From positions 1 to 64,000 of the forward strand of contig DASZWD010000060.1 in the NCBI GenBank assembly GCA_035546775.1: DNA of 64,000 nt, written 5' to 3'. The notes below the pieces were generated by a model, which was not told the DNA's origin, made no database searches, and saw only the letters and a program-made list of their open reading frames with translations. The position numbers were made by a program, and so were the translations under genes. The stretch comes from Acidimicrobiales bacterium. Its GTDB lineage: Bacteria > Actinomycetota > Acidimicrobiia > Acidimicrobiales > JACCXE01. Shown piece after piece: positions 1-64,000 of the stretch (within the stretch, counting starts at the first letter, position 1; each line of letters starts with the position of its first letter).

Positions 1-1490
1 GCGATAACCGTGCCTTCGAAGGACGCGAGCGCGTCTTCGAGCGCTTCGGCGGAAACGAGGTCGAGGTTGTCGGTCGGTTCGTCGAGCAGCAGCAGCGTGG
101 CGCCGGACAGCTCCAGCAGCAGCACCTGCAGGCGCGCCTGCTGGCCTCCGCTGAGCGTCTCGAAGGGCTGCTCGGCCTGGTTCTGCAGTTCGTAGCGACG
201 CAGGCGCGCCATCGCCTGGCCGAGCGTGAGGCCGCGCGCTTGGAGGATCTTGACCACGTACTGGCCGATCAGCTCGGGGTGATCGTGGGTCTGGGAGAAG
301 TGGCCGGGCACGACGCGGGCGCCGAGTTCGGCCTTGCCCTCATGGCCGATGTCCTGGCCGGCGAGCAGCTTGAGGAAGTGGGTCTTGCCGGTGCCGTTCG
401 GGCCGATGACGGCGACGCGCTCGCCGAACCAGATCTCGCCGGTGTACGGATCGGTCAGCCCGTCGATGGCGAGGTCCTCGAGGATGACGACGCGCTTGCC
501 GGTGCGCCCGCCGCCGAGCTCCATCTTGATGTTCTGTTCCTTCGCCGCTTCCGGCGGCGGGCCCTCGGCCTCGAAGCGCTTGAAGCGCGTCTCCGCGGCG
601 CGGGCGCGCGCCGCGTTCGCATCCGACATGCCGGCGCGGATCTTCATGATCCGCATGTAGTTCTTGAGCCGGTCGCGCTCGTCTTGCCAGCGCTTGAAGT
701 CGTCGTCGAGCTTGGCGAGACGCGCCTGGCGCGCCGCGTGGTACGTGGCGAAGCCCTCACCGTGGGTCCAGGCGCCCGAGCCTTCGAGGGTGAGCACGCG
801 CGACGCCGAGTCGGCGAGCAGCTGGCGATCGTGGGTGATGTAGAGGATCGTCTTGCTCGACGCCCGGATCTGCTCGGCGAGCCAGTTCTTGCCTCGCACG
901 TCGAGAAAGTTGTCGGGCTCGTCGAGCAGGAGGATGTCGGCCTCGCTGCGCAGCAGCACTTCGAGGGCGAGGCGCTTCTGCTCGCCGCCCGAGAACGTCG
1001 TCAGCGGACGGTCCTTGATCTGGTCGTAGGGCTGGCGGATCGAGGCCAGCGCGGCGGCGTCCCACACGATCTCGAGGTCGTAGCCGCCGACGTCGCCCCA
1101 CTTGGTGACGGCGTGGGCGACGCGCATCCCGTTGCGTTCCGACGGGTCCTCGGCGAGCGCCGCTTCGGCCGCCTTGAGCTCGAGGGCGGCGCGCGTCTGC
1201 TCGGGTTCCGCGAGCGTGATCAGCAAGTCGGTGGCCGTCTCCATCTGGCCGCGCATGCCGACGAGCTGGCGCATGACGCCGAGGCGGCCGTCGATGCGAA
1301 TCGTGCCCTCGAGCACCTTGCCCTCGATGTCGTCGCCCGCGATCAGGCGCAGCAGCGTGGTCTTGCCGACGCCGTTGTCGCCCACGAGCGCCGTCTTGGT
1401 GCCGTTGCCGACGGTGAAGGACACGTCTTTGAACAGCGTCCGGCCACCCGGGACCTGGTACGCCAACTTGTCGACATTTATTGCGCCCAC
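1..1490 (-). CDS. ABC-F family ATPase, C-terminus beyond the left edge
   Basis: Two ABC ATPase domains lie on one chain with no membrane segments, the ABC-F layout; such proteins act on the ribosome in translation control or antibiotic protection. Reading leftwards I see the first Walker A (GDNGVGKTT, about residue 37), signature SGGEQKR and Walker B LLLDEPDNFLD. A charged linker rich in Arg/Lys follows, then the second Walker A (GPNGTGKT), signature LSGGQQAR and Walker B LLLLDEPTDNLD. About 496 codons are present and the stop lies outside the window. The GTG start at 1490 is preceded by AGGAAG in the tail of the methyltransferase gene, whose stop is 5 bp upstream, so the two are probably co-transcribed. 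Subfamily (EttA-like or resistance type) cannot be decided from sequence alone. Confidence 0.9.
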   Translation of the reverse strand, partial: MGAINVDKLAYQVPGGRTLFKDVSFTVGNGTKTALVGDNGVGKTTLLRLIAGDDIEGKVLEGTIRIDGRLGVMRQLVGMRGQMETATDLLITLAEPEQTRAALELKAAEAALAEDPSERNGMRVAHAVTKWGDVGGYDLEIVWDAAALASIRQPYDQIKDRPLTTFSGGEQKRLALEVLLRSEADILLLDEPDNFLDVRGKNWLAEQIRASSKTILYITHDRQLLADSASRVLTLEGSGAWTHGEGFATYHAARQARLAKLDDDFKRWQDERDRLKNYMRIMKIRAGMSDANAARARAAETRFKRFEAEGPPPEAAKEQNIKMELGGGRTGKRVVILEDLAIDGLTDPYTGEIWFGERVAVIGPNGTGKTHFLKLLAGQDIGHEGKAELGARVVPGHFSQTHDHPELIGQYVVKILQARGLTLGQAMARLRRYELQNQAEQPFETLSGGQQARLQVLLLELSGATLLLLDEPTDNLDLVSAEALEDALASFEGTVI

Positions 1491-1495
1491 GGCGG

Positions 1496-2284
1496 CTACT
1501 TCCTACAGATGACTTCGCCGTGCACGACGATGAAGCTGGCGTCCGGTTGCGCCGCCCAGCGGCGCCACGCCGCAGCAATCTCTTCGAGTTCGCCGGGCGT
1601 GGTCAACCCATATTCCAGCGTTTGGGTGGCGAAGGACGATTCGAGGGCACGGTCGGCCCACAATCCGCCCCACCACTGCCGGGTCTCGGGCGTGGCGTAG
1701 GCCCAGTTCGACGCGCTGAACACGACGTCGTCGAAGCCCGCCTCGGCGGCCCAGTGGGGGAGGAACACGCCGGCGTCGGCCTCCGCCGCGTTGTGGTCGG
1801 TCAGCTGGTGGTACAGCGCCAGCCAGCGGTCGAGCACGGGGTCGGCGGGGTACCAGGCGAAGCTCGAATAGACACCGTCGCGCGCCGCCACGATGCCGCC
1901 GGGTTTGAGGACGCGCCGCCATTCGCGCAGGGCGGCGACGGGGTCGGTGAGGTGCTGGAGTACCTGATGGGCGTGCACGACGTCGAACGACGCGTCGGGA
2001 AAGTCGAGGTTGTAGGCGTCGCCGACGGCGAACGCCACGCCCTCGGCGCCGAGGGCGCGTGCCGCGGCAATTGCGTCGTCCGCGGCGTCGATACCGATGA
2101 CGCGGCCGGGCGCCACGCGCGTCGCGAGGTCGACGGTGATCGAGCCCGGGCCGCAACCCACGTCGAGAACGTCGAGGCCCGCGCGCAGGTGCGGAATCAG
2201 GTAGGCGGCCGAGTTGTCGACGGTCCGGTTGCGGTGGCTGCGCAGCACCGATTCGTGGTGGCCGTGGCTGTAGGTGTCGGGCAT
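1496..2284 (-). CDS. class I SAM-dependent methyltransferase
   Basis: The 262-residue protein has the Rossmann SAM-binding motif I VLDVGCGPGS near residue 39, an acidic motif II (GIDAAD), GDAYNLDFPDASFDVVHAHQ at the motif III/IV position and the LKPGG segment typical of UbiE/ArsM-like small-molecule methyltransferases. The substrate cannot be deduced. It starts with ATG and lies 5 bp upstream of the ABC-F gene on the same strand. It is divergent from the ABC exporter genes, with a 76 bp gap between them. It is a cytosolic enzyme by the absence of signal or membrane segments. Confidence 0.85.
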   Translation of the reverse strand: MPDTYSHGHHESVLRSHRNRTVDNSAAYLIPHLRAGLDVLDVGCGPGSITVDLATRVAPGRVIGIDAADDAIAAARALGAEGVAFAVGDAYNLDFPDASFDVVHAHQVLQHLTDPVAALREWRRVLKPGGIVAARDGVYSSFAWYPADPVLDRWLALYHQLTDHNAAEADAGVFLPHWAAEAGFDDVVFSASNWAYATPETRQWWGGLWADRALESSFATQTLEYGLTTPGELEEIAAAWRRWAAQPDASFIVVHGEVICRK

Positions 2285-2360
2285 GCGCCGTCCAATAAAT
2301 CACGTGCCTGGCATTCGGCCAAAGCGGCAGACTGCTCGATGGACTGGGGGAAGGTCACCA

Positions 2361-4109
2361 ATGCATCTACAAGCTCTCTGGCGAGTGCGGAGTTACGTCC
2401 GGCCGCACTTGCGATCGATGATCCTGATGACACTGGCTGCCATGGGCGGCACGGTGGTCGCCGCCTACCTGCCGCTCGTCACCCAGCGAATGATCGACGG
2501 GCCGCTCAGCCACCACCACCGGCCGGGGGTCGCACCGCTGGCGCTGCTGGCGCTGTCGGTCGGCGTCGTCGATGGCGGCCTCGCCTTCGTTCGTCGCATC
2601 ATGCTCGCCTACGCCGCCACCGACCTCGAGACGGCGATGCGCAACGACTTCTACGCCCACGTGCAGCGCCTCGACCTGGCGTTCCACGACCGCTGGCAGA
2701 CGGGCCAGCTGCTGTCGCGGGCCAACAGCGACGTGTCGGTCATCCGCCGCTTCATCGGCTTCGGTCTCGTCTTCCTGTTCGTGAACACGTTCACGTTTCT
2801 CTACGTGTGCGCCGAGTTGGCGACGCGCCACGTCGGTCTGGCCGTGCTCACCTTCGTCGGCTTCCTGCCCGTCATCTTCATCTCGAAGCAGTTCAACGCC
2901 ACGTACGGCACCGTGACGCGCCGCGTGCAGGACCAGATCGGCGACCTCACGACGCAGATCGAGGAGGCGGCGCAGGGCGTGCGCGTCATCAAGGCGTACG
3001 GCCGGCGCGAGACGATGCTCGCCAAGTTCATGACCGCCGCGACGGCGATCCACGACACGTCGATGGAGCAAACGCGGCTGCGGGCCCGCTTCTTCGGCCT
3101 GCTGGGCCTCATGCCCAAGCTGGTGCAGGCGATGGTGCTGCTGGGCGGCGCGTACGCGGTGTCGCACGCCTCGCTGTCGCCCGGCAACCTCGTTGCCTTC
3201 TTCTCGCTCCTCATCCTGCTGGTGTGGCCCGTGGAGTCGCTGGGCGAAATCCTGTCCATGGGCGAGGAAGCGGCCACGGCGGCGCAGCGCATCTACGAGG
3301 TCTTCGACACCAAGGCCACGATCGCCGACGCGCCTGACGCCGTCGACGCGAAGGCCGCCGGTCCGGCGTCGGTGCGCTTCGACCACGTTGGCTTCACCTT
3401 CCCGGGTGCCGACACCGCGGTGCTGCGCGACGTCAACCTCGAGATCCAGCCGGGCGAAACGCTGGCGCTCGTCGGCGCCACCGGGTCGGGCAAGACGACG
3501 CTGCTGGCGCTGATCGGTCGACTCTCGGACGCGAGCCAAGGGCGCGTGCTGCTCGACGGCGTCGACGTGCGCGAGCTCACACTCGAGTCGTTGCGGGCGC
3601 GCGTATCGGTCGCCTTCGACGACCCCACGCTGTTCTCGGCGTCGGTGCGCGAGAACGTGTTGCTCGGTTCCCCCGATCTCGGTGACGGCGAACTGGCCGA
3701 AGCGCTCGACGTCGCCAGTGCGTCGTTCGTCCACGAGTTGCCGTGGGGGCTCAACACGCGGGTGGGCGAGCAGGGCATCTCGCTGTCGGGCGGGCAGCGC
3801 CAGCGGCTGGCCCTGGCGCGCGCCGTCGTCGGCAAGCCGGCGGTACTCGTGATGGACGACCCGCTGTCGGCCCTCGACGTGCGCACCGAGCAAGCGGTGC
3901 ACGAGGCGCTGCACCAGGTGCTGCGCGACGTCACCGCCATCATCGCCGTGCACCGCCCGTCGACCGTCGCCCTCGCCGATCGCGTCGCCTTCCTGCACGA
4001 CGGCCGCATCGCCGCGACGGGCACGCACGCGGAGCTGCTGGCCACGAACCCGGCGTACGCCGCCGTCATCGGTGACGAAACGGAGGTGCTGGACCATGAC
4101 GCTGCCTAA
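2361..4109 (+). CDS. ABC exporter half-transporter, degenerate-site subunit
   Basis: A 582-residue half-transporter with an N-terminal six-helix exporter domain (about 1-310) followed by one nucleotide-binding domain. Walker A is GATGSGKTT (about residue 372) and the signature LSGGQRQR is canonical. The catalytic glutamate after Walker B is Asp (VLVMDDPLSALD, about 497), and the Q-loop glutamine position reads FDDPTLF. These substitutions mark the non-hydrolysing partner of heterodimeric exporters of the TM287/288 or BmrCD kind. ATG 2361 was chosen because GGGGGAAGG sits just upstream; an in-frame upstream start at 2274 would overlap the divergent methyltransferase start. The end overlaps the partner gene by 14 bp. 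Confidence 0.9.
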   Translation: MHLQALWRVRSYVRPHLRSMILMTLAAMGGTVVAAYLPLVTQRMIDGPLSHHHRPGVAPLALLALSVGVVDGGLAFVRRIMLAYAATDLETAMRNDFYAHVQRLDLAFHDRWQTGQLLSRANSDVSVIRRFIGFGLVFLFVNTFTFLYVCAELATRHVGLAVLTFVGFLPVIFISKQFNATYGTVTRRVQDQIGDLTTQIEEAAQGVRVIKAYGRRETMLAKFMTAATAIHDTSMEQTRLRARFFGLLGLMPKLVQAMVLLGGAYAVSHASLSPGNLVAFFSLLILLVWPVESLGEILSMGEEAATAAQRIYEVFDTKATIADAPDAVDAKAAGPASVRFDHVGFTFPGADTAVLRDVNLEIQPGETLALVGATGSGKTTLLALIGRLSDASQGRVLLDGVDVRELTLESLRARVSVAFDDPTLFSASVRENVLLGSPDLGDGELAEALDVASASFVHELPWGLNTRVGEQGISLSGGQRQRLALARAVVGKPAVLVMDDPLSALDVRTEQAVHEALHQVLRDVTAIIAVHRPSTVALADRVAFLHDGRIAATGTHAELLATNPAYAAVIGDETEVLDHDAA

Positions 4110-5904
4110 CGACGCGGCCACGCCCAACGAGGCCGACTGGCGGGGGGTCGCGGCCGAGGACATCGACGACGTCACTTCGTCGCTCGGCGCGTTCCTGCGC
4201 GGCCGCAGCAAGCGGCTGCTCTTCTCGCTGCTGCAACCGCACAAGCGTGAACTGTCGGAGTCGATCGCCGTCATCACCGTCTACAGCCTGTGCAGCCTCG
4301 CTGGGCCCTACCTCGTCAAGCGCGCCCTCGACGACGGCATCCCGCGCATGATGCACGGCGGCAGCCCGGCGCACCTGCTCGTCACCGTCGGCCTGTTCGT
4401 GTTGTGCGCCGCCATCGCCGCGGTGGCGGACTACGAGTTCAACTACCTGACGGGTTCGATCGGCCAGAAGGTGCTGCTCGAACTGCGCCGCCGGTTGTTC
4501 GACCACTTCCAGCGCCTGAGCATCTCGTTCCACGAGCGCTACACGTCGGGCCGCGTGATCTCGCGGCTGACCTCCGACGTCGAGGCGCTCGCCGAGTTGT
4601 TGAACTACGGCCTCACGACGCTGTCGTGGTCGGTGCTCTACCTCGTCGGCATCACGGCCTTCATGCTGTACCTCGACGTGCCGCTCGCTCTCGTGGCGCT
4701 GAGTTCGCTGCCCTTCGTGATCGCCCTCACGTGGTGGTTCCGGACGCGCTCGGCGCTGGCGTACCGCGCGACGCGCGAGGGCGTGACCGGCGTCATCGTG
4801 CAGTTCGTCGAGACCGTCGGCGGCATGCGGGCGGTCGCCGCCTTCCGGCGCGAGCCGCGCAACGACGCGATTTTCGCGGACCTCGACGACAAGTACCGCC
4901 GCGCCAACGTGTGGTCGATGCGGCTGGGCGCGGTCTACGGGCCCGGGTCGCGCGTGATCGGCAACTGCGCGGCGGCGGGCCTGTTGCTGGTGGGCGGCTG
5001 GCGCGTCATCCAGGGCGACGTCACCATCGGCACCCTCGCGGCGTTCCTGCTCTACATCAAGCAGCTGTTCGAGCCGGTGCAGGAGATCTCGCAGTTCTAT
5101 TCGATCTTCCAGTCAGCCGCCGCCGCGCTCGAGAAGCTGTCGGGCGTGTTGGAGGAGGCGCCGACGGTGCTCGAGCCGTTGCAGCCGGCCGACGCGTCGT
5201 CGCTGCACGGCGGCGTCGAGTTCGACCACGTCACCTTCGAATACCGCCCCGGTCGTCCCGTGCTCCACGACGTCGATCTGCGCATCGAGGCCGGGACGAC
5301 GATCGCCCTCGTCGGCCGTACCGGCGCCGGCAAGTCGACGATCGCCCGTCTGCTGTCGCGGTTCTACGACCCGACGCAGGGCGCGGTGCGGCTCGACGGC
5401 ATCGACCTGCGCGATCTTGCCGACGACGACCTGCGGCGCGCGGTGGTCGCCGTCACCCAGGAGTCGTTCCTGTTCGAAGGGTCGATCGCGTGGAACATCG
5501 GACTCGGCCGTCCAGATGCCTCGCGCGCCGAGATCGAGGCCGCGGCGCGCGCCATCGGCGCCCACGACTTCATCGCCGCGCTCCCCGAGGGCTACGACAC
5601 CGACGTCGCCAAGCGCGGCGGGCGCCTGTCGTCGGGGCAGAAGCAGCTGGTGTCGTTCGCCCGCGCCTTCCTCGCCGATCCCAAGGTGCTGATCCTCGAC
5701 GAGGCTACGTCGTCGCTCGACTTGCCCACCGAGCGTCTGGTGCAGGCGGCGCTCGACACCCTGCTCGCCGACCGCACCGCGGTGATCATCGCCCACCGCC
5801 TGTCGACCGTCGAGATCGCCGACCGTGTCCTGGTCGTCGACGACGGCCGCATCGTCGACGACGGCCCACCCGGCACCGTCCTCCCGACCCTGAGAATCGC
5901 GTAA
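4096..5904 (+). CDS. ABC exporter half-transporter, catalytic subunit
   Basis: A 602-residue partner of the preceding gene. A roughly 50-residue cytosolic N-terminal extension precedes the six-helix exporter domain, then the nucleotide-binding domain. Walker A GRTGAGKST is near residue 406, the Q-loop is VTQESFLF, and Walker B ILDEAT (about 533) carries the catalytic Glu. The signature is LSSGQ rather than LSGGQ, so the altered signature here would pair with the altered Walker B of the first subunit, as expected for one dead site and one live site per dimer. The ATG at 4096 lies 9 nt after GGAGG, inside the end of the upstream gene, so translation is coupled. The substrate is unknown (lipid or drug in related systems). 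Confidence 0.9.
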   Translation: MTLPNDAATPNEADWRGVAAEDIDDVTSSLGAFLRGRSKRLLFSLLQPHKRELSESIAVITVYSLCSLAGPYLVKRALDDGIPRMMHGGSPAHLLVTVGLFVLCAAIAAVADYEFNYLTGSIGQKVLLELRRRLFDHFQRLSISFHERYTSGRVISRLTSDVEALAELLNYGLTTLSWSVLYLVGITAFMLYLDVPLALVALSSLPFVIALTWWFRTRSALAYRATREGVTGVIVQFVETVGGMRAVAAFRREPRNDAIFADLDDKYRRANVWSMRLGAVYGPGSRVIGNCAAAGLLLVGGWRVIQGDVTIGTLAAFLLYIKQLFEPVQEISQFYSIFQSAAAALEKLSGVLEEAPTVLEPLQPADASSLHGGVEFDHVTFEYRPGRPVLHDVDLRIEAGTTIALVGRTGAGKSTIARLLSRFYDPTQGAVRLDGIDLRDLADDDLRRAVVAVTQESFLFEGSIAWNIGLGRPDASRAEIEAAARAIGAHDFIAALPEGYDTDVAKRGGRLSSGQKQLVSFARAFLADPKVLILDEATSSLDLPTERLVQAALDTLLADRTAVIIAHRLSTVEIADRVLVVDDGRIVDDGPPGTVLPTLRIA

Positions 5905-5922
5905 TCGCCGCCGAACGCAAAC

Positions 5923-5973
5923 CGAACTGGGCGCGTCATATGGCGCAAAACACCATCTGACGCGCCCAGTTCG
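5923..5973. terminator. hairpin between convergent genes
   Basis: A 16-bp perfect inverted repeat (left arm 5923-5938, right arm 5958-5973) continues after one mismatch into a further 4 bp (ATGG/CCAT). It lies between the ABC exporter and the convergent serine hydrolase gene. No U-run is present, so it is a GC-stem bidirectional terminator by position rather than a classical intrinsic one. Confidence 0.7.
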
Positions 5974-5978
5974 GGCGC

Positions 5979-7079
5979 TTAGGGCTGGGTGACTTCGGCG
6001 GCTAGGGAGGACAGGGCGACGCCGCGCTTGGCTTCGCGGATCATGTGCTGGTCGAGACCGTTGGTCAGGTAGACGAAGGACAGCCCGGACTCGGGGTCGG
6101 CCCAGGCGATCTGGCCGCCGGCGCCGTTGTGGCCGAAGGTGCGGGGCGACTGGGTCTTGCCGAAGCCGCGCATGCTCGCCTTGCCGTCGTCGCCGGCGAT
6201 GATGACGCCGAGGGCTCGGTTGGCCGGCGTGTTGAACAATGGGTCGCCGAAGCTGTTGCGCACCTTCGACGTGGCGTCGCGCAACACGTCGTCATCCCAG
6301 ATGCCCTTCTGGTTGTGGAGCAGCTCCTGGTAGAAGAGCGCGTAGTTACGCGCCGTGGTGACGCCGCCGCCACCGGGCACACCGAGGGCGCGGCGCGCCG
6401 GCTGGTTGAACGAAAGGAGCGCCTCGGGTGTCACCTCCGTCGCCGGGAACTCCCGCACGCCGAACGTCGCTTCCATCTCGTCGGGCGAAATCGGCTCGCC
6501 GACGTTGACGAGCGTGGCGATGTTGTCGCCGTCGCTTTCCGGAATGCCGAGCACCCGCGGGATGCCGATCGGTGTGGTGACGCGTTGCTCGATCACGTCG
6601 AGGAAGTTCTGCCCCGTCGCCACCTCGATGAGTTCGGCGAGCACCCAGTGCGCGGTCGTCGCGTGGTACTCGTAGCGCGTCCCCGGCTCCCAGTTGGTCT
6701 TCCAGTTGGCGAAGCGACTGCGCCGGCCTTCCGAGGTGGCCATCTCCATGTCCCACCCGTTGCGGGGGAAGCCGGAGGTATGCAGCATCACCTGCTCGAC
6801 GGTGATGTCGTCCTTGCCGTTGCTGGCGAACTCGGGGATGTAGTCGGCGACGCGCGCGTCGACCTTGATCGACCCTTCGGCGATACACGTCCACACCGTC
6901 GAGGCCACGAGCGCCTTGGTCGCCGAGAAGATCGTGTAGCGCGTGTCCTCGTCGGCGTCGCCGAGGACACCGGACGACACGATCTCGCCGTCGAGGCCGA
7001 AGGCCCATTGGCACGACGGCAACAGTCCGGCGTCGACCTCACGACGGACGCGGGCTTCGAACTTCTCGACGTTGATCAT
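5979..7079 (-). CDS. serine hydrolase of the class C beta-lactamase/esterase family
   Basis: The 366-residue protein has the SxxK motif SATK (Ser52-Lys55), a YxN-like YHA (Tyr138) and an HxG motif (HNG, about residue 320). These are the signature of class C-like penicillin-recognising enzymes, including EstB-type esterases. There is no signal peptide, which favours an intracellular esterase or lactonase over a true beta-lactamase. Its ATG overlaps the stop of the upstream metallo-beta-lactamase gene by 4 bp (ATGA), so the two are one operon and may act on related substrates. Confidence 0.88.
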   Translation of the reverse strand: MINVEKFEARVRREVDAGLLPSCQWAFGLDGEIVSSGVLGDADEDTRYTIFSATKALVASTVWTCIAEGSIKVDARVADYIPEFASNGKDDITVEQVMLHTSGFPRNGWDMEMATSEGRRSRFANWKTNWEPGTRYEYHATTAHWVLAELIEVATGQNFLDVIEQRVTTPIGIPRVLGIPESDGDNIATLVNVGEPISPDEMEATFGVREFPATEVTPEALLSFNQPARRALGVPGGGGVTTARNYALFYQELLHNQKGIWDDDVLRDATSKVRNSFGDPLFNTPANRALGVIIAGDDGKASMRGFGKTQSPRTFGHNGAGGQIAWADPESGLSFVYLTNGLDQHMIREAKRGVALSSLAAEVTQP

Positions 7080-8143
7080 GCGGTCACCTCGTATCGCTTG
7101 ACGTTGTTTTCGACGGTCATGTCGGCGCGGCCGGCCTGGCGCAGGAACTCCAGGTGGGCGTAGCACTCGCCGTCGGCCATGTGCCCGATCTTGTCGGGGT
7201 GGAACAGGAAGGTGGACAGCTCGCGCACCGTGGCCGGCTTGCCCAATTCGGCCGAGCCCTTGCGCAGGCGGTCGAAGCGCTCCTCGTGGTGCTCGATGAT
7301 CTCGCGGCATCGCTGTGCCGCGTCGTCGATGACGACGCCGTGGGCCGGCAACGCGCAGCGCACGTCAGGTAGAGCGGCGGTGCGCTCGAGCGACGCGAAG
7401 TAGTCGAGCAGGGGGTTGCTGCCACTGGCGATGCCCGAGATGTAGGGCGTGATGTGGGGCAGCACATGATCGCCGGTGAAGACGAAGCCGCCCTCGGGAT
7501 CGTGGATGCACAAGTGGTCGAGCGTGTGGCCCGGCGTGTGCACCGCGAACATGTCGCGGCCCGCCAGGCGCAGCACGTCGCCGTTGCGGACGCGTCGCGC
7601 CGGTTCGGGCAGGCGGTAGTTGCCGAAGATGCGCGAGCGCATCAGGCGGAACTGCAGACGGCGCCCGCGTGGTGGGCCGACCTCGCGGGTCTCGCCGTCC
7701 CACGGGTTTGGGTCCAGGAACGGGTTGCCCTCGGGCAGCGAGTGGTCGTGGGCCATGTCGGTGTCGCCGTGGTTGCACGGCGCATCGGCGTTGCTCCAGA
7801 ACGTGCGGAAGTTGTTGTGCGTGACGAGCTGGGCGTTGGCCTCGGTCGCCAGCCGTCCGGCACAGCCGAAGTGGTCGGGGTGCGAATGGGTGACGAGCAC
7901 GGTGTGCACATCGCTCAGCTTGTAGCCGGCGTTCTTGAGGTGGGACTTGACCCACTTCCACGTGTTCGGCCCCGGCACGCCGACGTCGATGATGGCGAGG
8001 CCGCGGTTGTCGACGAGGCCGTACATGTTGACGTGGCCGAGGCCCGGCATCTGGATCGGCAGCTGCATCCGGATCACGTTTTGGCCGAGGTCGACGACGT
8101 CGGCGGTGGCGGGCGCCTGCTCGCTCTTGCGGTATTCAGCCAT
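7076..8143 (-). CDS. metallo-beta-lactamase fold hydrolase
   Basis: The 355-residue protein carries the zinc-binding HSHPDHFG motif (HxHxDH) near residue 88, a later Gly-His (GHTLDH) and the bridging Asp in TGDHVLPH. The fold serves lactonases, glyoxalases and thioesterases; the substrate is not clear. ATG 8143 is chosen because TACGGT (8154-8159 on this strand) ends 10 nt before it, matching the leaderless pattern of this genome. It is the first gene of a two-gene operon with the serine hydrolase and is divergent from the luciferase-like oxidoreductase across a palindromic operator. Confidence 0.88.
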   Translation of the reverse strand: MAEYRKSEQAPATADVVDLGQNVIRMQLPIQMPGLGHVNMYGLVDNRGLAIIDVGVPGPNTWKWVKSHLKNAGYKLSDVHTVLVTHSHPDHFGCAGRLATEANAQLVTHNNFRTFWSNADAPCNHGDTDMAHDHSLPEGNPFLDPNPWDGETREVGPPRGRRLQFRLMRSRIFGNYRLPEPARRVRNGDVLRLAGRDMFAVHTPGHTLDHLCIHDPEGGFVFTGDHVLPHITPYISGIASGSNPLLDYFASLERTAALPDVRCALPAHGVVIDDAAQRCREIIEHHEERFDRLRKGSAELGKPATVRELSTFLFHPDKIGHMADGECYAHLEFLRQAGRADMTVENNVKRYEVTA

Positions 8144-8153
8144 GTGGTCGCTC

Positions 8154-8159
8154 ACCGTA
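8154..8159 (-). promoter_or_regulatory. -10 hexamer TACGGT of the metallo-beta-lactamase gene
   Basis: TACGGT on the minus strand lies 10 nt before ATG 8143 with no ribosome binding site between. Its last base abuts the palindrome at 8159-8178, so a bound repressor would cover the promoter. Confidence 0.45.
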
Positions 8160-8178
8160 CTTGACCAACCGGTCAAGT
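8159..8178. promoter_or_regulatory. palindromic operator, probable TetR-family site
   Basis: Two perfect 8-bp arms (ACTTGACC and GGTCAAGT) flank a 4-bp spacer. The site lies in the 53 bp between the divergent starts of the metallo-beta-lactamase and luciferase-like genes. TTGACC-type palindromes of this size are typical operators of actinobacterial TetR regulators. No regulator gene is adjacent, so it must be encoded elsewhere. Confidence 0.6.
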
Positions 8179-8196
8179 TGTCGCGAGGCTGCGCCC

Positions 8197-9225
8197 ATGA
8201 AGATTTCCACCGCAGTGAACTACGCCGGCGACGTGGTCGCTGCCGCCGACCAGGTCGCGCAACTCGAGTCCGCCGGCATCGACACCGTGTGGGTCGCCGA
8301 GGCCTACTCGTTCGACGCCGTGAGCCTCATGGGCTACCTCGCGGCCAAGACCAGCACCGTCAACATCGGCTCGGGAATCCTCAACATCTACTCGCGCACG
8401 CCGTCGTGCCTGGGCCAGACGGCCGCCGGTCTCGACGCCGTCAGCAACGGTCGGGCCATTCTCGGTCTCGGCGCGTCGGGCCCGCAGGTCATCGAGGGTT
8501 TCCACGGACTGCCGTACGACCGGCCGCTGGCCCGCACCCGCGAGATCATCGAGATCTGCCGGATGATGTGGCGCCGCGAGCCCGTCGAGCACAAGGGCAT
8601 CTACAACTTGCCCTTGCCCGAAGGTCAGGGGACGGGCCTCGGCAAGGCGCTCAAGCTGATCAACCATCCGGTACGGGCCAACATCCCGATCTACGTGGCC
8701 GCCATCGGTGAGAAGAACGTGACGATGACCGCCGAGATCGCCGACGGTTGGATGCCGATCTTCTTCATGCCCGAGAAGGCACACATGGTGTGGGGCGACG
8801 CGCTCAAGGCCGGCAAGGCGAAACGCGACCCGTCGCTGCCCGAACTCGACGTGGTTGCCGGCGGCCTGCTCGCCATCGGCGACGGGGTCGAGGGTCTGCG
8901 CGACTTCATGCGTCCCGCCTTGGCGCTCTACATCGGCGGCATGGGGGCGCGGGGCAAGAACTTCTACAACGAACTCGCCTGCCGCTACGGCTTCGAAAAA
9001 GAAGCCAAGGAAATCCAGGACCTCTACCTCGACGGCAAGAAGCAGGAAGCCGCGGCGGTGGTGCCGGCCGAGATGCTCGAGTCGATGACGCTCGTCGGCC
9101 CCGAGGGATACATCAAGGAGAAGATCGCGGCGTTCAAGGAAGCGGGGGTCACCAACCTCCAGGTGACCGCCGGCGGCCCGAACGCCATCACCGATCTCGA
9201 GAAGCTCAAGGCCTGGGCCGACTAG
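8197..9225 (+). CDS. LLM-class (F420-dependent type) oxidoreductase
   Basis: A 342-residue luciferase-like TIM-barrel protein. Recognisable segments are the N-terminal strand (KISTAVNYAG), WVAEAYSFD, the TVNIGSGILNIYSRTP loop, LGLGASGPQVIEGFHG, and IPIYVAAIGEKNVTMTAEIADGW near the cofactor site. It most resembles the actinobacterial F420-dependent LLM group rather than FMN luciferases, but the cofactor is inferred from family similarity. ATG 8197 has GCGAGG upstream; an upstream TTG lies inside the operator and was rejected. It is divergent from the hydrolase operon, so the three genes may share one regulator and a catabolic pathway. Confidence 0.85.
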   Translation: MKISTAVNYAGDVVAAADQVAQLESAGIDTVWVAEAYSFDAVSLMGYLAAKTSTVNIGSGILNIYSRTPSCLGQTAAGLDAVSNGRAILGLGASGPQVIEGFHGLPYDRPLARTREIIEICRMMWRREPVEHKGIYNLPLPEGQGTGLGKALKLINHPVRANIPIYVAAIGEKNVTMTAEIADGWMPIFFMPEKAHMVWGDALKAGKAKRDPSLPELDVVAGGLLAIGDGVEGLRDFMRPALALYIGGMGARGKNFYNELACRYGFEKEAKEIQDLYLDGKKQEAAAVVPAEMLESMTLVGPEGYIKEKIAAFKEAGVTNLQVTAGGPNAITDLEKLKAWAD

Positions 9226-9963
9226 TTGCTGACGCTGCTGCTTTTGGCCGGCCTCGTGCTCGGCCCGCTGCTGCTGGCGCGCCTACCGCGTCTGCCCGCT
9301 GCTCCCGGTCCTGTCGTCGTGTCGCCGCAGGCGACGGTCGACATCACGGTGCTGGTCGAGGGGCAGCCGGCGGAACTGCCGACGCAGCGGCCGTTGCCGG
9401 CGAACGCCGGCGGCTCCACCGTGACGATGGCGCCGACGGTGCAGCTGGCGACGCCCGAGGCGTTGCTGCGCATCGCCACCGCGCTCGAGGACAACCCGTC
9501 GATCGCGGTGTACCCGTGGCGCAAGACGGCCACGCGCAAAGAAGCCCTGGCGACCTTCTTCGTCTTGTACGAAGCGATGACGATGGCGCCGTCCGCGCCG
9601 CCGACGGGGCTGGTGGCGCGGCGACCCGACGCGTCCGACGACGCGCCGCCCAAGGTGTACCTCGGCGGCCACGTCGTGGCCGAGCGCGTGGCGGAAGGCT
9701 GGGCGGAGCGCGACACGCAGGAACAGCCCCTGGCGCTCGTCGGCGCGATGGTGTTCTTCATCACCGTGGCGCTGTGCGCGGTGCGCTTTGTCGCCGACCC
9801 GTCGTGGGCCACTTTTGCCCTCTACGCCGCGGCGGTGTTCTCGATCAGCCTGTGCTTGCGCCAGGTCGGCAAGTTCGCTCGCCTGGCCACGATCCTGTAT
9901 CCGGTGACGCTGGGCTACTGGGTTGTGCACGCCCTGATTGCGCCCTTCCGCCGCAAAGCCTGA
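9226..9963 (+). CDS. membrane protein, probable degenerate GT2 glycosyltransferase
   Basis: The 245-residue protein has an N-terminal hydrophobic segment, a soluble middle and two or three C-terminal membrane segments. The middle (TPEALLRIATALEDNPSIAV, the YPWRKTATRKEALATFFVLY stretch, GGHVVAERVAEGW) and the C-terminus (LATILYPVTLGYWVVHALI) follow the spacing of CrtQ/HpnB-type membrane GT2 glycosyltransferases. The DxD nucleotide-sugar motif and the ED/QxxRW region are missing, so I read it as an eroded, probably non-catalytic relative. It begins with TTG directly after the upstream stop. The assignment rests on remembered family pattern only. Confidence 0.5.
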   Translation: MLTLLLLAGLVLGPLLLARLPRLPAAPGPVVVSPQATVDITVLVEGQPAELPTQRPLPANAGGSTVTMAPTVQLATPEALLRIATALEDNPSIAVYPWRKTATRKEALATFFVLYEAMTMAPSAPPTGLVARRPDASDDAPPKVYLGGHVVAERVAEGWAERDTQEQPLALVGAMVFFITVALCAVRFVADPSWATFALYAAAVFSISLCLRQVGKFARLATILYPVTLGYWVVHALIAPFRRKA

Positions 9964-9981
9964 GGTGTGACGATCGGCCGG

Positions 9982-9987
9982 TAACCT
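9982..9987 (+). promoter_or_regulatory. -10 hexamer TAACCT of kgd
   Basis: TAACCT ends 10 nt before the kgd ATG and no Shine-Dalgarno sequence lies between. It fits the TAnnnT leaderless pattern seen at many genes in this window. Confidence 0.5.
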
Positions 9988-9997
9988 TGGCCACACA

Positions 9998-12900
9998 ATG
10001 GCTGACGTTGGACCGAACGAATGGCTGGTCGAGGAGATGTTCGACCAGTACAAGGCCGACCCGAACTCCGTGCCCGAAAGCTGGCGCGAGTTCTTCGCTG
10101 ACTACCGGCCGAACGCAGCACCGGTAACGAACGGTTCTTCGCCGGCGCCTGTGGCGCCGGCACCGCCCGCCGCGGCGCCAACTGGTCCTGCCCAGCCCCC
10201 GAAACCGGTCGTGGACAGCACCAGTTCGGAGAGCGAGGAACCCGAAGGGGTCCCCTTGCGGGGGGCGGCGGCGCGCATCGTCGTCAACATGGAGCAGAGC
10301 CTCGGCGTGCCGACGGCGACCTCGGTGCGCCAGGTCCCGGCCAAGCTGCTCGAGGTCAACCGCAAGATCCTGAACAACCACCTGAGCCGCACCCGCGGCG
10401 GCAAGGTGAGCTTCACCCACTTCATCGGCTACGCCATCGTGCGCGCCGCCAACAAGGTGCCGGTGATGAACTCATCGTTCGTCGACGGCAACCCGGCGCG
10501 CGTGGTCACGCACAAGAACCTGGGCCTTGGCCTCGCCGTCGACCAGACGAAGTCCGACGGCTCCCACACGTTGCTGGTGCCCGTCATCAAGAACGCCAAC
10601 CACCTCGACTTCCACGGCTTCTGGTCCGCCTACGAAGAGCTGATCCGCAAAGTGCGCACCGGCAAGATCACCCCGGACGACTTCGCCGGCGCCACCATGA
10701 GCCTCACCAACCCCGGCACCATCGGCACCGTGAGTTCGGTGCCGCGGCTCATGCCAGGCCAGGGAGCGATCGTCGGCGTCGGTTCGCTCGACTATCCGGC
10801 CGAGTACCAGGCGGCCGATCCCTCGACGCTGGCCAAGCTCGGCGTGAGCAAGGTCATGACCCTCACGTCGACCTATGACCACCGCATCATCCAGGGCGCC
10901 GAGTCGGGCGAGTTCCTCCAGTGGGTGCACAAGTTCCTCCTCGGCGAGGAAGCTTTCTACGACGACATCTTCCGCTCGATGGGGGTGCCCTACGAGCCGG
11001 TGCGGTGGCGGCGCGACGCCACGGGCGACAGCCTCGACGAGGAACGGTCGCGCTACGCCAAGCAGGTCCACGTCCACACGCTGATCAACATGTACCGGGT
11101 GCGCGGCCACCTCATCGCCGACCTCGACCCGCTGGCGGCCAAGGACCCGCACATGCACCCCGAGCTCGACCCCGCCACTTACGGGCTCACGCTGTGGGAC
11201 CTTGACCGCGAGTTCTACGCCGACGGGCTCGCCGGGCGCGACGTGATGACGTTGGGCGACATCCTCGGGTTGCTGCGCGACGCGTACTGCCGCACCGTGG
11301 GCGTCGAGTACATGCACATCCAGGAGCCGGATCAGAAGCGCTGGATCCAGGAGCACGTCGAGGGCGTCTCGACGCAGCTCACGACCGACGAGCAGCAGTG
11401 GATCATGTCTCGGCTCAACGCGGCGGAGGCCTTCGAGAAGTTCCTCCACACCAAGTACATCGGCCAGAAGCGTTTCGGCCTCGAAGGCGGCGAGTCCGCC
11501 ATCCCGCTCATCGAGACGGTGATCGACGAAGCGGCGGCCGCCGGGGTCGGTGAAGCCGTGCTCGGCATGGCTCATAGAGGTCGCCTCAACGTGCTGACCA
11601 ACGTCATCGGCAAGAGCTACCGCGAGCTGTTCCGCGAATTCGAAGGCGACCTCGATCCCGACACCGTCCAGGGTTCGGGCGACGTGAAGTACCACAAGGG
11701 CGCAGTGGGCACCTTCACCGGTCGCCACGACCTGCCGATCGCCGTCACGCTGGCGTCGAACCCGTCGCACCTCGAAGCCGTCGACCCCGTCGTCGAAGGC
11801 ATGGCGCGGGCCAAGCAGGACCTGTTCCCCAACTGGGACGACACCAAGCGCGGCGCCACCGTCATGAGCCTGTTGATCCACGGCGACGCGGCGTTCGCCG
11901 GCCAGGGCGTCGTCGCCGAGACGCTCAACCTGTCGATGCTGCCGGGCTACCGCACCGGGGGCACGGTGCACCTCGTCATCAACAACCAGGTTGGTTTCAC
12001 GACGTCGCCCGAGTCGGCGCGCTCGTCGGTGTACGCCACCGACGTCGCCAAGATGGTGCAGGCGCCGATCTTCCACGTGAACGGCGACGACCCTGAGGCG
12101 TGCGTGCGCGTCGCCAAGCTGGCGTTCGCGTTCCGGCAGGCGTTCGAGAAGGACGTCGTGATCGACATGGTGTGTTACCGCCGCTTCGGTCACAACGAAG
12201 GCGACGAGCCGAGCTACACGCAGCCGCAGATGTACGAGCGCATCGAGCAGAAGCGGTCGGTCCGCAAGCTGTACACCGAAGCCCTCGTCAAGCGCGGCGA
12301 CCTCACGATGGAAGACGCCGAGCGCATGCTCGACGACTTCTCGGCGCGTCTGCAAGCGGCGCTCGAAGAGACGCGGGAGTCGAAGCGGCCGATGCCGACG
12401 AGCCTGCCGGCGCCGCCGCCGACCGTCGTGGCGCTCTCACCGTTGACGGGCGTCGCCCGGGACGTGCTCGACCGCGTGGCCCAGGCGGTGCACGAGTTCC
12501 CGCCGAACTTCACCGTGCACCCCAAGCTGCAGAAGCAGCTCGAAGCCCGCGCCAAGCTCTACGCCGAGGGTCACGTCGACTGGGCACTCGGTGAACAGAT
12601 GGCGTTCGGTTCGCTGCTCATCGAAGGCACCGACGTGCGCATCGCCGGTCAGGACACGCGGCGCGGCACGTTCAGTCATCGCCACGCCGTGCTCGTCGAC
12701 TACCACACGGGTGTCGAGCACGTGCCGCTGTGGGATCTCGGTCCCGACCAGGGCCGCTTCTTCATCTACGACTCGCTGCTGTCGGAGTACGCGGCGCTCG
12801 GCTTCGAGTACGGCTACTCCGTCGTGCAGAAGGACGCGCTGGTCGCCTGGGAGGCGCAGTTCGGCGACTTCGCCAACGGCGCCCAGATCATCATCGACCA

Positions 12901-13600
12901 GTTCCTCGTGGCGGCCGAGGACAAGTGGCAGCAGACGTCGGGTCTGGTGCTGCTGCTGCCGCACGGCTACGAAGGCCAGGGCCCGGAGCACTCGAGTGCG
13001 CGCCTCGAACGATTCCTCGGCGCGTGCGCGGAGGACAACATCACCGTGGCGTCACCCACCACCGCGGCGCAGTACTTCCACATCCTGCGTCGCCAGGTGC
13101 GCGGCGACCGGCGCAAGCCGCTGGTGATCATGAGCCCGAAGTGGCTGTTGCGACGCAAGGAGGCGTACTCGCCGATCGAGGATCTCGTCGAGGGTCGCTT
13201 CCACGAAGTGCTCGACGACGCGTCCATCACCGATCCCGACAGCGTGCGCCGCGTGGTGTTTGCCGGCGGCAAGGTCGCCGTACAGGTCACCGAGGAGCGC
13301 GACAAGCGCAGTGCGCCCGTGGCGATCGTCCGGGTGGAGCAGCTCTACCCGTGGCCCGAGGAACAGATCGCGGCGATTCTCGACAAGTACGCTCACATCC
13401 AGGACGTCGTATGGCTCCAGGAAGAGCCGCGCAACATGGGCGCGTTCACGTACCTGCGGGGCAAGCTCGCGCGCGTCGTCGGTGACGAGTTCCCCATCAT
13501 CGAGGTGACCCGCGTCGAGTCGGGTTCGCCCGCTGCGGGCTCCGCCGCCAGCCACGCCATCGAGCAAGCCGACCTGTACGACCGGGCGCTCACCGTCTAA
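9998..13600 (+). CDS. kgd: multifunctional 2-oxoglutarate decarboxylase/dehydrogenase (E1-E2 fusion)
   Basis: The 1200-residue protein matches actinobacterial Kgd/OdhA in length and architecture. It begins with the E1 N-terminal helix (NEWLVEEMFDQYK) and an Ala/Pro linker (about 45-85). A lipoyl-less E2 succinyltransferase domain follows (about 90-320) with the catalytic YDHRIIQG, and then the thiamine-diphosphate E1 domain (about 370-1200) with MAHRGRLNVL and GDAAFAGQGVVAETLNLS. It decarboxylates 2-oxoglutarate in the TCA cycle and, with a shared E3/E2p, makes succinyl-CoA. In relatives it is controlled by the FHA protein GarA/OdhI; no such gene is nearby. Its stop overlaps the stop of a convergent lipoprotein gene by 4 bp. 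Confidence 0.97.
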   Translation: MADVGPNEWLVEEMFDQYKADPNSVPESWREFFADYRPNAAPVTNGSSPAPVAPAPPAAAPTGPAQPPKPVVDSTSSESEEPEGVPLRGAAARIVVNMEQSLGVPTATSVRQVPAKLLEVNRKILNNHLSRTRGGKVSFTHFIGYAIVRAANKVPVMNSSFVDGNPARVVTHKNLGLGLAVDQTKSDGSHTLLVPVIKNANHLDFHGFWSAYEELIRKVRTGKITPDDFAGATMSLTNPGTIGTVSSVPRLMPGQGAIVGVGSLDYPAEYQAADPSTLAKLGVSKVMTLTSTYDHRIIQGAESGEFLQWVHKFLLGEEAFYDDIFRSMGVPYEPVRWRRDATGDSLDEERSRYAKQVHVHTLINMYRVRGHLIADLDPLAAKDPHMHPELDPATYGLTLWDLDREFYADGLAGRDVMTLGDILGLLRDAYCRTVGVEYMHIQEPDQKRWIQEHVEGVSTQLTTDEQQWIMSRLNAAEAFEKFLHTKYIGQKRFGLEGGESAIPLIETVIDEAAAAGVGEAVLGMAHRGRLNVLTNVIGKSYRELFREFEGDLDPDTVQGSGDVKYHKGAVGTFTGRHDLPIAVTLASNPSHLEAVDPVVEGMARAKQDLFPNWDDTKRGATVMSLLIHGDAAFAGQGVVAETLNLSMLPGYRTGGTVHLVINNQVGFTTSPESARSSVYATDVAKMVQAPIFHVNGDDPEACVRVAKLAFAFRQAFEKDVVIDMVCYRRFGHNEGDEPSYTQPQMYERIEQKRSVRKLYTEALVKRGDLTMEDAERMLDDFSARLQAALEETRESKRPMPTSLPAPPPTVVALSPLTGVARDVLDRVAQAVHEFPPNFTVHPKLQKQLEARAKLYAEGHVDWALGEQMAFGSLLIEGTDVRIAGQDTRRGTFSHRHAVLVDYHTGVEHVPLWDLGPDQGRFFIYDSLLSEYAALGFEYGYSVVQKDALVAWEAQFGDFANGAQIIIDQFLVAAEDKWQQTSGLVLLLPHGYEGQGPEHSSARLERFLGACAEDNITVASPTTAAQYFHILRRQVRGDRRKPLVIMSPKWLLRRKEAYSPIEDLVEGRFHEVLDDASITDPDSVRRVVFAGGKVAVQVTEERDKRSAPVAIVRVEQLYPWPEEQIAAILDKYAHIQDVVWLQEEPRNMGAFTYLRGKLARVVGDEFPIIEVTRVESGSPAAGSAASHAIEQADLYDRALTV

Positions 13601-14094
13601 CCCTGGAGCCACACCTCCGGGCCTGACCCGGCGTACAGCGACGTGTTGACGCGGTGCACGCCGCGGGCCCAGTAGTCACCGACGTGTTCGGGGAAGGCGT
13701 GGGTCTCGTGGGGCTGGAGCGTCGCGTGGTCGTATCCCAGGTCGACGGTCTGGGGCGCGGCGGTGTTGTTCACGAACGTGAGCTGGTTCTCGGAGTGCAC
13801 GATGACGCAGCGCGGCGACGGCACGTCGGGATTGAGCGTGATCTGCGCCGCCCCACCCTCGGGCGCATTGCCGCACCCGCTGGCCGCCGGCGTCGACGCA
13901 TCCGGCTCGATCAGTGTCGTCGGGGTCGTCGGCGACGTCGTCGGTGTCGTGGTGGGTGTCGTCGTCGGCGTCGAATCGTTCGGCGCGGTGATCGCCTGGG
14001 GCGCCGTCGTGACGGGGTCGGCGAGCTTCGGTTCGTCCTTGCCGCACGCCGCCAGACCGGTCAGGAGCAGCGCCACCGCCGCGAGCCGCTTCAC
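13597..14094 (-). CDS. lipoprotein, unknown function
   Basis: The 165-residue precursor has a positively charged start (VKRLAAVALLL), a lipobox LAAC near residue 17 and a Thr/Pro-rich linker (about 30-65). A compact domain follows with VNNTAAPQTVDLGYDHATLQ and HAFPEHVGDYWARGVH, which could be a beta-sandwich of cupredoxin type without an obvious copper-ligand set. I do not recognise the family. The GTG at 14094 overlaps the stop of the HAD gene by 4 bp (GTGA), placing it third in the M20-HAD-lipoprotein operon. Confidence 0.75.
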   Translation of the reverse strand: MKRLAAVALLLTGLAACGKDEPKLADPVTTAPQAITAPNDSTPTTTPTTTPTTSPTTPTTLIEPDASTPAASGCGNAPEGGAAQITLNPDVPSPRCVIVHSENQLTFVNNTAAPQTVDLGYDHATLQPHETHAFPEHVGDYWARGVHRVNTSLYAGSGPEVWLQG

Positions 14095-14693
14095 AGCCCG
14101 AGGTGGCCCTTCAACTCGGCGAGCGCGTCGCCCGGGTCGATGAACTTGATCGTCGTCATGCCCATCGCCTTGGCCGGCTTGAGGTTGATACCGAGGTCGT
14201 CGAGGTAGACGCACTCGACCGGCGTGACACCGAGGGCGTCGCACGCCAGCGAATAGAAGCGCGGATCAGGTTTGCGGACGCCGACGCGGCTCGACTCGAC
14301 GATGACCGTGAACTTGTCGTGCCACTCGCTGGGCTCCATCGGCGCGAAGTTGTTCGTCACGCCGGCGTTCATGAGCCCGGCGTCGTTGATGGCGTCGATC
14401 ATGGCGAAGACCTCGGGACGCATCTCACCGCGCAACGCCTGGAGGACGGCGAGGGCGTCGAGGCGGTAGCCCAGCGCGGCGGCTTCGGCTTCGAAGGCGC
14501 GGGCGAACTGTTCGATCGTGTACTCGTTGCGCTCGAAGTGCGCCCACGCATTGGTATCCGGGTTGGTGGCGTTGAGCGTGCGGATGAAGTCACGCGGCAA
14601 GCCGTTCGCTTCCTCGTAGCGATTGAACGACTCGAACGGGCTCGTGGAGATCACCCCGCCGAAGTCCCACAGCACTGCCTTGAACACGCTCAC
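14091..14693 (-). CDS. HAD-superfamily hydrolase, subfamily IA
   Basis: The roughly 200-residue HAD protein has motif I VLWDFGGV, motif II VTNNF, motif III lysine in VGVRKPDPRFY and motif IV VYLDDLGINLKPA. The second Asp of the usual DxD is Gly-Gly (DFGG), as in the phosphatase-like domain of soluble epoxide hydrolases and related IA members. The substrate is unknown. The GTG at 14693 gives a GTGA overlap with the peptidase stop; a second GTG at 14687 is better spaced from GGAGG and is an alternative. Confidence 0.82.
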   Translation of the reverse strand: MSVFKAVLWDFGGVISTSPFESFNRYEEANGLPRDFIRTLNATNPDTNAWAHFERNEYTIEQFARAFEAEAAALGYRLDALAVLQALRGEMRPEVFAMIDAINDAGLMNAGVTNNFAPMEPSEWHDKFTVIVESSRVGVRKPDPRFYSLACDALGVTPVECVYLDDLGINLKPAKAMGMTTIKFIDPGDALAELKGHLGL

Positions 14694-16018
14694 CCTCCGA
14701 GGAGATCCTTCGACAGGACCTGCCACATCTGCGTCGACAACTCGAGCGACTCGACGTCGACCCGCTCGTTGTCGCCGTGGAACATCGCGCCGTAATCCTC
14801 GTAGGACATGTTGCTCGAGAACAACCCGAAGCCGTAACTCGGGATGCCCATGCGGCGGAAGAAGCGAGCGTCAGTGGCGCCGACCGTCAGGAACGGGATG
14901 CATTCGGCGCCGCCGGGCACGAGGGCGTTGCCGACGCGGTTCATCGCGTCCCACAGCGGCGTGTCGAAGGGCGACGCCGTCGACGTCTCGTCGGTCATCA
15001 CGTCGATCGACACGCGATCGGACAACTCGCCGAGCACGTCGTCGAGCATCGCGCGGATGTCCGAGCCGGTCTGGCCCGGCAGGGTGCGGATGTCGACTTC
15101 GAGCTCGACGCGGTCGGGGATGACGTTGGTCTTGTGACCGCCGTGGATGACCGTCGGCGCGAACGTCGTGTGGGTGCAGGCGTGGGCTTGGCGGGCGAGG
15201 GCAACCGGCAGCGTCTCGACCAGCTTGTTGAGTTCGACGGGGTCGACGAGCAGCTCGGCGAATTCGGGCGGGAACATGCCAGTGACGAACTGGCGCCACA
15301 CGTCGTGGATCATCGTCTCGGGCTTGTACTCGTTGAGGCGACGCACCACCTCGGCCGCGGTGACGAGCGCGTTGTCGGTCCGCAGCGGCTGGCTGCCGTG
15401 GCCGGGCGTCCCCTTGACCGTGAGGCGGCACCAGTACGTGCCCTTTTCGCCGACGATCACCGGCAGCTTGGTCCCGTTGGGCGTGGGCATCGGGAACCCG
15501 CCGGCCTCGGTGATGACGTAGTCGGCGCGCACGGCGTCGGTCTCGTGGTCCGCCATCCACCCGGCACCGTGCGTGCCCAGGGCCTCTTCGTCGGCGACGG
15601 CGAAGTAGATGAGCGTGCCCTCGGGCCGCCACCCCGCGTCGGCCAGGTTGCGGGTGGCCACGGCCATCGACGCCGTGAGGTTGAGCATGTCGACGGCGCC
15701 GCGGCCCCACACTTCGCCGTCGACCAGCTCACCGCCGAACGGGTCACGCTCCCAGCCCTCGGTGGCGGGCACGACGTCGGTGTGGCCCATCAGCATCAGC
15801 GTGGGCGCATCGGGATTCGTCCCTTCGATGCGGGCGACGAGCGACTTGCGCCCCGGCGTCGGCTCGTAGGTCTCGAGATCGATGCCCGGACCCTCGACGA
15901 CGGACTGCAAAACGTCCGACGACCGGGACTCGTGGCCGGACTCGGGCGTGCCGTCGTTGACGCAGGCGTTGCGGATCAGCTGCTGGAGAACTTCGGTGAC
16001 GGTGACGCTGTTCGGCAC
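14690..16018 (-). CDS. M20 family metallopeptidase/deacylase
   Basis: The 442-residue zinc enzyme shows the M20 signature in order: LMGHTDVVP (metal His/Asp, about residue 79), WGRGAVDML (bridging Asp), VADEEALGTHG (catalytic Glu pair), and a dimerisation domain with GTPGHGSQP. The last metal His lies in GAMFHGDNE near the C-terminus. It resembles ArgE/DapE and carboxypeptidase-like members that cut N-acyl or dipeptide substrates; which one is unclear. The GTG start at 16018 has TAGGGT ending 6 nt upstream and no Shine-Dalgarno sequence. It leads an operon with the HAD hydrolase and the lipoprotein. Confidence 0.9.
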   Translation of the reverse strand: MPNSVTVTEVLQQLIRNACVNDGTPESGHESRSSDVLQSVVEGPGIDLETYEPTPGRKSLVARIEGTNPDAPTLMLMGHTDVVPATEGWERDPFGGELVDGEVWGRGAVDMLNLTASMAVATRNLADAGWRPEGTLIYFAVADEEALGTHGAGWMADHETDAVRADYVITEAGGFPMPTPNGTKLPVIVGEKGTYWCRLTVKGTPGHGSQPLRTDNALVTAAEVVRRLNEYKPETMIHDVWRQFVTGMFPPEFAELLVDPVELNKLVETLPVALARQAHACTHTTFAPTVIHGGHKTNVIPDRVELEVDIRTLPGQTGSDIRAMLDDVLGELSDRVSIDVMTDETSTASPFDTPLWDAMNRVGNALVPGGAECIPFLTVGATDARFFRRMGIPSYGFGLFSSNMSYEDYGAMFHGDNERVDVESLELSTQMWQVLSKDLLGG

Positions 16019-16024
16019 ACCCGC

Positions 16025-16034
16025 ACCCTAGAGT
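16025..16034. promoter_or_regulatory. bidirectional promoter core with shared TA
   Basis: The 10-mer ACCCTAGAGT contains TAGGGT on the minus strand (6 nt before the M20 GTG) and TAGAGT on the plus strand (10 nt before the NYN gene ATG). The two -10 hexamers share the central TA at 16029-16030. Only 26 bp separate the two start codons. Confidence 0.55.
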
Positions 16035-16044
16035 CCGTAACGCA

Positions 16045-17418
16045 ATGCCGCAGAAGCCCCACCATGTGATCGTTGACGGCTCGAACATCGCCACCGAAGG
16101 GCGGTCGATGCCGAGCCTCGCCCAACTCGACGAAGCGGTGCGCGCCTTCATGGCCGAGTTCCCCGACGCGCAGATCACCGTCGTCGTCGACGCCACCTTC
16201 GGTCACCGCATCCCGCCCGAAGAGGTCCCGGCGTTCGACGAGGCCGTCGCCAACGCCGAGATCGTCTCGCCACCCGCCGGTGCGTTCGGCCGCGGCGACG
16301 CCTTCCTGCTGCGTATCGCCGAGAAGGTCGACGCCGACGTGCTGTCGAACGACTCGTTCCAGGAGTTCCATGGCGAGCACGAGTGGCTCTTCGACCGCGG
16401 CCGCCTGATCGGGGGCAAGCCCGTCCCCGGCATCGGCTGGATCTTCACGGCCCGTTCGCCCGTGCGGGGTCCGAAAAGTCGCGAGGCGGTGCGCCGCGCC
16501 CGCAGCGCGGTCGTCAGCGAAGCCATCAAGACCGCCACCGACGAAGCCACGTCGTCGCGCAGCCGCCGTGGCGGCCGGCGCCGGCCGTCGCCCAAGGGTC
16601 CGGCCGTCCCGCAGGTCGGCGACGCCCGACTGGCGCCGTTGAGCGCCGAGGAACTCGCCGAAGAAGAAGAGAAGCGGCGCCGCCGGCGCGGCCAGGTGCC
16701 GTCGGATCCGGTCAACGAGCCGATGGTCTTCCTCGGCTTCGTGGCGTCGCACCGGCCGGGTTCGACCGTCGACGGCACCGTCGAGGAGTTCACCAGTCAT
16801 GGCGCGTTCGTGCGCGTCGGCGAAGCGCGCTGCTACCTGCCGCTCTCCGCGATGGGCGACCCGCCGCCGCGCGCCGCGCGCGACGTCGTGGCCAAGGGCG
16901 AGACGCGGGCGTTCGTGGTGCAGGCCTTCGACCCGCCCCGCCGCGGCATCGAACTCGCCATTCCTGAGTTCGCCAAGGTGTCGGGGGCGCCGTCGGAGGA
17001 GACCGTCGAGCAGGAGATCAACCGCACCAAGAAGCCGGCGAGCAAGAAGGAGGCCGCGCCGAAGAAGGCGCCGGTGCGCAAGACGGCGGCGAAGGCGGCG
17101 GCCAAGCCTGAGGCGCCGGAACTTGTGCTCGACGCGCCGGCCGAGACCGAGCCCGCGGCGCCAGTCAAGAAGCGCGCCGCCAAGAAGGCGGCGGCGGCGA
17201 CGGAGGCCCCGAGCGCCGAGGCTCCCAAGAAGACCGCGACGAAGAAGGCCGCGGCGCCCAAGAAGGCGGCGGCCAAGAAGGCGGCGGCACCCAAGACGGA
17301 GGCCGCCAAGAAGGCGGCAGCCAAGAAGACGGCGGCACCGAAGAAAGCAGCGGTCAAGAAGACCGCCGCCAGGAAGACGACGGCCAAGAAGGCCGCCGCC
17401 GCGCCGACCGAAGAGTGA
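16045..17418 (+). CDS. NYN-domain RNase-like protein with S1 domain and Lys/Ala-rich tail
   Basis: The 457-residue protein has three parts. Residues 1-150 form an NYN/PIN nuclease fold of Zc3h12a type (VIVDGSNIATEG with Asp11; GRGDAFLLRIAEKVDADVLS with acidic residues). Residues 230-315 form an S1-like RNA-binding domain (VDGTVEEFTSHGAFVRVG, CYLPLSAMGD). Residues 325-457 are a low-complexity tail of AKKAAA/PKK repeats like those of histone H1 or mycobacterial HU tails. I infer an RNA-cleaving protein held on nucleic acid by the tail. It starts at ATG 16045 behind a leaderless promoter and overlaps the glycosylase gene by 4 bp. Confidence 0.75.
   Translation: MPQKPHHVIVDGSNIATEGRSMPSLAQLDEAVRAFMAEFPDAQITVVVDATFGHRIPPEEVPAFDEAVANAEIVSPPAGAFGRGDAFLLRIAEKVDADVLSNDSFQEFHGEHEWLFDRGRLIGGKPVPGIGWIFTARSPVRGPKSREAVRRARSAVVSEAIKTATDEATSSRSRRGGRRRPSPKGPAVPQVGDARLAPLSAEELAEEEEKRRRRRGQVPSDPVNEPMVFLGFVASHRPGSTVDGTVEEFTSHGAFVRVGEARCYLPLSAMGDPPPRAARDVVAKGETRAFVVQAFDPPRRGIELAIPEFAKVSGAPSEETVEQEINRTKKPASKKEAAPKKAPVRKTAAKAAAKPEAPELVLDAPAETEPAAPVKKRAAKKAAAATEAPSAEAPKKTATKKAAAPKKAAAKKAAAPKTEAAKKAAAKKTAAPKKAAVKKTAARKTTAKKAAAAPTEE
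17020..17412 (+). repeat. degenerate Lys/Ala-coding repeat
   Basis: The last third of the NYN/S1 gene is built from imperfect repeats of AAGAAGGCGGCG-like units coding Lys-Lys-Ala-Ala. It resembles the basic tails of actinobacterial histone-like proteins and is likely to vary in length between strains. Confidence 0.7.
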
Positions 17419-18047
17419 CCGGGCCCGCCGAAGTCACCAAGGCCGAGCGGGCCCTCACCAAGCTCGACCCCGTCCTCAAGCGCCTCATCGCCGAGGCGGG
17501 GCCGTGCACGCTCGGCACCCCGACGCCGGGCACCACGTTCGTCACGCTGGCACGCGCCATCGTGTTCCAGCAGCTCGCCGGGCGCGCCGCGTCGGTGATC
17601 CACGGCCGCTTCGTCACCGCCATCGGCGGCAAGGTGACTCCCCAAGCCGTGCTGTCCACGCCCTTCGAGGAGCTGCGCGCCGCCGGCCTGTCGGGTAACA
17701 AGGCCACGTCGCTGATCGACTTGGCCAACGCCCACCTCGACGGGCGCATCAACACCCGCAAGATCCCGTCGATGACCGACGACGAGATCGTTGAGCACCT
17801 CTGCATGGTGCGTGGTATCGGTCGGTGGACTGCCGAGATGTTCCTCATGTTCCACCTCGGCCGCCTCGACGTGTGGCCCACGGGCGACCTCGGCGTCCGC
17901 AACGGTTACGGCAAGGCGTGGGGCCTGCCGACGACGCCGACGGCGAAGGACCTCGAACCCCTCGGCGACCGTTTCCGGCCCTGGCGCTCGGTCGTCGCCT
18001 GGTATTGCTGGGCGGCGGTGGAAGTGACCCCGCCCGAGGGCTGGTAG
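17415..18047 (+). CDS. DNA-3-methyladenine glycosylase II (AlkA-type, HhH-GPD)
   Basis: The 210-residue base-excision enzyme has the helix-hairpin-helix MVRGIGRWTAEMFLMF (about residue 135) followed by the catalytic aspartate in VWPTGDLGVRNG. This is the HhH-GPD arrangement of AlkA-like glycosylases that remove alkylated purines. The short length lacks the N-terminal beta domain of E. coli AlkA, and there is no C-terminal iron-sulphur cysteine cluster, which argues against Nth/MutY. The GTG start gives a GTGA overlap with the preceding gene, and exonuclease III follows 9 bp later, so base removal and AP-site cleavage are adjacent. Confidence 0.88.
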   Translation: MTGPAEVTKAERALTKLDPVLKRLIAEAGPCTLGTPTPGTTFVTLARAIVFQQLAGRAASVIHGRFVTAIGGKVTPQAVLSTPFEELRAAGLSGNKATSLIDLANAHLDGRINTRKIPSMTDDEIVEHLCMVRGIGRWTAEMFLMFHLGRLDVWPTGDLGVRNGYGKAWGLPTTPTAKDLEPLGDRFRPWRSVVAWYCWAAVEVTPPEGW

Positions 18048-18056
18048 GTAATAGGC

Positions 18057-18845
18057 GTGCGCATCGCCACCTGGAACGTGAACTCGCTCACCGTGCGGAT
18101 GCCCAGGATCGAGGAGTGGTTCGCCTACGCCGAGCCTGACGTCGTGTGCATGCAGGAGACCAAGGTGGCCGACAGCGCCTTTCCGTACTTGGCGTTTCAG
18201 TCGATGGGCTACGAGGTGGCGCACAACGGGACGGGCCGGTGGAACGGCGTCGCCATCGCGTCCCGCGTCGGCCTCGACGATGTGACCCTCGGCTTCGGCA
18301 AGGTCGACTGTCCGACCTTCGACAGTGACGACGTCGAACCGCGGGCCGTTAGTGCGACGTGCGGTGGCGTGCGGGTGACGTCGGTGTACGTGCCCAACGG
18401 CCGGGGCCTCGCCGACCCGCATTACGAGTACAAGCTGGCCTGGCTGGCGGCGTTGCGCGACGAGATCGCCGCCACCTCGTCGCCCAGCGAACCCGTCGTC
18501 ATCGGTGGTGACTTCAACATCGCGCCCGAGGACAAGGACTGCTACGACCCGAAGAAGTTCCTGACCGACACGCATACGTCGCCGCGCGAGCGCGCCGCCC
18601 TGGCGGAGATCTGCGGCTGGGGCTTGGTCGACGCCTTTCGCACCCAGTACGACGCCGAGCGGCTGTACTCGTGGTGGGACTACCGGGCCGGCGACTTCCA
18701 TCAAGGACGCGGCCTGCGCATCGACCTGGTGCTGGTGAGCACGCCGCTGGCCGACAAGGTGACCTTCGCCCTGATCGACCGCAACGCCCGCAAGGGCAAG
18801 CAGCCGTCGGACCACGCCCCCGTGATCGTGGACATCGATGTCTGA
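18057..18845 (+). CDS. xth: exodeoxyribonuclease III
   Basis: The 262-residue protein has the exonuclease/endonuclease/phosphatase fold with RIATWNVNSL at the N-terminus, CMQETKVADS (metal-binding Glu), VYVPNGRG, GGDFNIAPEDKDCYD (catalytic Asp/Asn), SWWDYRAG, RIDLVLVS and SDHAPV (catalytic His). These are the complete XthA/APE1-type motifs for AP-site incision and 3'-end trimming in base-excision repair. It follows a DNA glycosylase and overlaps the thioesterase gene by 8 bp. Confidence 0.95.
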   Translation: MRIATWNVNSLTVRMPRIEEWFAYAEPDVVCMQETKVADSAFPYLAFQSMGYEVAHNGTGRWNGVAIASRVGLDDVTLGFGKVDCPTFDSDDVEPRAVSATCGGVRVTSVYVPNGRGLADPHYEYKLAWLAALRDEIAATSSPSEPVVIGGDFNIAPEDKDCYDPKKFLTDTHTSPRERAALAEICGWGLVDAFRTQYDAERLYSWWDYRAGDFHQGRGLRIDLVLVSTPLADKVTFALIDRNARKGKQPSDHAPVIVDIDV

Positions 18846-19533
18846 CCACGACACCGATCGGGCCAACCGCATCAACGCGGTCACGCAGGCGCCCGTCGCC
18901 ACCGAGCAGCGCGTCGCCGCCCGTGAGATGACCGACGAGCTGCGGCGGTTGATGGAAAGCGTCGTCGCCACCCAGGCCGACGCGGAGGCGATGCGCGCTG
19001 CGACGGCACAGCTGCGGGAGATCGCGGATGTCATCGGCGCCTACCCGCGTGGTCGCGTTTACGACTTCAGCGAATCGTCCGTCGCCGGTGACCCCGGCGC
19101 GTTCTTCGACAACAGCCCGGTGGCCGGGCTCGCCAACCCGCTGGCGCCGCCGCTGCGCATGCGCGCCGAAGATGACCGGATCATCGGGGAAGTGCGCTGG
19201 GGCAGCGCGTACGAGGGCGCGCCCGGGTGCGTCCACGGCGGCTATGTGCTCGCGGCGTTCGACGAAGTGCTCGGCCTCGCCCAGGACCTCGGCGGCCAGC
19301 CCGGCATGACGGGCACGCTGACGACGAAGTTCCGCCGACCCACGCCCCTGCACACCGACCTGCGGTTCGTGGCGCGCATCGATCGCATCGAGGGCCGCAA
19401 GACCTTCACTGTCGGCGAGCTCTACGACCCCGACGACAACCTGCTCGCCGAAGCCGACGCCGTGTTCATCACCGTCAACATGGGCAAGCTGAAGAAACTC
19501 GCCGACGAACGCGAGAAGCAGCGCCCCCGCTGA
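18838..19533 (+). CDS. PaaI-family hotdog-fold thioesterase
   Basis: In the 231-residue protein the C-terminal half (about 100-220) is a 4HBT/PaaI hotdog domain. It has GCVHGGYVLAAFDEVLGLAQ (the HGG plus catalytic Asp region), GTLTTKFRRPTPLHTDL and the strand VGELYDPDDNLLAEADAVFI. The N-terminal 90 residues are helical and less conserved. It is predicted to hydrolyse acyl-CoA thioesters; the natural acyl group is unknown. ATG 18838 overlaps the end of xth, so the two are translationally linked although functionally unrelated. Confidence 0.88.
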   Translation: MSDHDTDRANRINAVTQAPVATEQRVAAREMTDELRRLMESVVATQADAEAMRAATAQLREIADVIGAYPRGRVYDFSESSVAGDPGAFFDNSPVAGLANPLAPPLRMRAEDDRIIGEVRWGSAYEGAPGCVHGGYVLAAFDEVLGLAQDLGGQPGMTGTLTTKFRRPTPLHTDLRFVARIDRIEGRKTFTVGELYDPDDNLLAEADAVFITVNMGKLKKLADEREKQRPR

Positions 19534-19552
19534 CCCGCATCGCCCCATCGCG

Positions 19553-19622
19553 TTTCGAGCACCGTTAGCGGGGTGATTTGCGGCCGCGCCGGGTCGGATC
19601 ACCCCCGTATGGGTGCTCGAAA
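19553..19622. terminator. two-tier hairpin between convergent genes
   Basis: Outer arms of 11 bp (19553-19563 and 19612-19622, TTTCGAGCACC and its complement) enclose inner arms of 8 bp (GGGGTGAT and ATCACCCC, near 19570-19577 and 19598-19605). It sits between the convergent thioesterase and a hypothetical gene. The nested arms make it longer than a typical terminator. Confidence 0.6.
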
Positions 19623-19646
19623 GTGGGAGGGGGAGTGAAGGCCGCG

Positions 19647-20090
19647 CTAGCGGCGGAGGAGGCCGACGGGCGCCGGGATCTGGCGGCGTTCGACGTCGGC
19701 GGTGAAGAGGCGGTAGATCTCGTCGGCCGCGTCTTCGATGATTTTGGGCAGAGGCAGCGCGGCGGCACCAGAACCGACCAGCGGCTTCGGCTTACGAGGC
19801 GAAACCCAACCGGCTGAGCCGCCGCGGCCTCGGTACACGATGAGCCCGGACACGGGGTCGGGCACCGCATCGAGCGCGATCTGCACGGCGAGCGTCTGGC
19901 GGTACCGCTCCCAGTCGGCTTCGCTCTCGAAGCGGACCTCGAACACGACGCCCCAGGTGTGGCTGTGCCAGTTCCAGTCGGTGGCGCCGGTGCGGAGTGC
20001 GGTTTCGACGAGGCTGTCGCCCACGTTTTCCTGCCAGGCGCGCGCCGAGAAGGGTCCGTCGAAGACCTCGATCGACATCCAATACGCCAT
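19647..20090 (-). CDS. conserved-looking hypothetical protein
   Basis: A 147-residue soluble protein beginning MAYWMSIEVFDGP, with TDWNWHSHTWGVVFEVRF and a C-terminal helical segment. I do not recognise it. The content (two Trp-rich strands and a repeated aromatic pattern) suggests a small alpha/beta domain. ATG 20090 is preferred over a TTG at 20129 because TACCCT lies 10 nt upstream on this strand, the leaderless arrangement common here. It is the last gene of the UvrD2-DUF2505 direction but may have its own promoter. Confidence 0.6.
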   Translation of the reverse strand: MAYWMSIEVFDGPFSARAWQENVGDSLVETALRTGATDWNWHSHTWGVVFEVRFESEADWERYRQTLAVQIALDAVPDPVSGLIVYRGRGGSAGWVSPRKPKPLVGSGAAALPLPKIIEDAADEIYRLFTADVERRQIPAPVGLLRR

Positions 20091-20100
20091 CGCGCCGTCA

Positions 20101-20106
20101 AGGGTA
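20101..20106 (-). promoter_or_regulatory. -10 hexamer TACCCT of the hypothetical gene
   Basis: TACCCT on the minus strand ends 10 nt before ATG 20090 and decides that start over the upstream TTG. Confidence 0.4.
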
Positions 20107-20125
20107 GGGGACAAACCCCCAGGAT

Positions 20126-20623
20126 TCAATGGTCAAAGTGGGTCAGATACGACTGAACCGCGACCTGTTCGGCCGCGGCGTGCTCTTGGAGGCCCGACAC
20201 GATCGCCCGCTCGACACGGCCTCCGACCAGGGGAAAGTGCACTTTGATCTCCGCCTCCGTGCGCCGGATGGTGGTGTCGCCCTGGGCGCTCAGGGCGAAC
20301 GTGCCCGAACAGCTGAGGCGGCTGGCGTAGTGGTCCGGGACGATGTGCCAGGTGGTGACGTGGGTGGCGCGGTCGAGTTCGGATACTTCGACCCAGGACA
20401 GCAAGTGCGGGTCGACCACGGCGGTGACGGCGGAATTGAGGTCCCCGGTGAAGTGGTACCGAACCCGCTGCTGAACCCGATCGCCCTCGGTGCGCTGGTC
20501 GAGCAGGTCGGCGCCGCCGACCTTGGGCAGCGTCGCCAGCGTCGCCAGGAGCTCGGGCGAGCAATAGGCGGCTTCCACGGCGGTGAGGGGAGCGGCGAAC
20601 CGCTGCTCGATGAAGAAGCGCAC
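20126..20623 (-). CDS. DUF2505 domain protein (START/SRPBCC-like)
   Basis: The 165-residue protein has the DUF2505 pattern: MRFFIEQRFAAPLTAVEAAY at the start, a predicted helix-grip fold with alternating strands (RVQQRVRYHFTGDL, SWVEVSELDR, TTWHIVPDHYASRLSCSGTF) and a long C-terminal helix ending in EHAAAEQVAVQSYL. SRPBCC-type folds bind hydrophobic ligands; no function is established for this group. Its GTG directly follows the stop of uvrD2, so they are co-transcribed. Confidence 0.8.
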   Translation of the reverse strand: MRFFIEQRFAAPLTAVEAAYCSPELLATLATLPKVGGADLLDQRTEGDRVQQRVRYHFTGDLNSAVTAVVDPHLLSWVEVSELDRATHVTTWHIVPDHYASRLSCSGTFALSAQGDTTIRRTEAEIKVHFPLVGGRVERAIVSGLQEHAAAEQVAVQSYLTHFDH

Positions 20624-22666
20624 CTAGGAAGCTTCGTCGCGCGCCGCCGCTTCGGCCAACACCCGCAGCACGTCGGCGCCGTAGCGGTCGATCTTGACCG
20701 GGCCGACGCCGGGCACGGCGAGCAGCTCGCGCTCGCTGCGCGGCATGACCTCGGCGAGCGCGGCCAACGTCGTGTCGTGGAAGATGACGTACGCCGGCAT
20801 GCCGGCGGCGCGCGCCGTCTGCGCCCGCCACGCCTTGAGCGCGCTCAGCACGTCGGCATCCGCGTTGGCCCCGGCCACCCTCGACGTGGCCGCCGTCCGG
20901 GCGCGGCGCGCCTTGGACAGCGACGCCAGCCGGTCGCGTTCGGCCGCGATCTTGGCCCGCAGGTCGCTCGGCGCCACGCCCTGGCCGAGCAGAGCGATCG
21001 TCATCTCGATCGCTTCGAGATACGGCGACGCCGTGCGCGGGATGGCCTTGGCGCCGAAGCTGCGCCGTTCCGCCCACGTGCAGCGCAGCGCTTCTTGGGC
21101 GCGGGTAAGCGCGACGTACAGCAGGCGGCGTTCTTCCGCCTCGGCGGCCGGTGTTGCCGCGTGACCGATGGGCACGAGGCCGCGCTCGAGCCCGGCGATG
21201 AACACCACCGGCCACTCGAGGCCCTTGGCGCGGTGGAACGTGACGACCTCGACGGCGTCGCCGGCGGTGTCGGGCGCTTCGGACTTGACCGTGGTGCTGA
21301 GCCAGGCGAGGAAGCCGGCGGTGGTGCCGCCCGGTTCGAGGGCGTCGTACTCGGCGGCGAGGCGTACGAGCTCCTCGACGTTGGCGCGCCGCTCATCGGT
21401 GCCGTCGCCTTCGGCCAGCAACTCGTCGAGATCGGTGACCGCCGAGCGGATCGGCGTGCCGGCGGGTTGGCGCCGCAGGGTCGCGATGGCGTCGCGCACC
21501 TCAGGCTGGTGGAGGAACCCACCGTCGCCGCGTACGCGGTAGGGCACGCCGGCGTCGGCCAGCGCTTCGCAGATCGGGACGGCCTGGGCGTTCGTGCGTA
21601 CGAGGATCGCGATCGACGACCACGCGCGGCCGGGCGTGTGCGCCTGGCGCGCGGCACGGGCGAGGCCACGCGCTTCGTCGGTGTCGCTCGCGTAGGCCTG
21701 CACGATGGGCAGCGGACCGTTGGGGGCATGGGCGATCAGCTCGGCCCCGGCGCGCCCGGCGAACCCGTCGGCGAGCACGGCGTTGGCCGTGGCCAGGATC
21801 TGGGGAGACGAACGGAAGTTGTCGGCGAGGGCAACGACCTCGGCGTCGGCATACCGCTCGGTGAAGTTGGTCAGCAGCGTCGGGTCGGCGCCGTTCCAGC
21901 TGTAGATCGCCTGGTTCGGGTCGCCCACGACGCACAGGTCGAGGCGGTCGCCCATCCATCCCTGGAGCAGGCGGTGTTGCACCGGATTGACGTCCTGGAA
22001 CTCGTCGACGAAGAGATGACGGAAGCGCCAGCGCGTAGCGGCGGCGAACGGGGCGTCGTCTTCGAGGACCGTGCCGGCCAGCCACAGCAGGTCGTCGAAG
22101 TCGACGAGGCGACGACGCTTCTTCTCGTTCTCGTAGCGCTCGAACAGCGCGGCGAACGCGTCGGCGGCGACGGGTGGCTTGCGACCGGCCCGCGCCGCTT
22201 CGACCTCGTAGCGCGCCGGCGATACGCCGCGCGCTTTGGCCCACTCGATCTCGCCGGCGATATCGATCGCCTGGACGGCGGGCCCGAGCCGACGGCCGCC
22301 GAGCAGCGGGGCGATGATGCGCACCTTGCGGTCGAGGATCTGCGGTTCGGTCTGCCCTCGCTCGCTCCACCACCGCCGCAACTGACCGAGGGCCAGCGAG
22401 TGGAACGTCCCGGCGGCGACGCCGTCGCGCAAGCCGAGGGCCGCCAGCCGGTGACGCAACTCGCCTGCCGCCTTGCGGGTGAAGGTGACGGCCACGGTGT
22501 GCTGCGCGTCGGCCGTGTTGGTGAGGACGCGGTAGGCGATCCGGCGGGTGAGCACGCGGGTCTTGCCTGACCCGGCGCCGGCCAGGATGCACAGGGGCTG
22601 CGCGTCGGACGTGACCGCGGCGGCCTGTGCCGGCGTCAGACCTTCGAGCAGACGTTCGACTCCCAC
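20624..22666 (-). CDS. uvrD2: ATP-dependent DNA helicase UvrD2 (SF1, with HRDC)
   Basis: The roughly 680-residue SF1A helicase has Walker A AGAGSGKT near residue 30, motif II DEFQDVNPVQHRLLQ, motif III VGDPNQAIYSWNGA, motif IV FRSSPQILATAN, motif V TFHRAKGLEW and motif VI YVALTRAQEAL. The C-terminal about 70 residues (LSALKAWRAQTARAAGMPAY to VPGVGPVKIDRYG) form an HRDC domain, characteristic of actinobacterial UvrD2. It unwinds DNA 3' to 5' in repair. GTG 22666 is chosen because TACGTT ends 7 nt upstream; a TTG at 22675 is the alternative and lies within the hexamer. Confidence 0.93.
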   Translation of the reverse strand: MGVERLLEGLTPAQAAAVTSDAQPLCILAGAGSGKTRVLTRRIAYRVLTNTADAQHTVAVTFTRKAAGELRHRLAALGLRDGVAAGTFHSLALGQLRRWWSERGQTEPQILDRKVRIIAPLLGGRRLGPAVQAIDIAGEIEWAKARGVSPARYEVEAARAGRKPPVAADAFAALFERYENEKKRRRLVDFDDLLWLAGTVLEDDAPFAAATRWRFRHLFVDEFQDVNPVQHRLLQGWMGDRLDLCVVGDPNQAIYSWNGADPTLLTNFTERYADAEVVALADNFRSSPQILATANAVLADGFAGRAGAELIAHAPNGPLPIVQAYASDTDEARGLARAARQAHTPGRAWSSIAILVRTNAQAVPICEALADAGVPYRVRGDGGFLHQPEVRDAIATLRRQPAGTPIRSAVTDLDELLAEGDGTDERRANVEELVRLAAEYDALEPGGTTAGFLAWLSTTVKSEAPDTAGDAVEVVTFHRAKGLEWPVVFIAGLERGLVPIGHAATPAAEAEERRLLYVALTRAQEALRCTWAERRSFGAKAIPRTASPYLEAIEMTIALLGQGVAPSDLRAKIAAERDRLASLSKARRARTAATSRVAGANADADVLSALKAWRAQTARAAGMPAYVIFHDTTLAALAEVMPRSERELLAVPGVGPVKIDRYGADVLRVLAEAAARDEAS

Positions 22667-22673
22667 CCCTCGC

Positions 22674-22679
22674 AACGTA
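22674..22679 (-). promoter_or_regulatory. -10 hexamer TACGTT of uvrD2
   Basis: TACGTT on the minus strand ends 7 nt before GTG 22666. It is about 40 bp from the oppositely directed TAACCT of the neighbouring lipoprotein gene. Confidence 0.45.
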
Positions 22680-22719
22680 CCGAGAGGGTGTGACGCGTTC
22701 GCGGATGCTCGGCGATGCT

Positions 22720-22725
22720 TAACCT
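22720..22725 (+). promoter_or_regulatory. -10 hexamer TAACCT of the lipoprotein gene
   Basis: TAACCT ends 9 nt before the GTG at 22735 with no Shine-Dalgarno sequence; the same hexamer precedes kgd. Confidence 0.45.
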
Positions 22726-22734
22726 GACGCGATT

Positions 22735-23424
22735 GTGCGCAAAGTTCTCATCTTGGTCGCGTCGGTGGCGTTGCTCGGCGGAGCCTGCAAGAGCGGCGGT
22801 GGCGACACCGCGTCGACGACAACCATCGCCGAGGCCGCCACGACGACGACGGCCGCGTCGGGAGAGGCAATGCAGGCCAAGGCGCTCGCCGCCGCGGACC
22901 TGCCTCCCGGCTACAACCGCGTCAGCCTCGACGTCGACAAGAACGACACCACGCCGATGGGGTGCGCCGCCATCGACAACGTCGACGAGCAATTCCAGAA
23001 GTCGATCGTGCACTCGGTCGAGGCGTCGTTCCAGAACGGCGACGACACCACGACGACGCAGTTCGTCGACGAGCAGGTCACCTCGCTGGGGTCGGCCGAC
23101 GTCGCCAAGAACTACTTCGACGCCGAATCCGCCGGCATCTCGGCGTGCACGACCTTTAGCCACTCCGACACCGACGGCACGCGCACGTCAGGTGAGATCG
23201 CAACGTACGCGTTCCCGAAGATCGCCGACGGTTCGGTCGCGGCCGCGCTGAGCGGAACCGTCACCAATCCCGACGGGTCGTCGGCGACGCTCGGTGGCCC
23301 GATCGTGATGGTGCGCAAGGGCGCGTTCATCGTGCAGCTGACCTTCCTCCACCTCGGCAACGCGCCCGGGCTCACGGGCAACGACGTGATCAACGTCGCC
23401 CAGAAGGCCGCCGACAAGGTCTAA
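22735..23424 (+). CDS. secreted lipoprotein, unknown family
   Basis: The 229-residue precursor starts with RKVLILVASVALLGGAC, a clear lipobox with Cys18, followed by a Thr/Ala-rich linker to about residue 43. The mature domain has two or three cysteines (PMGCAAID, ISACTTF) that could form a disulphide, and a strand-rich end (GPIVMVRKGAFIVQLTFLHL). I do not recognise it; a sensor- or LpqN-like extracytoplasmic domain is possible. It is convergent with the fucosidase gene, with a 7 bp gap. Confidence 0.75.
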   Translation: MRKVLILVASVALLGGACKSGGGDTASTTTIAEAATTTTAASGEAMQAKALAAADLPPGYNRVSLDVDKNDTTPMGCAAIDNVDEQFQKSIVHSVEASFQNGDDTTTTQFVDEQVTSLGSADVAKNYFDAESAGISACTTFSHSDTDGTRTSGEIATYAFPKIADGSVAAALSGTVTNPDGSSATLGGPIVMVRKGAFIVQLTFLHLGNAPGLTGNDVINVAQKAADKV

Positions 23425-23431
23425 CCCGCGG

Positions 23432-24709
23432 TCAGAACTCCCCGTCGATGTCGATGGCGAGGACGGTGGCGAACTCGTCGATCTCGCCCTCGGGCACGAA
23501 CACCGTGATCTCTCCCGTCGGATCGGGCAAGAACGATTGCATGATTTCGGTATGGCGCTTGAACTTGAGCGCGGCGCCGGTGCCGAGCGCGGTCACGGCC
23601 TTCACCCGCTTGACCGGGATGCCGCGCACGGTGACGGACTCGTAGGGCTTGGCGATGGCGATGGCGTAGATCCGCCCGTCGCGGCGCGTCGAGGGCCCGT
23701 AGAACTGCCACGGCTCGAGACCGGGCGTGACCCCGACGACGGCTTCGCGGTGCTTGGCCATCCAGCGGGTGACGGCGTCGAGACGCTCGATCTGCACGTC
23801 GGGGATCGACCCGTCGCCCATCGGTGACACGTTCAACAGGAAGTTGCCGCCCTTGCTCACGATCTCGCAGAGCGTGTGGATGATCTGGGTCGACGACTTG
23901 TAGTTGGTGTCGGTCGGGACCCACCCCCACGAGTCGTTCATCGTCATGCACGTTTCCCACGGGCCGGGGAGCGGCTGGGCCGGCACGAACTGTTCCGGCG
24001 TGGTGAAGTCGGCGACGCCGTAGAGGCGGTCGTTGATGACGATGTTGGGCTGGAACCCGCGGATGAGTTGCTCGAGTTCCTTCGGCTCCCACCACGGCAG
24101 CGGGCGCTCCCAGCCACCGTCGAACCACAACTCGTCGATCTGGCCGTAGTGGGTGAGCAACTCGGTCAGCTGAGCCTTCAGGTAGGCGCGGAACTTCTCG
24201 GCGTCCTCCTCGCTCGGCAGGGGCGGCGACGAGCCCAGGACGTAGGGCTTGTGCTCTTCGGCGAAGGCCGGGTACGTCGGCTCGTGCCAGTCGCACAGCG
24301 AGAAATAGAAGCCGACGCGCAGACCCTCGGCGCGCAACGCGTCAGCCAGCGGACCGACGATGTCCTTGCCGTAGGGCGAATGCATGATCGACCAGTCGGT
24401 GGTCGCGGTATCCCACATCACATAACCGGAGTGGTGCTTCGTCGTGAACACGAGGTAGGTCGCACCGGCCTCCTTGACACGGCGGGCGAAGGCGACGGGG
24501 TCCCAGTTCACCGGGTCGAAGGTGGCGGCGCTGGCGTGGTACTGCGCGACGGGCACGTCCCAGCTGCTGGGCAGCACCGAGATGCCACCGGTCAACGGCC
24601 ACGAGGTTTCGAGCCCCTGCTGGCTGGCGTGGTCCCAGTGCACGAACACGCCAAAGCCTGCTCCGATGAACCAATCGTCGAGCCCCTGCGAACGAAATCC
24701 GTCAGTCAC
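23432..24709 (-). CDS. GH29 alpha-L-fucosidase
   Basis: The 425-residue glycoside hydrolase matches GH29. It has FGVFVHWDHASQQG near residue 19, LVFTTKHHSGYVMWDT, VGFYFSLCDWHEP, and IDELWFDGGWERP with the catalytic nucleophile Asp in WFDGG. These are followed by NDRLYGVADF, NDSWGW and GGNFLLNVSPMGDGSIP. A small beta-sandwich ends the protein. No signal peptide is visible, so it acts on imported fucosides or is exported otherwise. The GTG at 24709 has TACGTT 8 nt upstream. It is divergent from the alpha/beta hydrolase and not linked to sugar-transport genes in this window. Confidence 0.9.
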   Translation of the reverse strand: MTDGFRSQGLDDWFIGAGFGVFVHWDHASQQGLETSWPLTGGISVLPSSWDVPVAQYHASAATFDPVNWDPVAFARRVKEAGATYLVFTTKHHSGYVMWDTATTDWSIMHSPYGKDIVGPLADALRAEGLRVGFYFSLCDWHEPTYPAFAEEHKPYVLGSSPPLPSEEDAEKFRAYLKAQLTELLTHYGQIDELWFDGGWERPLPWWEPKELEQLIRGFQPNIVINDRLYGVADFTTPEQFVPAQPLPGPWETCMTMNDSWGWVPTDTNYKSSTQIIHTLCEIVSKGGNFLLNVSPMGDGSIPDVQIERLDAVTRWMAKHREAVVGVTPGLEPWQFYGPSTRRDGRIYAIAIAKPYESVTVRGIPVKRVKAVTALGTGAALKFKRHTEIMQSFLPDPTGEITVFVPEGEIDEFATVLAIDIDGEF

Positions 24710-24717
24710 GGCGCTGG

Positions 24718-24727
24718 AACGTAGTTT
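24718..24727. promoter_or_regulatory. bidirectional promoter core with shared TA
   Basis: AACGTAGTTT contains TACGTT on the minus strand (8 nt before the fucosidase GTG) and TAGTTT on the plus strand (9 nt before the hydrolase GTG at 24737). The two hexamers share TA at 24722-24723. Only 27 bp separate the start codons. It has the same geometry as 16025-16034. Confidence 0.55.
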
Positions 24728-24736
24728 GAGGGCGCT

Positions 24737-25465
24737 GTGCTGAGCACTTTCGCCGAGGGGCGAATCTTTGGGGACACTTACGGCCGGGGGGACATCGCCC
24801 GGGTTGTGGCGCTGCACGGGTGGGGACGCACCCACGCCGACTTCGACGCCGTGCTGGCCGGTTGTGACGCCATCGCCCTCGACCTTCCCGGCTTCGGCGC
24901 GACCCCGCCGCCGCCCACCGCGTGGGGTTCGCCCGAGTACGCGGCCCTCGTGGCCGAGGTCCTGCGGGCCCTGCCCGAGCCACCGGTGGTGGTGGGTCAC
25001 AGCCTCGGCGGCCGCATCGGCGTGCACGTGGCCGCGGCGTATCCCGAACTCCTGCGCGGCCTGGTACTGACGGGCGCCCCGATCATCCGCGTCGGCGCCG
25101 CGGCCAAGCCGAAGAGTGGGTATCGCATCGTGCGATGGCTCCACCAACGCGGCGTGATCTCCGACGCGCGCATGGAAGCGGCGCGGCAGAAATACGGCTC
25201 GGCCGACTACGCCAACGCGTCACCCGAAATGCGCGCCACCTTCGTGAAGCTCGTGGCCGAGAACTACGACGACGCCATCGCCGCTATCCGCTGCCCGCTC
25301 CGACTCGTGTGGGGTGACGACGACACCGCCGCGCCGCTCGCCGTCGCCGAGCAGCTGGCGCAGCGCACCGGAGCGCCGCTCACCGTCGTGCCCGGCGCCG
25401 GCCATATGACGCCGCTGACGGCCACCGACGCCCTGCGCGTCGCGATCAAGGACCTTTGCGCGTGA
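24737..25465 (+). CDS. alpha/beta hydrolase
   Basis: The 242-residue alpha/beta-hydrolase fold protein has the oxyanion region ALHGWGRTHADF, nucleophile elbow VGHSLGGRIG (Ser about residue 93), acid in WGDDDTAAPL and the catalytic His in GAGHMTPL. The substrate is unknown. Its stop is overlapped by the start of the MurF-like gene (GTGA) and the D-Ala-D-Ala ligase follows, so a role in cell-wall precursor handling is possible by context only. Confidence 0.88.
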   Translation: MLSTFAEGRIFGDTYGRGDIARVVALHGWGRTHADFDAVLAGCDAIALDLPGFGATPPPPTAWGSPEYAALVAEVLRALPEPPVVVGHSLGGRIGVHVAAAYPELLRGLVLTGAPIIRVGAAAKPKSGYRIVRWLHQRGVISDARMEAARQKYGSADYANASPEMRATFVKLVAENYDDAIAAIRCPLRLVWGDDDTAAPLAVAEQLAQRTGAPLTVVPGAGHMTPLTATDALRVAIKDLCA

Positions 25466-26877
25466 TCGTGGTCGTTGTCGCGCTGCAACTGCTCACCCTG
25501 CTCGACGCGTTGCGCTGGCTGCGCGTCGCCCAGCGCGAGCACTACCTCGCCGGTTCGGTCACGCGCTTCGCCGTCCGCTGGTTCCGCGTCGGCGTCGGCC
25601 TGCCGTTCTTCGGGCGCACGTCGAAGCTGGTGTGGACGCGCCGCCTGCGCGTGCTGGCGGCGCTCACGGTGGTCATCGACGTCGGGGTGCTCGCCGCCCT
25701 TGCCGCGCTGGCGCCGCTGTGGCTGGCGTCGTTGCTCACCCTGGTGCTGCTGCCGGCGACGGTCGACGGCGCGCTGCTGGTGGCCACGCCGATCGAAGAG
25801 CGCGCCCTCAGGCCGTTCCTCACGCAGGCCGCCGACAAGCTGAAGACGATCGCGCCGACGATCGTCGGGATTACCGGCAGCTACGGCAAGACGTCGACCA
25901 AGGTCGTGCTCGCCCACCTCGTGAACGGCACGAAGTCGGTGGCCGCGAGTCCGGCAAGCTTCAACAACCGCGCCGGCCTCGCCCGGGCCGTCAACGAAGG
26001 CCTCAGCCCCGGCACCGACGTGTTCGTCGCCGAGATGGGCACGTACGGCCCGGGGGAGATCGCCGCGCTGTGCGCGTGGTGCCCGCCGACGATTTCGATG
26101 ATCACCGCCATTGGGCCCGTCCACCTCGAACGCTTCGGGTCCGAGGACGTCACCCTGACCGCCAAGTCCGAGATTCTGGAGACGGCGAGCACCGTCATCC
26201 TCAACGAGGACGACGAGCGGCTGGCCAAACTGGCCGACTCCATCGCCGCGGAAGGCAAGAAGCGCTTGTTGCGAGCGTCGGCCACCCGCGTCGACGCGGA
26301 TGTGGCCGTGCTCGCCGACGACGACGGCGCGCGCGTGTACGAGAACGGCGCGCTGGCCGGCCGCGTGGCGCAGTTGCCGACGGCGCCGACCAACGTCGCC
26401 TGTGCCATCGCGGCGGCGCGGGCGCTCGGCGTGCCGATGGCCGACATCGTGACGCGCCTCGACTCGGCGCCGGTGGCGTCGCATCGCCTCGAAACCGCGA
26501 CGGCGCCCTCGGGCGCGGTGGTGCTCGACGACACGTTCAACTCCAATCCGGCGGGCGCGCGGCGGGCGCTGGCGCGGCTGGCGTCGTCGGGCTCGCCCGG
26601 CGGCCGCAAAGTGTTGATCACGCCGGGCATGATCGAGCTCGGCCCCCGGCAGTTCGAGGAGAACGCGAAGTTCGCCACCGACGCGGCCGCCGTGGCGTCG
26701 ATCGTGGGCGTCGTCGGCCACACCAATCGCAAGGCGCTGCTCAAAGGGCTCGCAGGTACCAACGTCGAGGTGAAGAAATTCCGCACGCGCGAGAAAGCGG
26801 CGGCGTGGGTACGCAGCAACCTGACCGCCGGCGACGCCGTGCTCTACGAGAACGACGTGCCCGACATCTATAGGTAG
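25462..26877 (+). CDS. MurF-like Mur ligase with N-terminal membrane anchor
   Basis: The 471-residue protein is unlike standard MurF. The first 110 residues contain membrane segments (IVVVVALQLLTLLDALRWL; LAALTVVIDVGVLAALAAL; LASLLTLVLLPATVDGALLV) in place of the UDP-binding domain. The Mur ligase central domain then starts with the ATP loop GITGSYGKTSTK (about residue 135), SFNNRAGLA, EMGTYGPGEI, TAIGPVHLERFGS and KSEIL. The C-terminal domain has DDTFNSNPAGARRAL. MurF adds D-Ala-D-Ala to the UDP-MurNAc tripeptide; missing UDP-binding here suggests a different or lipid-linked acceptor. GTG 25462 overlaps the preceding stop; a TTG at 25456 is in frame. Confidence 0.8.
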   Translation: MIVVVVALQLLTLLDALRWLRVAQREHYLAGSVTRFAVRWFRVGVGLPFFGRTSKLVWTRRLRVLAALTVVIDVGVLAALAALAPLWLASLLTLVLLPATVDGALLVATPIEERALRPFLTQAADKLKTIAPTIVGITGSYGKTSTKVVLAHLVNGTKSVAASPASFNNRAGLARAVNEGLSPGTDVFVAEMGTYGPGEIAALCAWCPPTISMITAIGPVHLERFGSEDVTLTAKSEILETASTVILNEDDERLAKLADSIAAEGKKRLLRASATRVDADVAVLADDDGARVYENGALAGRVAQLPTAPTNVACAIAAARALGVPMADIVTRLDSAPVASHRLETATAPSGAVVLDDTFNSNPAGARRALARLASSGSPGGRKVLITPGMIELGPRQFEENAKFATDAAAVASIVGVVGHTNRKALLKGLAGTNVEVKKFRTREKAAAWVRSNLTAGDAVLYENDVPDIYR

Positions 26878-26880
26878 GCT
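26875..26880 (+). promoter_or_regulatory. -10 hexamer TAGGCT of ddl
   Basis: TAGGCT overlaps the end of the MurF-like gene and ends 8 nt before the ddl GTG at 26889. ddl may therefore have its own leaderless transcript as well as read-through. Confidence 0.35.
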
Positions 26881-26888
26881 CGCTCCCT

Positions 26889-27965
26889 GTGGCTGAGGCG
26901 TTGGTTCTTTTCGGCGGCCCATCTCCCGAACACGACGTGAGCGTGCACACCGGCTTGCAGGCGGCGCGCACGCTGGGCACGAGCGAGTCGCTCTACTGGA
27001 CCCGCGCCGGCGACTTCGTGATCGTCGACTCGTCGCTCGAAGGCAAGGACTTCGCCGACGGCGTGCCCCGCGGCGCCAAGCCGGCGCGCATCGCCGTCGG
27101 CGGGGGCATCAGCGCGAAGGGTGGTCTCGGTCGCGAGAAGAGCTACGACGCCGTCGTCGTCAACTGCTGTCACGGCGGCCCGGGCGAAGACGGAACGATC
27201 CAGGCGACGCTCGATCTTGCAGGGGTGCGCTACACCGGCCCGTCGGTCGAGGGCGCGGCACTCGGCATGGACAAGCTCGCCTTCGGTGCGGTGTGTGCTG
27301 CTGCCGGGATCCCCGTGCTGCCCCGCGTGGCGCTGACCGATGTGACCAAAGCGGAGTTCGACGGTCCGTACATCGTGAAGCCGCGCTTTGGCGGCTCCTC
27401 GATCGGCATCGACGTGGTCGACACGGTGGACACGGCGCGTGCCCGACTCGGTGCCAACCCGCACCTGGCGCGCGGCGCAGTCATCGAGCCGTACCGTCCC
27501 CAGTCCGTCGACTTGAACGTGGCGGTTCGGCTGCACCCCGAGTTGCAACTCAGCGCGGTCGAAAAGCCCACGCGTGCGGGCGGCGACATCTACTCCTACA
27601 AGGAGAAGTACGTCGGCGGTGAAGGCATGGCCACCGCGCCGCGGGAGCTGCCGGCGCAGCTGCCCTCCCACGTCGAAGACAAGCTGCGGGCCTACGCACG
27701 CGAGGCCGCGACGCTGGCCAACGTGCGCGGCGTCGCCCGCATCGACTTCCTGCTCGACGGCGACGCGCTCTATCTCAACGAGATCAACACCATTCCGGGT
27801 TCGCTGTCGTGGTTCCTGTGGGTCGACCCGGTGGTGCCGTTCAAGCAACTCCTCGACGACATGATCGCCGAGGCCGCGGCGCGCCCGACGGCGCAGTACT
27901 CCGCCGCCGGCGCCGACGGGTCGGTCCTGCGCAACAGCGCCTCCATCGCGTCGAAGCTGGCATAG
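26889..27965 (+). CDS. ddl: D-alanine--D-alanine ligase
   Basis: The 358-residue ATP-grasp enzyme has LFGGPSPEHDVSV at the N-terminus (usual GGxSxEHxVS), VVNCCHGGPGEDGTIQATLD, GVRYTGPSVEGAALGMDK, the ATP-grasp IVKPRFGGSSIGI, RIDFLLDGDALYLNEINTIPG with the metal-binding Glu/Asn, and SLSWFLW. It makes the D-Ala-D-Ala dipeptide for peptidoglycan. Position 3 of GGPSPEHD is Pro, a mild variation. It follows the MurF-like gene whose family uses its product. A roughly 25-residue C-terminal extension is unusual but short. Confidence 0.92.
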   Translation: MAEALVLFGGPSPEHDVSVHTGLQAARTLGTSESLYWTRAGDFVIVDSSLEGKDFADGVPRGAKPARIAVGGGISAKGGLGREKSYDAVVVNCCHGGPGEDGTIQATLDLAGVRYTGPSVEGAALGMDKLAFGAVCAAAGIPVLPRVALTDVTKAEFDGPYIVKPRFGGSSIGIDVVDTVDTARARLGANPHLARGAVIEPYRPQSVDLNVAVRLHPELQLSAVEKPTRAGGDIYSYKEKYVGGEGMATAPRELPAQLPSHVEDKLRAYAREAATLANVRGVARIDFLLDGDALYLNEINTIPGSLSWFLWVDPVVPFKQLLDDMIAEAAARPTAQYSAAGADGSVLRNSASIASKLA

Positions 27966-28339
27966 TGGCCTGCGTGTCGGTCGACGTATCCCCGGCGCGC
28001 TTCGCCACCCTCGTCGGCGACGCCCTCGACTCGATCCCCGAAGACATCGCTTCGAAGATGGACAACATCGCCGTCGTCGTCGACGACTTCGCGCCGCCCG
28101 GACGGCTGCTCGGCCTCTACGAAGGCGTGCCGCTGACGCAGCGGGCCAATTACGGCGCCGGCGGCGTGGGGGCCGGCATGGTGATGCCTGACCGCGTCAC
28201 GATTTTTCGCCGCTCGATCTGCGCTATTTGTGAGACCGACGAACAAGTCGTCGACCAAGTGCGCGTCACCGTCATCCACGAAGTCGGGCATCACTTCGGT
28301 CTCAGCGACGCCCGCCTGCACGAACTCGGCTGGGCGTAA
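27965..28339 (+). CDS. minimal zincin metallopeptidase
   Basis: The 124-residue protein has VTVIHEVGHHFGLSDARLHE, i.e. HExxHxxGxxD, the zinc-binding signature of the small possible-metallopeptidase family structurally described for Acel_2062. The N-terminal pattern VSPARFATLVGDALDSIPED is typical of that family. Its protein target is unknown. The GTG at 27965 overlaps the last base of the ddl stop; GTG 27974 (starting nearer the conserved motif) is an equally possible start. Confidence 0.85.
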   Translation: MACVSVDVSPARFATLVGDALDSIPEDIASKMDNIAVVVDDFAPPGRLLGLYEGVPLTQRANYGAGGVGAGMVMPDRVTIFRRSICAICETDEQVVDQVRVTVIHEVGHHFGLSDARLHELGWA

Positions 28340-28349
28340 GCCGCCGCCG

Positions 28350-28886
28350 ATGGCGCGCTTTTCGCTCGCGGCGATCGGGGCCGATCGACCCGGCATCGTC
28401 GCCGCCGTCACCGGCGTGCTCGTCACCCGCGACTGCAATATCGAGGACACCGCGATGGCGATCCTCGGTGGCCACTTCAGCATGATGCTCGTCGTGTCCG
28501 GCCCACCCGAACTCGACGCCGCCACGCTCGAGGCGGCGCTGGCGCCGGTCGCCGCCGATCTTCACCTGGTCACGATGGTGCGCACGATCGACGCGGTGAG
28601 CGTGGTGTCGGCTCCGGGGGAGTTGTGGACCGTCAACGTGCACGGCGCCGATCACCCCGGCATCGTCAACGGCATCGCGCAGGCGCTCGCCGACCTCGGT
28701 GTGAACGTCGTCGACCTCGCCACCCGCGTGGTTCCCGGCGACGGGGGACCGGCCTACGTGATGCTCCTCGACGTGTCGTTGCCCGAAGGCGTCGATGGCG
28801 CCACGTTGCAGCAGCGGCTCGACACGGTCGCGGCGCAGCTCGGCGTGACCTGCCGCGCCCACGAATCCGCAGCTGACATCCTCTGA
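28350..28886 (+). CDS. double ACT-domain protein, GcvR-like
   Basis: The 178-residue protein consists of two ACT domains. The first (about 1-75) opens ARFSLAAIGADRPGIVAAVT and the second (about 90-170) opens LWTVNVHGADHPGIVNGIAQ. Each has the DRPG/DHPG ligand loop. Tandem ACT proteins of this size include the glycine-cleavage regulator GcvR and ACT subunits of formyltetrahydrofolate deformylase. There is no DNA-binding or catalytic domain, so it acts by binding a partner or an amino acid. It is followed 4 bp later by peptide deformylase. Confidence 0.82.
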   Translation: MARFSLAAIGADRPGIVAAVTGVLVTRDCNIEDTAMAILGGHFSMMLVVSGPPELDAATLEAALAPVAADLHLVTMVRTIDAVSVVSAPGELWTVNVHGADHPGIVNGIAQALADLGVNVVDLATRVVPGDGGPAYVMLLDVSLPEGVDGATLQQRLDTVAAQLGVTCRAHESAADIL

Positions 28887-28890
28887 CGCG

Positions 28891-29391
28891 GTGGCCGTTC
28901 GCCCCGTCGTCGGACTTCCGGATCCTGTATTGGCGACGCCGACGCCTCCCGTCGTCGCGTTCGACGACGCCCTCGGCGAGCTGATCGTCGACCTGCTCGA
29001 CACGATGCGGGCATCGCCGGGCTGCGTGGGTCTGGCCGCACCCCAGATCGGCGTCAGCGCGCGCGTCGCGGTCATCGACCTGCGCGGGCACAAGAAGGCT
29101 CCGGTGAACCACGGCGAGCTGGTGCTGGTCAATCCCATAATCGAGTCGCGGTCCGACGGCGACATTGCACGCGAAGGGTGCATGAGCGTCCCCGACTTCA
29201 CCGCCGACGTCGCCCGCGCCAGTGCACTCGTGGTGGCGTGGCAGGACGCCACCGGGGCGTCGTTCCGCGACGAGTTCCGCGGCTTCGAGGCGCGGGCGGT
29301 GCAACACGAGCTCGACCATCTCGACGGCCTGCTCTTCCTCGACCGCGTCGCCGGTCGCGCGGCCGTCTTCCGCCGCAAGGTTTACAAGTAG
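28891..29391 (+). CDS. def: peptide deformylase
   Basis: The 166-residue enzyme has all three deformylase motifs: GCVGLAAPQIG, EGCMSVPDF (metal Cys) and QHELDHLDGLLFLDR (HExxH with two metal His). It removes the formyl group from nascent N-terminal formylmethionine. Motif 2 has Met rather than the usual Leu (EGCMS), found in some actinobacterial copies. The GTG start is 4 bp after the ACT gene. No methionyl-tRNA formyltransferase gene is nearby. Confidence 0.93.
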   Translation: MAVRPVVGLPDPVLATPTPPVVAFDDALGELIVDLLDTMRASPGCVGLAAPQIGVSARVAVIDLRGHKKAPVNHGELVLVNPIIESRSDGDIAREGCMSVPDFTADVARASALVVAWQDATGASFRDEFRGFEARAVQHELDHLDGLLFLDRVAGRAAVFRRKVYK

Positions 29392-29394
29392 CGT
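29389..29394 (+). promoter_or_regulatory. -10 hexamer TAGCGT of the PH-domain gene
   Basis: TAGCGT overlaps the def stop codon and ends 9 nt before ATG 29404, matching the leaderless arrangement. Confidence 0.4.
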
Positions 29395-29403
29395 TCCGGT
29401 CCC

Positions 29404-29880
29404 ATGGCCTTTCCGGAGAAGCTGCTGAACGAGGGTGAGGAAGTCGTCATCGACGTGCACCCCCATTGGTGGATCTTCGCGGGCGTCGTGACCCGGCTGG
29501 TGCTGGCGATCGCCGTCGCGATCTTCATCGTCGTGCAGTTCGACGGGAAGACGGTCAACTACATCGGCATCGCCCTCATCCTGTTGGCCGTGTTGAACCT
29601 GCTCGTGGTCTACATCCGCTGGCGGTCCACCGACTTCGTCCTCACCACCGACCGCCTCGTGACGCGCCGCGGCGTGTTCAGTCGTGATTCACGCGAGATC
29701 CCGCTTGACCGGATCATGGACCTGTCGTGTCACCAGTCGTTGTTCGAGCGCGTCATCGGCGCCGGCGACCTCATGATCGAATCCGGCGGCGAGCGCGGCC
29801 AAGAAGTGTTCTCCGACTTCGGCAACCCGTTCGAACTCCAGAACGCCGTGCACCGCACCATCGAGGCGAGACACCAGTGA
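29404..29880 (+). CDS. PH-domain membrane protein (bPH2, YdbS-like)
   Basis: The 158-residue protein has two membrane segments (WWIFAGVVTRLVLAIAVAIF; IGIALILLAVLNLLVVYI) followed by a bacterial PH-like domain: TDFVLTTDRLVTRRGVFSRD, then IPLDRIMDLSCHQSLFERVI and GDLMIES. The domain faces the cytoplasm in related proteins; function is unknown. Its stop overlaps the GTG of the glycosyltransferase by 4 bp, so the two are made together, perhaps at the membrane site of glycolipid synthesis. Confidence 0.88.
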   Translation: MAFPEKLLNEGEEVVIDVHPHWWIFAGVVTRLVLAIAVAIFIVVQFDGKTVNYIGIALILLAVLNLLVVYIRWRSTDFVLTTDRLVTRRGVFSRDSREIPLDRIMDLSCHQSLFERVIGAGDLMIESGGERGQEVFSDFGNPFELQNAVHRTIEARHQ

Positions 29881-30956
29881 CCCAACCGATCCGCATCGGC
29901 ATGGTGTGCCCGTACAGCCTCACCATCCCGGGCGGCGTGCAGATGCAGGTGGTGGCGCTGGCGCGGGCGCTGCGCGACCAGGGCCACGTGGTGCGCATCC
30001 TCGCGCCCTGTGACGGGCCGCCGCCGGAACCCGACGTGACGGCCCTCGGCGCGTCCATCCCGTTCGCCACCAACGGTTCGGTGGCGCCGATCGCACCGGA
30101 CCCATCGGCCGCGGTGCGCACGATTCGGGCGCTGCGTAGCGAGCAGTTCGACGTGGTGCACGTGCACGAGCCGCTCGTGCCGGGCCCGTCGCTCACCGCG
30201 GTGCTGTTCTGCGACACGCCGATGGTGGGCACGTTCCATCGCGCCGGCGCCAGTCGCGCGTACACCTTCCTGTCGCCGATCACGCGGCGCTTCGGCAAGC
30301 GGCTGACTCGGCGCGTCGCGGTATCGCAGGACGCGTTGCGCACCGCCCGCGACGGCGTCGGTGGTGAGTTCACCGTCTTGTTCAACGGCATCGACGTCGA
30401 GCGTTTCTCGACCGCCGAACCGTGGCCGACGACGGGCCCGACGGTGCTGTTCTTCGGCCGCCACGAACCGCGCAAGGGCCTGCGCTGTCTGCTCGAGGCC
30501 GCCGCGGCGCTACCCGACGACGTGACGCTGTGGATCGTGGGGCAAGGCCCCGAGACCGACGCGCTCAAGCAGCAGTACGCCAACGACACCCGCCTGCACT
30601 GGCTTGGTCGCGTCGACGACGAGGAACTGGCGCGCCGCCTCGCCGGTGCCGACGTGTTCTGCGCGCCGTCGCTGTTCGGAGAAAGCTTCGGTGTCGTGCT
30701 GCTCGAGGCGATGGCGGCCGGCACCGCCATCGTCGCCAGCGACCTACCGGGCTATCGCGCCGTGGCCCGTCCCGACGAAGACGCCGTGCTGGTGGCGCCC
30801 GAAGACATCGACGGGCTGGCCAAAGCGCTCAACGAACTCCTCGACGACCCGGCGCGTCGCGCCGAGCTGGTGGCCTCGGGTCGGGTACGCGCCGAGGACT
30901 TTGCCATGCCCAAGCTCGCATCGGCCTATGTCGAGATCTACCGCTCGATGCTGTAG
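29877..30956 (+). CDS. GT4 glycosyltransferase, PimA-like
   Basis: The 359-residue GT-B enzyme has the N-terminal acceptor domain VCPYSLTIPGGVQMQVVALA (GGVQ loop) and DVVHVHEPLVPG, then VGTFHRAG. The C-terminal domain includes VLFFGRHEPRKGLRCLLEAA, LHWLGRVDDEEL and the nucleotide-sugar motif APSLFGESFGVVLLEAMAAG (ExFGxxxxE). This matches actinobacterial phosphatidyl-myo-inositol mannosyltransferase PimA and relatives closely. I leave the symbol blank because several close paralogues exist in actinobacteria. It follows the PH-domain protein with a GTGA overlap. Confidence 0.88.
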   Translation: MTQPIRIGMVCPYSLTIPGGVQMQVVALARALRDQGHVVRILAPCDGPPPEPDVTALGASIPFATNGSVAPIAPDPSAAVRTIRALRSEQFDVVHVHEPLVPGPSLTAVLFCDTPMVGTFHRAGASRAYTFLSPITRRFGKRLTRRVAVSQDALRTARDGVGGEFTVLFNGIDVERFSTAEPWPTTGPTVLFFGRHEPRKGLRCLLEAAAALPDDVTLWIVGQGPETDALKQQYANDTRLHWLGRVDDEELARRLAGADVFCAPSLFGESFGVVLLEAMAAGTAIVASDLPGYRAVARPDEDAVLVAPEDIDGLAKALNELLDDPARRAELVASGRVRAEDFAMPKLASAYVEIYRSML

Positions 30957-31023
30957 CGATTCGCAAGATTTTTTCGGGCCACGAGTTATCAATGAATCCG
31001 CTTTGCCCAGGGAGGCCTTTTTC

Positions 31024-32010
31024 GTGCCCAAGCCAATGGAACAGCTCAAGCGACTTCGCCTGGGCCCGCTCGACTTCGTAGCGGCGCCGAAGGGCCGCGC
31101 TCGCAAGCTGTTCGACAACCGCCTCCTCAGTGGCAAACCCGATCAAACACCCATCGTCCAGCAGCCGCGCGTGACGCGTGAGGAACTCGAGCAGCTGGCG
31201 AAAAGCTCACCGGAAGCGGCGGCGATCGTCGATCAGATCGGCGGGCACATGTGGTATCACACGCTCGATTTGGGTCACGGGGTGCGCACACCGGGGTTCG
31301 CCGACCACCGTGCCCAGATGCCGCTCTACAAATTGCCGGAGGACATGTCGGGCATGCGCTGCCTCGACATCGCGACCTTCGACGGATTCTTCGCCTTCGA
31401 GTTCGAGCGCCGCGGCGCCACCGACGTCGTCGGCATCGACCTTCCGAAGAAGATCGACATCGACTGCCCCCGCCTCATGCTGCGCGACCCCGAAGGCTTC
31501 GGGCTCACCGGTTCGGGTGGCGACGGTTTCAAGACGGCCCAGCGGATCCTCGGCTCCAAGGTGCAGCGCGTCGAGCGCAGCGTTTACGACCTCGATCCGA
31601 AGGTCGACGGGATGTTCGACTTCGTGTTCATCTCCGACGTGCTCCTCCACCTGCGTGACCCGCAACTCGCCATCGAGCGCGCCTACTCGGTGTGCCGCGG
31701 CGAACTCGTGATCGCCGATGTGTACTCACCCGAGCTCGACGCGCTCGGCGACGTACCCGCCGCGCAGTTCCTCGCGCCGGGCGAGGTGTGGTGGTACATG
31801 AACGTCGCCTGTCTGCGTCAGATGATGGTCGTCGCCGGCTTCGAGCCCGTCGTAGAAGTGAACCGGTTCGTGCTCGACGCCATCGGCGGCAACCGACTGC
31901 ACAAGGTCGTCCTGCGCGGCACGCGCGCCGAGAACCCGTCGTGGTACGTGAAGGAACTCGCCAACCGCGTCGGCTCGAACGAACGCAAACGCCAGGCGCG
32001 CACGGTCTGA
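31024..32010 (+). CDS. class I methyltransferase, DUF1698/CmoB-like
   Basis: The 328-residue protein has MWYHTLDLGHGVRTPG before the SAM site CLDIATFDGFFAFEFERRGA (usually DIGTWDG), then GIDLPKK and FDFVFISDVLLHLRDPQLAI. This is the layout of DUF1698-type methyltransferases related to tRNA mo5U34 methyltransferase CmoB, whose actinobacterial members often act on sugars or natural products. The substrate is unknown. GTG 31024 is chosen because AGGGAGG (31009-31015) is spaced 8 nt away; ATG 31036 is in frame. A strong hairpin follows the stop. Confidence 0.82.
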   Translation: MPKPMEQLKRLRLGPLDFVAAPKGRARKLFDNRLLSGKPDQTPIVQQPRVTREELEQLAKSSPEAAAIVDQIGGHMWYHTLDLGHGVRTPGFADHRAQMPLYKLPEDMSGMRCLDIATFDGFFAFEFERRGATDVVGIDLPKKIDIDCPRLMLRDPEGFGLTGSGGDGFKTAQRILGSKVQRVERSVYDLDPKVDGMFDFVFISDVLLHLRDPQLAIERAYSVCRGELVIADVYSPELDALGDVPAAQFLAPGEVWWYMNVACLRQMMVVAGFEPVVEVNRFVLDAIGGNRLHKVVLRGTRAENPSWYVKELANRVGSNERKRQARTV

Positions 32011-32021
32011 CCCCGGACGCG

Positions 32022-32059
32022 CCGCAGCCCCTGGGGTGGTCAAAACCCAGGGGCTGCGG
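32022..32059. terminator. hairpin terminator between convergent genes
   Basis: Perfect 14-bp arms (32022-32035 and 32046-32059, CCGCAGCCCCTGGG and its complement) enclose a 10-nt loop. It lies 11 bp after the methyltransferase stop and about 50 bp before the end of the convergent LPxTG gene. No U-tract is present. Confidence 0.75.
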
Positions 32060-32109
32060 AGGTTGCTCGAGCCGACGGGGATCGGCTCAGGTGTTACTTG
32101 GTGTTGCTA

Positions 32110-33750
32110 CTAAGCCCGGTGCGCCAAGACGAAGCGGCGAGAGGCGACAGCGGCGATGACCAGAGCCATGCCGAGGAGCGCCATCTGGGCGTTGCCGCCG
32201 GTACGGGGCAGGGACCCGTTCGTCGTGGCAACCGGGGTGGTGAAGCTGGCGCCGGAAGTAACGCTCGCCAGCTTGATCGAGGCGCCACCGGCGAGGGCGT
32301 TGACCGCCGTGCCGAGGAGGCCGTTGAGGGTGGTCATCGCCGTGTCGACGACGGGCAGGGTGCCGCCGAGGCCCGTGAGGACCGAACCGATGCCGGCGGT
32401 GCCGGCCTGACCGAGCAGACCGTTGACGATCGAGGTCAGGTTGAGCGGCGGGACGATCGACGCCGAGAGGGCGCTGACGCCGGCGAGGGACTTGACGTAG
32501 CCGCCGTCCTTGGTGACGCCGGTGGCCGCATCCTTCTGGAACATCGAGACGTGCACGAGGCTGGCCAGGTCAGGGCTGATGGCGCCGAGCACGCTCGACA
32601 GCGTGCTGTTGACCGTGTTCACGACGCTGTTGACCTGGGCGAGGGTCGAGCCGAGGTCGAGGCCGGGCAGCGTCAGGCCGCCGACGTTGATCGAGCCGAT
32701 CTTGGCGACGATGTCGGCCACCGAGTCGTTGACCGACTCGCCGGCCTTGGTGTTCGCACCGACTTCCACGCCGCCGAGCTTCAGCAGCGAGACGTTGTCG
32801 AGGGCCTTGAGCGCCGTGTTCAGCACCTGGCTGACGAGCGCCTGCACCTGGTCGATGGTCTGGTTGACGAGAGCCACGGCGTCGCCGACCGTCGGCACCG
32901 GCAGGTTGAGCCCGCCGAGGATGCTGCCGACCGTGCTGTCGAGCGTCTGGGTAACGGTGCTCGTCGCAGTGGTGAGCTGCGTCTGGAGGGCGTCGAGGGT
33001 GCTGTTCAGTTCGTCGACGAAGCTGTTCAGCGTCAGGGAAGTCGGGACGCCCGCCACCGGCACGCCGAGGGTGGAGAGGATGGAGCTCACGGCACCGAGG
33101 GGGAGCGCGGTCAGCGGGATGCCGAGACCGTTGAGCAGAGCGCCGAGGTCGAGCACGTTGATCGTGCCGGCCTTGATGGAACGGCTGCCGTCAGCGTCGC
33201 TGGTGGCGGCGGTCGTGCCGAGCGTCGACTCGAGGCCCGCGGCCTTGATCAGGCCACCCACGAGGGTCAGGTTGCCGAGCGTGGACGTGAGACCCGACTT
33301 GGCGACGCCACCGTCGAGGCTTGACGTGAGGCTGGCCGGCTGCAGGACGCCACCGAGGATCGAGACCGGCAGGCTGATGCTGCCGATGCTGCTGAGGTTC
33401 AGGCCGGGGCCGGCGACGCTGGGCTGACCGCCCGGGGTGCGGGACTCGACGACCGGCAGGCTGATGTTGTTCAGCGGCGCCGGCAGCACGCTCGAGGTGA
33501 TCGAAAGGGCGTTGAGCCGGCTGAAGGCCTCGGGGGCCGCGACCGACGGGTCGATGGTCGAACGCGCGTCGTCGGCGAGGACCTTCAGGTTGAGCAACGA
33601 GCCGTTCGAGCCCAGCGCGACGTTGAGCAGCGAGCTCGACGCAGCGGAGGTTCCGACGCCAGGCGTTGCGGCGTGGGCCGGACTGACCAGGGTGGCAGCA
33701 CCGGCGAGGGACAAAGCGGTGGCAGTGGCAGCCACTCGTGCGAATCGCAT
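32110..33750 (-). CDS. LPxTG-anchored secreted surface protein
   Basis: The 546-residue precursor has a signal peptide (RFARVAATATALSLAGAATL, cleavage near AHA-ATP), a long Ser/Thr/Leu/Val/Gly-rich body without cysteines, and a C-terminal sorting signal LPRTGG followed by a hydrophobic segment and RRFVLAHRA. A sortase would attach it to the wall. The body repeats short hydrophobic units (LTSSL, LGGL, VVNTVNSTLSSVLG), suggesting a beta-rich or helical-repeat stalk; I do not recognise a named domain. GGGGAG precedes ATG 33750 by about 10 nt. It is divergent from lemA. Confidence 0.85.
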   Translation of the reverse strand: MRFARVAATATALSLAGAATLVSPAHAATPGVGTSAASSSLLNVALGSNGSLLNLKVLADDARSTIDPSVAAPEAFSRLNALSITSSVLPAPLNNISLPVVESRTPGGQPSVAGPGLNLSSIGSISLPVSILGGVLQPASLTSSLDGGVAKSGLTSTLGNLTLVGGLIKAAGLESTLGTTAATSDADGSRSIKAGTINVLDLGALLNGLGIPLTALPLGAVSSILSTLGVPVAGVPTSLTLNSFVDELNSTLDALQTQLTTATSTVTQTLDSTVGSILGGLNLPVPTVGDAVALVNQTIDQVQALVSQVLNTALKALDNVSLLKLGGVEVGANTKAGESVNDSVADIVAKIGSINVGGLTLPGLDLGSTLAQVNSVVNTVNSTLSSVLGAISPDLASLVHVSMFQKDAATGVTKDGGYVKSLAGVSALSASIVPPLNLTSIVNGLLGQAGTAGIGSVLTGLGGTLPVVDTAMTTLNGLLGTAVNALAGGASIKLASVTSGASFTTPVATTNGSLPRTGGNAQMALLGMALVIAAVASRRFVLAHRA

Positions 33751-33993
33751 GGGTATGGGATCTCCCCAGAAGTTGTGGATGGACGGGGTGTGTCCCAAGC
33801 AATGTGCCGAAGCGAGGAGTGGCTAACCATCGTCCCTCCGGACCATTTCCCACGCGCGTTTTGCCTAGCCAAAACTGACTAGTCACGACCCTGTTTGTGC
33901 AGGTCGCGGCATTTGCCGACCAGCTTTGGCCGATTCGCGGATTGCCGCGTGGCCGTCGCCGTAGTCACTCCGCCGAGCCCTACACTGCGCGAC
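33751..33993. other. divergent intergenic region between the LPxTG gene and lemA
   Basis: The 243 bp region holds the Shine-Dalgarno sequence of the LPxTG gene, a 10-bp palindrome TGACTAGTCA at 33876-33885 and the lemA -10 hexamer. The 120 nt ahead of the LPxTG gene could form a structured leader, but I could not match it to a known riboswitch class. Confidence 0.4.
33981..33986 (+). promoter_or_regulatory. -10 hexamer TACACT of lemA
   Basis: TACACT ends 7 nt before ATG 33994 with no Shine-Dalgarno sequence. Confidence 0.5.
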
Positions 33994-34545
33994 ATGGGTC
34001 TCGTCATCGTCATCGTCGTGGTGGTTCTCATCATCGGCTTCATCGTGATGGGCATGTACAACCGTCTCGTCCGGCTGCGGAATCGCATCGAGAACGCGTG
34101 GTCGCAGATCGACGTGCAGTTGCAGCGCCGCCACGACTTGATTCCGAACCTCGTGGAAACCGTGAAGGGCTACGCCGCCCACGAGAAGAGCGTGCTCGAG
34201 GGCGTCACCCAGGCGCGCGCCAACGCCATCAGCGCCCAGGGCCCCGCCGACAAGGCGGCGGCCGAGAACGTGCTGAGTGGTGCGCTCAAGTCGCTCTTCG
34301 CCGTCTCGGAGGCCTATCCCGACCTCAAGGCAAATCAGAACTTCCTCAGTCTGCAGGAGGAGTTGACGGCCTCCGAGGACAAGGTTGCCTACGCGCGGCA
34401 GTTCTACAACGACACCGTCCGGTCGTATAACACGTCGATCCAGTCGTTCCCCTCGAACGTCATCGCCAAGCAGTTCGGTTTCACCGCCCGCGAGTACTTC
34501 GAGGCCGGCGACGAGTCGCGCGGCCCGGTGCAGGTCAAGTTCTAG
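33994..34545 (+). CDS. lemA: LemA family protein
   Basis: The 183-residue protein has an N-terminal membrane helix (LVIVIVVVVLIIGFIVMGMY) and the LemA signature RLVRLRNRIENAWSQIDVQL, RRHDLIPNLVETVKGY and YPDLKANQNFLSLQEEL, ending with FPSNVIAKQFGF and the usual EYFEA. The body is a long helical bundle outside the membrane. Its function is unresolved. It is followed 6 bp later by the HtpX-type protease, the common lemA-htpX pairing. Confidence 0.92.
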   Translation: MGLVIVIVVVVLIIGFIVMGMYNRLVRLRNRIENAWSQIDVQLQRRHDLIPNLVETVKGYAAHEKSVLEGVTQARANAISAQGPADKAAAENVLSGALKSLFAVSEAYPDLKANQNFLSLQEELTASEDKVAYARQFYNDTVRSYNTSIQSFPSNVIAKQFGFTAREYFEAGDESRGPVQVKF

Positions 34546-34551
34546 AACCCC

Positions 34552-35454
34552 TTGTACGACCAAGTCGCGTCGAACAAACGGCGCTCCGTCATCCTGATCG
34601 GCGCCTTCGTGGTGCTGGTGTTCCTCGTCGCCTGGGCATTCAACGAACTGCTCGGCTACGGCGTGGCCGGTCTGCTGGCTGCGCTCGTGATCGCGCTGGT
34701 GAGTTCGGTGGCGGCGTACTGGAAGTCCGACGCCGTGGCGTTGGCGATGAGTCACGCCAAGCCCGCTGACCCCACGGAGTACGCCCGCCTGCACAACCTT
34801 GTCGAAGGGTTGTGCATCGCTGCCGGTCTACCCAAGCCCCGCGTCTATGTGATCGACGACCCGGCGCCGAATGCGTTCGCGACCGGGCGCAACCCGCAGC
34901 ACGCGGCAGTGGCGGTGACAACCGGATTGCTCGACAAGATGAACCGGGTCGAACTCGAAGGGGTGCTCGCCCACGAACTCAGCCACGTCAAGAACTACGA
35001 CATCTTGGTGTCGACGCTCGCCGTCACCATGGTGGGCATCGTGGCGCTGCTGTCGGACTGGGGGCTGCGGGCGATCTTCTGGGGCGGCGGGCGCCGGCGC
35101 GACGACGACAACATGGGCCCGCAGGCCATCTTCGCCATCCTCGGGTTCGTGCTCCTGATCTTCACCCCGATTGCGGCGCAGTTGATGCAGTTCGCCGTCT
35201 CGCGGCGGCGTGAATCGCTGGCCGATGTTTCAGGCGTGGCGCTAACGCGGTATCCCCCCGGTCTCATCTCCGCGCTGGAAAAGCTCAAGGAGGACCAGAC
35301 CGTCGTGCACTCTGGTTCGCGCGCCACTGCGCATCTGTGGATCGAGGCGCCCGTCGCCCGCCGTCAAGAAGAAGGCCGCCTGGCGTGGCTGGGCCGCCTC
35401 TTCGACACGCACCCGCCGCTCGAGGAGCGCATCGAAGCGCTGCGCGAACTGTGA
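34552..35454 (+). CDS. htpX: M48 membrane metalloprotease, HtpX-like
   Basis: The 300-residue protein has two N-terminal membrane segments (VILIGAFVVLVFLVAWAF; VAGLLAALVIALVSSVAAY), a cytoplasmic M48 domain with PRVYVIDDPAPNAFATGRN, the zinc motif LAHELSHVKNYD (HExxH) and third ligand region RRRESLADVSG, plus two more hydrophobic segments. HtpX degrades misfolded membrane proteins. TTG 34552 is the only start close to lemA. The stop is overlapped by the next gene (GTGA). Confidence 0.9.
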   Translation: MYDQVASNKRRSVILIGAFVVLVFLVAWAFNELLGYGVAGLLAALVIALVSSVAAYWKSDAVALAMSHAKPADPTEYARLHNLVEGLCIAAGLPKPRVYVIDDPAPNAFATGRNPQHAAVAVTTGLLDKMNRVELEGVLAHELSHVKNYDILVSTLAVTMVGIVALLSDWGLRAIFWGGGRRRDDDNMGPQAIFAILGFVLLIFTPIAAQLMQFAVSRRRESLADVSGVALTRYPPGLISALEKLKEDQTVVHSGSRATAHLWIEAPVARRQEEGRLAWLGRLFDTHPPLEERIEALREL

Positions 35455-36485
35455 GACGCGTCGTCGTGGCGGCCGTCGTGGCCGCCGCCCTGCTTGCCGC
35501 GTGCGGGTCGAAGGGCTCCGACAAATCGTCGACCACGACGCGCAAGGCGGCGACGTCGACGACCGCGGCGGCGGCGTCGGCCGACGTCGCGCCGCTGACG
35601 GGTCTGCCGGCCGACGCGGCGACGCGCAACCGCCCCGCGCTGATCGTCAAGATCGACAACTACGCCGCCAAGTCGTATCCGCAATCAGGCATCGGCTCGG
35701 CCGACATCGTCGTGTGCGAAGGCGTCGAAGGCGGTATCACCCGCCTGATGGCGATCTTCCAGTCGAAGGACGCCGCCACGATCGGGCCGATCCGCTCGGC
35801 GCGCTCGACGGACCTGCACATCGCCGAAGCGATCGGGAAGCCGCTGTTCGCCTACTCGGGCACCAACGGCGACTTCCAGTCGCTCATCGACCGGGCGCCG
35901 GTGATCGACCTGCACCCCGACAAGCTGCCGACGGCGTATCACCGCGACGGCTCGCGCCCGGCGCCGTACAACCTGTTCTCGAGCACGCACGTGTTCTACG
36001 AAGCCGCGGCGGCGAAGGACGCGACCGCGGCGAAGCCGCTGTTCCATTTCGCCGCTGCCGGCACCACGGCGGAGGGCAGCGCCGTCGCCAAGCTCGACCT
36101 GCACTGGAAGATGCCCGACCGGGCGACGAGTACCAGCGTCGAGTGGACCTGGCCGGGGGGTGCGCCGCACCGCGTGCAGGAGGGTCAGGCGACGACCGAC
36201 GCCAACGGCGCCGCCATCGCCCCGCGCAACATCGTGGTGATGTTCGTGCAGTATCCCGACACCGGCGAGCGCGACCGGTCCAATTCGATCGTGCCCGAAG
36301 CGACCCTCACGGGTGGGGGCGAGGCCTGGGTCATCCGCGACGGGAAACTCACGAAAGGCACCTGGGCCAAGCCCGCCGATGCGTCGCCGATCGAACTCAA
36401 GGACGCCGGCGGCAAGGCGATCGACCTGCTGCCCGGCCAGACCTGGGTCGAGCTGCCCGCGCCAGGTAACGCGTCCGTTGGTTAG
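35451..36485 (+). CDS. DUF3048 (YerB-type) lipoprotein, first copy
   Basis: The 344-residue precursor has RRVVVAAVVAAALLAAC with lipobox Cys, a Thr/Lys linker (to about residue 45), then the DUF3048 body: PLTGLPADAATRNRPALIVK, GIGSADIVVCEGVEGGITRL, FQSKDAATIGPIRSARSTDL. The domain is widespread in Gram-positives and has no proven function. The GTG overlaps the htpX stop by 4 bp. Near-identical motif order in the next gene shows a tandem duplication. Confidence 0.88.
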   Translation: MRRVVVAAVVAAALLAACGSKGSDKSSTTTRKAATSTTAAAASADVAPLTGLPADAATRNRPALIVKIDNYAAKSYPQSGIGSADIVVCEGVEGGITRLMAIFQSKDAATIGPIRSARSTDLHIAEAIGKPLFAYSGTNGDFQSLIDRAPVIDLHPDKLPTAYHRDGSRPAPYNLFSSTHVFYEAAAAKDATAAKPLFHFAAAGTTAEGSAVAKLDLHWKMPDRATSTSVEWTWPGGAPHRVQEGQATTDANGAAIAPRNIVVMFVQYPDTGERDRSNSIVPEATLTGGGEAWVIRDGKLTKGTWAKPADASPIELKDAGGKAIDLLPGQTWVELPAPGNASVG

Positions 36486-37563
36486 TCGCCGCCTGATGGC
36501 GGCGATCGCACTGCTGTTGGTGGCGACCGCATGTTCAGGCAAGAAGTCGTCGTTCAGCGAGACGGGCAACGGCGAACTGGCGCCGACGATCCCTTCCACG
36601 TCGACGACCGTCGACACCGAGGCGTCGCCGTTGACCGGCGCGCTCGTCAGCCCGTCGGTCGCACGCCGGCCGGCGGTGATCGTCAAGGTCGACAACTCGC
36701 CCCAGGCGCGCCCCCAGATCGGCCTCAACGACGCGGATGTGATCTACGAAGAACGCGTCGAAGGCTCCGTCGTCCGCTTCTTGTCGGTGTTCCAGTCGAA
36801 GGACGCGACCGTCGTCGGGCCGGTCCGTTCGGTGCGGTCGACGGACGCGGCGGTGGTGGCGCCGATCGGCGGCGTATTCGCGTTCAGCGGCGGCATCACG
36901 CCGTTCATCAACAAGGTGAAGGCGACGGGCGTGCTGACCGTCACCGAAAGCGACGACCCGAGCGTCGGTGTCTACAAGCGCGCCGGCAAGGTGCGGCCGT
37001 ATGCGACTTACGCGAACACGACGAAGCTGCGGGCCCAGCTCAAGCCCGGCGTCGCCCCGCCGCCACCGCTGTTCGCCCGCGTGCGCCCTGGGACGTCGTT
37101 CGGCCAGGCCAATCCCTCCGCGCAGCCGATCACCGGCCTGCGGGTCGTGTTCGGTTCGCTGACGACGGCGGACTGGACGTGGGACGCGTCGAAGCAGCTG
37201 TGGCTGCGCTCGACCAACGGGACGGTGCACGTCCTCGAAGACCACTCGCGCCTGTCGACGAGCTGCATCATCCTCGAGACCGTCCCGTACCAGCCGACGC
37301 CGTACACCGACCGCGCCAACTTCGGCGTCGACGAGGCGGTCATTACCGGGACGGGCAAGGCCCAAGTTGCCTGCGACGGCGCCGTCGTGCAGGCGCGCTG
37401 GTCGAAGCCCACGCAGAAGGCGGTCACGACCTACGTCGACACGGCCACCGGGTCGCCCATCCTGCTGCCCGTGGGCCGCGTGTGGGTCTCGCTGGTGCCC
37501 ACCAACGGCGTAATAACGATGAAATCGGCGACGGCGACGACCACTACGCTGGGGAAGCGATGA
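36478..37563 (+). CDS. DUF3048 (YerB-type) lipoprotein, second copy
   Basis: The 361-residue paralogue of the preceding gene has [40 protein letters not shown] and [20 protein letters not shown]. The lipobox is LVATAC. TTG 36478 is preferred because it supplies the positive Arg-Arg n-region before the hydrophobic core; ATG 36496 would leave a very short signal. It overlaps the first copy by 8 bp and pdxS by 4 bp. The second copy keeps an active-looking VYEERVEG motif where the first has VVCEGVEG, so the two may differ in role. Confidence 0.88.
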
Positions 37564-38444
37564 GCGAGAAATCTGTCGGAACCGACCGCGTCAAGCGGGG
37601 CCTCGCCGAGATGCTCCGCGGCGGCGTCATCATGGACGTCGTCGACGCCGAGCAGGCCAAGATCGCCGAGGATGCCGGCGCAGTATCGGTCATGGCGCTC
37701 GAGCGCGTGCCCGCCGACATCCGCCGCGACGGCGGCGTCGCCCGCATGAGCGACCCGGCGCTGATCGAAGGCATCAAGGCGGCCGTCACGATTCCCGTCA
37801 TGGCCAAGGCGCGCATCGGCCACTTCGCCGAGGCGCAAGTGCTCCAGGCGCTCGGCGTCGACTTCATCGACGAATCTGAGGTGCTCACCCCGGCCGACGA
37901 GGCGCACCACATCGACAAGTGGGGCTTCGACGTGCCCTTCGTGTGCGGCGCCACCAACCTGGGCGAGGCCCTGCGGCGCATCAGCGAGGGCGCGGCGATG
38001 ATCCGCTCGAAGGGCGAGGCGGGCACCGGTGATGTCGTCCACGCCGTGCGTCACCTGCGCAAGATCACCCAGGACATCCGCGCCATCGGCACTGCCGACG
38101 CGGCCGAGCGGTACCGCTGGGCCAAGGAGTTGCAGGCGCCGATCGATCTGGTCGAAGAGATCGCGACGATCGGCAAGCTGCCGGTCCCGATGTTCTGCGC
38201 CGGCGGCATCGCCACCCCTGCCGACGCCGCGCTCGTCATGCAGCTCGGCGCCGAAGCCGTGTTCGTCGGCTCGGGCATCTTCAAGAGCGACGACCCGGCG
38301 CGGCGCGCCGCCGCCATCGTCGAGGCGACCACGCACTACCTCGACGCCGACGTGGTGGCCAAGGTGTCGCGCGGCCTCGGCGAGGCGATGCGCGGCATCG
38401 ACGCGGCGTCGGTCGAGACGCCGCTCGCCGACCGCGGGTGGTAG
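37560..38444 (+). CDS. pdxS: pyridoxal 5'-phosphate synthase, lyase subunit
   Basis: The 294-residue (beta/alpha)8 enzyme has the standard PdxS landmarks: [40 protein letters not shown], the catalytic lysine in [35 protein letters not shown] and [19 protein letters not shown]. With PdxT glutaminase it makes vitamin B6 from ribose 5-phosphate, glyceraldehyde 3-phosphate and ammonia. ATG 37560 overlaps the DUF3048 stop by 4 bp, and pdxT follows after 15 bp. Confidence 0.97.
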
Positions 38445-38459
38445 GGCCGGTGCCTCCAG

Positions 38460-39032
38460 GTGTTGGTCGGCATCCTGGCCGTGCAGGGCGCGGTCCAGAA
38501 CCACGCTGACGCGTTCGCGCGCCTCGGCGTCGACACCGTCGCCGTAAAGCAACCGCACCACCTCGAAGGCGTCGACGCGCTCGTGTTGCCGGGCGGCGAG
38601 TCGACGACCATGTCGATGCTGCTCGAGCGCAGCCTCCTTTTCGACCCCGTCGCCAAGCTGCTCGAGGACCGGACGCCGGCGCTGGGCACGTGTGCGGGGA
38701 TGATCCTGCTGGCGAGCGACGTCCTCGACGGGCGCGCCGACCAACGCAGCTTCGGCGCCATCGACGTCGGGGTGCGGCGCAACGCGTGGGGGCGCCAGGT
38801 CGACAGCTTCGAGACGGACGTGGCTGTGTTGGGGATGGACAACCCGTTCCACGCGGTGTTCATCCGTGCACCGCGCGTGGAGCGCGTCGGCGACGACGTC
38901 GAAGTCCTCGCCGCCATCGACAACGAGCCGGTGCTGTGCCGTTCAGGCTCGGTTCTCGTCTCCAGCTTTCACCCGGAGCTTTCCGGCGACGTTCGCATTC
39001 ACCAGTTGTTCTTGGAAGGATTTGTGTCGTGA
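38460..39032 (+). CDS. pdxT: pyridoxal 5'-phosphate synthase, glutaminase subunit
   Basis: The 190-residue class I glutamine amidotransferase has VGILAVQGAVQNHADAFARL, LPGGESTTMSML, the nucleophile in LGTCAGMILLA (Cys about residue 77) and the His-x-Glu pair in SSFHPELSGD. It feeds ammonia to PdxS. The GTG start at 38460 is 15 bp after pdxS, and its stop overlaps yebC by 4 bp (GTGA). Confidence 0.95.
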   Translation: MLVGILAVQGAVQNHADAFARLGVDTVAVKQPHHLEGVDALVLPGGESTTMSMLLERSLLFDPVAKLLEDRTPALGTCAGMILLASDVLDGRADQRSFGAIDVGVRRNAWGRQVDSFETDVAVLGMDNPFHAVFIRAPRVERVGDDVEVLAAIDNEPVLCRSGSVLVSSFHPELSGDVRIHQLFLEGFVS

Positions 39033-39778
39033 GTGGACATTCAAAGTGGGCGACCATCAAGCACAAGAAGGGCGCGGCCGACGCGGCGCGGGCGAAGCAG
39101 TTCGCCAAGCTGCTGCGCCAGGTCGAAGTCGCGGCGCGCGAAGGCGGCGGCGACCCGACGATGAACGCGTCGCTGCGCGCCGCGATCCAAAAGGCGCGCG
39201 ACAGCTCCGTCCCCATGGACAACATCGAGCGCGCCACGAAGCGCGGCGCCGGTGAGACCGAAGGCGTGCGCTACGAGTCGGTGATGTACGAGGGGTACTC
39301 AGCCGGCGGTGTGGCCATGCTCGTCGACGCGCTCACCGACAACCGCAACCGCACCGGCGCCGAAGTGCGCTCGATCTTCTCGAAGAACGGCGGCGCCATG
39401 GCCGAGCCCGGCGCGGTGTCGTGGCAGTTCGAGCGCAAAGGCGTGATCATGGTGCCGGCCTCGGTCGGCGAGGAGCAGCTGATGGAGGTCGCCCTCGAAG
39501 CCGGCGCCGAGGACATCGCGGAGCAAGGCGACGTGTTCCAGGTCACGTGCGCGCCCGCGGATCTGTCCGCGCTGCGCACCGCGCTCGAGGAAGCCGGCAT
39601 CGCCATCGACTCGGCGGAGACGACGATGCTGCCGCAGAACTCCGTCCCGGTCACGGAAGAGAACGTGGCCAAGCAGGTCCTGCGCATGATGGACGCGCTC
39701 GAAGACAACGACGACGTCCAGAACGTCTACGCCAACTTCGACATCTCCGACGAGTTATTTACAACAGTGTTGGCGTAG
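39029..39778 (+). CDS. yebC: YebC/PmpR-family regulator with element-supplied C-terminus
   Basis: The 249-residue protein has the YebC start SGHSKWATIKHKKGAADAAR, MDNIERATKRGAG, YEGYSAGGVAMLVDALTDNR and the C-terminal QNVYANFDIS. YebC proteins act in translation (relief of stalling at proline runs) or transcription control. The last codons, from 39754 on, lie inside the integrated element: the end now reads SDELFTTVLA. The copy of the tail left beyond the element (55304-55333) reads SDELFAVLA. The gene is therefore intact after integration, with a nearly unchanged C-terminus. ruvC, its normal neighbour, is now 16 kb away. Confidence 0.95.
   Translation: MSGHSKWATIKHKKGAADAARAKQFAKLLRQVEVAAREGGGDPTMNASLRAAIQKARDSSVPMDNIERATKRGAGETEGVRYESVMYEGYSAGGVAMLVDALTDNRNRTGAEVRSIFSKNGGAMAEPGAVSWQFERKGVIMVPASVGEEQLMEVALEAGAEDIAEQGDVFQVTCAPADLSALRTALEEAGIAIDSAETTMLPQNSVPVTEENVAKQVLRMMDALEDNDDVQNVYANFDISDELFTTVLA
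39746..39753 (+). repeat. attL core of the integrative element
   Basis: The core TCCGACGA falls within the yebC codons for Ser-Asp-Glu. To its left is chromosomal yebC. To its right are 15 nt and then GTTGGC (39769-39774), the right half of the reconstructed attP. Confidence 0.88.
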
Positions 39779-39781
39779 ACG

Positions 39782-39787
39782 TACCAT
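39782..39787 (+). promoter_or_regulatory. -10 hexamer TACCAT of the integrase gene
   Basis: TACCAT ends 6 nt before ATG 39794 and lies just inside the element, so integrase expression would be driven from within the attP arm. Confidence 0.35.
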
Positions 39788-39793
39788 GGGCCA

Positions 39794-41263
39794 ATGGCCC
39801 TAGCTGTCAGAGACGGCGCCGTGGGCGCTGGTCGCGCCGCCATCTACGCCCGCATCTCCAAGGACGAAGCGGGCGACGCGCTCGGCGTGGAACGGCAAGT
39901 CAAGTTGTGCCGCGACCTCGCTCGTTCGCACGGACTCCACGTTGCCGCTGACGACGTGCTCGTTGATAACGACATGTCGGCGTACGCGAAGCGACGTCGT
40001 CCGCAGTTTGAGCGGCTCGTCGACATGCTCGACAACCGCGAGGTGGACGCCGTCGTCGTATACCACTCCGACCGGCTTTACCGGCGCACGCGAGACCTTG
40101 AGCGCCTCGTCGACGTGATCGAGGGCGGCAATACAACTGTGCACACCGTCGCCGCGGGTCTTGTAGACCTGTCAACAGCGTCCGGCCGCATGGTCGCACG
40201 CATGTTGGGCGCGGCGGCCCAACATGAGAGCGAACGAATGGGCGAACGCATCCAAGCGAAAATGGACGAACTGGCGGCGAAGGGCACACCACCCTCAGGG
40301 CCGCCGCCGTACGGGTACGCGCCAGGTTATGTGGTCGACGAATCCGAGCGCGACGTGCTGCAACTCATGGCCCGCCGCGTGCTTGAGGGCGCGTCGCTGC
40401 TGCGCGTCGCCCGCGAACTCGACGCCGCGGGCATTAAGCCGCGCAAGGCCGCCAAGTGGAACTCGACCTCGATTCGTACCGCGTTGCTGAACCCGGCGGT
40501 TATCGCGCAACGCATCCATCGGCGCGAGGTCGCGGGGCCGGGAACATGGGAGCCGGTGCTCGACCGTGACACCTACGAGAAGCTGCGCGCCGTGCTCGCC
40601 GACCCGTCGCGTAAGCACACCCGCCCCGCTCGCAAGTATCTCTTGGCGGGCCTCGTGTTCACGCCCGAGGGCGACCAAATGAACGGCCGCATGGACCGTG
40701 GCGCTGGCGACGACCCGCGGGGTAACGCGCGCAACCGACCGACCTACGCGACGCGCACCGTTCGCCCGGGCGCCGGGCGTGGCGCGCCGGGTGTTCGGCG
40801 TGGACCCGCGCAGGCGGTTGACGCGGCGAAACTTGAGACCCACGTCATCGAGGCGCTGTTCGCGGCGCTCGACGGCACCGTGCTTGCCGACGCCTCGACG
40901 ACCGACGCGTCCGTCAGTGGTGACGTGGAGCGAATCGAACGCGACCTAGCGGAACTCGCGGCCCTGCGCGGTCGCGGCGAGATCACGCTCGCCGAATGGA
41001 TGGCGGCGCGCAAGCCATTGATGGAACGGCGAGACGCGGCGCTCGCCGCGGTGGCAACGGTACGCAGTCGTCCCGCGCGCGTCGACGCGTTGTTGCGCAA
41101 CCCGAAAAAACTGCGCAAGGAGTGGTCGACGTTGCCGCTGGAGGTCCAACGCGAGGTTGTCACGGCGTTCATTGACCGCATCATCGTCGAGCGCGCAACG
41201 AACGCGCGGCACACGTCGATCGAAGATCGCGTGCCCGTCGACAACATTCGTTGGCGCGCTTAG
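39794..41263 (+). CDS. large serine integrase
   Basis: The 489-residue protein has a resolvase-type catalytic domain (about 15-160) with AIYARISKDEAGD (nucleophile Ser), VVVYHSDRLYRRTRDLE (conserved Arg) and the STASGRMVARMLGAAAQHES helix. A recombinase domain follows (about 165-290; GPPPYGYAPG, ARELDAAGIKPRKAAKW). The next region normally carries a zinc ribbon but has no Cys here. A coiled-coil stretch (about 375-420) and C-terminal VQREVVTAFIDRIIVERA complete it. It is predicted to recombine attP with attB in yebC. It is transcribed inward from the left end. Confidence 0.93.
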   Translation: MALAVRDGAVGAGRAAIYARISKDEAGDALGVERQVKLCRDLARSHGLHVAADDVLVDNDMSAYAKRRRPQFERLVDMLDNREVDAVVVYHSDRLYRRTRDLERLVDVIEGGNTTVHTVAAGLVDLSTASGRMVARMLGAAAQHESERMGERIQAKMDELAAKGTPPSGPPPYGYAPGYVVDESERDVLQLMARRVLEGASLLRVARELDAAGIKPRKAAKWNSTSIRTALLNPAVIAQRIHRREVAGPGTWEPVLDRDTYEKLRAVLADPSRKHTRPARKYLLAGLVFTPEGDQMNGRMDRGAGDDPRGNARNRPTYATRTVRPGAGRGAPGVRRGPAQAVDAAKLETHVIEALFAALDGTVLADASTTDASVSGDVERIERDLAELAALRGRGEITLAEWMAARKPLMERRDAALAAVATVRSRPARVDALLRNPKKLRKEWSTLPLEVQREVVTAFIDRIIVERATNARHTSIEDRVPVDNIRWRA

Positions 41264-41466
41264 CCGCGAAGACGATGTTGTCACCGCAGGGGCGTTGGCG
41301 TTTGACAAGTTAAAGCTTTATACGTCGAACCCATTGACGCCCCGTTAATCCTCGTGTTCGATGCCTCCAACGGCATCGCTTGGCGACCGTTGTACGCCCG
41401 GCCCAAGGTCGGTGTGACCCCGTATGCAATCCCCATTCCTGCTGACGCGCGCAAGGAAACGCGAAT
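41264..41466. other. AT-richer gap with possible promoter
   Basis: The 203 bp region after the integrase contains TTGGCG (41295-41300) and TATACG (41319-41324) with an 18-bp spacer, a plausible sigma-70-type promoter. 7-bp complementary arms (41289-41295 and 41337-41343) flank it. A 69-codon forward ORF here has no coding character. Confidence 0.3.
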
Positions 41467-41664
41467 TTGGGCAACCCAACTAAAGACGAAATCATTGGCG
41501 ACGACGGCGACCTTTCCAAGCGCGAAGTCGCGCGCTTGTGCCGCATCGCGATTAGCACCGTAGACGCGCTGATCGCGAACGGCGCCCTCGACGCGTATCG
41601 CGCCGGGCGCGTGTGGCGAGTGCGCCGTGAGAGCCTCGATGCGTTGCGGGCGGGCACGAAATGA
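41467..41664 (+). CDS. excisionase-like HTH protein
   Basis: The 65-residue protein has the MerR/Xis-type winged-helix pattern: LSKREVARLCRIAISTVDAL (helix-turn-helix), then the wing AYRAGRVWRVRRESLDALRAG. Next to a serine integrase this is a natural candidate for the recombination directionality factor, but MerR-type HTH proteins also serve as regulators. The TTG start is weak and the true start could differ. It overlaps the next small ORF by 4 bp (ATGA). Confidence 0.65.
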   Translation: MGNPTKDEIIGDDGDLSKREVARLCRIAISTVDALIANGALDAYRAGRVWRVRRESLDALRAGTK

Positions 41665-41804
41665 CCGCCGAGGAACGCAGGCGCGCCGTCATCGAATCCC
41701 GCCGCCGCCAAGGACTCCCTACCCCGCCGACTGACCGGCGCGCGCTCGTAGTTCTGGAACGCGCGTTGTCGTCGTCGCGACGAACGCAGGACGAGGTGAC
41801 TTAG
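41661..41804 (+). CDS. small basic protein, 47 residues
   Basis: The 47-codon ORF starts with ATG overlapping the previous stop and is rich in Arg (TAEERRRAVIESRRRQGLPT). It lies in a chain of overlapping genes, the main support for being coding. No family is recognised. Confidence 0.5.
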   Translation: MTAEERRRAVIESRRRQGLPTPPTDRRALVVLERALSSSRRTQDEVT

Positions 41805-41980
41805 TGGCGCGCGCGATCGAGGCCATTTCGGCGTTGCACCGGGAGTACGGCGGCGACGAGCAAGCCCTCGGCGCGTTGGCGCGCGGGTTGGTGCACGACC
41901 TCACGGGGCGTATCGCCGATGCCCTCGACGACGCGCTGCTCGACCTCGACGTGCTCGCACAACCTGAGGTCATTGCGTGA
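41804..41980 (+). CDS. small acidic helical protein, 58 residues
   Basis: The 58-codon ORF starts with a GTG overlapping the previous stop by one base and ends with a GTGA overlap into the primase gene. The sequence ARAIEAISALHREYGGDEQA and the following IADALDDALLDLDVL suggest two helices. Family unknown; it may be a replication accessory. Confidence 0.55.
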   Translation: MARAIEAISALHREYGGDEQALGALARGLVHDLTGRIADALDDALLDLDVLAQPEVIA

Positions 41981-42825
41981 CGGCCGACCGGGTTTTTGCC
42001 GACGAGGCGATCTTCCTTGCGTCGCTCGGTTGGTCGGTGTTCCCCTTGTGCTACCGCGGCAAGGCGCCGTTGACGGCGCACGGACACCGCGATGGCACCA
42101 CCGACCTCGCACTTGTGGCGCGGTGGGCGCGGAAGTATCCCCGCGCCAACATCGGTGCGCGCGTTGTCGACCATCTCGTGGTGCTGGACGTCGACCCGCG
42201 TAACGGCGGCGATGAATCGCTCGCCGCGCTCGGCACATTGCCGTCGACGTTGACGTCGGTCACCGGCGCGGGCGGGCGTCACTTGTTCTTTCGTCGCCCG
42301 CTCGGCGAGTTGATGAACGGCGCGCACAAGCTCGGGCCGGGCGTCGACGTGAAAGTCGGTGGGCGTGGCTACGTCGTGCTGCCGCCGTCGGTGCATCCGA
42401 ACGGGCAGCGCTACGAATGGATGCGCCCGCTCGCCGAAGTTGCGGCGTTGCCCGCGCATGTTGTCGAGCTGTTGCGGCCACCCGTCATTGAGGCGCGGCC
42501 GATGCGTCACCACGACGCATCGGCCGCGCCGCGGCCGGGCGACGTGTTCAACGCTACGACGTCGTGGTCGGACGTTTTGGAGCCGCACGGCTGGCGCTTT
42601 GTTGGCCAGCGCGGCGACCTTGGCTATTGGTGCCGACCGGGCAAGCGCGCCGGAGTTTCGGCGACGACCAACGCCCTTGGCACGGACCGGCTGCACGTGT
42701 TCACGTCGTCGGCGCCGCCGTTGCTGGCGGACACGAGCTACGACCGCTTCGGCGCCTTCGCTGCGTTGCACTACGGCGGCGACCTCACAGCGGCGGCGCG
42801 TGCGTTGCGGGCGGTGGTCACATGA
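41977..42825 (+). CDS. bifunctional primase-polymerase (prim-pol)
   Basis: The 282-residue protein has the N-terminal prim-pol domain (about 10-175): ASLGWSVFPLCYRGKAPLTA, VVLDVDPRNGGDES with the metal-binding DxD, TGAGGRHLFFRRP (catalytic His) and VDVKVGGRGYVVLPPSVH. The C-terminal about 90 residues include YDRFGAFAALHYGGDLTAAA, a fold often found linked to such primases. It would synthesise primers or DNA for replicating the element. It overlaps the helicase-like gene by 4 bp. Confidence 0.88.
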   Translation: MTADRVFADEAIFLASLGWSVFPLCYRGKAPLTAHGHRDGTTDLALVARWARKYPRANIGARVVDHLVVLDVDPRNGGDESLAALGTLPSTLTSVTGAGGRHLFFRRPLGELMNGAHKLGPGVDVKVGGRGYVVLPPSVHPNGQRYEWMRPLAEVAALPAHVVELLRPPVIEARPMRHHDASAAPRPGDVFNATTSWSDVLEPHGWRFVGQRGDLGYWCRPGKRAGVSATTNALGTDRLHVFTSSAPPLLADTSYDRFGAFAALHYGGDLTAAARALRAVVT

Positions 42826-44138
42826 CCCACGTCGACGTACACGACACCATCGACGCGCTTGCGGCGAGCATCGACCTTGGCGAAGCGGCCGCGGGCGGCT
42901 GGCCGACGCTCGGCGATGCGGCGCTGCACGGCATCTTTGGCGACATTGTGCGCACGTTGGAGCCGCACACCGAGGCCGACCGGGCCGCGCTGCTTGTTGA
43001 CGCGCTCGTCGAGTTCGGGAACGCCGTGGGCGCGGGACCGCACGCGGTCGCCGATGGCGCGAAACACCCGGCCCGGCTGTACGCGGTGACCGTCGGCGCC
43101 ACTTCGCGCGGCCGCAAAGGCACCGCCCACCGGCAAATCTCGCGCCTGTTCGCCGAGGCCGATCAGGTGTGGAGCAAGACGCGCGTGATGGGGGGCCTCT
43201 CCACGGGCGAGGGTCTCATCGCCGCCGTGCGCGACCCGATGAGTGAGGACGACAAGAGCGCGCCCACCGACAAGCGGTTGCTTGCCGTCGAGCCCGAGTT
43301 CGCACGAACGTTGACAGCGGCGGCGCGCGACGGCAACACGGTGTCGGCCGTGCTCCGCGACGCGTTCGACACGGGCGACATCGGCGTGATGACGAAGAAA
43401 GACCCGATGCACGCCGCTGGCGCGCACATCTCAGTCCTGGCCCACATCACCGTCGAGGAACTGCGCCGCAAGCTGAGCGACACCGAGGTTGCCAACGGCT
43501 TTGCCAACCGGTTCTTGGTCATCCTCGCGAGGCGGTCCAAGTTGTTGCCCGAGGGCGGCGCGTTGCCGCCCGCTGAGTTTGATCGCTTGGTTCGCTTAGT
43601 TCGCCGGGCGTTGGGGGAGGCGCGCAAGATCGGCACGCTGACGCGGGACGACGACGCCAAGGCGTTGTGGGCTTCGATCTATACCGACCTTGCCGAGCAG
43701 GTCGACGACGGTCTCGTCGGTGCAATCACGGCAAGAGCCGAAGCGTTGTTGTTGCGTCTGTCAGTGATTTACGCCATTGCTGACGGCACCAACCAGATCA
43801 CCACGACGCACGTGCGTGCTGCTCACGCGGTGTGGAGCTACGCCGAAGCATCGGCCCGTTTCATTTGGGGCGACGTCACGGGCGACCCGATCGCCGACAC
43901 TCTCATGACGGCCGTCACGAAGGCTGGCCCCGCCGGGCTTACCGGCAAAGAACAAAGCGCGTTGTTCAGTGGTCACAAGGACGCCAAGACTCTCGACCGC
44001 ACCCGCTCGCGCCTCATCACCGAGGGCAAGGTCATCGCGGTTTCGTCACCAACCCGCGGCCGACCGATCGACGTCATCTTCGCTCCCGCATACGCGGAAC
44101 AAGCGAACAAAGCGAAGCAAGGCGAGTGGCGCCAGTGA
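42822..44138 (+). CDS. DUF3987-like helicase/ATPase of the replication module
   Basis: The 438-residue protein follows the primase with an ATGA overlap. A nucleotide-binding-type loop GATSRGRKGTAHRQI (about residue 92) precedes MGGLSTGEGLIAAVRDP, then the SVLAHITVEELRRKLSDTEV segment and a C-terminal helical domain with a possible winged helix (GLTGKEQSALFSGHKDAKTL). This resembles the DUF3987-type proteins that pair with prim-pol in actinobacterial plasmids and islands. The Walker A is atypical (GxxxxGRKG). It is likely a helicase loader or helicase. Confidence 0.7.
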   Translation: MTHVDVHDTIDALAASIDLGEAAAGGWPTLGDAALHGIFGDIVRTLEPHTEADRAALLVDALVEFGNAVGAGPHAVADGAKHPARLYAVTVGATSRGRKGTAHRQISRLFAEADQVWSKTRVMGGLSTGEGLIAAVRDPMSEDDKSAPTDKRLLAVEPEFARTLTAAARDGNTVSAVLRDAFDTGDIGVMTKKDPMHAAGAHISVLAHITVEELRRKLSDTEVANGFANRFLVILARRSKLLPEGGALPPAEFDRLVRLVRRALGEARKIGTLTRDDDAKALWASIYTDLAEQVDDGLVGAITARAEALLLRLSVIYAIADGTNQITTTHVRAAHAVWSYAEASARFIWGDVTGDPIADTLMTAVTKAGPAGLTGKEQSALFSGHKDAKTLDRTRSRLITEGKVIAVSSPTRGRPIDVIFAPAYAEQANKAKQGEWRQ

Positions 44139-44229
44139 TCTACCCCGGCGAACAAAGCGAATCATGCGAAGTAACGCGCGGCCGCACCCCCAAGGGCTTC
44201 GCAATCCCTAGGGCCGCTGGCGCGCTCTC

Positions 44230-44258
44230 AACCCTGGCCTCGTTAGGCCTCCTGGGTT
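44230..44258 (+). terminator. hairpin upstream of the Cys-rich gene
   Basis: AACCC/GGGTT and GGCCT/AGGCC arms around a CGTT loop form an imperfect stem between the replication genes and the next cistron. It could end the replication operon or act as an RNA control element. Confidence 0.35.
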
Positions 44259-44306
44259 CGCGCTCACGTTCGTACAAGCCCGCCGATGCCCCAGGAGGCC
44301 ATTGAG

Positions 44307-45026
44307 ATGCCCACCTGCGCCGGTTGCGGCGACCCGATCCCACTCTCGCGAGGCACGACGCCACGCAAGTGGTGTAGTGACGCCTGCCGGGTCGCCAAGG
44401 CCCGCAAGACGCCGCCCAAGCCGTCGCCCCCGACGGTGTCACCCCCGCCCGACGTCGCCAGCTACGAGCCGGGCGAGCGTGGCCTCGTTGACGCCGTGCG
44501 GGCGTGGCTTAGCTCGTTGCCGCCGTCGCTCGACGCCGTTGACGCCGCCGAGGCCGAACTCGTGGTCGACCTGGCGGAAATGGTCGAGGCCGGGAGCGTG
44601 CCCGCGGCCCGCGAGCTGCGGATCGCGCTCGCCGACGTGCGCAGCGCGGCCGACCCTGACGCCCGCGACCGGGTGAGCGAGGCGGCGCTCGTGCAGGCGG
44701 TGACGGCGATGGTCTCCACCGCCCCGGCGATGGGACGGGCGATGACCGACGCCGAACTCGCCGACCACATTGCGGCCGAGGCCGACTTGCCCGACGGCTG
44801 GCGCTCGACGCGGGCCGACGGGCCGTTGATTGAGTGGCTGGGGCGCCGTAGCCGCGAACTCATGGCGACCGCCGACGAGGCCGCGTTGCGTCGACTCGAC
44901 GCGTGGATAACCCGGCATGCCATTGGTCTCGCGTACGTGCGCGAGCAGGGCCGCTGGCACCACTGGAACGTGCGCGACCGCCGCGACGCGTTGCTCGACC
45001 CGAACGGCGACGATGACGCCGCTTAG
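44307..45026 (+). CDS. unknown protein with N-terminal zinc ribbon
   Basis: The 239-residue protein begins PTCAGCGDPIPLSRG, then RKWCSDACRVAKARK. Together these form a CxxC...CxxxC zinc-binding ribbon such as those in small DNA- or RNA-binding proteins. A Pro-rich linker (about 45-60) leads to an Ala-rich helical domain without recognised motifs. ATG 44307 is preferred to 44286 because CAGGAGG (44292-44298) lies between them. The end overlaps the next gene by 14 bp. Confidence 0.6.
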   Translation: MPTCAGCGDPIPLSRGTTPRKWCSDACRVAKARKTPPKPSPPTVSPPPDVASYEPGERGLVDAVRAWLSSLPPSLDAVDAAEAELVVDLAEMVEAGSVPAARELRIALADVRSAADPDARDRVSEAALVQAVTAMVSTAPAMGRAMTDAELADHIAAEADLPDGWRSTRADGPLIEWLGRRSRELMATADEAALRRLDAWITRHAIGLAYVREQGRWHHWNVRDRRDALLDPNGDDDAA

Positions 45027-45420
45027 CGAGTTGTACGCGCTGAGGCTCGATGACGGCGCACGTCGGCACTTGCGTCGCGCGCTTGATGGTCACGCCGCAT
45101 GGTGCCGATCACAGGGCGTCGCGATGCCGTCGGCACTCGCTGCTCTCGCGTTTGTGGTCAATGGCGGCCACGAGCGGCCAACGCTTGGCGCTTCGGGCGC
45201 CAACGCCGATGATTGGCTCGTGCCGATGGTGTTCACGTACGACGAGGTCGCAAGTCTGCTGCGCACGAGCGACCGCACCGTTCGGCGCCTCGTCCGGGCC
45301 GGCGACCTGCCGGTCATCAAGGTCGGCGGCCAACCGCGGGTCGCCCGCGCAGACCTTGATGACTACGTCGCCCGCCTACGCGCGCGTCGCGAGAGTGAGT
45401 TGAGCAATGGACCGGAATAA
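45013..45420 (+). CDS. HTH protein, excisionase/MerR-type C-terminal domain
   Basis: The 135-residue protein has a C-terminal Xis/MerR-like HTH (about 75-125): FTYDEVASLLRTSDRTVRRL, GDLPVIKVGGQPRVARADLD. The N-terminal 70 residues are helical and unassigned. It is the second excisionase-type HTH on the element, so one may direct integrase excision and the other regulate transcription. It overlaps both neighbours. Confidence 0.7.
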   Translation: MTPLSELYALRLDDGARRHLRRALDGHAAWCRSQGVAMPSALAALAFVVNGGHERPTLGASGANADDWLVPMVFTYDEVASLLRTSDRTVRRLVRAGDLPVIKVGGQPRVARADLDDYVARLRARRESELSNGPE

Positions 45421-45901
45421 GCGGCAGTCCGACGACTCGGCTTCGCCGGTCTCGATCGTTCGCAAGCGGGAGTCGGAAGTTCCCGGTGGCTTTGAGCCGC
45501 GCCAATTGGCTATCGAAGCCCACGACCGCCTCGTCGCGGAGGCGTTCGGAGCCACGGCCGCGTACGCCAGCAGCCACGTGGGCAACGGGTTTGCACTCGG
45601 CTGGGCCTTCCCCGGCGAGTGCTGCACCGCCTGCGTAGCGCGTGACTTGCGCGACGGCGAGGCGGTGTTAGCTGACCCGGCGGCGTTGGATGGTGCGATC
45701 GACGTGTTGTTGGGTCTCGATGAGGGCCGCGGTCGTGGTGTCGTTCTGGCGCAACAACTGATGATCGTTCGCGAGGCGTGGCGAGACCGCGGGCAGCGCC
45801 AAGCGCGCGACCTGGTGCGTGCGTTGGAATATCTCGACCGGTGCGGGCAGCTTGATTTCGTCCGCAGACACTTGAGCGAGCACGGCGCGGTGGGCGCATG
45901 A
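45407..45901 (+). CDS. unknown protein of the element
   Basis: The 164-residue protein has ECCTACVARDLRDGEAVLAD with three Cys near the middle and helices around it. No family is recognised. It overlaps the HTH gene by 14 bp and the next gene by 4 bp (ATGA), so it belongs to this operon. Confidence 0.55.
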   Translation: MDRNKRQSDDSASPVSIVRKRESEVPGGFEPRQLAIEAHDRLVAEAFGATAAYASSHVGNGFALGWAFPGECCTACVARDLRDGEAVLADPAALDGAIDVLLGLDEGRGRGVVLAQQLMIVREAWRDRGQRQARDLVRALEYLDRCGQLDFVRRHLSEHGAVGA

Positions 45902-46206
45902 ACGCGGACTCGCGCACCACCGGGCTCCGGCGGCCGTTGCCGGGCCCGCACAACCGCGAACAGTTGGCGGCCCTCGCAGATATAGACCGTCGGCGCCTGG
46001 AGGTCGCGAACGCAATGGTCGAGCACATGCTCGGGAAACCGCCGTCGCAGCCCAGCAAACGCGTTTCACCTGTGGCGCGCTCGCACATTGCACGGTTGCG
46101 CGCAGACATGGCGGTCCTTCGCGTCGCGAACTCAGGCGAGCAGTTCGCGGCGGCCTCCCAAATAGTTACGGCGCGGCTCGACCGCATACGCGAGGCCCTT
46201 GGATAA
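45898..46206 (+). CDS. small unknown helical protein
   Basis: The 102-residue protein has two predicted helices (LAALADIDRRRLEVANAMVE; ARSHIARLRADMAVLRV). No domain is recognised. Its ATG overlaps the preceding stop (ATGA). The 187 bp that follow, to the HNH pseudogene, contain no gene I can support. Confidence 0.5.
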   Translation: MNADSRTTGLRRPLPGPHNREQLAALADIDRRRLEVANAMVEHMLGKPPSQPSKRVSPVARSHIARLRADMAVLRVANSGEQFAAASQIVTARLDRIREALG

Positions 46207-46393
46207 GCGGTAGTGCTCGCCGCCGAACTCGACCTTGCCGTCGCGTCGGAAAGGTCGCCCGTTGGTCAAAGCGGCGGGCCGAGTAGCTCGCCGATGCGGC
46301 ACTCCAATCCGCCGTCGTGATGTTCCTCGCGGGTGACATCCTCCTAAGCGCCCCTCGGTTAGGCGTCACACCGTCGGCGTACCGTTCCGTGAC

Positions 46394-46867
46394 GTGGCAA
46401 GTCGCCTGCGCATCGAACTCGTGCCAAGCCGCTTCGGCGCGGCAGCCTTGCCAACCGCCTTCCCCGTGCGCGTTGGAAGGCCTCCGCAAGCAGGTGCGAG
46501 CCGAGCATGGCGGCGCGTGCGACTACTGCGGCGCCACCACCACGCGCTTGTTTGCCATGAGGAGTGGGACTACGACGAGGCGCGCCGCGTCGCCACGGTG
46601 ACGGGCTTCGCGGTGGCGTGCACCGAATGCAACCTCGTCTTGCACTTTGGGCGTGCCGAAGTAAACGGGCTCGGCTTCAAGGCGAAGGCCCACCGCGCAC
46701 GCATCAACGGCGTCAATGCACCCGAGGTCGAGCGCGAGGTCGCCGAGGCGTTGTCGACGTGGAACGTGCGCTCAGGGCTTAGGTGGACCGTCGCGATCGC
46801 GCCTGCGGTCGTCGAGCGGTTCCCGTTCCTCGAGGGCGCCCTCGACGTGTCCTTGTGGACGCAGTAG
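46394..46867 (+). pseudogene. frameshifted HNH endonuclease
   Basis: Pieces of an HNH endonuclease lie in three frames. RLRIELVPS and the C-terminal part (HEEWDYDEARRVATVTGF, CTECNLVLHFGRAEVNG) are in the frame of GTG 46394. A middle piece SLANRLPRARWK is in a second frame. LRKQVRAEHGGACDYCGAT is in a third, switching near 46476 and 46554-46558. Three single-base losses restore one reading frame and the usual pattern of two CxxC pairs with HExW and HxGRA. TACCGT at 46380-46385 lies 8 nt before the GTG. Assembly error is the alternative to true decay. Confidence 0.7.
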
Positions 46868-46923
46868 GTGCCTAGGGCCCATCCGCTACACCTTTGTGAC
46901 GGCCGCGCCGTTCACGCCACGAG

Positions 46924-46961
46924 CGCCCGGCCAACCCCCGCCGAAAGGCGAGGTTCGGGCG
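46924..46961. terminator. hairpin with GAAA tetraloop between convergent genes
   Basis: Arms CGCCCG/CGGGCG, AACC/GGTT and CGCC/GGCG close on a GAAA loop (46943-46946). The stem ends one base before the tyrosine recombinase stop at 46962 and follows the HNH pseudogene on the other side. Confidence 0.65.
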
Positions 46962-47795
46962 TCATGTGGTGGTGTATCTGCGTCCCGTAATCGCCTGTTC
47001 CAAGTGCGCCCAAGTGGGCTTGACGTACTTGCCGGTTGTCGTCAGGTGGGCGTGACCGAGGATCGATTGCACGTCTCGTATGTGGGCTCCTGCGTTGAGC
47101 ATGTCGGTGGCTGCGGTCGCTCGCAGGTCGTGCGCGCGGAGGGGTAACCCGGCTCGTTGCGCGAGTTTGCTTACGCGATGCGAGACGGCTCGTGGTGTGG
47201 CTCGTCCGTCTCGGCGGCGGGCTGTGACGACGGGGCCAGAGGCGGGCTTCTCGGTGATGTTCAGCAGCTTTTGGGATTCAGTCGAGATCGGTACGTAGCG
47301 TTCGTGGCTTGCTTTGCCGCGAACGGCTGCGACGAGGGACTCGGCATCGATGTCGCGCCAATCGAGTCTCGCCACTTCGACGCAGCGCAACCCTTCTTGA
47401 ACCATGAGTGACACGATTCGCCTGTCGTCGAGGGTTTCGCATTGCTCGTACAGCGCCTTGATTTGTGCTCGTGTGCCGGGCCGCGGGACGCGCCTGGGGC
47501 GGCGTGGGCCTCGTATTGATGCGCAGGGATTCATGGCGACCAAATGGTGACGGCTGAGCCAGTCGCACCATCCGCGTATGTGGCTGAGATATCCGCACTT
47601 GGTCATGGCCGACCACGATGGGTTGCTGAGCCATGCGCGGATCGCGTGCTCGGTGACGTCGTTTGTGTCTGACTCGGCGATGTACTCGGCGAGGTGTCGC
47701 AGCGTCGCTGCCGTTGCGGTGGCGGTTGAGCCTTGGATCTCGTCGAGCGCGACCCGCTCGTTGATGTACTCGGTGATAAGTCGTTCGAGGTCCAT
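46962..47795 (-). CDS. tyrosine recombinase (complete catalytic set)
   Basis: The 277-residue XerC/D-like recombinase has a core-binding domain (about 1-95) and a catalytic domain with QEGLRCVEVARLDW (Arg I), RGKASHERYVPI (Lys), AHDLRATAATDML (His-x-x-Arg), LGHAHLTTTGKYV (His and Tyr nucleophile). All catalytic residues are present. The ATG at 47795 follows GAGGAGG, an unusually strong ribosome site here, located inside the 3' part of the upstream recombinase ORF. Hence it is co-transcribed with and translated from within that gene. Confidence 0.9.
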   Translation of the reverse strand: MDLERLITEYINERVALDEIQGSTATATAATLRHLAEYIAESDTNDVTEHAIRAWLSNPSWSAMTKCGYLSHIRGWCDWLSRHHLVAMNPCASIRGPRRPRRVPRPGTRAQIKALYEQCETLDDRRIVSLMVQEGLRCVEVARLDWRDIDAESLVAAVRGKASHERYVPISTESQKLLNITEKPASGPVVTARRRDGRATPRAVSHRVSKLAQRAGLPLRAHDLRATAATDMLNAGAHIRDVQSILGHAHLTTTGKYVKPTWAHLEQAITGRRYTTT

Positions 47796-49921
47796 GGCGC
47801 TTTTCCTCCTCGGTAGGCAACCGCGATCCGGTACGGCGTCCACACGGCAGCCTCGCCGGTCGCGGCTCTTGCTGCGTTCAGATGGCGAGAGATCCACGCG
47901 AATGGTCGATCGTCATCGTCGTGCAGTCGCACGATCTGTTCAGCTATGCGCGCCGGTACGTGGCGCGGGTTCCCGCGCCGATGTGCGTTGAGGTATCCCC
48001 GGAGCGTGTGAATATCGGAGGTGGTGAAGACGACGTTGCCGGTCGGTGTTCGGGAGCCAACAACGTTTGCTTGTCTGCGTACTGTTGCCAGCCAGCCGAT
48101 CGAGATTCCGAGTGCGAGCGCCGCCTCGCGCAACGTGAAGTACTGGCTGTCCGGCGAGCTTGGGATCGGCCAGGCCCGTGGGGCGAACTCTCGTGATCCC
48201 GCCTCTTGCCCGACCTGCAGGTGACGAAAGGTTGTCGACAACGCCTTGTGTCCGGCCGCGTCGCGGATCGCATGGACGGGGGCGCCGCTCTCGACGAAGT
48301 GGGCGATTGCCGTCGCTTGCAGTGTCTTCGCGCTTCCCGACAGTTCGGCCCGCTTGAAGGCTGAGAGCACCGTGCCTGTAATCCGTTGGCGGGACATCCG
48401 TTGACCGGATGCGCCGACAAACAGCGGGCCATTCGTCCGATCACCAGCCGCGAGATGTCTCCGCACCGCCAAGGCGACCTCGACGCTGAGTGGGATCAAT
48501 CCCGTTTCGGGATGCTTGAGCACCAGGTGATCCACATCTACGTCGCCTATGCCGAGGCGATGCATCTGCGTCGCCGTGAGCGCGTGGCACAACATCAGCA
48601 GCAGGATGAGCGTGACCGTTGGGCCACGGTTCGCTTTCAACAGCACCGCGCAATCGTCGTCGGACAGTCGTCGCGGGGCGTTCGCGACGAGACGGGGCGT
48701 CTTGAGCGCTTTTGTCGGGTCAGCGACGATCAGCCCGGCCGCCAGCAGCTCGCGGATGAAGCAACGTACCGAGATGGTGCGGACGCGAACCGTGTTGCGA
48801 GCGCACTCTCCCTGCGTCAGCCATGCGCGGACGGAGTCATAGGTCAACAGATCGGCGCTGGCTGCTAACTGTCGAAGCATGAGCGCCTGACTGGCGTACG
48901 TCACGGGAAGCCAATCTGACCGTCGTCGTTCCAGATACCACTCGACAAGTTCGGAGAGCGACGCAAGCTCGCCCGTGACTGGACCAGCGCACGCGCTTGG
49001 AGACAGCGCCCAGCGGAAGGCCCAGCGCGCCGGCGACGCGTTTTCCGGCCGGGGACGATCGCCCGAACCCGGCTGGCGGTTGACGGTGCGGACCGGATCA
49101 GTCACGAACCGGGGCAGATAGTCGTCGATAGCGCTCGGATCGTCGTGGCCCAGAAACGCGCGTAGCTGTTCCACGCTCGCACCGGATTCGGCCAAACGCG
49201 CAACAGCTTCCGCCCGTAGCGCCTTTGGCGGAGCGGACACGCCTGCCCGGTCGAGTGCCCTTCGAGCCTCCAACCAGATCTTCGTTTCATTCAGCCCTTG
49301 TGGCCAGCGTCTCTCGGACGCCACGACGAAGCCATCAGGCCGTGCGAACGGGCCGCGCGCACGCGCGACGTGGTCGTATGCGTCGCGCAGATCCAGCACT
49401 CGCTCGCGACCGGCCTTCCCACGGACAATGAACTTTCGACGCCGAAGATCCACACATGCCCACGTCAGCCGCGCAACCTCGACTCGGCGCAAGCCGCAAT
49501 ACCCCATGAGAGCCACAACCAACGCCTCGCGTGGCGAAGCCGTCGAAAGCACAAGCTCGACATCGATTCGAGCGTTGTCCAACCGGGACCTGTGTCGCGC
49601 GCTCGACGTCGGGATATCGAGGAGTCGCTCATCGGTCGGGATGACTCCCGTATCGAATAGCCACGTCACGAACCCACGAAACGAAGCTCGTCTATTTGCC
49701 TGGGTGTATGGCGTCAGGTCTGCCATCAGTTGACGCCAGTCAGCAGGGATATCGCCCAGCTCGTCGATCCGTGTCACTCCTGCGACGGTGAACAACCTGA
49801 AAAGCCGAGACCGCTCCGTCCTAGCGGTCTTCGGTTGCCAAATGTGGAGCGCCGCCCGGTCAGCGGCGTAATCGGTCGCGAGGTCCCTCAGGCGCAACGA
49901 AGGCGAGTATTGCGGCGTCAT
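47603..49921 (-). CDS. tandem tyrosine-recombinase-like protein with C-terminal HTH domains
   Basis: The 772-residue fusion has a first recombinase domain (about 1-275) keeping YCGLRRVEVARLTW (Arg145), RGKAGRERVL (Lys169), LRAEAVARL (Arg236; the His three before it is Lys), LGHDDPSAIDDY (His259, Tyr268). The second (about 320-575) has lost both Arg (CHALTATQMHRL; LQATAIAHF) and the Tyr (TTFRHL), so it is catalytically dead. An Xis-like HTH (about 595-645, FTLREAALALGISIGWLATV) and a recombinase-type helical domain (about 655-705) follow. The last about 60 codons overlap the next gene out of frame and are Ser/Thr/Arg-rich. AGGAGG precedes ATG 49921. Confidence 0.8.
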   Translation of the reverse strand: MTPQYSPSLRLRDLATDYAADRAALHIWQPKTARTERSRLFRLFTVAGVTRIDELGDIPADWRQLMADLTPYTQANRRASFRGFVTWLFDTGVIPTDERLLDIPTSSARHRSRLDNARIDVELVLSTASPREALVVALMGYCGLRRVEVARLTWACVDLRRRKFIVRGKAGRERVLDLRDAYDHVARARGPFARPDGFVVASERRWPQGLNETKIWLEARRALDRAGVSAPPKALRAEAVARLAESGASVEQLRAFLGHDDPSAIDDYLPRFVTDPVRTVNRQPGSGDRPRPENASPARWAFRWALSPSACAGPVTGELASLSELVEWYLERRRSDWLPVTYASQALMLRQLAASADLLTYDSVRAWLTQGECARNTVRVRTISVRCFIRELLAAGLIVADPTKALKTPRLVANAPRRLSDDDCAVLLKANRGPTVTLILLLMLCHALTATQMHRLGIGDVDVDHLVLKHPETGLIPLSVEVALAVRRHLAAGDRTNGPLFVGASGQRMSRQRITGTVLSAFKRAELSGSAKTLQATAIAHFVESGAPVHAIRDAAGHKALSTTFRHLQVGQEAGSREFAPRAWPIPSSPDSQYFTLREAALALGISIGWLATVRRQANVVGSRTPTGNVVFTTSDIHTLRGYLNAHRRGNPRHVPARIAEQIVRLHDDDDRPFAWISRHLNAARAATGEAAVWTPYRIAVAYRGGKAPWTSNDLSPSTSTSGSRSTRSKAQPPPQRQRRCDTSPSTSPSQTQTTSPSTRSAHGSATHRGRP

Positions 49922-49987
49922 GGCGTGACCTCCTGCGCTCGTCGACGGTACGCCGAACGAACAGAAACGCAACCGGCAAGCGGGCCG

Positions 49988-49993
49988 TAGTAT
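49988..49993 (+). promoter_or_regulatory. -10 hexamer TAGTAT of the small membrane gene
   Basis: TAGTAT ends 8 nt before GTG 50002, the leaderless pattern. It lies in the 80 bp gap divergent from the tandem recombinase gene. Confidence 0.4.
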
Positions 49994-50001
49994 CCGCGGC
50001 C

Positions 50002-50289
50002 GTGTACGACGCGCGGCGAGCAAAGACTCGTGATTTGTCAGTCGGTGTCGCCCTCGGCGCGGTTGCCGCAGCTCTGGTTACGTGGGGCCCTCACGCGACA
50101 CCATTGGTAATCGCCGCGCTCGCGCTCGTCGCGATCGTCATCGACTTAAGCCGGCGACGACGCGAACCAGATGTAGGCGTACGAGCCCAGCAAAAGCCGA
50201 GCGTGCACAGAATCCGCGAGCCTCGCTGCCATCACCAGCCGTCGGCGCCAGCGATGCGCGCTCGCAGTACGGCCTCGACACGCCACTAG
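50002..50289 (+). CDS. small membrane protein
   Basis: The 95-residue protein has a hydrophobic N-terminal half (VGVALGAVAAALVTWG; PLVIAALALVAIVIDL), i.e. two membrane segments, and a basic C-terminus. Function unknown. A TAGTAT hexamer supports the GTG start. The next membrane-protein gene begins at the base after its stop. Confidence 0.5.
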   Translation: MYDARRAKTRDLSVGVALGAVAAALVTWGPHATPLVIAALALVAIVIDLSRRRREPDVGVRAQQKPSVHRIREPRCHHQPSAPAMRARSTASTRH

Positions 50290-50730
50290 ATGGCAGGGCG
50301 ACACAGGGGACCACAGCGTCGATCGCATCACATCCTCGCCATCGCGGCGATCGGGCTCGGCGCCGTGGTGTGCTCACTCATCGCGATCCAAACGGTGACC
50401 GAAACACGCCATCGTCCGCGAATTCCATTGCAGTGGGGATTCGACGGGACCCCCGGCTGGCTAGTCCCCCGCGTCGCCGGTATTGCTTTGCCATGCGGGG
50501 TGTTCGTCGTCGGGTCCTTAATCGGCGGCTACCTCGTGTGGAAACATGAACACGAACGTCTCGCAGTCGGAATCACCCTTGTTGTCGACGCCTCGGCTGC
50601 GCTTACCAACTGGTACCAAGCTCACCAGCCGGGAACGATGTCTTCGGTGGTGCTGACGACGGCGATGGTTGCATTGGGAGTCGTGTGGCTTGTCATTGAT
50701 CGCTCAATGCATCATCGGGCGCCGACGTGA
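50290..50730 (+). CDS. membrane protein, DUF1648-like
   Basis: The 146-residue protein has four hydrophobic segments and the phrase RIPLQWGFDGTPGWLVPRV, matching the P-x-x-W-x-x-x-G-x-P pattern of DUF1648 proteins (SdpI-type relatives). Such domains occur in immunity and membrane-signalling proteins. Function here is unknown. It is paired with the preceding membrane gene without a gap. Confidence 0.6.
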   Translation: MAGRHRGPQRRSHHILAIAAIGLGAVVCSLIAIQTVTETRHRPRIPLQWGFDGTPGWLVPRVAGIALPCGVFVVGSLIGGYLVWKHEHERLAVGITLVVDASAALTNWYQAHQPGTMSSVVLTTAMVALGVVWLVIDRSMHHRAPT

Positions 50731-50738
50731 ACGGTTCG

Positions 50739-51041
50739 TCACGGCACACGTTCGGCAGTAGGGCGCGCGCTCGTCGCCCCAGCGCGAGGTTGATCCGAAA
50801 GCGCGGCCACTCGCGCGGTCAGGTCGTCGAGTTCGTTGCGCATCCCGTCGATCTTCTCGGCGAGGTCCGCATCGGGCCGGTCGCGGCTCGCTGGACCAGC
50901 GTCACCCACCCCCGGAGCGGAGGACACTTGTCCTACTCGCCCGCCGCCGCGTACCTTCGTCGTTGGTCCCGCCGACTTTGGTCCAGCGCATGGAAGAGAG
51001 TCGGCGGGACCGCTACGCGTTCGCCAGTGGTTCTGGTGCAT
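50739..51041 (-). CDS. possible coiled-coil protein
   Basis: The 100-codon minus-strand ORF has a C-terminal coiled-coil heptad stretch (LAEKIDGMRNELDDLTARVA) after a low-complexity start. No ribosome site or TAnnnT promoter is well placed, and forward ORFs in the same place look non-coding. The heptad pattern is the only positive support. If it is not real, 50731-51096 is an unassigned 366 bp gap. Confidence 0.35.
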   Translation of the reverse strand: MHQNHWRTRSGPADSLPCAGPKSAGPTTKVRGGGRVGQVSSAPGVGDAGPASRDRPDADLAEKIDGMRNELDDLTARVAALSDQPRAGATSARPTAERVP

Positions 51042-51096
51042 ACGCGCCCGCGCGTGAGTAGCGTTCTGTCACGGACTAGTGGGGGGAGCAATTCTC

Positions 51097-51609
51097 ATGC
51101 GCCGTCGATTGATCGTGGCTGGGTTCGTGATCGTGTTGTCGTCCTTGGGTGCCGCGGCCTTCGCTCAGACGGCCACCACGACCACCAGCACGACGACGAG
51201 CACCACCACCTCGTCGTCGACGACCAGCACGACGGTCGCGACAACGACAACGACGGGCACGCCGCCGACGACAGTCACAACTACGGCGCCCGCGACGACA
51301 ACAACAGCCGCGCCGGACGATCAGAACTGCTCCGACTTCCCGAGCCAGGCGGCAGCGCAGGCGCATCTCCGCGCCGACCCGTCAGACCCTGACCGCCTCG
51401 ATCAAGACAACGACGGCATCGCGTGCGAGTCCAACCGCGCACCGTTCGACCGCGTGCCTGTCGTGCGATCGTCACGGACCACGCCGACCGGCCAACTGCC
51501 GACTACTGGTGCCGATGCGTGGATTCTGGCCGGTGGGGCGCTCGTGCTGGTCGGTGCCGGGGCACGGATGCGCGGCCGACGCGCCGGCGGCACTCACTGG
51601 AACGCGTGA
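51097..51609 (+). CDS. Excalibur-domain surface protein with LPxTG anchor
   Basis: The 170-residue precursor has a signal peptide (RRRLIVAGFVIVLSSLGAAA, then FAQ), a Thr/Ser-rich stalk (about 25-75), and an Excalibur domain NCSDFPSQAAAQAHLRADPS followed by DQDNDGIACE, the EF-hand-like calcium motif. A sorting signal LPTTG, a membrane helix and an Arg-rich end complete it. It is cell-wall attached by sortase. GGGGGGAGC lies 9-17 nt upstream of ATG 51097. It is an unusual cargo on an integrative element and may alter the host surface or phage adsorption. Confidence 0.85.
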   Translation: MRRRLIVAGFVIVLSSLGAAAFAQTATTTTSTTTSTTTSSSTTSTTVATTTTTGTPPTTVTTTAPATTTTAAPDDQNCSDFPSQAAAQAHLRADPSDPDRLDQDNDGIACESNRAPFDRVPVVRSSRTTPTGQLPTTGADAWILAGGALVLVGAGARMRGRRAGGTHWNA

Positions 51610-51730
51610 GCCACGCGGACCCGAGTAGCGCTCTTCTTCTGCCAAAGAACACCGATGTAAGCTTGGCGTTCGTTGCGTTCGCGGAGGCGCACCACGAGAT
51701 TTGGTAACGGAGTGCTGAGGGGGGCCGTCA

Positions 51731-51952
51731 GTGGCCGACAGCGAACGCGAAGACGGATTCGCGAACATGCGCGAGATGGGCTGGGTCATCGCCCGCACCA
51801 CTAAGAAGGGCTACACGATCTTCCATTGCCCCTGTGGAGATCACTCGATCACCTTTTCGAAGACGCCCTCGAACCCCAACCATTACCGCGAACGGGTCAA
51901 TCACGCCTCAGTGATCTGTTGCCATGGTGACGCCACCGAAGCCACCGATTAG
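51731..51952 (+). CDS. small CPCG-motif protein, HicA-like pattern
   Basis: The 73-residue protein has GWVIARTTKKGYTIFHCPCG, then HSITFSKTPSNPNHYRERV and ICC near the end. Four Cys and a His could bind zinc. The fold pattern (GW..R..KKGY..F.C) recalls HicA mRNA-interferase-like small proteins widespread in actinobacteria, but the catalytic His of HicA is not clearly placed. GAGGGGGG precedes the GTG start. It lies 138 bp upstream of a gene whose homologues I recall as frequent neighbours. Confidence 0.6.
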   Translation: MADSEREDGFANMREMGWVIARTTKKGYTIFHCPCGDHSITFSKTPSNPNHYRERVNHASVICCHGDATEATD

Positions 51953-52090
51953 ATCGGTAATGAATTGCCGCCGAAGGACCCTATTCCGACCCCAGGTGGC
52001 ACTCCCGATGGTAGACATGGCTCTACAACAGGTAATACTTAGTTGCACAGGACAACACACCTTGGGGCAAGCGGAACAGGAAAGGTGGTG

Positions 52091-52468
52091 ATGGGCATGG
52101 CGAAATCCAATGAGTTAGAGCTGCGCGTCATGTTCAAGGTCCAGGCCTCCTGCCCTAACGCCACCCCGGATGAATTTCGTCAGGGTCTCGAAGAGCAGCT
52201 GGGCGACGTCATGGAAGAGTTGCTGCAAGACGAGCGAGTCGTCGACCCGATCATCGGTACTGAGTACTCAACCGGCACGGTCACGTTTGAGTTGATCGTT
52301 GCTGGCAGCGACGAAGCCGAGATTGTCCGTATCACTAGCGGCGCGATCCGCGCCGCCATTCACGGCGCGGGTGGGGCGACGCCTGGCTGGTCGCTTGCCG
52401 ACGGGAACGAAGGCAAGGCGCCGATTTACACCCGTATCGGATTCGAAGCGGACTTCGTCGACGCCTAA
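52091..52468 (+). CDS. conserved unknown protein, partner of the CPCG gene
   Basis: The 125-residue protein is an alternating strand/helix protein with VMFKVQASCPNATPDEFRQG and TSGAIRAAIHGAGGATPGW, the latter a phrase I recall from an uncharacterised actinobacterial family found beside HicA-like genes. There are no catalytic residues I can name. GAAAGGTGG precedes ATG 52091; ATG 52097 is in frame. TAGACA and TAATAC (52012-52038) upstream suggest its own promoter. Confidence 0.6.
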   Translation: MGMAKSNELELRVMFKVQASCPNATPDEFRQGLEEQLGDVMEELLQDERVVDPIIGTEYSTGTVTFELIVAGSDEAEIVRITSGAIRAAIHGAGGATPGWSLADGNEGKAPIYTRIGFEADFVDA

Positions 52469-52632
52469 ACGCAAACTGCCAGCACGACAAGGGTCACCAG
52501 TCGCGCGGCGACCCCCACATTCGCGAACGCGCACTTGCCGAACAAGCAACCGCGGTCAGGATTCTGCGTGCGTGAATTTGACGACCATGTTCAGCCCGTC
52601 TTAGCCAACTTGCTCTCGTTGCGGCGCATGCT

Positions 52633-52971
52633 TTAACCGCGCGCTGCGTGCGCGGTCATACCGACGCCGAGTTCGTACTCGCCCGACAGCTCAAGGAAGG
52701 CGGCGGCGTACGCGGCCTGGAGCACTTCCTCGGGGCTCGGTGGACGAGACCGATAGACCGACACCTCCGACACAAGCGCCAACAGCTCCAGACTCGAACT
52801 ACTCAGTGCCGGATTCCCGATGTTCGCGTGCAGCGTCACGTCCATGACTCGTCTGTCGGCTGTCGGGCGAATCTCGCCGGTCAGCCAAACGGCGTCGCCC
52901 GCCTCAACCATGCGGCGCAACTCGTCCCCGGAACTTCGTGATCCGAGAGCGCCTGTGATGGCCGGGATCAA
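52633..52971 (-). CDS. unknown protein, 112 residues
   Basis: The minus-strand ORF has VEAGDAVWLTGEIRPTADRR, then VMDVTLHANIGNPALSS and a C-terminal helix EEVLQAAYAAAFLELSGEYE. It overlaps the upstream gene by 68 bp and starts with TTG, so its start is uncertain. Family unknown. Confidence 0.45.
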   Translation of the reverse strand: MIPAITGALGSRSSGDELRRMVEAGDAVWLTGEIRPTADRRVMDVTLHANIGNPALSSSSLELLALVSEVSVYRSRPPSPEEVLQAAYAAAFLELSGEYELGVGMTAHAARG

Positions 52972-53581
52972 TGAAGAGTCTCGCTGTTTCGTCTAGTCCC
53001 ATCCGCCGGTACGACAACACCCGTAGTTCGATGTCCCACTCGCTCGGCATTGGCCATGTGCCTGGTTCATCCCACGCGCTCGGCCCGCCCTCGACTTGCA
53101 GTTTTCGCAATCGGCGCTGGTGCTCGGACCGGTCGCGAAGTAGCTCCACTTCATTCGAACTGATGGCGTCCGCCGCCTGTCGACGCCGCGCAGCAAGCAT
53201 GTTGAGATATGTCTCCCAGGGATCGGGAGGAAGCGCAGAAGCGTCGGCGGTCGTCCATGCTGCCTTCGATTCGCCGCTCGGCCTCGGCGCCGGAGGGGCG
53301 TCGGACGATCGACGCGCCACGACGGGCGCCATGGGCTGCGACGGGCCTGGAGGGAGTTCGACGACACTTACAGCGCGCCAAAGCCTGCGAACTCCCAGGA
53401 ACAGCCCGCTAGCAATGCCGGCGTACACGATGACGCACGCGAGGATGAACGTGACAACAAGCTGTCCGCCCATCATCCAGAGCGCCGCCAGAATCCCCCC
53501 GCCGCAAATGAGTGTCACGGGCAGGCAACCGCGCAGTGGCGACTCGTCCTTGTCGACCACGTGATCGACCCTAGGCACCAC
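52904..53581 (-). CDS. membrane protein of unknown function
   Basis: The 225-residue protein has two N-terminal membrane segments (VTLICGGGILAALWMMGGQL; VTFILACVIVYAGIASGLFL), a Pro/Ser-rich linker (about 80-115) and a charged helical domain (RRQAADAISSNEVELLRDRS). The C-terminus contains RRMGLDETARLFIDPGHHRR. Not recognised. GTG start at 53581. The 164 bp downstream of the following gene, back to 52469, has nothing I can support. Confidence 0.5.
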   Translation of the reverse strand: MVPRVDHVVDKDESPLRGCLPVTLICGGGILAALWMMGGQLVVTFILACVIVYAGIASGLFLGVRRLWRAVSVVELPPGPSQPMAPVVARRSSDAPPAPRPSGESKAAWTTADASALPPDPWETYLNMLAARRRQAADAISSNEVELLRDRSEHQRRLRKLQVEGGPSAWDEPGTWPMPSEWDIELRVLSYRRMGLDETARLFIDPGHHRRSRITKFRGRVAPHG

Positions 53582-53765
53582 GATCCGCTAAGACAACTCA
53601 TACACCGCTCTCGTGACACAACACGCCGAGAAACATTGAGGGACAGCGCGAGCTAGCACGAGACAAAAGCGCAGGTCAAGGCGAAGGTTTCGAACGTTCC
53701 CGCTGGTCACGAAACCCGCCGACTCAGAATCCCGCTTACAGGCCGACTCAAATTCACAACGTCAC

Positions 53766-53771
53766 TACCGT
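53766..53771 (+). promoter_or_regulatory. -10 hexamer TACCGT
   Basis: TACCGT ends 6 nt before ATG 53778 and supports the forward gene over the antisense ORF in the same place. Confidence 0.35.
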
Positions 53772-53777
53772 TGGACG

Positions 53778-54125
53778 ATGGCTTCCTGCCCGGAACTCTG
53801 GGAGCAACTCTCCGCCGCAGAGAATCGTCGCGACAGGAGCGGGCATCGCGGCTTTCTCGCCGAGGACGTCGTCGTCCACGTCCAGGGTGGCGCGGAGTTG
53901 GGCGGCGTCGACGCCTACTGCTTGATGATCGACGGGTTCTGCGGGTTGTCGCCCGACTACAGCGCCGACGTTGAGCGCCGCCTCGACGCGCTCGTCGCCG
54001 AACTCGACGAGCTGGTCGCCGACTCTGATCGCCTCGCCCGTCACCTGGGCGTCAAGCGGGCGCCGTCGGGTGCGGCGCCCGCGTGCGCCTCGGCGATAAC
54101 GAACGCCGCGACACCACCGCCGTAA
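53778..54125 (+). CDS. small unknown protein
   Basis: The 115-residue forward ORF has an acidic middle and a helical VERRLDALVAELDELVADSD stretch. The 196 bp upstream of it, back to 53582, contains no other gene candidate. Family unknown. Confidence 0.45.
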   Translation: MASCPELWEQLSAAENRRDRSGHRGFLAEDVVVHVQGGAELGGVDAYCLMIDGFCGLSPDYSADVERRLDALVAELDELVADSDRLARHLGVKRAPSGAAPACASAITNAATPPP

Positions 54126-54128
54126 CGT
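54123..54128 (+). promoter_or_regulatory. -10 hexamer TAACGT
   Basis: TAACGT includes the stop codon of the previous gene and ends 7 nt before ATG 54136. Confidence 0.35.
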
Positions 54129-54135
54129 GGCGCGC

Positions 54136-54483
54136 ATGAAGCGCGTCGTAGCCGCGTGGCGCATCACCCTGGCGACGGTCGCCGTCGGCGCGCTGGCGGC
54201 GTTCGTCATCGACTACCACGCCGACCACGAGCACGACATCAAATGTCGCCGATATGCCAACGCGCTTACCTTGACGCTCGACGCCACGACTCCCGACGAG
54301 GCGGCGTTGCGCAAGCTCACCGACGCCGACCGCAAGGCGGTACTTCGCGACCGCAAGCTGCACGCCGACGCGTTGGCGCAGCTTGAGCCGAGCGACGACG
54401 AGGGCATCGCCGCCGAGAACAAAAATTGGGACACGTTCCGCCGCACCGATCGGGCGCAACTGCTCGCCGCTCGCGGCTGCTGA
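54136..54483 (+). CDS. small membrane-anchored protein
   Basis: The 115-residue protein begins KRVVAAWRITLATVAVGALA with one membrane helix, then an acidic/basic soluble part (TDADRKAVLRDRKLHADALA). ATG 54136 is preferred to the GTG at 54127 because of the TAACGT hexamer. Unknown function. Confidence 0.5.
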   Translation: MKRVVAAWRITLATVAVGALAAFVIDYHADHEHDIKCRRYANALTLTLDATTPDEAALRKLTDADRKAVLRDRKLHADALAQLEPSDDEGIAAENKNWDTFRRTDRAQLLAARGC

Positions 54484-54488
54484 GCCGT

Positions 54489-55274
54489 TTAGAGGAACTT
54501 CGACAGCGGCGCGATGACTTTGTCGCGAAGGTTGCTCGCTATTGCGTTCACGACGGTCGCAACGTGCTTGCCGTTGAGTACGCCGCCGACGAAGTCGACG
54601 TCGGCGTCGATTTCGATCGCAACACGGTCGTAGGTCTTTCCAGCAATCGTGAGTTCGCAGCCCGAGTATCTGCCGACCTCGATCGCGCCGTCGTCATCGA
54701 CGGGCTGAGACTGCATGGCCAACACACCGATGGTCATCGAGTCGAAGAACCGCGAGGCGCCGATCCCAAAACCGGATTGGTGTCCCGTAGCGGTGAACCC
54801 AAGATGATGCTTGTCGTCGTTGTTTAGCTCGCGAAGGTTGGCAAGCCACTCGTTCGCTTCTGGGTCTGCCGTTGGTTGCAGGTTCTCAATGATCGTGCGG
54901 GCGCCTTTCGGAACGCACCCGATGCACGCGTTGAAATCTGCGGGTGTCGGCGGCTGTTTCGTGGCTATCGGAAACTGGCTCGTCTTGCGCGCTTTCTCAT
55001 CGAACGCGGCACCCGCAGTCTCGCCGAGCGCGTACGCGATGTTGTCGAGGGACGCCCGCGCTGCGTGGGCGAACTCGCTAATCGCTGGCTCCAATCCATC
55101 GGGTTGTCCCGGCAACCACACCCGAATGACACGGACGCCCGTCGCGCCATCCTTTTCGTGGCGAACGACCTTGTGCTTTACCCACTCGTCGCACATGGCG
55201 CCAATTTGCTTGGCGCGCTTGTCGGCTTGTGCCAGCTTCTCGGCGAACCCGTAGGCCACGCAGCGAAGGTACAC
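54489..55274 (-). CDS. conserved unknown protein next to attR
   Basis: The 261-residue soluble protein has FAHAARASLDNIAYALGETA, SQFPIATKQPPTPADFN, ARTIIENLQPTAD and LRELNNDDKHHLGFTA. These phrases (ASLDN..Y.L, QFPI, LQP, L..LN..DKH) recur in a widespread uncharacterised family that I recall from many bacteria and mobile elements. No function is established. It is the last gene of the element, reading away from the attR core 30 bp upstream of its GTG. Confidence 0.65.
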   Translation of the reverse strand: MYLRCVAYGFAEKLAQADKRAKQIGAMCDEWVKHKVVRHEKDGATGVRVIRVWLPGQPDGLEPAISEFAHAARASLDNIAYALGETAGAAFDEKARKTSQFPIATKQPPTPADFNACIGCVPKGARTIIENLQPTADPEANEWLANLRELNNDDKHHLGFTATGHQSGFGIGASRFFDSMTIGVLAMQSQPVDDDGAIEVGRYSGCELTIAGKTYDRVAIEIDADVDFVGGVLNGKHVATVVNAIASNLRDKVIAPLSKFL

Positions 55275-55282
55275 GTCATTAT

Positions 55283-55303
55283 GCCAACGTCATCGTGAAT
55301 AGA
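55283..55303 (+). other. left half of attP retained at attR
   Basis: GCCAAC (55283-55288) is followed by exactly 15 nt before the core. On the other side of the element, 15 nt separate the core from GTTGGC. The two arms are therefore symmetric about TCCGACGA in the circular form. Confidence 0.75.
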
Positions 55304-55311
55304 TCCGACGA
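55304..55311 (+). repeat. attR core of the integrative element
   Basis: This is the second copy of TCCGACGA, identical to attL. To its right is the chromosomal tail of yebC, and to its left the element. Confidence 0.88.
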
Positions 55312-55333
55312 ACTCTTCGCCGTGCTCGCCTAG
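55304..55333 (+). pseudogene. yebC: orphaned original 3' end of yebC
   Basis: The ten codons read Ser-Asp-Glu-Leu-Phe-Ala-Val-Leu-Ala-stop, the same C-terminus as yebC apart from Thr-Thr replaced by Ala. It is the remnant left by integration and would complete yebC again after excision. Confidence 0.9.
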
Positions 55334-55339
55334 CGCGCG

Positions 55340-55386
55340 TTCTGGTGTCTCCACGACAGAAAGACCCTGTCGTGGATGCACCAGAA
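55340..55386. terminator. original yebC terminator, now displaced
   Basis: Arms of 8 bp (TTCTGGTG/CACCAGAA) and 10 bp (TCCACGACAG/CTGTCGTGGA) with a 2x2 internal loop close on a 7-nt loop. It begins 6 bp after the orphaned yebC stop. Confidence 0.75.
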
Positions 55387-55464
55387 ACGCTTAAGGTCCG
55401 CGCATGGACGGGTCGTCGGCGGTCGGGTTGGGGTGATGCCCGCGGCGGTGCGAGACTGACGCCG

Positions 55465-55917
55465 ATGGCGATCGGCGTTGGCGACACCGCACCTGACTTC
55501 ACCTTGCGCGGCACGGGCGACGTCGCGTACACGCTGAGCGAGTTGCGCGGTGCGCCCGTCGTGCTGGCGTTTTATCCCGGTGACAACACGCCGGTGTGCA
55601 CGAAACAACTCGACTCGTATCAGGGTGACCTGGCGAGCTTCGACGCGGTCGGCGCCAAGGTATTCGGGATCAGCCCGCAGTCGGTCGAGAGCCACGACGA
55701 GTTCTCGTGCAAGCGCGGCTACAAATTCCCGCTGCTGGCTGACACCGACAAGAAGGTCGGTGAGGCCTACGGCGTGCTCGGCCCGCTCGGCTTCTACCGC
55801 CGCAGCGTGTTCGTGATCGACGCCGACGGCATCGTCCGCTACGTGCACCGCGCCATCGCCGGTATGACGTTCCGGTCCTCGAACGAGTTGATCGCGGCGG
55901 TCAAAGCGGCCTCCTAA
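55465..55917 (+). CDS. bcp: peroxiredoxin, Bcp/PrxQ type
   Basis: The 150-residue thiol peroxidase has GDTAPDFTLRGTGD, the peroxidatic Cys in FYPGDNTPVCTKQLD (about residue 44) and a second Cys (FSCKRGYKFP, about 83) that could resolve it, plus RRSVFVIDADGIVRYVH. It reduces hydroperoxides in the cytosol. ATG 55465 matches the usual family start. Upstream lie the displaced yebC terminator and 78 bp without further features. Confidence 0.9.
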   Translation: MAIGVGDTAPDFTLRGTGDVAYTLSELRGAPVVLAFYPGDNTPVCTKQLDSYQGDLASFDAVGAKVFGISPQSVESHDEFSCKRGYKFPLLADTDKKVGEAYGVLGPLGFYRRSVFVIDADGIVRYVHRAIAGMTFRSSNELIAAVKAAS

Positions 55918-55959
55918 CGCGTACCGATTGCGGTCCACCACCGGCGCACACCCCGCCGG

Positions 55960-55965
55960 TAGCAT
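55960..55965 (+). promoter_or_regulatory. -10 hexamer TAGCAT of ruvC
   Basis: TAGCAT ends 9 nt before ATG 55975 with no Shine-Dalgarno sequence. It gives ruvCAB its own promoter, independent of yebC. Confidence 0.5.
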
Positions 55966-55974
55966 CACGAACGC

Positions 55975-56475
55975 ATGTTCGTCCTAGGGGTCGATCCGGG
56001 GTTGTCGCGTTGCGGCTACGGCGCGGTGCGCGCCACGCCCGACGGACGCGTCACGGCCGAGGCCGCAGGAGTCATCCGTACCGATCCGGCGGCGCCGCTG
56101 CCGCGCCGCTTGTCGATCCTGCTCGGCGACATGCAGACGCTGCTCGACGAGCTGCAACCCGACGCCGTCGCCGTGGAGAAGGTGTTCTTCCAGACCAACG
56201 TGCGCACTGCGATGTCGGTGGGGCAGGCGAGTGGCATCGCGCTGGCGCTGGCTGACGCCATGGGCTGCGAGGTCGCGGAGTACACCGCCAACGAAGTGAA
56301 GTCGGTGGTGGCCGGCTACGGCGCCGCCACCAAGGAGCAGGTGCAGCGCATGGTCCAGACCCAACTCGGTCTGGCGGCTCCGCCCCGCCCACCCGACGCC
56401 GCCGACGCGCTGGCGCTGGCGCTCACGCACGCGTCACTTGGGCCACGTCGCGCGCGGATGGCGGTGGCGCAGTGA
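55975..56475 (+). CDS. ruvC: crossover junction endodeoxyribonuclease RuvC
   Basis: The 166-residue Holliday junction resolvase has VLGVDPGLSRCGYGAV (Asp7), AVEKVFFQTNVRTAMSVGQA (Glu), EVKSVVAGYGAATKEQVQRM and PPDAADALALALTHA (Asp pair). It cleaves junctions made by RuvAB. It overlaps ruvA by 4 bp (GTGA). Confidence 0.96.
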   Translation: MFVLGVDPGLSRCGYGAVRATPDGRVTAEAAGVIRTDPAAPLPRRLSILLGDMQTLLDELQPDAVAVEKVFFQTNVRTAMSVGQASGIALALADAMGCEVAEYTANEVKSVVAGYGAATKEQVQRMVQTQLGLAAPPRPPDAADALALALTHASLGPRRARMAVAQ

Positions 56476-57086
56476 TCGGTTCGCTGCGCGGCCAGATCCT
56501 CGACCGCATGCCGACGGGGGAGTTGCTCGTCGACGTGAACGGCGTCGGCTACCGGGTCCAAGTGCCGACGCGCACGCTCGTCGCCGCCGGCGACCTCGGC
56601 GACACGGTGTTCCTGCACGTGCACACCCACGTGCGCGAAGACGCCATCGTTTTGTACGGCTTCGCCACGAGCGACGAACGGGTGGCGTTCGAAGTGTTGC
56701 TGTCGGCCCACAAGGTCGGCCCGGCGCTGGCGCTGGCGGTGCTGAGCCATCTCACGCCGATGGCGCTGCGCCGCGCCGTGGCATCCGACGACATCGACGC
56801 CCTGTGCGCGGTGCCCGGCATCGGCAAGACTACCGCCGCTCGCTTGCTGCTCGACCTCAAGACCAAACTCGCCCTCGACGCCGACCCCGAAGCCACCCTC
56901 GCCGCGGTCAACGGCGACGCCGGTGCGCTGCTCACCAACGCCCGCGCCGACGTGCGCAACGCCCTCGCCAACCTCGGCTACGGGCCCGACGAGATCTCCT
57001 TCGCCGTGCGCGGGCTACCCGACGACGGTGACGACGCGTCCGACCTGCTGCGCGTCGCCCTCAAGACCCTGATGGCGGCGCGCTGA
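56472..57086 (+). CDS. ruvA: Holliday junction branch migration protein RuvA
   Basis: The 204-residue protein has the OB-fold start [37 protein letters not shown], and helix-hairpin-helix motifs ([31 protein letters not shown]). A C-terminal domain binds RuvB. It targets RuvB to junctions. Start GTG overlaps ruvC, and its stop shares one base with the ruvB ATG. Confidence 0.96.
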
Positions 57087-58138
57087 TGCCCCGCGAGGAG
57101 TTGCTCGGCCCCGGCAGCGACCCGATCGAGCGCGCCGAGGAGATCAACCTGCGGCCGCGGCACCTCGACGAGTTCGTCGGTCAGGCCGAGGTGCGCCAGC
57201 ACCTTTCCGTGATGCTCGAAGCGGCGCGCCGCCGTGGGCGTCCCGCCGATCACGTGCTGTTCGCCGGTCCGCCCGGGTTGGGCAAGACGACACTCGCCGG
57301 CATCGTCGCCGCGGAGATGGGCGTGAACCTGCGCGTCACGTCGGGTCCCGCGATCGTGCGCGCCGGCGATCTCGCCGCGGTCCTCACCGACCTGCAGGCA
57401 GGCGACGTGCTCTTCATCGACGAGATTCACCGCCTGCCGCGGCAAGTGGAGGAAGTGCTGTATCCGGCGATGGAGGACTTTCAACTCGACGTGGTCCTCG
57501 GCAAGGGCCCCGCCGCCCGTTCGCTGCGCCTGGAGCTGCCGGCGTTCACCCTCGTGGGCGCCACCACCCGCACCGGCCTCGTGAGCGCGCCGTTGCGCGA
57601 CCGCTTCGGCCTCGTCACCAAACTCGACCACTATCCGGCCGAGGACCTCCAGGTGATCGTCGACCGGGCGGCGCGCATCCTCGACGTGCCGATCACGCCC
57701 GAGGGCGCAGGCGAGATCGCCCGGCGCTCGCGCGGCACGCCCCGGATCGCCAACCGTCTGCTCAAGCGCGTGCGCGACGTCGCCGAGGTGCACGGCGACG
57801 GCACCATCGACGCCGCCGTCGCCCGGGAAGGACTCGCCCTCTACGGCGTCGACGAGCAGGGCCTCGACAAGGTCGACCGCGCCGTGCTGCGGGCGTTGTG
57901 CGTCAGCTTCGGCGGCGGACCCGTCGGGTTGTCGACCCTCGCCGTCGCTGTGGGTGAAGAGCCCGAGACGGTCGAGGACGTGCACGAACCGTTCCTGTTG
58001 GTCAGCGGCTTTCTCGTGCGCACGGCGCGTGGTCGCATGGCGACGCCCGCCGCCTGGCGCCAACTCGGCCTCGACCCGCCCGCAGCCGCGCCGAATGTGG
58101 CTTCAGAAGCGCTCGGGTTGTTCGACGCGCCCGACTAG
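57086..58138 (+). CDS. ruvB: Holliday junction DNA helicase RuvB
   Basis: The 350-residue AAA+ motor has [20 protein letters not shown], Walker [16 protein letters not shown] (about residue 62), Walker [15 protein letters not shown], the sensor [17 protein letters not shown] and a C-terminal winged helix ending in [12 protein letters not shown]. It drives branch migration with RuvA. Its stop overlaps the stop of a convergent small gene by 4 bp. Confidence 0.97.
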
Positions 58139-58380
58139 AAGGGGAACGGGAAGAACAGGCACCACGCCTGGTTCGTCTTGGTGTCGCCGAAGCAGACGTG
58201 GCGTTGTGCCCAGCCCGGCGGCGACGGCACGAGCGCCAGGACAGGATTCACCAGCGCCCCGACGGTCGCGCTGGAACGCGGGTCGGACACTGGCGACGAA
58301 CCGTCCGCCAGCACTGGTCGAGCCGCGAGCATGCCGGTGGCGGCCGCGACGATGGCCGCGCCCGCGATGAGTCGCTTCAC
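58135..58380 (-). CDS. small exported protein overlapping the sigma-factor gene
   Basis: The 81-residue precursor has a signal peptide ([20 protein letters not shown], then PVLA-DG) and a short mature part with two Cys ([20 protein letters not shown]) that may form a disulphide. Its GTG overlaps the stop of the sigma factor by 4 bp (GTGA), so they are made together. Family unknown. A role in sensing or envelope signalling for the sigma factor is an inference from linkage. Confidence 0.6.
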
Positions 58381-59381
58381 TTGCGCACCCCGAACTGAAC
58401 CTTGCCGATGTTCGCGGCGTCAGTGGCGACGAAGAAACGGCCGACTGCCAGGCCCGACGGACTCGACGCGCTCGCCGAGGTGGCGTCGGTCTTCTGGAAA
58501 TTCGCCGCTGCAGGTGTCGTTGCCACCACGGCCGGAGCCGCTTGCTGCGTTGCCGGGGGCGCGACGGTCGCCGGAACAACCGGTGACGCCGCTACGGCGC
58601 TTGTGACCGTGACGACCGTGGGCACCCTGGGCGCCGCGACGGCCGGCACCGCGGGTGCGGCGGCGCCGCCGAAGCCGAGCGAGGTGGCGACCGCCGCCAC
58701 ACCCATGGCGCTGGCCGCCGCGGCCGGCGCGAGCTGGGACGAGAGCGCCCCGGCGTGCATGCGGGCCCGCGCCGCGATCCGCCACGCGATGCCGAGGATC
58801 GGCAGGCTGGCGAGGCGGGCGTCGGGGCCGGCGAGCGCCAGGAACTCACGGCGCAGCGCCTTGCGCGCCCGGAACAGCAGCGCTTCGACGGTGCCCATCG
58901 TGACGCTGTAGTGATCGGCGATCTGCTGGTAGCTCCAGCCCTGCGTCTCGCGCAGTTCGAGCACCTCGCGGTGGCGCGGGCCGAGCTGCTGCATCGCCTG
59001 CGACAGGTACGCCAGATCGACGTTGTCGATGACTTGCTGCTGACCGCCGTCGACGGCGCCGGGGTCGATATCGGCGGTGGGCTCAGAGCGCGACACGCGG
59101 CGGTGGCTGTCGATGCACAAGCGAGCGGCGATCACGGTCAGCCACGGGTAGAAGCGACGCTCACCGGCGAAACGCGGCATGGCGGTGAAGGCGCGGGCGA
59201 AGGCTTCCTGCGTGATCTCTTCGGCTTCGTGCATGTCGCCGACACGACGGGCGCAGAAGCGCAGCAGGCGCTGGTAGTAGCGCGCGTAGAGGTCGCCAAA
59301 GGCGGCTTCGTCGCCCGCTTGGCAAAGTTCGACCAGGCTACGGTCCCTTACGAGATCGACGTCGTCTGCCCGGACAGCCAC
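58377..59381 (-). CDS. ECF sigma factor with membrane-spanning C-terminal extension
   Basis: The 334-residue protein has sigma region 2 (RYYQRLLRFCARRVGDMHEA, then EEITQEAFARAF) within residues 30-100 and region 4 (LGPRHREVLELRETQGWSYQ, then QIADHYSVTMGTVEALLFRA) within 130-190. About 140 extra residues follow: one hydrophobic segment (LAPAAAASAMGVAAVATSLG) and an Ala/Pro/Val-rich stretch ending [10 protein letters not shown]. Ordinary ECF sigmas stop near residue 190, so this one appears tethered to the membrane with an outside tail. No anti-sigma gene is adjacent. GGGGCTGGA precedes the GTG. Confidence 0.88.
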   Translation of the reverse strand: MAVRADDVDLVRDRSLVELCQAGDEAAFGDLYARYYQRLLRFCARRVGDMHEAEEITQEAFARAFTAMPRFAGERRFYPWLTVIAARLCIDSHRRVSRSEPTADIDPGAVDGGQQQVIDNVDLAYLSQAMQQLGPRHREVLELRETQGWSYQQIADHYSVTMGTVEALLFRARKALRREFLALAGPDARLASLPILGIAWRIAARARMHAGALSSQLAPAAAASAMGVAAVATSLGFGGAAAPAVPAVAAPRVPTVVTVTSAVAASPVVPATVAPPATQQAAPAVVATTPAAANFQKTDATSASASSPSGLAVGRFFVATDAANIGKVQFGVRK

Positions 59382-59475
59382 TCCAGCCCCAACCCTCTGT
59401 ACTCGACGGAGCCCTTAGGGTAGCGAAGGCGAGCGGATTCGTACAGCCACGATCCTTCGAATTCATCCAGCGTTC

Positions 59476-59481
59476 TAGATT
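59476..59481 (+). promoter_or_regulatory. -10 hexamer TAGATT of queA
   Basis: TAGATT ends 8 nt before ATG 59490. It lies in the 108 bp divergent gap shared with the sigma-factor gene, which otherwise holds no further clear signal. Confidence 0.45.
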
Positions 59482-59489
59482 CGGCGCCC

Positions 59490-60500
59490 ATGCAGGTCAG
59501 CGAACTGGTCTACGACCTGCCCGAAAGTGCCATCGCTCAGCGGCCGATCGAACCCCGGGATGCCGCCAGATTGCTCGTAAGCCTTGGAAATGCTGCGCCG
59601 CAGCACGCGCGTGTACGGGATTTGTGCCAATTTGTGAGAAGCGGCGACATTTTGGTCGTCAACGACACGAAGGTCCTGCAGGCTCGGCTGCGTCTGCAGA
59701 AACAGACGGGCGGAAACGTCGAGGTGTTCCTGCTGTCGCCCCGGGACGACACCCATACGTCGTGGGAAGCGCTGGTGCGCCCGGGCAAGCGCGTGCCACC
59801 GGGCACGCAACTGCTGCACGCCGGCAAGCCGGTCGCAGTGGTGGGCGACGTGCTCGACGAGGCGGGCACGCGTGCCGTCGAGTTGCTGGGCGACGGGTCG
59901 CCGGACGAACTCGTCGCCGCCATCGGTGACGTGCCGCTGCCGCCCTACATCCACGAACGCCTCGACGACCCTGAGCGCTACCAGACGGTGTACGCCCGCA
60001 ACCCCGGGTCGGTCGCCGCGCCGACCGCGGGACTCCACCTCACCGAGGAAGTGCTGGACGCCTGCCGTGCCGCCGGGGCGCGCGTCGCGGCCGTCACGCT
60101 CGACGTCGGGCTAGGAACGTTCCGGCCGATGTCGTCTGAGCGCGTCGAGGACCACCACATGCACGCCGAGACCTATCTGGTGCCGGAGGAGACGGCGGCG
60201 GCCATCGCCGAGGCGTCGCGCGTCATCGCGATAGGAACGACGTCGCTGCGCTGCCTCGAGTCGTGGGCCGCCACGGGAGCGCGCCGCGGCTCGACGGAGT
60301 TGTTCATTCACGGCGACTACCCGTTCAAGGTCGTCGACGTGCTGCTGACGAACTTCCACCTTCCGGGATCGTCGCTGCTCGCGTTGCTCGACGCCTTCAG
60401 CGGTCCGCGGTGGCGCGACCTGTACGCGCTGGCGTTGCGCGACGGGTACCGCTTCTTGTCCTTCGGTGACGCCATGCTCGTCGATCGGCGCGGCGCATGA
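59490..60500 (+). CDS. queA: S-adenosylmethionine:tRNA ribosyltransferase-isomerase
   Basis: The 336-residue protein has YDLPESAIAQRPIEPRDAAR, DILVVNDTKVLQARLRLQKQ, PLPPYIHERLDDPERYQTVY, VAAPTAGLHLTEEVLDAC, HHMHAETYLVPEETAAAI and TNFHLPGSSLL. It transfers the ribosyl group of SAM to preQ1-modified tRNA to form epoxyqueuosine. It overlaps tgt by 4 bp, giving the standard queuosine pair. Confidence 0.96.
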   Translation: MQVSELVYDLPESAIAQRPIEPRDAARLLVSLGNAAPQHARVRDLCQFVRSGDILVVNDTKVLQARLRLQKQTGGNVEVFLLSPRDDTHTSWEALVRPGKRVPPGTQLLHAGKPVAVVGDVLDEAGTRAVELLGDGSPDELVAAIGDVPLPPYIHERLDDPERYQTVYARNPGSVAAPTAGLHLTEEVLDACRAAGARVAAVTLDVGLGTFRPMSSERVEDHHMHAETYLVPEETAAAIAEASRVIAIGTTSLRCLESWAATGARRGSTELFIHGDYPFKVVDVLLTNFHLPGSSLLALLDAFSGPRWRDLYALALRDGYRFLSFGDAMLVDRRGA

Positions 60501-61609
60501 GCGTGTCGCCGATCGCCATCGAAGCCGTCGACGGCGAGGCGCGCGCCGGCACCGTCACGACGGCGCGCGGCACGTTTGCGACGCCGGTGTTCATGCCGGT
60601 GGGGACGCGTGGTTCGGTGAAGGCGGTCGACGCCCGCGACCTCGAGGCGCTGGGCGCGTCGGTCGTGCTCGGCAACACGTATCACCTGATGCTGCGGCCG
60701 GGCGCCGATGTCGTCGCCGCACTCGGCGGCCTCGGCGCGTTCAGCGGGTGGCGCGGCCATACCCTCACCGACTCCGGCGGCTTCCAGGTGTTCTCGCTCA
60801 ACCCCAAAGTCGACGACGAGGGCGTCACGTTTCGCTCGACCTACGACGGGTCGCAGCATCGGCTCACGCCCGAGAGCGCGGTGGCGACGCAAGCCGCGAT
60901 CGGCGCCGACATCCAGATGGTGCTCGATGTCTGCTCGGCGCTGCCGGCCGAAGACGACGTCATCCGCCTCGCCGTCGAGCGCACCGCGCAGTGGGCCGAG
61001 CGTGCCCGCGGCGCAGCGCGTCCCGAGGGCCAGGCGCTGTTCGGCATCGTCCAGGGTGGTGTCGACGAGGCGCGGCGCGTGGATTCGGCGCGGCGCACCG
61101 TCGCCCTCGACTTCGACGGCTACGGCATCGGCGGGCTGTCGGTGGGCGAGTCCCGCGCCGACATGGTGCGCACGCTGGAGGCGACGACGCCGGAGTTGCC
61201 CGTCGACCGGCCCCGCTACCTCATGGGCGTCGGCGACCCGATCGGAATGGTCGAAGCGATCGCCCGGGGCGTCGACATGTTCGACTGCGTGTTGCCGACC
61301 CGCCTGGCGCGCCACGGCACCGCCTTGACGGCGTCCGGTCGGCTTCAGGTGCGCAACGCCGTGCACGCCACGTCCGCGGACCCCATCGACGTCGCCTGCG
61401 ACTGCCCGACGTGCCAGCGCTACAGCCGCGGCTACTTGCGCCACCTGCTGCAGGTGAACGAGCCCAGTGCGGCGCGGCTGCTCACCCTGCACAACCTGGC
61501 CTGGGTGCTCGGCCTGATGCGAAGGATCCGCGAGGCGATCGCTGCCGGGCGATTCGCCGCGATCCGGGAGGAAGTCGTCGACATCTGGGATCGCCCTCAG
61601 GTCAAGTAA
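60497..61609 (+). CDS. tgt: tRNA-guanine transglycosylase
   Basis: The 370-residue TIM-barrel enzyme has TPVFMPVGTRGSVKAVDARD, LGNTYHLMLRPG, TDSGGFQVFSL (catalytic Asp), the nucleophile region VDMFDCVLPTRLARHGTALT, and the zinc site CDCPTCQRYSRGYLRHLL with a His later. It exchanges guanine 34 for preQ1 in tRNAs ending GUN. ATG 60497 overlaps the queA stop. Confidence 0.97.
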   Translation: MSVSPIAIEAVDGEARAGTVTTARGTFATPVFMPVGTRGSVKAVDARDLEALGASVVLGNTYHLMLRPGADVVAALGGLGAFSGWRGHTLTDSGGFQVFSLNPKVDDEGVTFRSTYDGSQHRLTPESAVATQAAIGADIQMVLDVCSALPAEDDVIRLAVERTAQWAERARGAARPEGQALFGIVQGGVDEARRVDSARRTVALDFDGYGIGGLSVGESRADMVRTLEATTPELPVDRPRYLMGVGDPIGMVEAIARGVDMFDCVLPTRLARHGTALTASGRLQVRNAVHATSADPIDVACDCPTCQRYSRGYLRHLLQVNEPSAARLLTLHNLAWVLGLMRRIREAIAAGRFAAIREEVVDIWDRPQVK

Positions 61610-61623
61610 GTTCGGCCGCCGCT

Positions 61624-61911
61624 ATGGGTGCCTTGATTTTTCCGCTGCTGCTCCTCGCTGCTTTCTACTTCCTGTTGCTCCGGCCGCAGCAGAGCCGCGT
61701 CAAGTCGCACAACAACCTCGTTTCGTCGATCGCCATCGGTGACGAGATCGTCAGCGCCGGCGGCATCGTCGGTCACGTGACCGCTATCGGCGACCGCGAC
61801 GTGCAGTTCGAGATCGCCCCGGGCGTCGTCGTGACCCTCGCCAAGGGCGCAATTGCCCAGCGGGCTCCGAGCAACGAGCCGGCACCAGGAGCCACGGAGA
61901 CGACCGAATGA
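61624..61911 (+). CDS. yajC: preprotein translocase subunit YajC
   Basis: The 95-residue membrane protein has one N-terminal helix (GALIFPLLLLAAFYFLLLRP), the YajC motif RPQQSRVKSHNNLVSSIAIGDEIVSAGG cut here as LRPQQSRVKSHNNLVSS and GDEIVSAGGIVGHV, and a short polar tail. It is part of the SecDF-YajC complex. It overlaps secD by 4 bp. Confidence 0.93.
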   Translation: MGALIFPLLLLAAFYFLLLRPQQSRVKSHNNLVSSIAIGDEIVSAGGIVGHVTAIGDRDVQFEIAPGVVVTLAKGAIAQRAPSNEPAPGATETTE

Positions 61912-63350
61912 AGAAGCGGCGCAACGCGCTGTCGCTCGTCATCATCGTCGCAGTCGCGCTCAGCTCGCTGACCTACACGCTGGTCAAGAAGAACAAGCCC
62001 ACCCTCGGCCTCGACCTCCAGGGGGGTATCTCGCTGGTGCTGGCGCCGGCCAAGAAGGTCGACTCCGGCGTGCTGAAGCAGTCGGTGGCGATCATCCGCA
62101 ACCGCGTCGACGCTCTCGGCGTCGGCGAGCCCGACATCACCACCCAGGGCAACAACATCATCGTCGAGCTCCCCGGCGTGAAGGACCAGGACAAGGCGCG
62201 CAAGATCATCGGCCAGACCGCCGAACTGCGCTTCCGTCCGGTGCTGCAGGCGAACATCCCGCCGGAGAAGACGGCGGCGACCACGACGACGAAGAAGGGC
62301 GCCACCACGTCCACGACCGCCGAGGGCGCCACCACCACGACGACGATCCCCGACATCCCGACGACGCCGCGGGACCAGGACATCGCCACCGAGACCGTGA
62401 TCCTGCCGATGAACGACGCCAAGGGGAACCAGGTCGAGCGTTTCCAGCTCGGCCCGGCGCTGCTGACGGGCCAGGTGGTGCGCACCGCCCGAGCCGCCTT
62501 CGACCAGTCGCAGGGCACGTGGTACGTCCAGCTGTTCCTCACCAGCAAGGGGAGCCCCCAGTTCGACGCCATGGCGGCGGCGAACCAGGGCAAGCAGATC
62601 GCCATCGTGCTCGACGGCGTGGTGAAGTCGGCGCCCACGATCAACGCGACGTCGTTCAACGGGAAGCCCACGATCACCGGTTCGTTCACCCAGCGGGAGG
62701 CGAAGGACCTGGCCCTCGTGCTGCGCTACGGCGCCCTGCCCGTACAGCTGAAGGAACAGAACGTCGAGAAGATCTCGGCGACCCTCGGCAAGGACTCGCT
62801 CAAGGCCGGTGTGCTCGCCGGCCTGGTCGGTCTCGTCCTCGTCCTGCTCTACATGATCTTCTACTACCGGGCTCTCGGCATCGTGGTGGTCATGGGCCTG
62901 ACGGTGTCGGCGTCGCTGCTGTGGTCGATCATCGGGTACCTCGGTGAGCACAACGGCCTCACGCTCTCGCTGTCGGGTGCCACGGGCATCATTGTGTCGA
63001 TCGGCGTGACCGTCGACTCCTACGTCGTGTTCTTCGAACGTTTGAAAGACGAGTTGAAGTCGGGCAAGACGATTCGCAGCTCGGTCGACCGCGGGTTCTC
63101 CAAGGCGTATCGCACCATCCTCAACGCCGATGGCTCGAGCCTCATCGCTGCGCTGGCCCTCTACTGGTTGACGGTGGGCCCCGTGCGCGGCTTCGCCTTC
63201 TACCTCGGCTTGTCGACGCTGCTCGACCTCTTCGTCGCCTACTTCTTCACCCGGCCAATGGTGGCGGTGTTGGCCCAGAGCCGGACGTTCACCGAGGCCC
63301 GTCACCTCGGCGTGGCCCGCGGCCTCGCGGTGGAAGGAGCCGCAGGATGA
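61908..63350 (+). CDS. secD: protein translocase subunit SecD
   Basis: The 480-residue RND-type protein starts with one membrane helix, then GLDLQGGISLVL, a periplasmic P1 region (ALGVGEPDITTQGNNIIVEL), then QREAKDLALVLRYGALPV and the TM2-6 block with VTVDSYVVFFERLKDELKSG. It drives late steps of Sec export using the proton gradient. A Thr/Ser/Ala-rich stretch (about residues 122-153) is inserted in P1. ATG start overlaps yajC; stop overlaps secF. Confidence 0.95.
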   Translation: MKKRRNALSLVIIVAVALSSLTYTLVKKNKPTLGLDLQGGISLVLAPAKKVDSGVLKQSVAIIRNRVDALGVGEPDITTQGNNIIVELPGVKDQDKARKIIGQTAELRFRPVLQANIPPEKTAATTTTKKGATTSTTAEGATTTTTIPDIPTTPRDQDIATETVILPMNDAKGNQVERFQLGPALLTGQVVRTARAAFDQSQGTWYVQLFLTSKGSPQFDAMAAANQGKQIAIVLDGVVKSAPTINATSFNGKPTITGSFTQREAKDLALVLRYGALPVQLKEQNVEKISATLGKDSLKAGVLAGLVGLVLVLLYMIFYYRALGIVVVMGLTVSASLLWSIIGYLGEHNGLTLSLSGATGIIVSIGVTVDSYVVFFERLKDELKSGKTIRSSVDRGFSKAYRTILNADGSSLIAALALYWLTVGPVRGFAFYLGLSTLLDLFVAYFFTRPMVAVLAQSRTFTEARHLGVARGLAVEGAAG

Positions 63351-64000
63351 CGAACGCAACGCACGAACGAGGCCTCTGGACCCGCCTGTACCACGGCGAA
63401 ACGCGCATCAACTTCCTCAACGCGAGCAAGTGGTTCTTCCTCGCCTCGGGGATCATCATCGTGCTCGGACTGTTGAGCCTCACCTTCAACGGGCTCAACC
63501 GCGGTATCGAGTTCCGCGGCGGCACGTCGTGGGAGATACCGGCCCACAAGCTGACGGTGGCCAAGGCGCGCTCGACGCTGCCTGCGGCGCTGCGCGACGC
63601 CAAGGTGCAGCAGCTCGGCAGCGGCGCCATCCGCATCGAAGCCGATCCCAAGAGCACGGAGGCGGCGGACAAGATCACCGTCGATCTCGCCAAGGCGGCG
63701 CACGTGCAGGAGCGCCAGATCAGCGTCAACTCCGTCGGGCCGACGTGGGGCAAGGAGATCACGGCCAAGGCGCAGCGCGCCCTCGAGTGGTTCCTCGTGC
63801 TGGTCGGCATCTTCATTGCCGTGCGCTTCAGCGAGTGGAAGATGGCCGTGACGATTCTCATCGCCCTGGTGCACGACATCCTGATCACCGTTGGCGTGTA
63901 CTCGCTGTTCAAACTCGAGGTGACGCCGCCGACGGTCATCGCCATCCTGACGATCCTCGGCTATTCGATCTACGACGGCATCGTCGTGTTCGACAAGGTC
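63347..64000 (+). CDS. secF: protein translocase subunit SecF, C-terminus beyond the right edge
   Basis: The first 218 codons are present: a cytoplasmic start, membrane helix WFFLASGIIIVLGLLSLTFN, FRGGTSWEIPAHKL in the periplasmic domain, and the helical block with GYSIYDGIVVFDKV at the window edge, the conserved SecF motif. It pairs with SecD. ATG overlaps the secD stop (ATGA). Confidence 0.93.
   Translation, partial: MTNATHERGLWTRLYHGETRINFLNASKWFFLASGIIIVLGLLSLTFNGLNRGIEFRGGTSWEIPAHKLTVAKARSTLPAALRDAKVQQLGSGAIRIEADPKSTEAADKITVDLAKAAHVQERQISVNSVGPTWGKEITAKAQRALEWFLVLVGIFIAVRFSEWKMAVTILIALVHDILITVGVYSLFKLEVTPPTVIAILTILGYSIYDGIVVFDKV

Follow-up and report, generated by a model that had tools for sequence, protein, structure and literature searches.

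We describe an integrative element of 15,558 bp that carries a replication module and appears to have entered the 3' end of yebC by means of its own large serine integrase. We propose that a symmetric attP site of approximately 50 bp recombined with an attB site in the codons for VYANFDISDE, that strands were exchanged inside TCCGACGA, probably at the central GA, and that the right arm of attP, read in the yebC frame, furnished the gene with a substitute ending. Because that ending is in frame, ELFAVLA-stop would have been exchanged for ELFTTVLA-stop and a full-length YebC left in place, which presumably keeps its function. The integrase would read yebC through a re-shaped C-terminal ribbon devoid of zinc ligands, a loss that marks a small clade of integrases; of the three members identified, two sit at yebC. 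We hold this account as a whole, comprising own-integrase insertion at yebC, tail swap and zinc-less ribbon, with considerable confidence. The window is the whole stretch of 64,000 nucleotides that was analysed, and the features at the two junctions are as follows.

39029 to 39778, + strand: yebC in its present form (PF01709/PF20772), codons 1-241 of host origin, then the element-supplied tail ELFTTVLA and a stop
39723 to 39753, + strand: attB left half-site and core (the host part of attL), encoding the motif V-Y-A-N-F-D-I-S-D
39723 to 39782, + strand: perfect 14-bp inverted repeat at attL, arms 39723-39736 (host) and 39769-39782 (element)
39746 to 39753, + strand: core TCCGACGA at attL, from word search, with the likely crossover GA from attP symmetry
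39754 to 39778, + strand: P' arm of attP, with GTTGGC at 39769-39774 and a homologous arm in genome G551
39794 to 41263, + strand: large serine integrase, 489 aa, catalytic Ser22 (PF00239, PF07508, phrog_95; no PF13408)
55283 to 55303, + strand: P arm of attP, with GCCAAC at 55283-55288
55304 to 55311, + strand: core TCCGACGA at attR, from word search
55312 to 55333, + strand: displaced native yebC 3' end, the last base of a Glu codon, then LFAVLA and a stop
55337 to 55390, + strand: native hairpin 3' of yebC, a probable terminator by RNA folding
55345 to 55917, + strand: bcp ORF of the right flank, with a homolog after yebC in genome G001 (name from the original prediction)

Element ends and the reconstructed attP site

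The core TCCGACGA is present at both 39746-39753 (attL) and 55304-55311 (attR), where the original prediction had placed it. As a word it is unremarkable: the window has eight copies where 7.2 would be expected, and some 8-mer is common to two random 100-bp stretches in 34% of 2,000 draws. Joining the ends as in the circular form yields GCCAAC (55283-55288), 15 nt, the core, 15 nt and GTTGGC (39769-39774); the arms, 15-nt spacings and inner repeat of the symmetric 50-bp site put forward earlier are all as described. Its half-sites are symmetric at 15 of 25 positions, against a mean of 7.9 in 200,000 random joins (P = 0.002), and the pattern of GCCAAC, 15 nt and core occurs once in the window and in none of 100 shuffles. 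The predicted circle measures 15,558 bp (an element of ~15.6 kb), and the integrase ATG (39794) stands 40 nt past the attL core, the distance originally claimed. The further claim that the site has the size of a large serine integrase attP also holds, its layout agreeing with the 25-bp half-sites in the available text of PMC3783163, according to which the zinc-domain motif occupies a more outward position in attP than it does in attB.

The attP symmetry makes GA (39749-39750) the likely crossover dinucleotide. In each attP arm the GTTGGC motif is 20-25 nt from the dyad, and in attB-left it is 14-19 nt away, an offset of 6 bp inward in attB as seen on one attB half-site; a clear GTTGGC match was not found in the attB-right half-site. 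The element boundaries are confirmed, despite a core that alone is no better than chance, by this motif common to attP and attB-left, by the attP symmetry, and by the empty and second occupied sites described below.

Empty and occupied yebC loci

The original prediction held that the empty yebC would end SDELFAVLA, and proposed a search of relatives for an uninterrupted locus. Translation of the joined flanks indeed gives SDELFAVLA-stop, and the one congener compared, G001, has an uninterrupted yebC with the near-identical ending DISDDLFAVLA-stop, in which 40 of 42 bases equal the predicted empty junction, and a bcp homolog (80%) ~1 kb downstream. As the G001 yebC end matches the junction, yebC natively ends in the segment 55312-55333.

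A second occupied site is found in G551, a genome of another order, where a related integrase lies at the same yebC position. Aligned over the P' arm and the nucleotides between it and the integrase ATG, the two agree in 31 of 44 columns; the G551 arm is in frame with yebC and stops at the same place, giving the tail EILATMSA-stop. In the G551 integrase gene the frame changes around residue 171 and a stop codon interrupts it in frame, so that this copy is broken; attR was looked for in this genome and not found. The window and G551 are ~66% identical in yebC and ~66% in the N-terminal part of the integrase. A tblastn comparison of 19 other element ORFs with the 19.5 kb of G551 that includes the yebC-to-ruvC interval gave nothing below E 0.016; the integrase apart, the two insertions therefore have little in common.

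The survey of the order (190 genomes with a yebC match; 30 loci read, 27 of them with at least 1 kb downstream) found no window-type integrase near the 29 other yebC loci, and none was found at the 118 yebC loci among the matches listed in the genome-contig scan, 95 of which have at least 1 kb of downstream sequence and some less than 100 nt. Upstream of other integrase relatives, a yebC match occurs in 0 of 34 loci, three of which have only ~60-210 nt upstream.

The replacement yebC ending

In the yebC frame, the P' arm stays open up to a stop codon that it carries itself (TAG, 39776-39778), and ELFTTVLA-stop replaces ELFAVLA-stop. Among 1,000,000 random tails none reached the six-of-seven residue match, in a test that takes no account of part of the arm also being binding motif; among the 118 short tails in the matches listed, the closest to the element's is that of the congener (score 18; the runner-up scores 13). 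Regarding the target, AACTTCGACATCTCCGACGA falls within yebC in 118 of 120 loci among the matches listed in the genome-contig scan, and the 29 nt of attB-left recur exactly in at least 17 loci (17 of the 120 among the matches listed) from several phyla. The element supplies a precisely predicted set of integrase, attP and attB, the left half-site being a conserved yebC coding motif; on the more tentative reading of the clade given below, a spare yebC ending would let its yebC-targeting integrases enter a widely conserved coding motif and leave the gene unbroken. The insertion also separates yebC from its native 3' hairpin at 55337-55390 (fold over 55320-55400, -43.2 kcal/mol, z -7.5).

The replacement tail, the missing zinc ligands and the 14-bp inverted repeat at attL are additions to the original prediction. 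The last of these folds as RNA with z of -4.1 and -4.6, and its stem, which ends 11 nt before the integrase ATG, can form only in the integrated state. A regulatory role is conceivable, the stem being strong by energy yet overlapping translated codons; by eye, only its inner CTACGC/GCGTAG part recurs in G551.

An integrase without zinc ligands

The resolvase domain, catalytic serine and Recombinase domain identify the window protein as a large serine integrase. Pfam places the resolvase domain (PF00239, E 3.7e-28) ahead of the Recombinase domain (PF07508, E 1.1e-9), and Ser22 aligns with Ser10 of 9iu2_A (Bxb1), S10 being the catalytic serine of Bxb1 in the accessible part of PMC12884075. Thirty of 36 positions near-invariant among 23 homologs are kept, including R20, S22, D93, R94 and R97. 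None of the four zinc ligand columns is kept, three being occupied by N, M and T and the fourth by G, and a single cysteine (C39) occurs in 489 residues. The zinc-ribbon family PF13408 matches 23 of 24 alignment rows, the exception being the window integrase, and has no match in L206. A compensated frameshift hiding the cysteines was considered and rejected, as the three forward frames hold no CxxC in 300 bases over the ribbon. Because the four-ligand zinc ribbon is missing, we file the integrase as a variant clade and not as an ordinary large serine integrase.

The ligands are also absent from the broken G551 copy and from the intact integrase of G542, whose locus is not at yebC, and these three integrases form one clade (100/98) in a tree of 42 rows. 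They come from three families; two sit at yebC and two have intact reading frames. Six of the 37 extracted integrase ORFs, cut or short, were left out of the alignment, as was L006, whose integrase lacks the first ligand column only, from the tree. At the fourth ligand column, just 25 of 30 homologs have Cys. The ligand survey covers matches with a locus, which sets aside four in other genomes and some additional, weaker matches.

The window integrase was modelled from 24 sequences (pTM 0.52), with an alignment in which the model leans on zinc-bearing homologs; its best structural match is the serine integrase complex 9dxh (residues 9-489, Z 19.3), and the top five matches are all serine integrases (Z 16.8-19.3). 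Ribbon strands, an embedded coiled coil and a C-terminal hairpin are present, with helices at 371-393 and 399-424, and the ribbon loops 301-312 and 323-336 have pLDDT <50. In the predicted structure of L206, ribbon strands 275-311 fall in blocks of pLDDT 81-92.

Zinc is required for phiC31 integrase activity according to the available text of PMC3783163, which cites McEwan 2011, and the clade should therefore have either a zinc-independent DNA-binding domain or be an inactive lineage; we lean to the former. The window integrase is accordingly probably active, its ribbon may bind DNA without zinc, and excision of the element presumably occurs. Somewhat more tentatively, and at a little under an even chance, we suggest that a ribbon working zinc-free, the 6-bp offset and, in the yebC members, a spare yebC ending in attP belong to this clade together. 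If true, such a natural clade would reveal a way of rebuilding the ribbon and offer a direct test of the zinc requirement. On the zinc-ribbon cysteines of large serine recombinases, the literature searched, mostly without subscription papers, gave PMC3783163 alone, and earlier reports of zinc-less serine integrases may exist; it gave no report of yebC with a serine integrase, or of yebC as the attB of an integrase, and one Mycoplasma paper for yebC and prophage integration sites.

Competing interpretations

The clade could instead be decaying, its ligands lost, the integrase dead and the element a fossil fixed in yebC, and the zinc requirement of phiC31 integrase (PMC3783163, available text), the broken G551 copy and the poorly predicted ribbon loops of the window integrase all fit such a course. 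We nonetheless consider it unlikely, given the intact frames in two of the three members, the 30 of 36 near-invariant positions kept in the window integrase, and the block pLDDT of 81-92 in the L206 ribbon strands. Further, the three members represent three families in one clade with two at the same target, which requires enzymes that still worked once the ligands had gone, unless one insertion was inherited. A single ancient insertion in the ancestor of both orders, kept in the window genome and G551 and lost elsewhere, would suit the like identities of yebC and integrase N-terminal part (66% each); it is quite improbable in light of the empty yebC of the same-genus G001, the lack of a window-type integrase near the 29 other loci read in the order and at the 118 scan loci among the matches listed, and the tblastn comparison of 19 other element ORFs with the 19.5-kb stretch of G551, which gave nothing below E 0.016.

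Selection for the tail match is a separate question, as the P' arm may be fixed by integrase binding and YebC restored by luck. Within the arm, GTGTTGGCGTAG reads VLA-stop in the yebC frame, and the 14 nt GTTGGCGTAGACGT match the attB-left arm of yebC in reverse complement, so that DNA recognition alone could set these 14 nt; the random-tail test ignores that constraint. The L-F codons, however, lie within the arm but outside the GTTGGCGTAGACGT motif, and the G551 arm differs in letters (EILATMSA-stop) yet has the same length, frame and stop, which leaves a by-product possible, if doubtful. It is scarcely credible that a chance 8-bp repeat and chance symmetry conceal real ends elsewhere: the core alone is indeed expected by chance, but the empty site of the congener, the second yebC locus with an integrase, the symmetric attP and the shared half-site motif concur.

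Comparison with known systems

Read as an insertion at yebC by its own serine integrase, the element resembles those of Bxb1, phiC31 and A118/LI, whose integrases share its domain order (catalytic, RD, ribbon, coiled coil) and catalytic residues, and whose ~50-bp symmetric attP likewise adjoins the integrase gene, with a motif shift between attP and attB (6 bp here, against 5 bp for LI integrase in the available text of PMC3783163). It differs from all three in a ribbon without zinc ligands, the lack of PF13408 and the target yebC. Phage 21/e14 (at icd) and SCC (at rlmH) restore the genes into which they insert. Like these, the window element inserts near the 3' end and supplies the missing gene end; in contrast to them, it shares just 8 bp with its target, the tail being re-coded in largely different codons with no long identical repeat. 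That some elements restore their target gene is stated in general terms in the accessible part of PMC12884075.

In viral contigs, the circular-form attP pattern and the conserved P' pattern gave 0 matches, and single-sequence and alignment searches confirmed no integrase relatives. Viral contig L200, which carries 20 nt of the P' arm, has no integrase or yebC match in 3.8 kb and was rejected as probably chance. Matches to the integrase among phage and plasmid proteins were all below 60% identity, the best listed at ~30-39%.

Other genes of the element

The remaining genes, among them the replication module, are as follows.

41467 to 41664, + strand: HTH_17 protein, 65 aa (PF12728), a candidate directionality factor
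41977 to 42825, + strand: bifunctional DNA primase/polymerase (Prim-Pol; PF09250)
42822 to 44138, + strand: helicase/primase-like replication protein (phrog_5311, E 4.6e-12, and others; no Pfam match)
45025 to 45420, + strand: HTH_17 protein (PF12728)
46394 to 46867, + strand: HNH endonuclease-like protein (phrog_5200, E 5.8e-15; no Pfam match)
46962 to 50023, - strand: tyrosine recombinases (PF00589; XerC/D-type NCBIfam models, all below curated cut-offs)
54489 to 55274, - strand: ORF of 261 aa at the right end, pointing away from attP in the circular form

The tyrosine recombinases comprise an ORF scanned at 46962-47834 and a longer one with two phage-integrase stretches, scanned at 47999-50023; a recombinase-in-trio origin was rejected, no convincing inverted repeats flanking them. 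The right-end ORF has no family match (Pfam, NCBIfam, phrog) and one weak relative, in G018 (E 1.4e-5), in 298 genomes. Among the ORFs scanned, a part of the element's total, there were no capsid, terminase or portal genes, and no relaxase or FtsK/TraB translocase.

Homologs of the helicase/primase-like protein at E <= 1e-10 occur in eight other genomes of the 298 searched. In the same order, Prim-Pol/helicase loci (G041, G061; L201, L202) have helicases 49% and 45% identical to it, and in G041 a primase/polymerase (34%) lies beside the helicase, as in the window element. The integrase genes near the G041 and G061 loci encode tyrosine integrases, unlike the serine integrase of the window, and integration modules thus appear to have been exchanged.

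The element ends and the empty site

The 15,558-bp insertion at the 3' end of yebC is laid out around the following features:

39746-39753, attL core
39754-39778, right (P') arm of attP
39794..41263, + strand, serine integrase of 489 aa
55283-55303, P arm of attP
55304-55311, attR core

The assembly that holds the window (on contig 60) is 3.7 Mb and 97.5% complete, and the same-genus comparison comprised one other genome, G001. The original prediction called for an uninterrupted yebC in a relative, and G001 provides one: its yebC (79% identical to that of the window) is intact and ends ...NFDISDDLFAVLA*, the DNA at its end equals the predicted junction at 40/42 bases, and a bcp homolog (80%) lies approximately 1 kb downstream. 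The hairpins that follow yebC in G001 (locus L013, about 1980-2030, recognised by eye) and in the window (55337-55390) look unrelated in sequence.

The proposed core, TCCGACGA, is present at both 39746-39753 and 55304-55311. Eight copies were observed in the window versus 7.2 expected, and two 100-bp stretches picked at random have an 8-mer in common about a third of the time; the core repeat alone is no proof of the ends. The predicted symmetry of attP (GCCAAC-15-core-15-GTTGGC) was borne out, with half-sites symmetric at 15 of 25 positions (mean of random joins 7.9; P 0.002), and GCCAAC-15-core occurs once in the window and in none of 100 shuffles. Excision is predicted to yield a circle of 15,558 bp. 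The observation on the element is confirmed and its interpretation supported, and the boundary determination is good but ordinary.

Counted outwards from the dyad, each half of attP carries GTTGGC at positions 20-25, and the left half of attB carries it at 14-19, an offset of 6 bp; a clear copy was not found in the right attB half. For LI integrase, one published account (PMC3783163) places the zinc-domain motif at 16-24 in attP and 5 bp closer in attB, compared with the 6-bp offset of the window element. The left attB half and the P' arm share a 14-nt identity (about 1 in 10,000 draws of two random 60-nt stretches), creating a perfect 14-bp inverted repeat across attL (39723-39782), which recurs no more than partially in G551, a genome of another order. 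An RNA hairpin could form from this repeat, in the integrated state only. One of its arms is yebC and the other element, and it ends 11 nt before the integrase ATG.

Replacement of the yebC tail

In the integrated state, the yebC frame crosses the core, continues in the P' arm and reaches a stop codon at 39776-39778, converting the native DELFAVLA* to DELFTTVLA*. Residues of the native and element tails mostly agree, whereas codons mostly differ, and none of 1,000,000 random tails matched 6/7 residues. Among 118 short tails, drawn from the matches listed for at least 120 loci of a public-genome scan (2 of 120 listed not being yebC), that nearest to the element tail is the congener's (score 18, versus 13 for the next). 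As GTTGGCGTAG, part of the P' arm, probably serves as the integrase-binding motif too, the tail-coding and integrase-binding constraints are entangled.

Zinc-less integrases and a second occupied yebC

The window integrase retains 30/36 positions that are near-invariant in 23 homologs, catalytic residues included. Structural comparison aligned nearly all of its model with solved serine integrases, including those of Bxb1 and phiC31, and the C-terminal portion of the model with the LI integrase complex 4kis. Its sole cysteine is C39. In 30 other aligned homologs, cysteine occupies the first to fourth ligand columns in 29, 30, 30, and 25 sequences, respectively; the zinc-ribbon family PF13408 was detected in all 23 other rows of a 24-row alignment, and not in the window integrase. 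CxxC is present in 10/11 further full-length homologs from later searches, the exception being L206, the intact integrase of G542, which likewise has no PF13408 match. Ribbon strands are present in both AlphaFold models, within blocks of pLDDT 81-92 in L206, and flanked by loops below pLDDT 50 in the window integrase.

Searching 345 genomes of the class identified G551, in which an integrase directly follows yebC. This integrase also lacks the zinc ligands (GDPMTGRPDRG...CYATRS, in which one stray cysteine precedes the third ligand position by three residues), and shares with the window integrase 66% identity over residues 15-171 and 45% over 172-480. The gene is broken, no attR was recognised in G551, and yebC and ruvC lie 14.9 kb apart. 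The stretch from core to integrase ATG is alignable with that of the window (31/44 columns), and the G551 arm, read in the yebC frame, encodes EILATMSA*, with its stop at the same place. Zinc-less integrases (3/43 homologs examined) form one clade in a tree of 42 rows (100/98), in which the window and G551 integrases are sisters (100/99), the G551 row being a 191-residue fragment. That these two insertions, in different orders, represent one old event shared by descent appears improbable. The unusual feature is a clade of predicted zinc-less integrases with a gene-restoring attP at yebC.

Element content and other recombinases

Besides the integrase, the element encodes two HTH_17 proteins, one of which we infer to be a candidate directionality factor, a Prim-Pol, a helicase-like protein, an HNH-like protein and a run of tyrosine recombinases. 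The helicase is shared with loci in G041 (49%) and G061 (45%), which have tyrosine integrases nearby, in contrast to the serine integrase here. No capsid, relaxase or translocase genes were seen among the part of the element ORFs scanned, and the most fitting description of the insertion is an integrative element that carries a replication module.

The tyrosine-recombinase run (46962-50023, - strand) consists of three successive stretches in two ORFs, lacks clear flanking inverted repeats, and is reminiscent of recombinase-in-trio elements. Also inside the element, 51079-51609 encodes an Excalibur-domain protein (PF05901) that contains a Thr-rich stretch and terminates in an LPxTG-like sequence. 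Elsewhere in the same genome (L205, contig 54, 8435-9817, - strand), a second serine integrase, 34-36% identical and with zinc ligands, adjoins an open frame resembling, by eye, an FtsK/EccC-type ATPase, a gene that it seems to interrupt. In a relative, G058, five serine-integrase matches fall within 25 kb (contig 22, 156414-181199).

What the first reader, a model, noticed from the sequence alone, without database searches (positions are those of the whole stretch)
46962..49921. Three tyrosine-recombinase domains in series, one of them dead, fused to HTH domains
The 772-residue upstream protein contains two recombinase-like units. The first keeps Arg145, Lys169, Arg236, His259 and Tyr268 (with one His replaced by Lys). 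The second has lost both arginines and the tyrosine. An excisionase-like HTH and a further helical DNA-binding domain follow. The next gene is a complete recombinase. Three recombinase domains in tandem recall recombinase-in-trio and Tn554-type systems, but the active/dead/HTH fusion is not an arrangement I know. It could be a self-contained recombination machine within the integrase element.
Basis: partly seen in the sequence, partly recalled or inferred. Interest (0 to 1): 0.72.

Follow-up and report, generated by a model that had tools for sequence, protein, structure and literature searches.

The report
Fused active–dead recombinase with active partner
Inside a mobile DNA element of an actinobacterium, one gene joins a working-looking DNA recombinase to a broken copy of the same kind, and the next gene encodes a second complete recombinase; three-recombinase sets are known, but this fusion was found nowhere else in the collections searched.

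Summary
The core observation holds. On the minus strand, 49921-47603 encodes one 772-aa protein with two tyrosine-recombinase (YR) units, followed by a complete YR gene (47795-46962). Unit 1 keeps R145, K169, R236, H259 and Y268, with Lys in place of His. Unit 2 has lost both arginines (T449, Q535) and the tyrosine (H567), but it matches the Pfam integrase family and is predicted with high confidence to have a YR fold. It has no convincing start of its own, so it is a real fusion as far as the sequence shows. Corrections: the HTH assignments are weak, and the last ~67 residues are an out-of-frame overlap with the next gene. The trio sits inside a ~15.6 kb serine-integrase element inserted in the 3' end of yebC (8-bp direct repeat TCCGACGA). 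No related fusion turned up in ~230 actinobacterial genomes or in the GTDB, IMG/VR, phage and plasmid scans. All three units are nearest to short actinobacterial phage integrases, not to the sampled SE proteins; RIT proteins were not compared. No significant terminal repeats were found. Most likely it is a RIT-like recombination module in which the dead unit plays a DNA-binding role. A decaying relic is the main rival. New variant of a known kind.

The parts
47603..49921 (-). Gene for the 772-aa fused recombinase (P0001), ATG at 49921, stop at 47603-47605
   Evidence: two PF00589 stretches
49929..49934 (-). Shine-Dalgarno AGGAGG, 7 nt before the P0001 ATG
   Evidence: sequence
49052..49921 (-). 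Unit 1 (residues 1-290): YR with R145 K169 K233 R236 H259 Y268
   Evidence: PF00589 E 1.6e-15
48212..48970 (-). Unit 2 (residues 318-570): YR fold with T449, Q535, H567 at the Arg, Arg and Tyr positions; H558 and K469 kept
   Evidence: PF00589 E 1.7e-9; AlphaFold2 pLDDT ~90; Foldseek to Brujita integrase and XerA
47972..48154 (-). Possible MerR/excisionase-like HTH (residues 590-650), weakly supported
   Evidence: NCBIfam TIGR03453 E 0.0025 at 592-661; helix-helix-strand-helix at pLDDT ~57-62
47807..47971 (-). Residues 651-705, two low-confidence helices, no family match
47603..47806 (-). Out-of-frame C-terminal tail (residues 706-772) that overlaps the start of the next gene
   Evidence: codon-phase switch
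46962..47795 (-). Gene P0002: complete 277-aa YR, R137 K161 H222 R225 H248 Y257, short form without an arm-binding domain
   Evidence: PF00589 E 7.8e-31
47805..47810 (-). Shine-Dalgarno AGGAGG, 9 nt before the P0002 ATG, inside P0001
   Evidence: sequence
46945..46966 (.). Left copy of a weak imperfect direct repeat (AAGGCGAGGTTCGGGCGTCATG) at the P0002 stop; candidate site only
   Evidence: p 0.008-0.08 by flank size
49900..49922 (.). Right copy (AAGGCGAGTATTGCGGCGTCATG) at the P0001 start; candidate site only
39746..55311 (.). Host serine-integrase element; attL TCCGACGA at 39746-39753 in the end of yebC, attR TCCGACGA at 55304-55311 followed by a yebC-like tail
39794..41263 (+). Serine integrase of the host element
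   Evidence: PF00239 E 3.7e-28, PF07508

Best explanation
It is a three-unit tyrosine-recombinase operon, carried as an accessory module inside a serine-integrase element. The long protein is a covalent pair: unit 1 is catalytic, unit 2 is a catalytically dead recombinase that most likely keeps DNA-core binding and protomer contacts, and its C-terminal part may add further DNA binding. P0002 is the second catalytic subunit, made from the same mRNA with its own ribosome-binding site. Working model (inferred): unit 1 and unit 2 occupy the two arms of one core site, so only one strand is cut there by P0001; P0002 cuts the other or the partner site. This makes the reaction strand-biased or directional. 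Shown: two catalytic-looking units, one dead, fusion in one frame, close gene overlap. Inferred: that they act together, and that unit 2 binds DNA. Not known: the recombination site and the DNA it moves. The module may be a nested, RIT-like mobile unit of about 3 kb.
For: Catalytic residues kept in unit 1 and P0002 and lost in unit 2. Unit 2 still predicted as a complete YR fold, core-binding part included. Frame kept open through unit 2 against an expectation of 7.9 stops, and codon phase kept to ~residue 705. Both genes have AGGAGG sites at good spacing, the second inside the first gene. Active/dead/active sets exist in SEs and GInts, with overlapping genes and suggested translational coupling in SEs (PMC10214605, PMC5385486). 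RITs are ~3.5 kb trios nested in other mobile elements (PMC3414803).
Against: No homologue of the fusion was found, so conservation of the dead unit cannot be shown. No significant terminal repeat. No detectable similarity to SE proteins. The DNA-binding role of the C-terminal part is weakly supported.
Confidence: 0.45

Rival explanations
1. A decaying relic: an integrase gene duplicated in tandem inside the element, one copy lost its active site, and the fused protein has no function any more or is on its way out.
For: Unit 1 and unit 2 group together on very long branches (lengths 3.4 and 3.0; support 94/83), and each stays on a long branch when the other is left out. No relatives found. Missing terminal repeats.
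Against: No stop or frameshift in 705 codons (0 of 2000 shuffles were stop-free over unit 2 + C-terminal part); codon phase kept across the units; unit 2 core-binding and catalytic folds predicted intact.
Confidence: 0.27
2. P0001 is not a recombinase in practice but a regulator or directionality factor for P0002: both of its units bind core sites and its HTH acts as an excisionase, while P0002 alone recombines.
For: Box II His is Lys in both units; possible excisionase-like HTH; P0002 is a self-sufficient short integrase type, nearest to single phage integrases.
Against: Unit 1 keeps Arg, Lys, Arg, His and Tyr, which a mere binding factor would not need to keep.
Confidence: 0.15
3. The operon serves the host serine-integrase element itself, for example as a resolvase of multimers or an inversion switch, and is not mobile on its own.
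For: It lies well inside the element, which has its own integrase, primase-polymerase and excisionase-like genes; no terminal repeats mark it as a separate unit.
Against: None of the 11 loci with a related primase-polymerase carries it; no repeated core site found in the element.
Confidence: 0.1
4. A sequencing or assembly error joins two neighbouring genes.
For: Only one genome carries it, so there is no second copy to check against.
Against: No ATG and no Shine-Dalgarno site in the linker before unit 2, so no obvious second gene start is lost by the join; phase is continuous across the linker.
Confidence: 0.03

Closest known systems
Recombinase-in-trio (RIT) elements (RitA, RitB, RitC; PMC3414803)
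   Same: Three YR units, same strand, overlapping genes, about 3-3.5 kb, carried within other mobile elements.
   Different: RIT has three separate genes with 4-8 bp overlaps, all with a catalytic motif, and a 28-9 bp inverted repeat; here two units are fused, one is dead, the overlap is 193 nt and no inverted repeat was found. Sequence relation to RitA/B/C was not tested directly.
Strand-biased circularizing integrative elements (SE: IntA, Tfp, IntB, Srap; PMC10214605)
   Same: Two YRs with catalytic motifs, a YR-like protein without them between the two, and a separate putative DNA-binding protein; overlapping genes.
   Different: Four separate proteins of 408, 581, 720 and 135 aa in SE-6945; no alignment better than E 6.6e-4 over 49 residues to any window unit. 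Gammaproteobacterial.
GInt islands (GinABCD; PMC5385486)
   Same: Three integrase-like proteins, one lacking the first catalytic Arg, plus an HLH/HTH protein, one operon.
   Different: Separate genes at the 5' end of an island; not at the edge of an element here. Protein sequences were not compared.
Tn554 and actinobacterial Tn554-like transposons (PMC3414803); the YR pair in L098
   Same: One normal-size YR and one abnormally long one; the pair in L098 comes from the same order.
   Different: In L098 the long protein has one matched catalytic domain; P0001 has two. Different size and order.
Short phage integrases (Brujita type; mycobacteriophage Xeno; actinobacterial phages L031, L032, L055)
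   Same: Nearest sequence and fold relatives of all three units; no arm-binding domain.
   Different: Single genes, never tandem in the loci fetched.

Membership tests
RIT element | three adjacent, separate YR genes ritA-B-C with 4-8 bp overlaps | tested here: not met
   Two genes, three units, 193-nt overlap
RIT element | all three recombinases have a catalytic motif | tested here: not met
   Unit 2 lacks both Arg and the Tyr
RIT element | 28-9 bp inverted repeat flanking the trio | tested here: not met
   Best inverted match of the two flanks not significant, p 0.06-0.23
RIT element | membership in RitA/RitB/RitC protein families | not tested
   No RIT proteins were located in the collections; P0001 hit only 8 plasmid records at E 1e-5
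SE (strand-biased circularizing element) | homologues of IntA, Tfp, IntB, Srap | tested here: not met
   BLASTP to SE-6945 and a second four-gene set on pSEA1: best E 6.6e-4 over 49 residues
SE (strand-biased circularizing element) | operon between 13-19 bp imperfect terminal inverted repeats | tested here: not met
   Operon internal to a serine-integrase element; no significant repeat
GInt | ginABCD operon delimiting one end of an island | tested here: not met
   Gene order and position differ
Tn554-like transposon | TnpA plus one long TnpB with a single YR domain | tested here: not met
   Long protein has two YR domains
Tyrosine recombinase superfamily | PF00589 match and YR fold | tested here: met
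   All three units over the Pfam cut-off; unit 2 fold
Tyrosine recombinase superfamily | catalytic R-K-H/K-R-H-Y set | tested here: met
   Met by unit 1 (with Lys at box II) and P0002; not met by unit 2
Excisionase / MerR-type HTH (residues 590-650) | significant match to an HTH family | tested here: inconclusive
   Only TIGR03453 E 0.0025; none in Pfam or PHROGs

The most novel reading that the evidence does not exclude
A new kind of recombination machine in which an active and a dead tyrosine-recombinase protomer are covalently joined, so that each core site is cut on one strand only, and a second, separate recombinase completes the exchange; a built-in strand bias made by gene fusion, moving as a ~3 kb unit nested in a serine-integrase element.
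Probability: 0.18. Interest if true: 0.68.

Novelty: new variant of a known kind. Interest (0 to 1): 0.42.

Why it matters
Elements with three recombinases (RIT, GInt, SE) are widespread, and in the papers read here the need for three proteins to cut four strands is left open (PMC3414803). A natural protein in which an active and a dead protomer are fixed together in a 1:1 ratio would let that question be tested directly: which protomer sits where, and whether the dead one imposes the strand bias. If it is only a relic, it is one more example of integrase decay and matters little.

Tried and rejected
Terminal inverted repeats of the trio: none above chance. Direct repeat at the two edges: best of 90 intergenic comparisons (z 5.2), but equal scores occur elsewhere in the window, so kept only as a candidate. 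Homology to SE proteins from pSEA1: none beyond generic motifs. HTH similarity to the element's own excisionase-like gene and serine integrase: none. Defence-system families: none. RNA families, tRNAs: none. Programmed frameshift making a triple fusion: P0002 is in the -1 frame and a GGA AAA G lies at the junction, but a strong Shine-Dalgarno site sits at P0002's ATG, so independent initiation is preferred (judgement, not tested). Related elements through the primase-polymerase: 11 loci, none with the trio. Other tandem recombinases among fetched loci: only the Tn554-like pair in L098. Three genome searches at larger n failed on the server, so sampling of the order and phylum is partial (118 and 111 genomes). 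Literature search for fused or duplicated YR domains gave nothing relevant; subscription papers are not held.

Full report
What is there. The minus strand from 49921 to 47603 is one open frame of 772 codons, and 47795 to 46962 is a second gene of 277 codons. Pfam finds two PF00589 stretches in the first and one in the second; in the whole genome these are 3 of the 8 matches of that family. Unit 1 (E 1.6e-15) keeps R145, K169, R236, H259 and Y268; the box II His is K233. Unit 2 (E 1.7e-9) has T449, Q535 and H567 where the two arginines and the tyrosine should be, keeps K469 and H558, and also has Lys (K532) at box II. P0002 has the full set R137, K161, H222, R225, H248, Y257.

Is unit 2 a recombinase fold? 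AlphaFold2 on residues 300-705 with a shallow alignment (8 rows) gives pLDDT about 90 over most of residues 318-550, with the core-binding helices and the catalytic domain. The best solved-structure matches are the Brujita integrase (5vfz, E 3.5e-10) and XerA. The alignment rows are themselves recombinases, which could pull the model towards that fold, but the Pfam match is independent of it. The full-length model is poor (mean pLDDT 56.6) and says nothing on how the units are arranged.

Is it a fusion or two joined genes? The linker (residues ~270-317) has no ATG; its one GTG (residue 273) has no Shine-Dalgarno site. Unit 2 plus the C-terminal part has no stop where codon-position shuffles expect 7.9. 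Codon phase stays in the frame of P0001 until about residue 700, then switches to the frame of P0002. So the last ~67 residues are overlap and not a domain. Both genes begin behind AGGAGG at 7 and 9 nt, the second inside the first, which suggests one mRNA and possibly translational coupling (inference).

The C-terminal part. Residues 592-661 match partition_RepA (TIGR03453) at E 0.0025, which is compatible with a MerR/excisionase-type HTH; Pfam, PHROGs and PDB sequences give nothing. Residues 651-705 show two low-confidence helices. I treat both as possible, not shown.

Surroundings. The trio lies inside a serine-integrase element. yebC (39041-39778) ends in ..NFDISDELFTTVLA; the same 8 bases TCCGACGA occur at 39746 and at 55304, where they are followed by codons reading SDELFAVLA-stop, i.e. 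a yebC-type end. In other genomes of the order yebC ends NFDIPD.. and is followed closely by ruvC in two of four and by bcp in a third. So the element is about 15.56 kb. It carries a serine integrase, a primase-polymerase and helicase-like pair, an excisionase-like HTH gene and an HNH gene, then the trio on the other strand. Eleven loci with a related primase-polymerase from the same order lack the trio.

Relatives. The whole fusion was not found in 118 genomes picked as relatives, 111 genomes drawn from the phylum, the GTDB contig scan, IMG/VR, the phage records or the plasmid records. The pattern-based scans find only close relatives, so absence there is weak evidence; the genome searches should have shown a 30%-identical full-length homologue. 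In a tree of 45 recombinases all three units fall with short integrases of actinobacterial phages (94/91); unit 1 and unit 2 join as sisters (94/83), but both have very long branches and the join may be false. The shared Lys at box II fits a tandem duplication (inference).

How it may work. SEs have IntA (active), Tfp (YR-like, no catalytic motif), IntB (active) and Srap (PMC10214605). GInts have GinC without the first Arg (PMC5385486). RITs have three YRs nested in other elements, and the authors note that three proteins for four strands is hard to understand (PMC3414803). The present operon has the same kinds of parts, two active and one dead. I infer that the dead unit holds one arm of the core site and keeps the 1:1 ratio by fusion, giving a strand-biased or directional reaction with P0002 as the second cutter. 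The site is unknown. Direct comparison with SE proteins gave nothing beyond generic motifs, so it works like these at most by analogy and is not a member.

Ends of the module. No inverted repeat is significant. A 23-nt imperfect direct repeat lies exactly at the P0001 start (49900-49922) and the P0002 stop (46945-46966). It is the best of 90 intergenic comparisons, but its dinucleotide-shuffle p is 0.008 to 0.08 depending on flank size, and equal scores occur elsewhere in the window. It is a candidate for a test, no more.

Verdict. The finding is real in its main point and is a new variant of a known kind: a multi-recombinase module with a covalent active-dead fusion, known here from one genome only. 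Function is inferred.

Noticed in passing
39746-39753 and 55304-55311: Attachment sites of a ~15.56 kb serine-integrase element in the 3' end of yebC; the element supplies its own yebC ending (ELFTTVLA), and the native-looking ending (ELFAVLA) lies at the far end.
   Followed up: yes
52581-52611: 24 of 31 bases match the end of yebC (39708-39738) in the same reading frame; may be a remnant of another insertion or part of an attachment region, or chance.
   Followed up: partly
L098 6000-8955: In another genome of the order, a normal-size tyrosine recombinase overlaps a long (~640-669 aa) one on the same strand, like the actinobacterial Tn554-like transposons of PMC3414803.
   Followed up: partly
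L061 (G001 contig C453), position 5119-5126: The contig of the only same-genus genome ends 7 bases before ruvC, as if assembly broke at the same insertion region.
   Followed up: no
L068 21344-27775 (plasmid pSEA1): A second four-gene set of the SE type (467, 773, 731, 165 aa) on pSEA1; the 165-aa gene is annotated 'bacterioferritin comigratory protein', which looks like a misnomer.
   Followed up: partly
L097 30430-34265 (plasmid pHG1): Two adjacent tyrosine recombinases (405 and 510 aa) followed by two small hypothetical genes, another multi-recombinase operon.
   Followed up: no
51079-51609: Small secreted-looking protein with a Thr-rich stretch and an Excalibur calcium-binding domain inside the element.
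   Followed up: no
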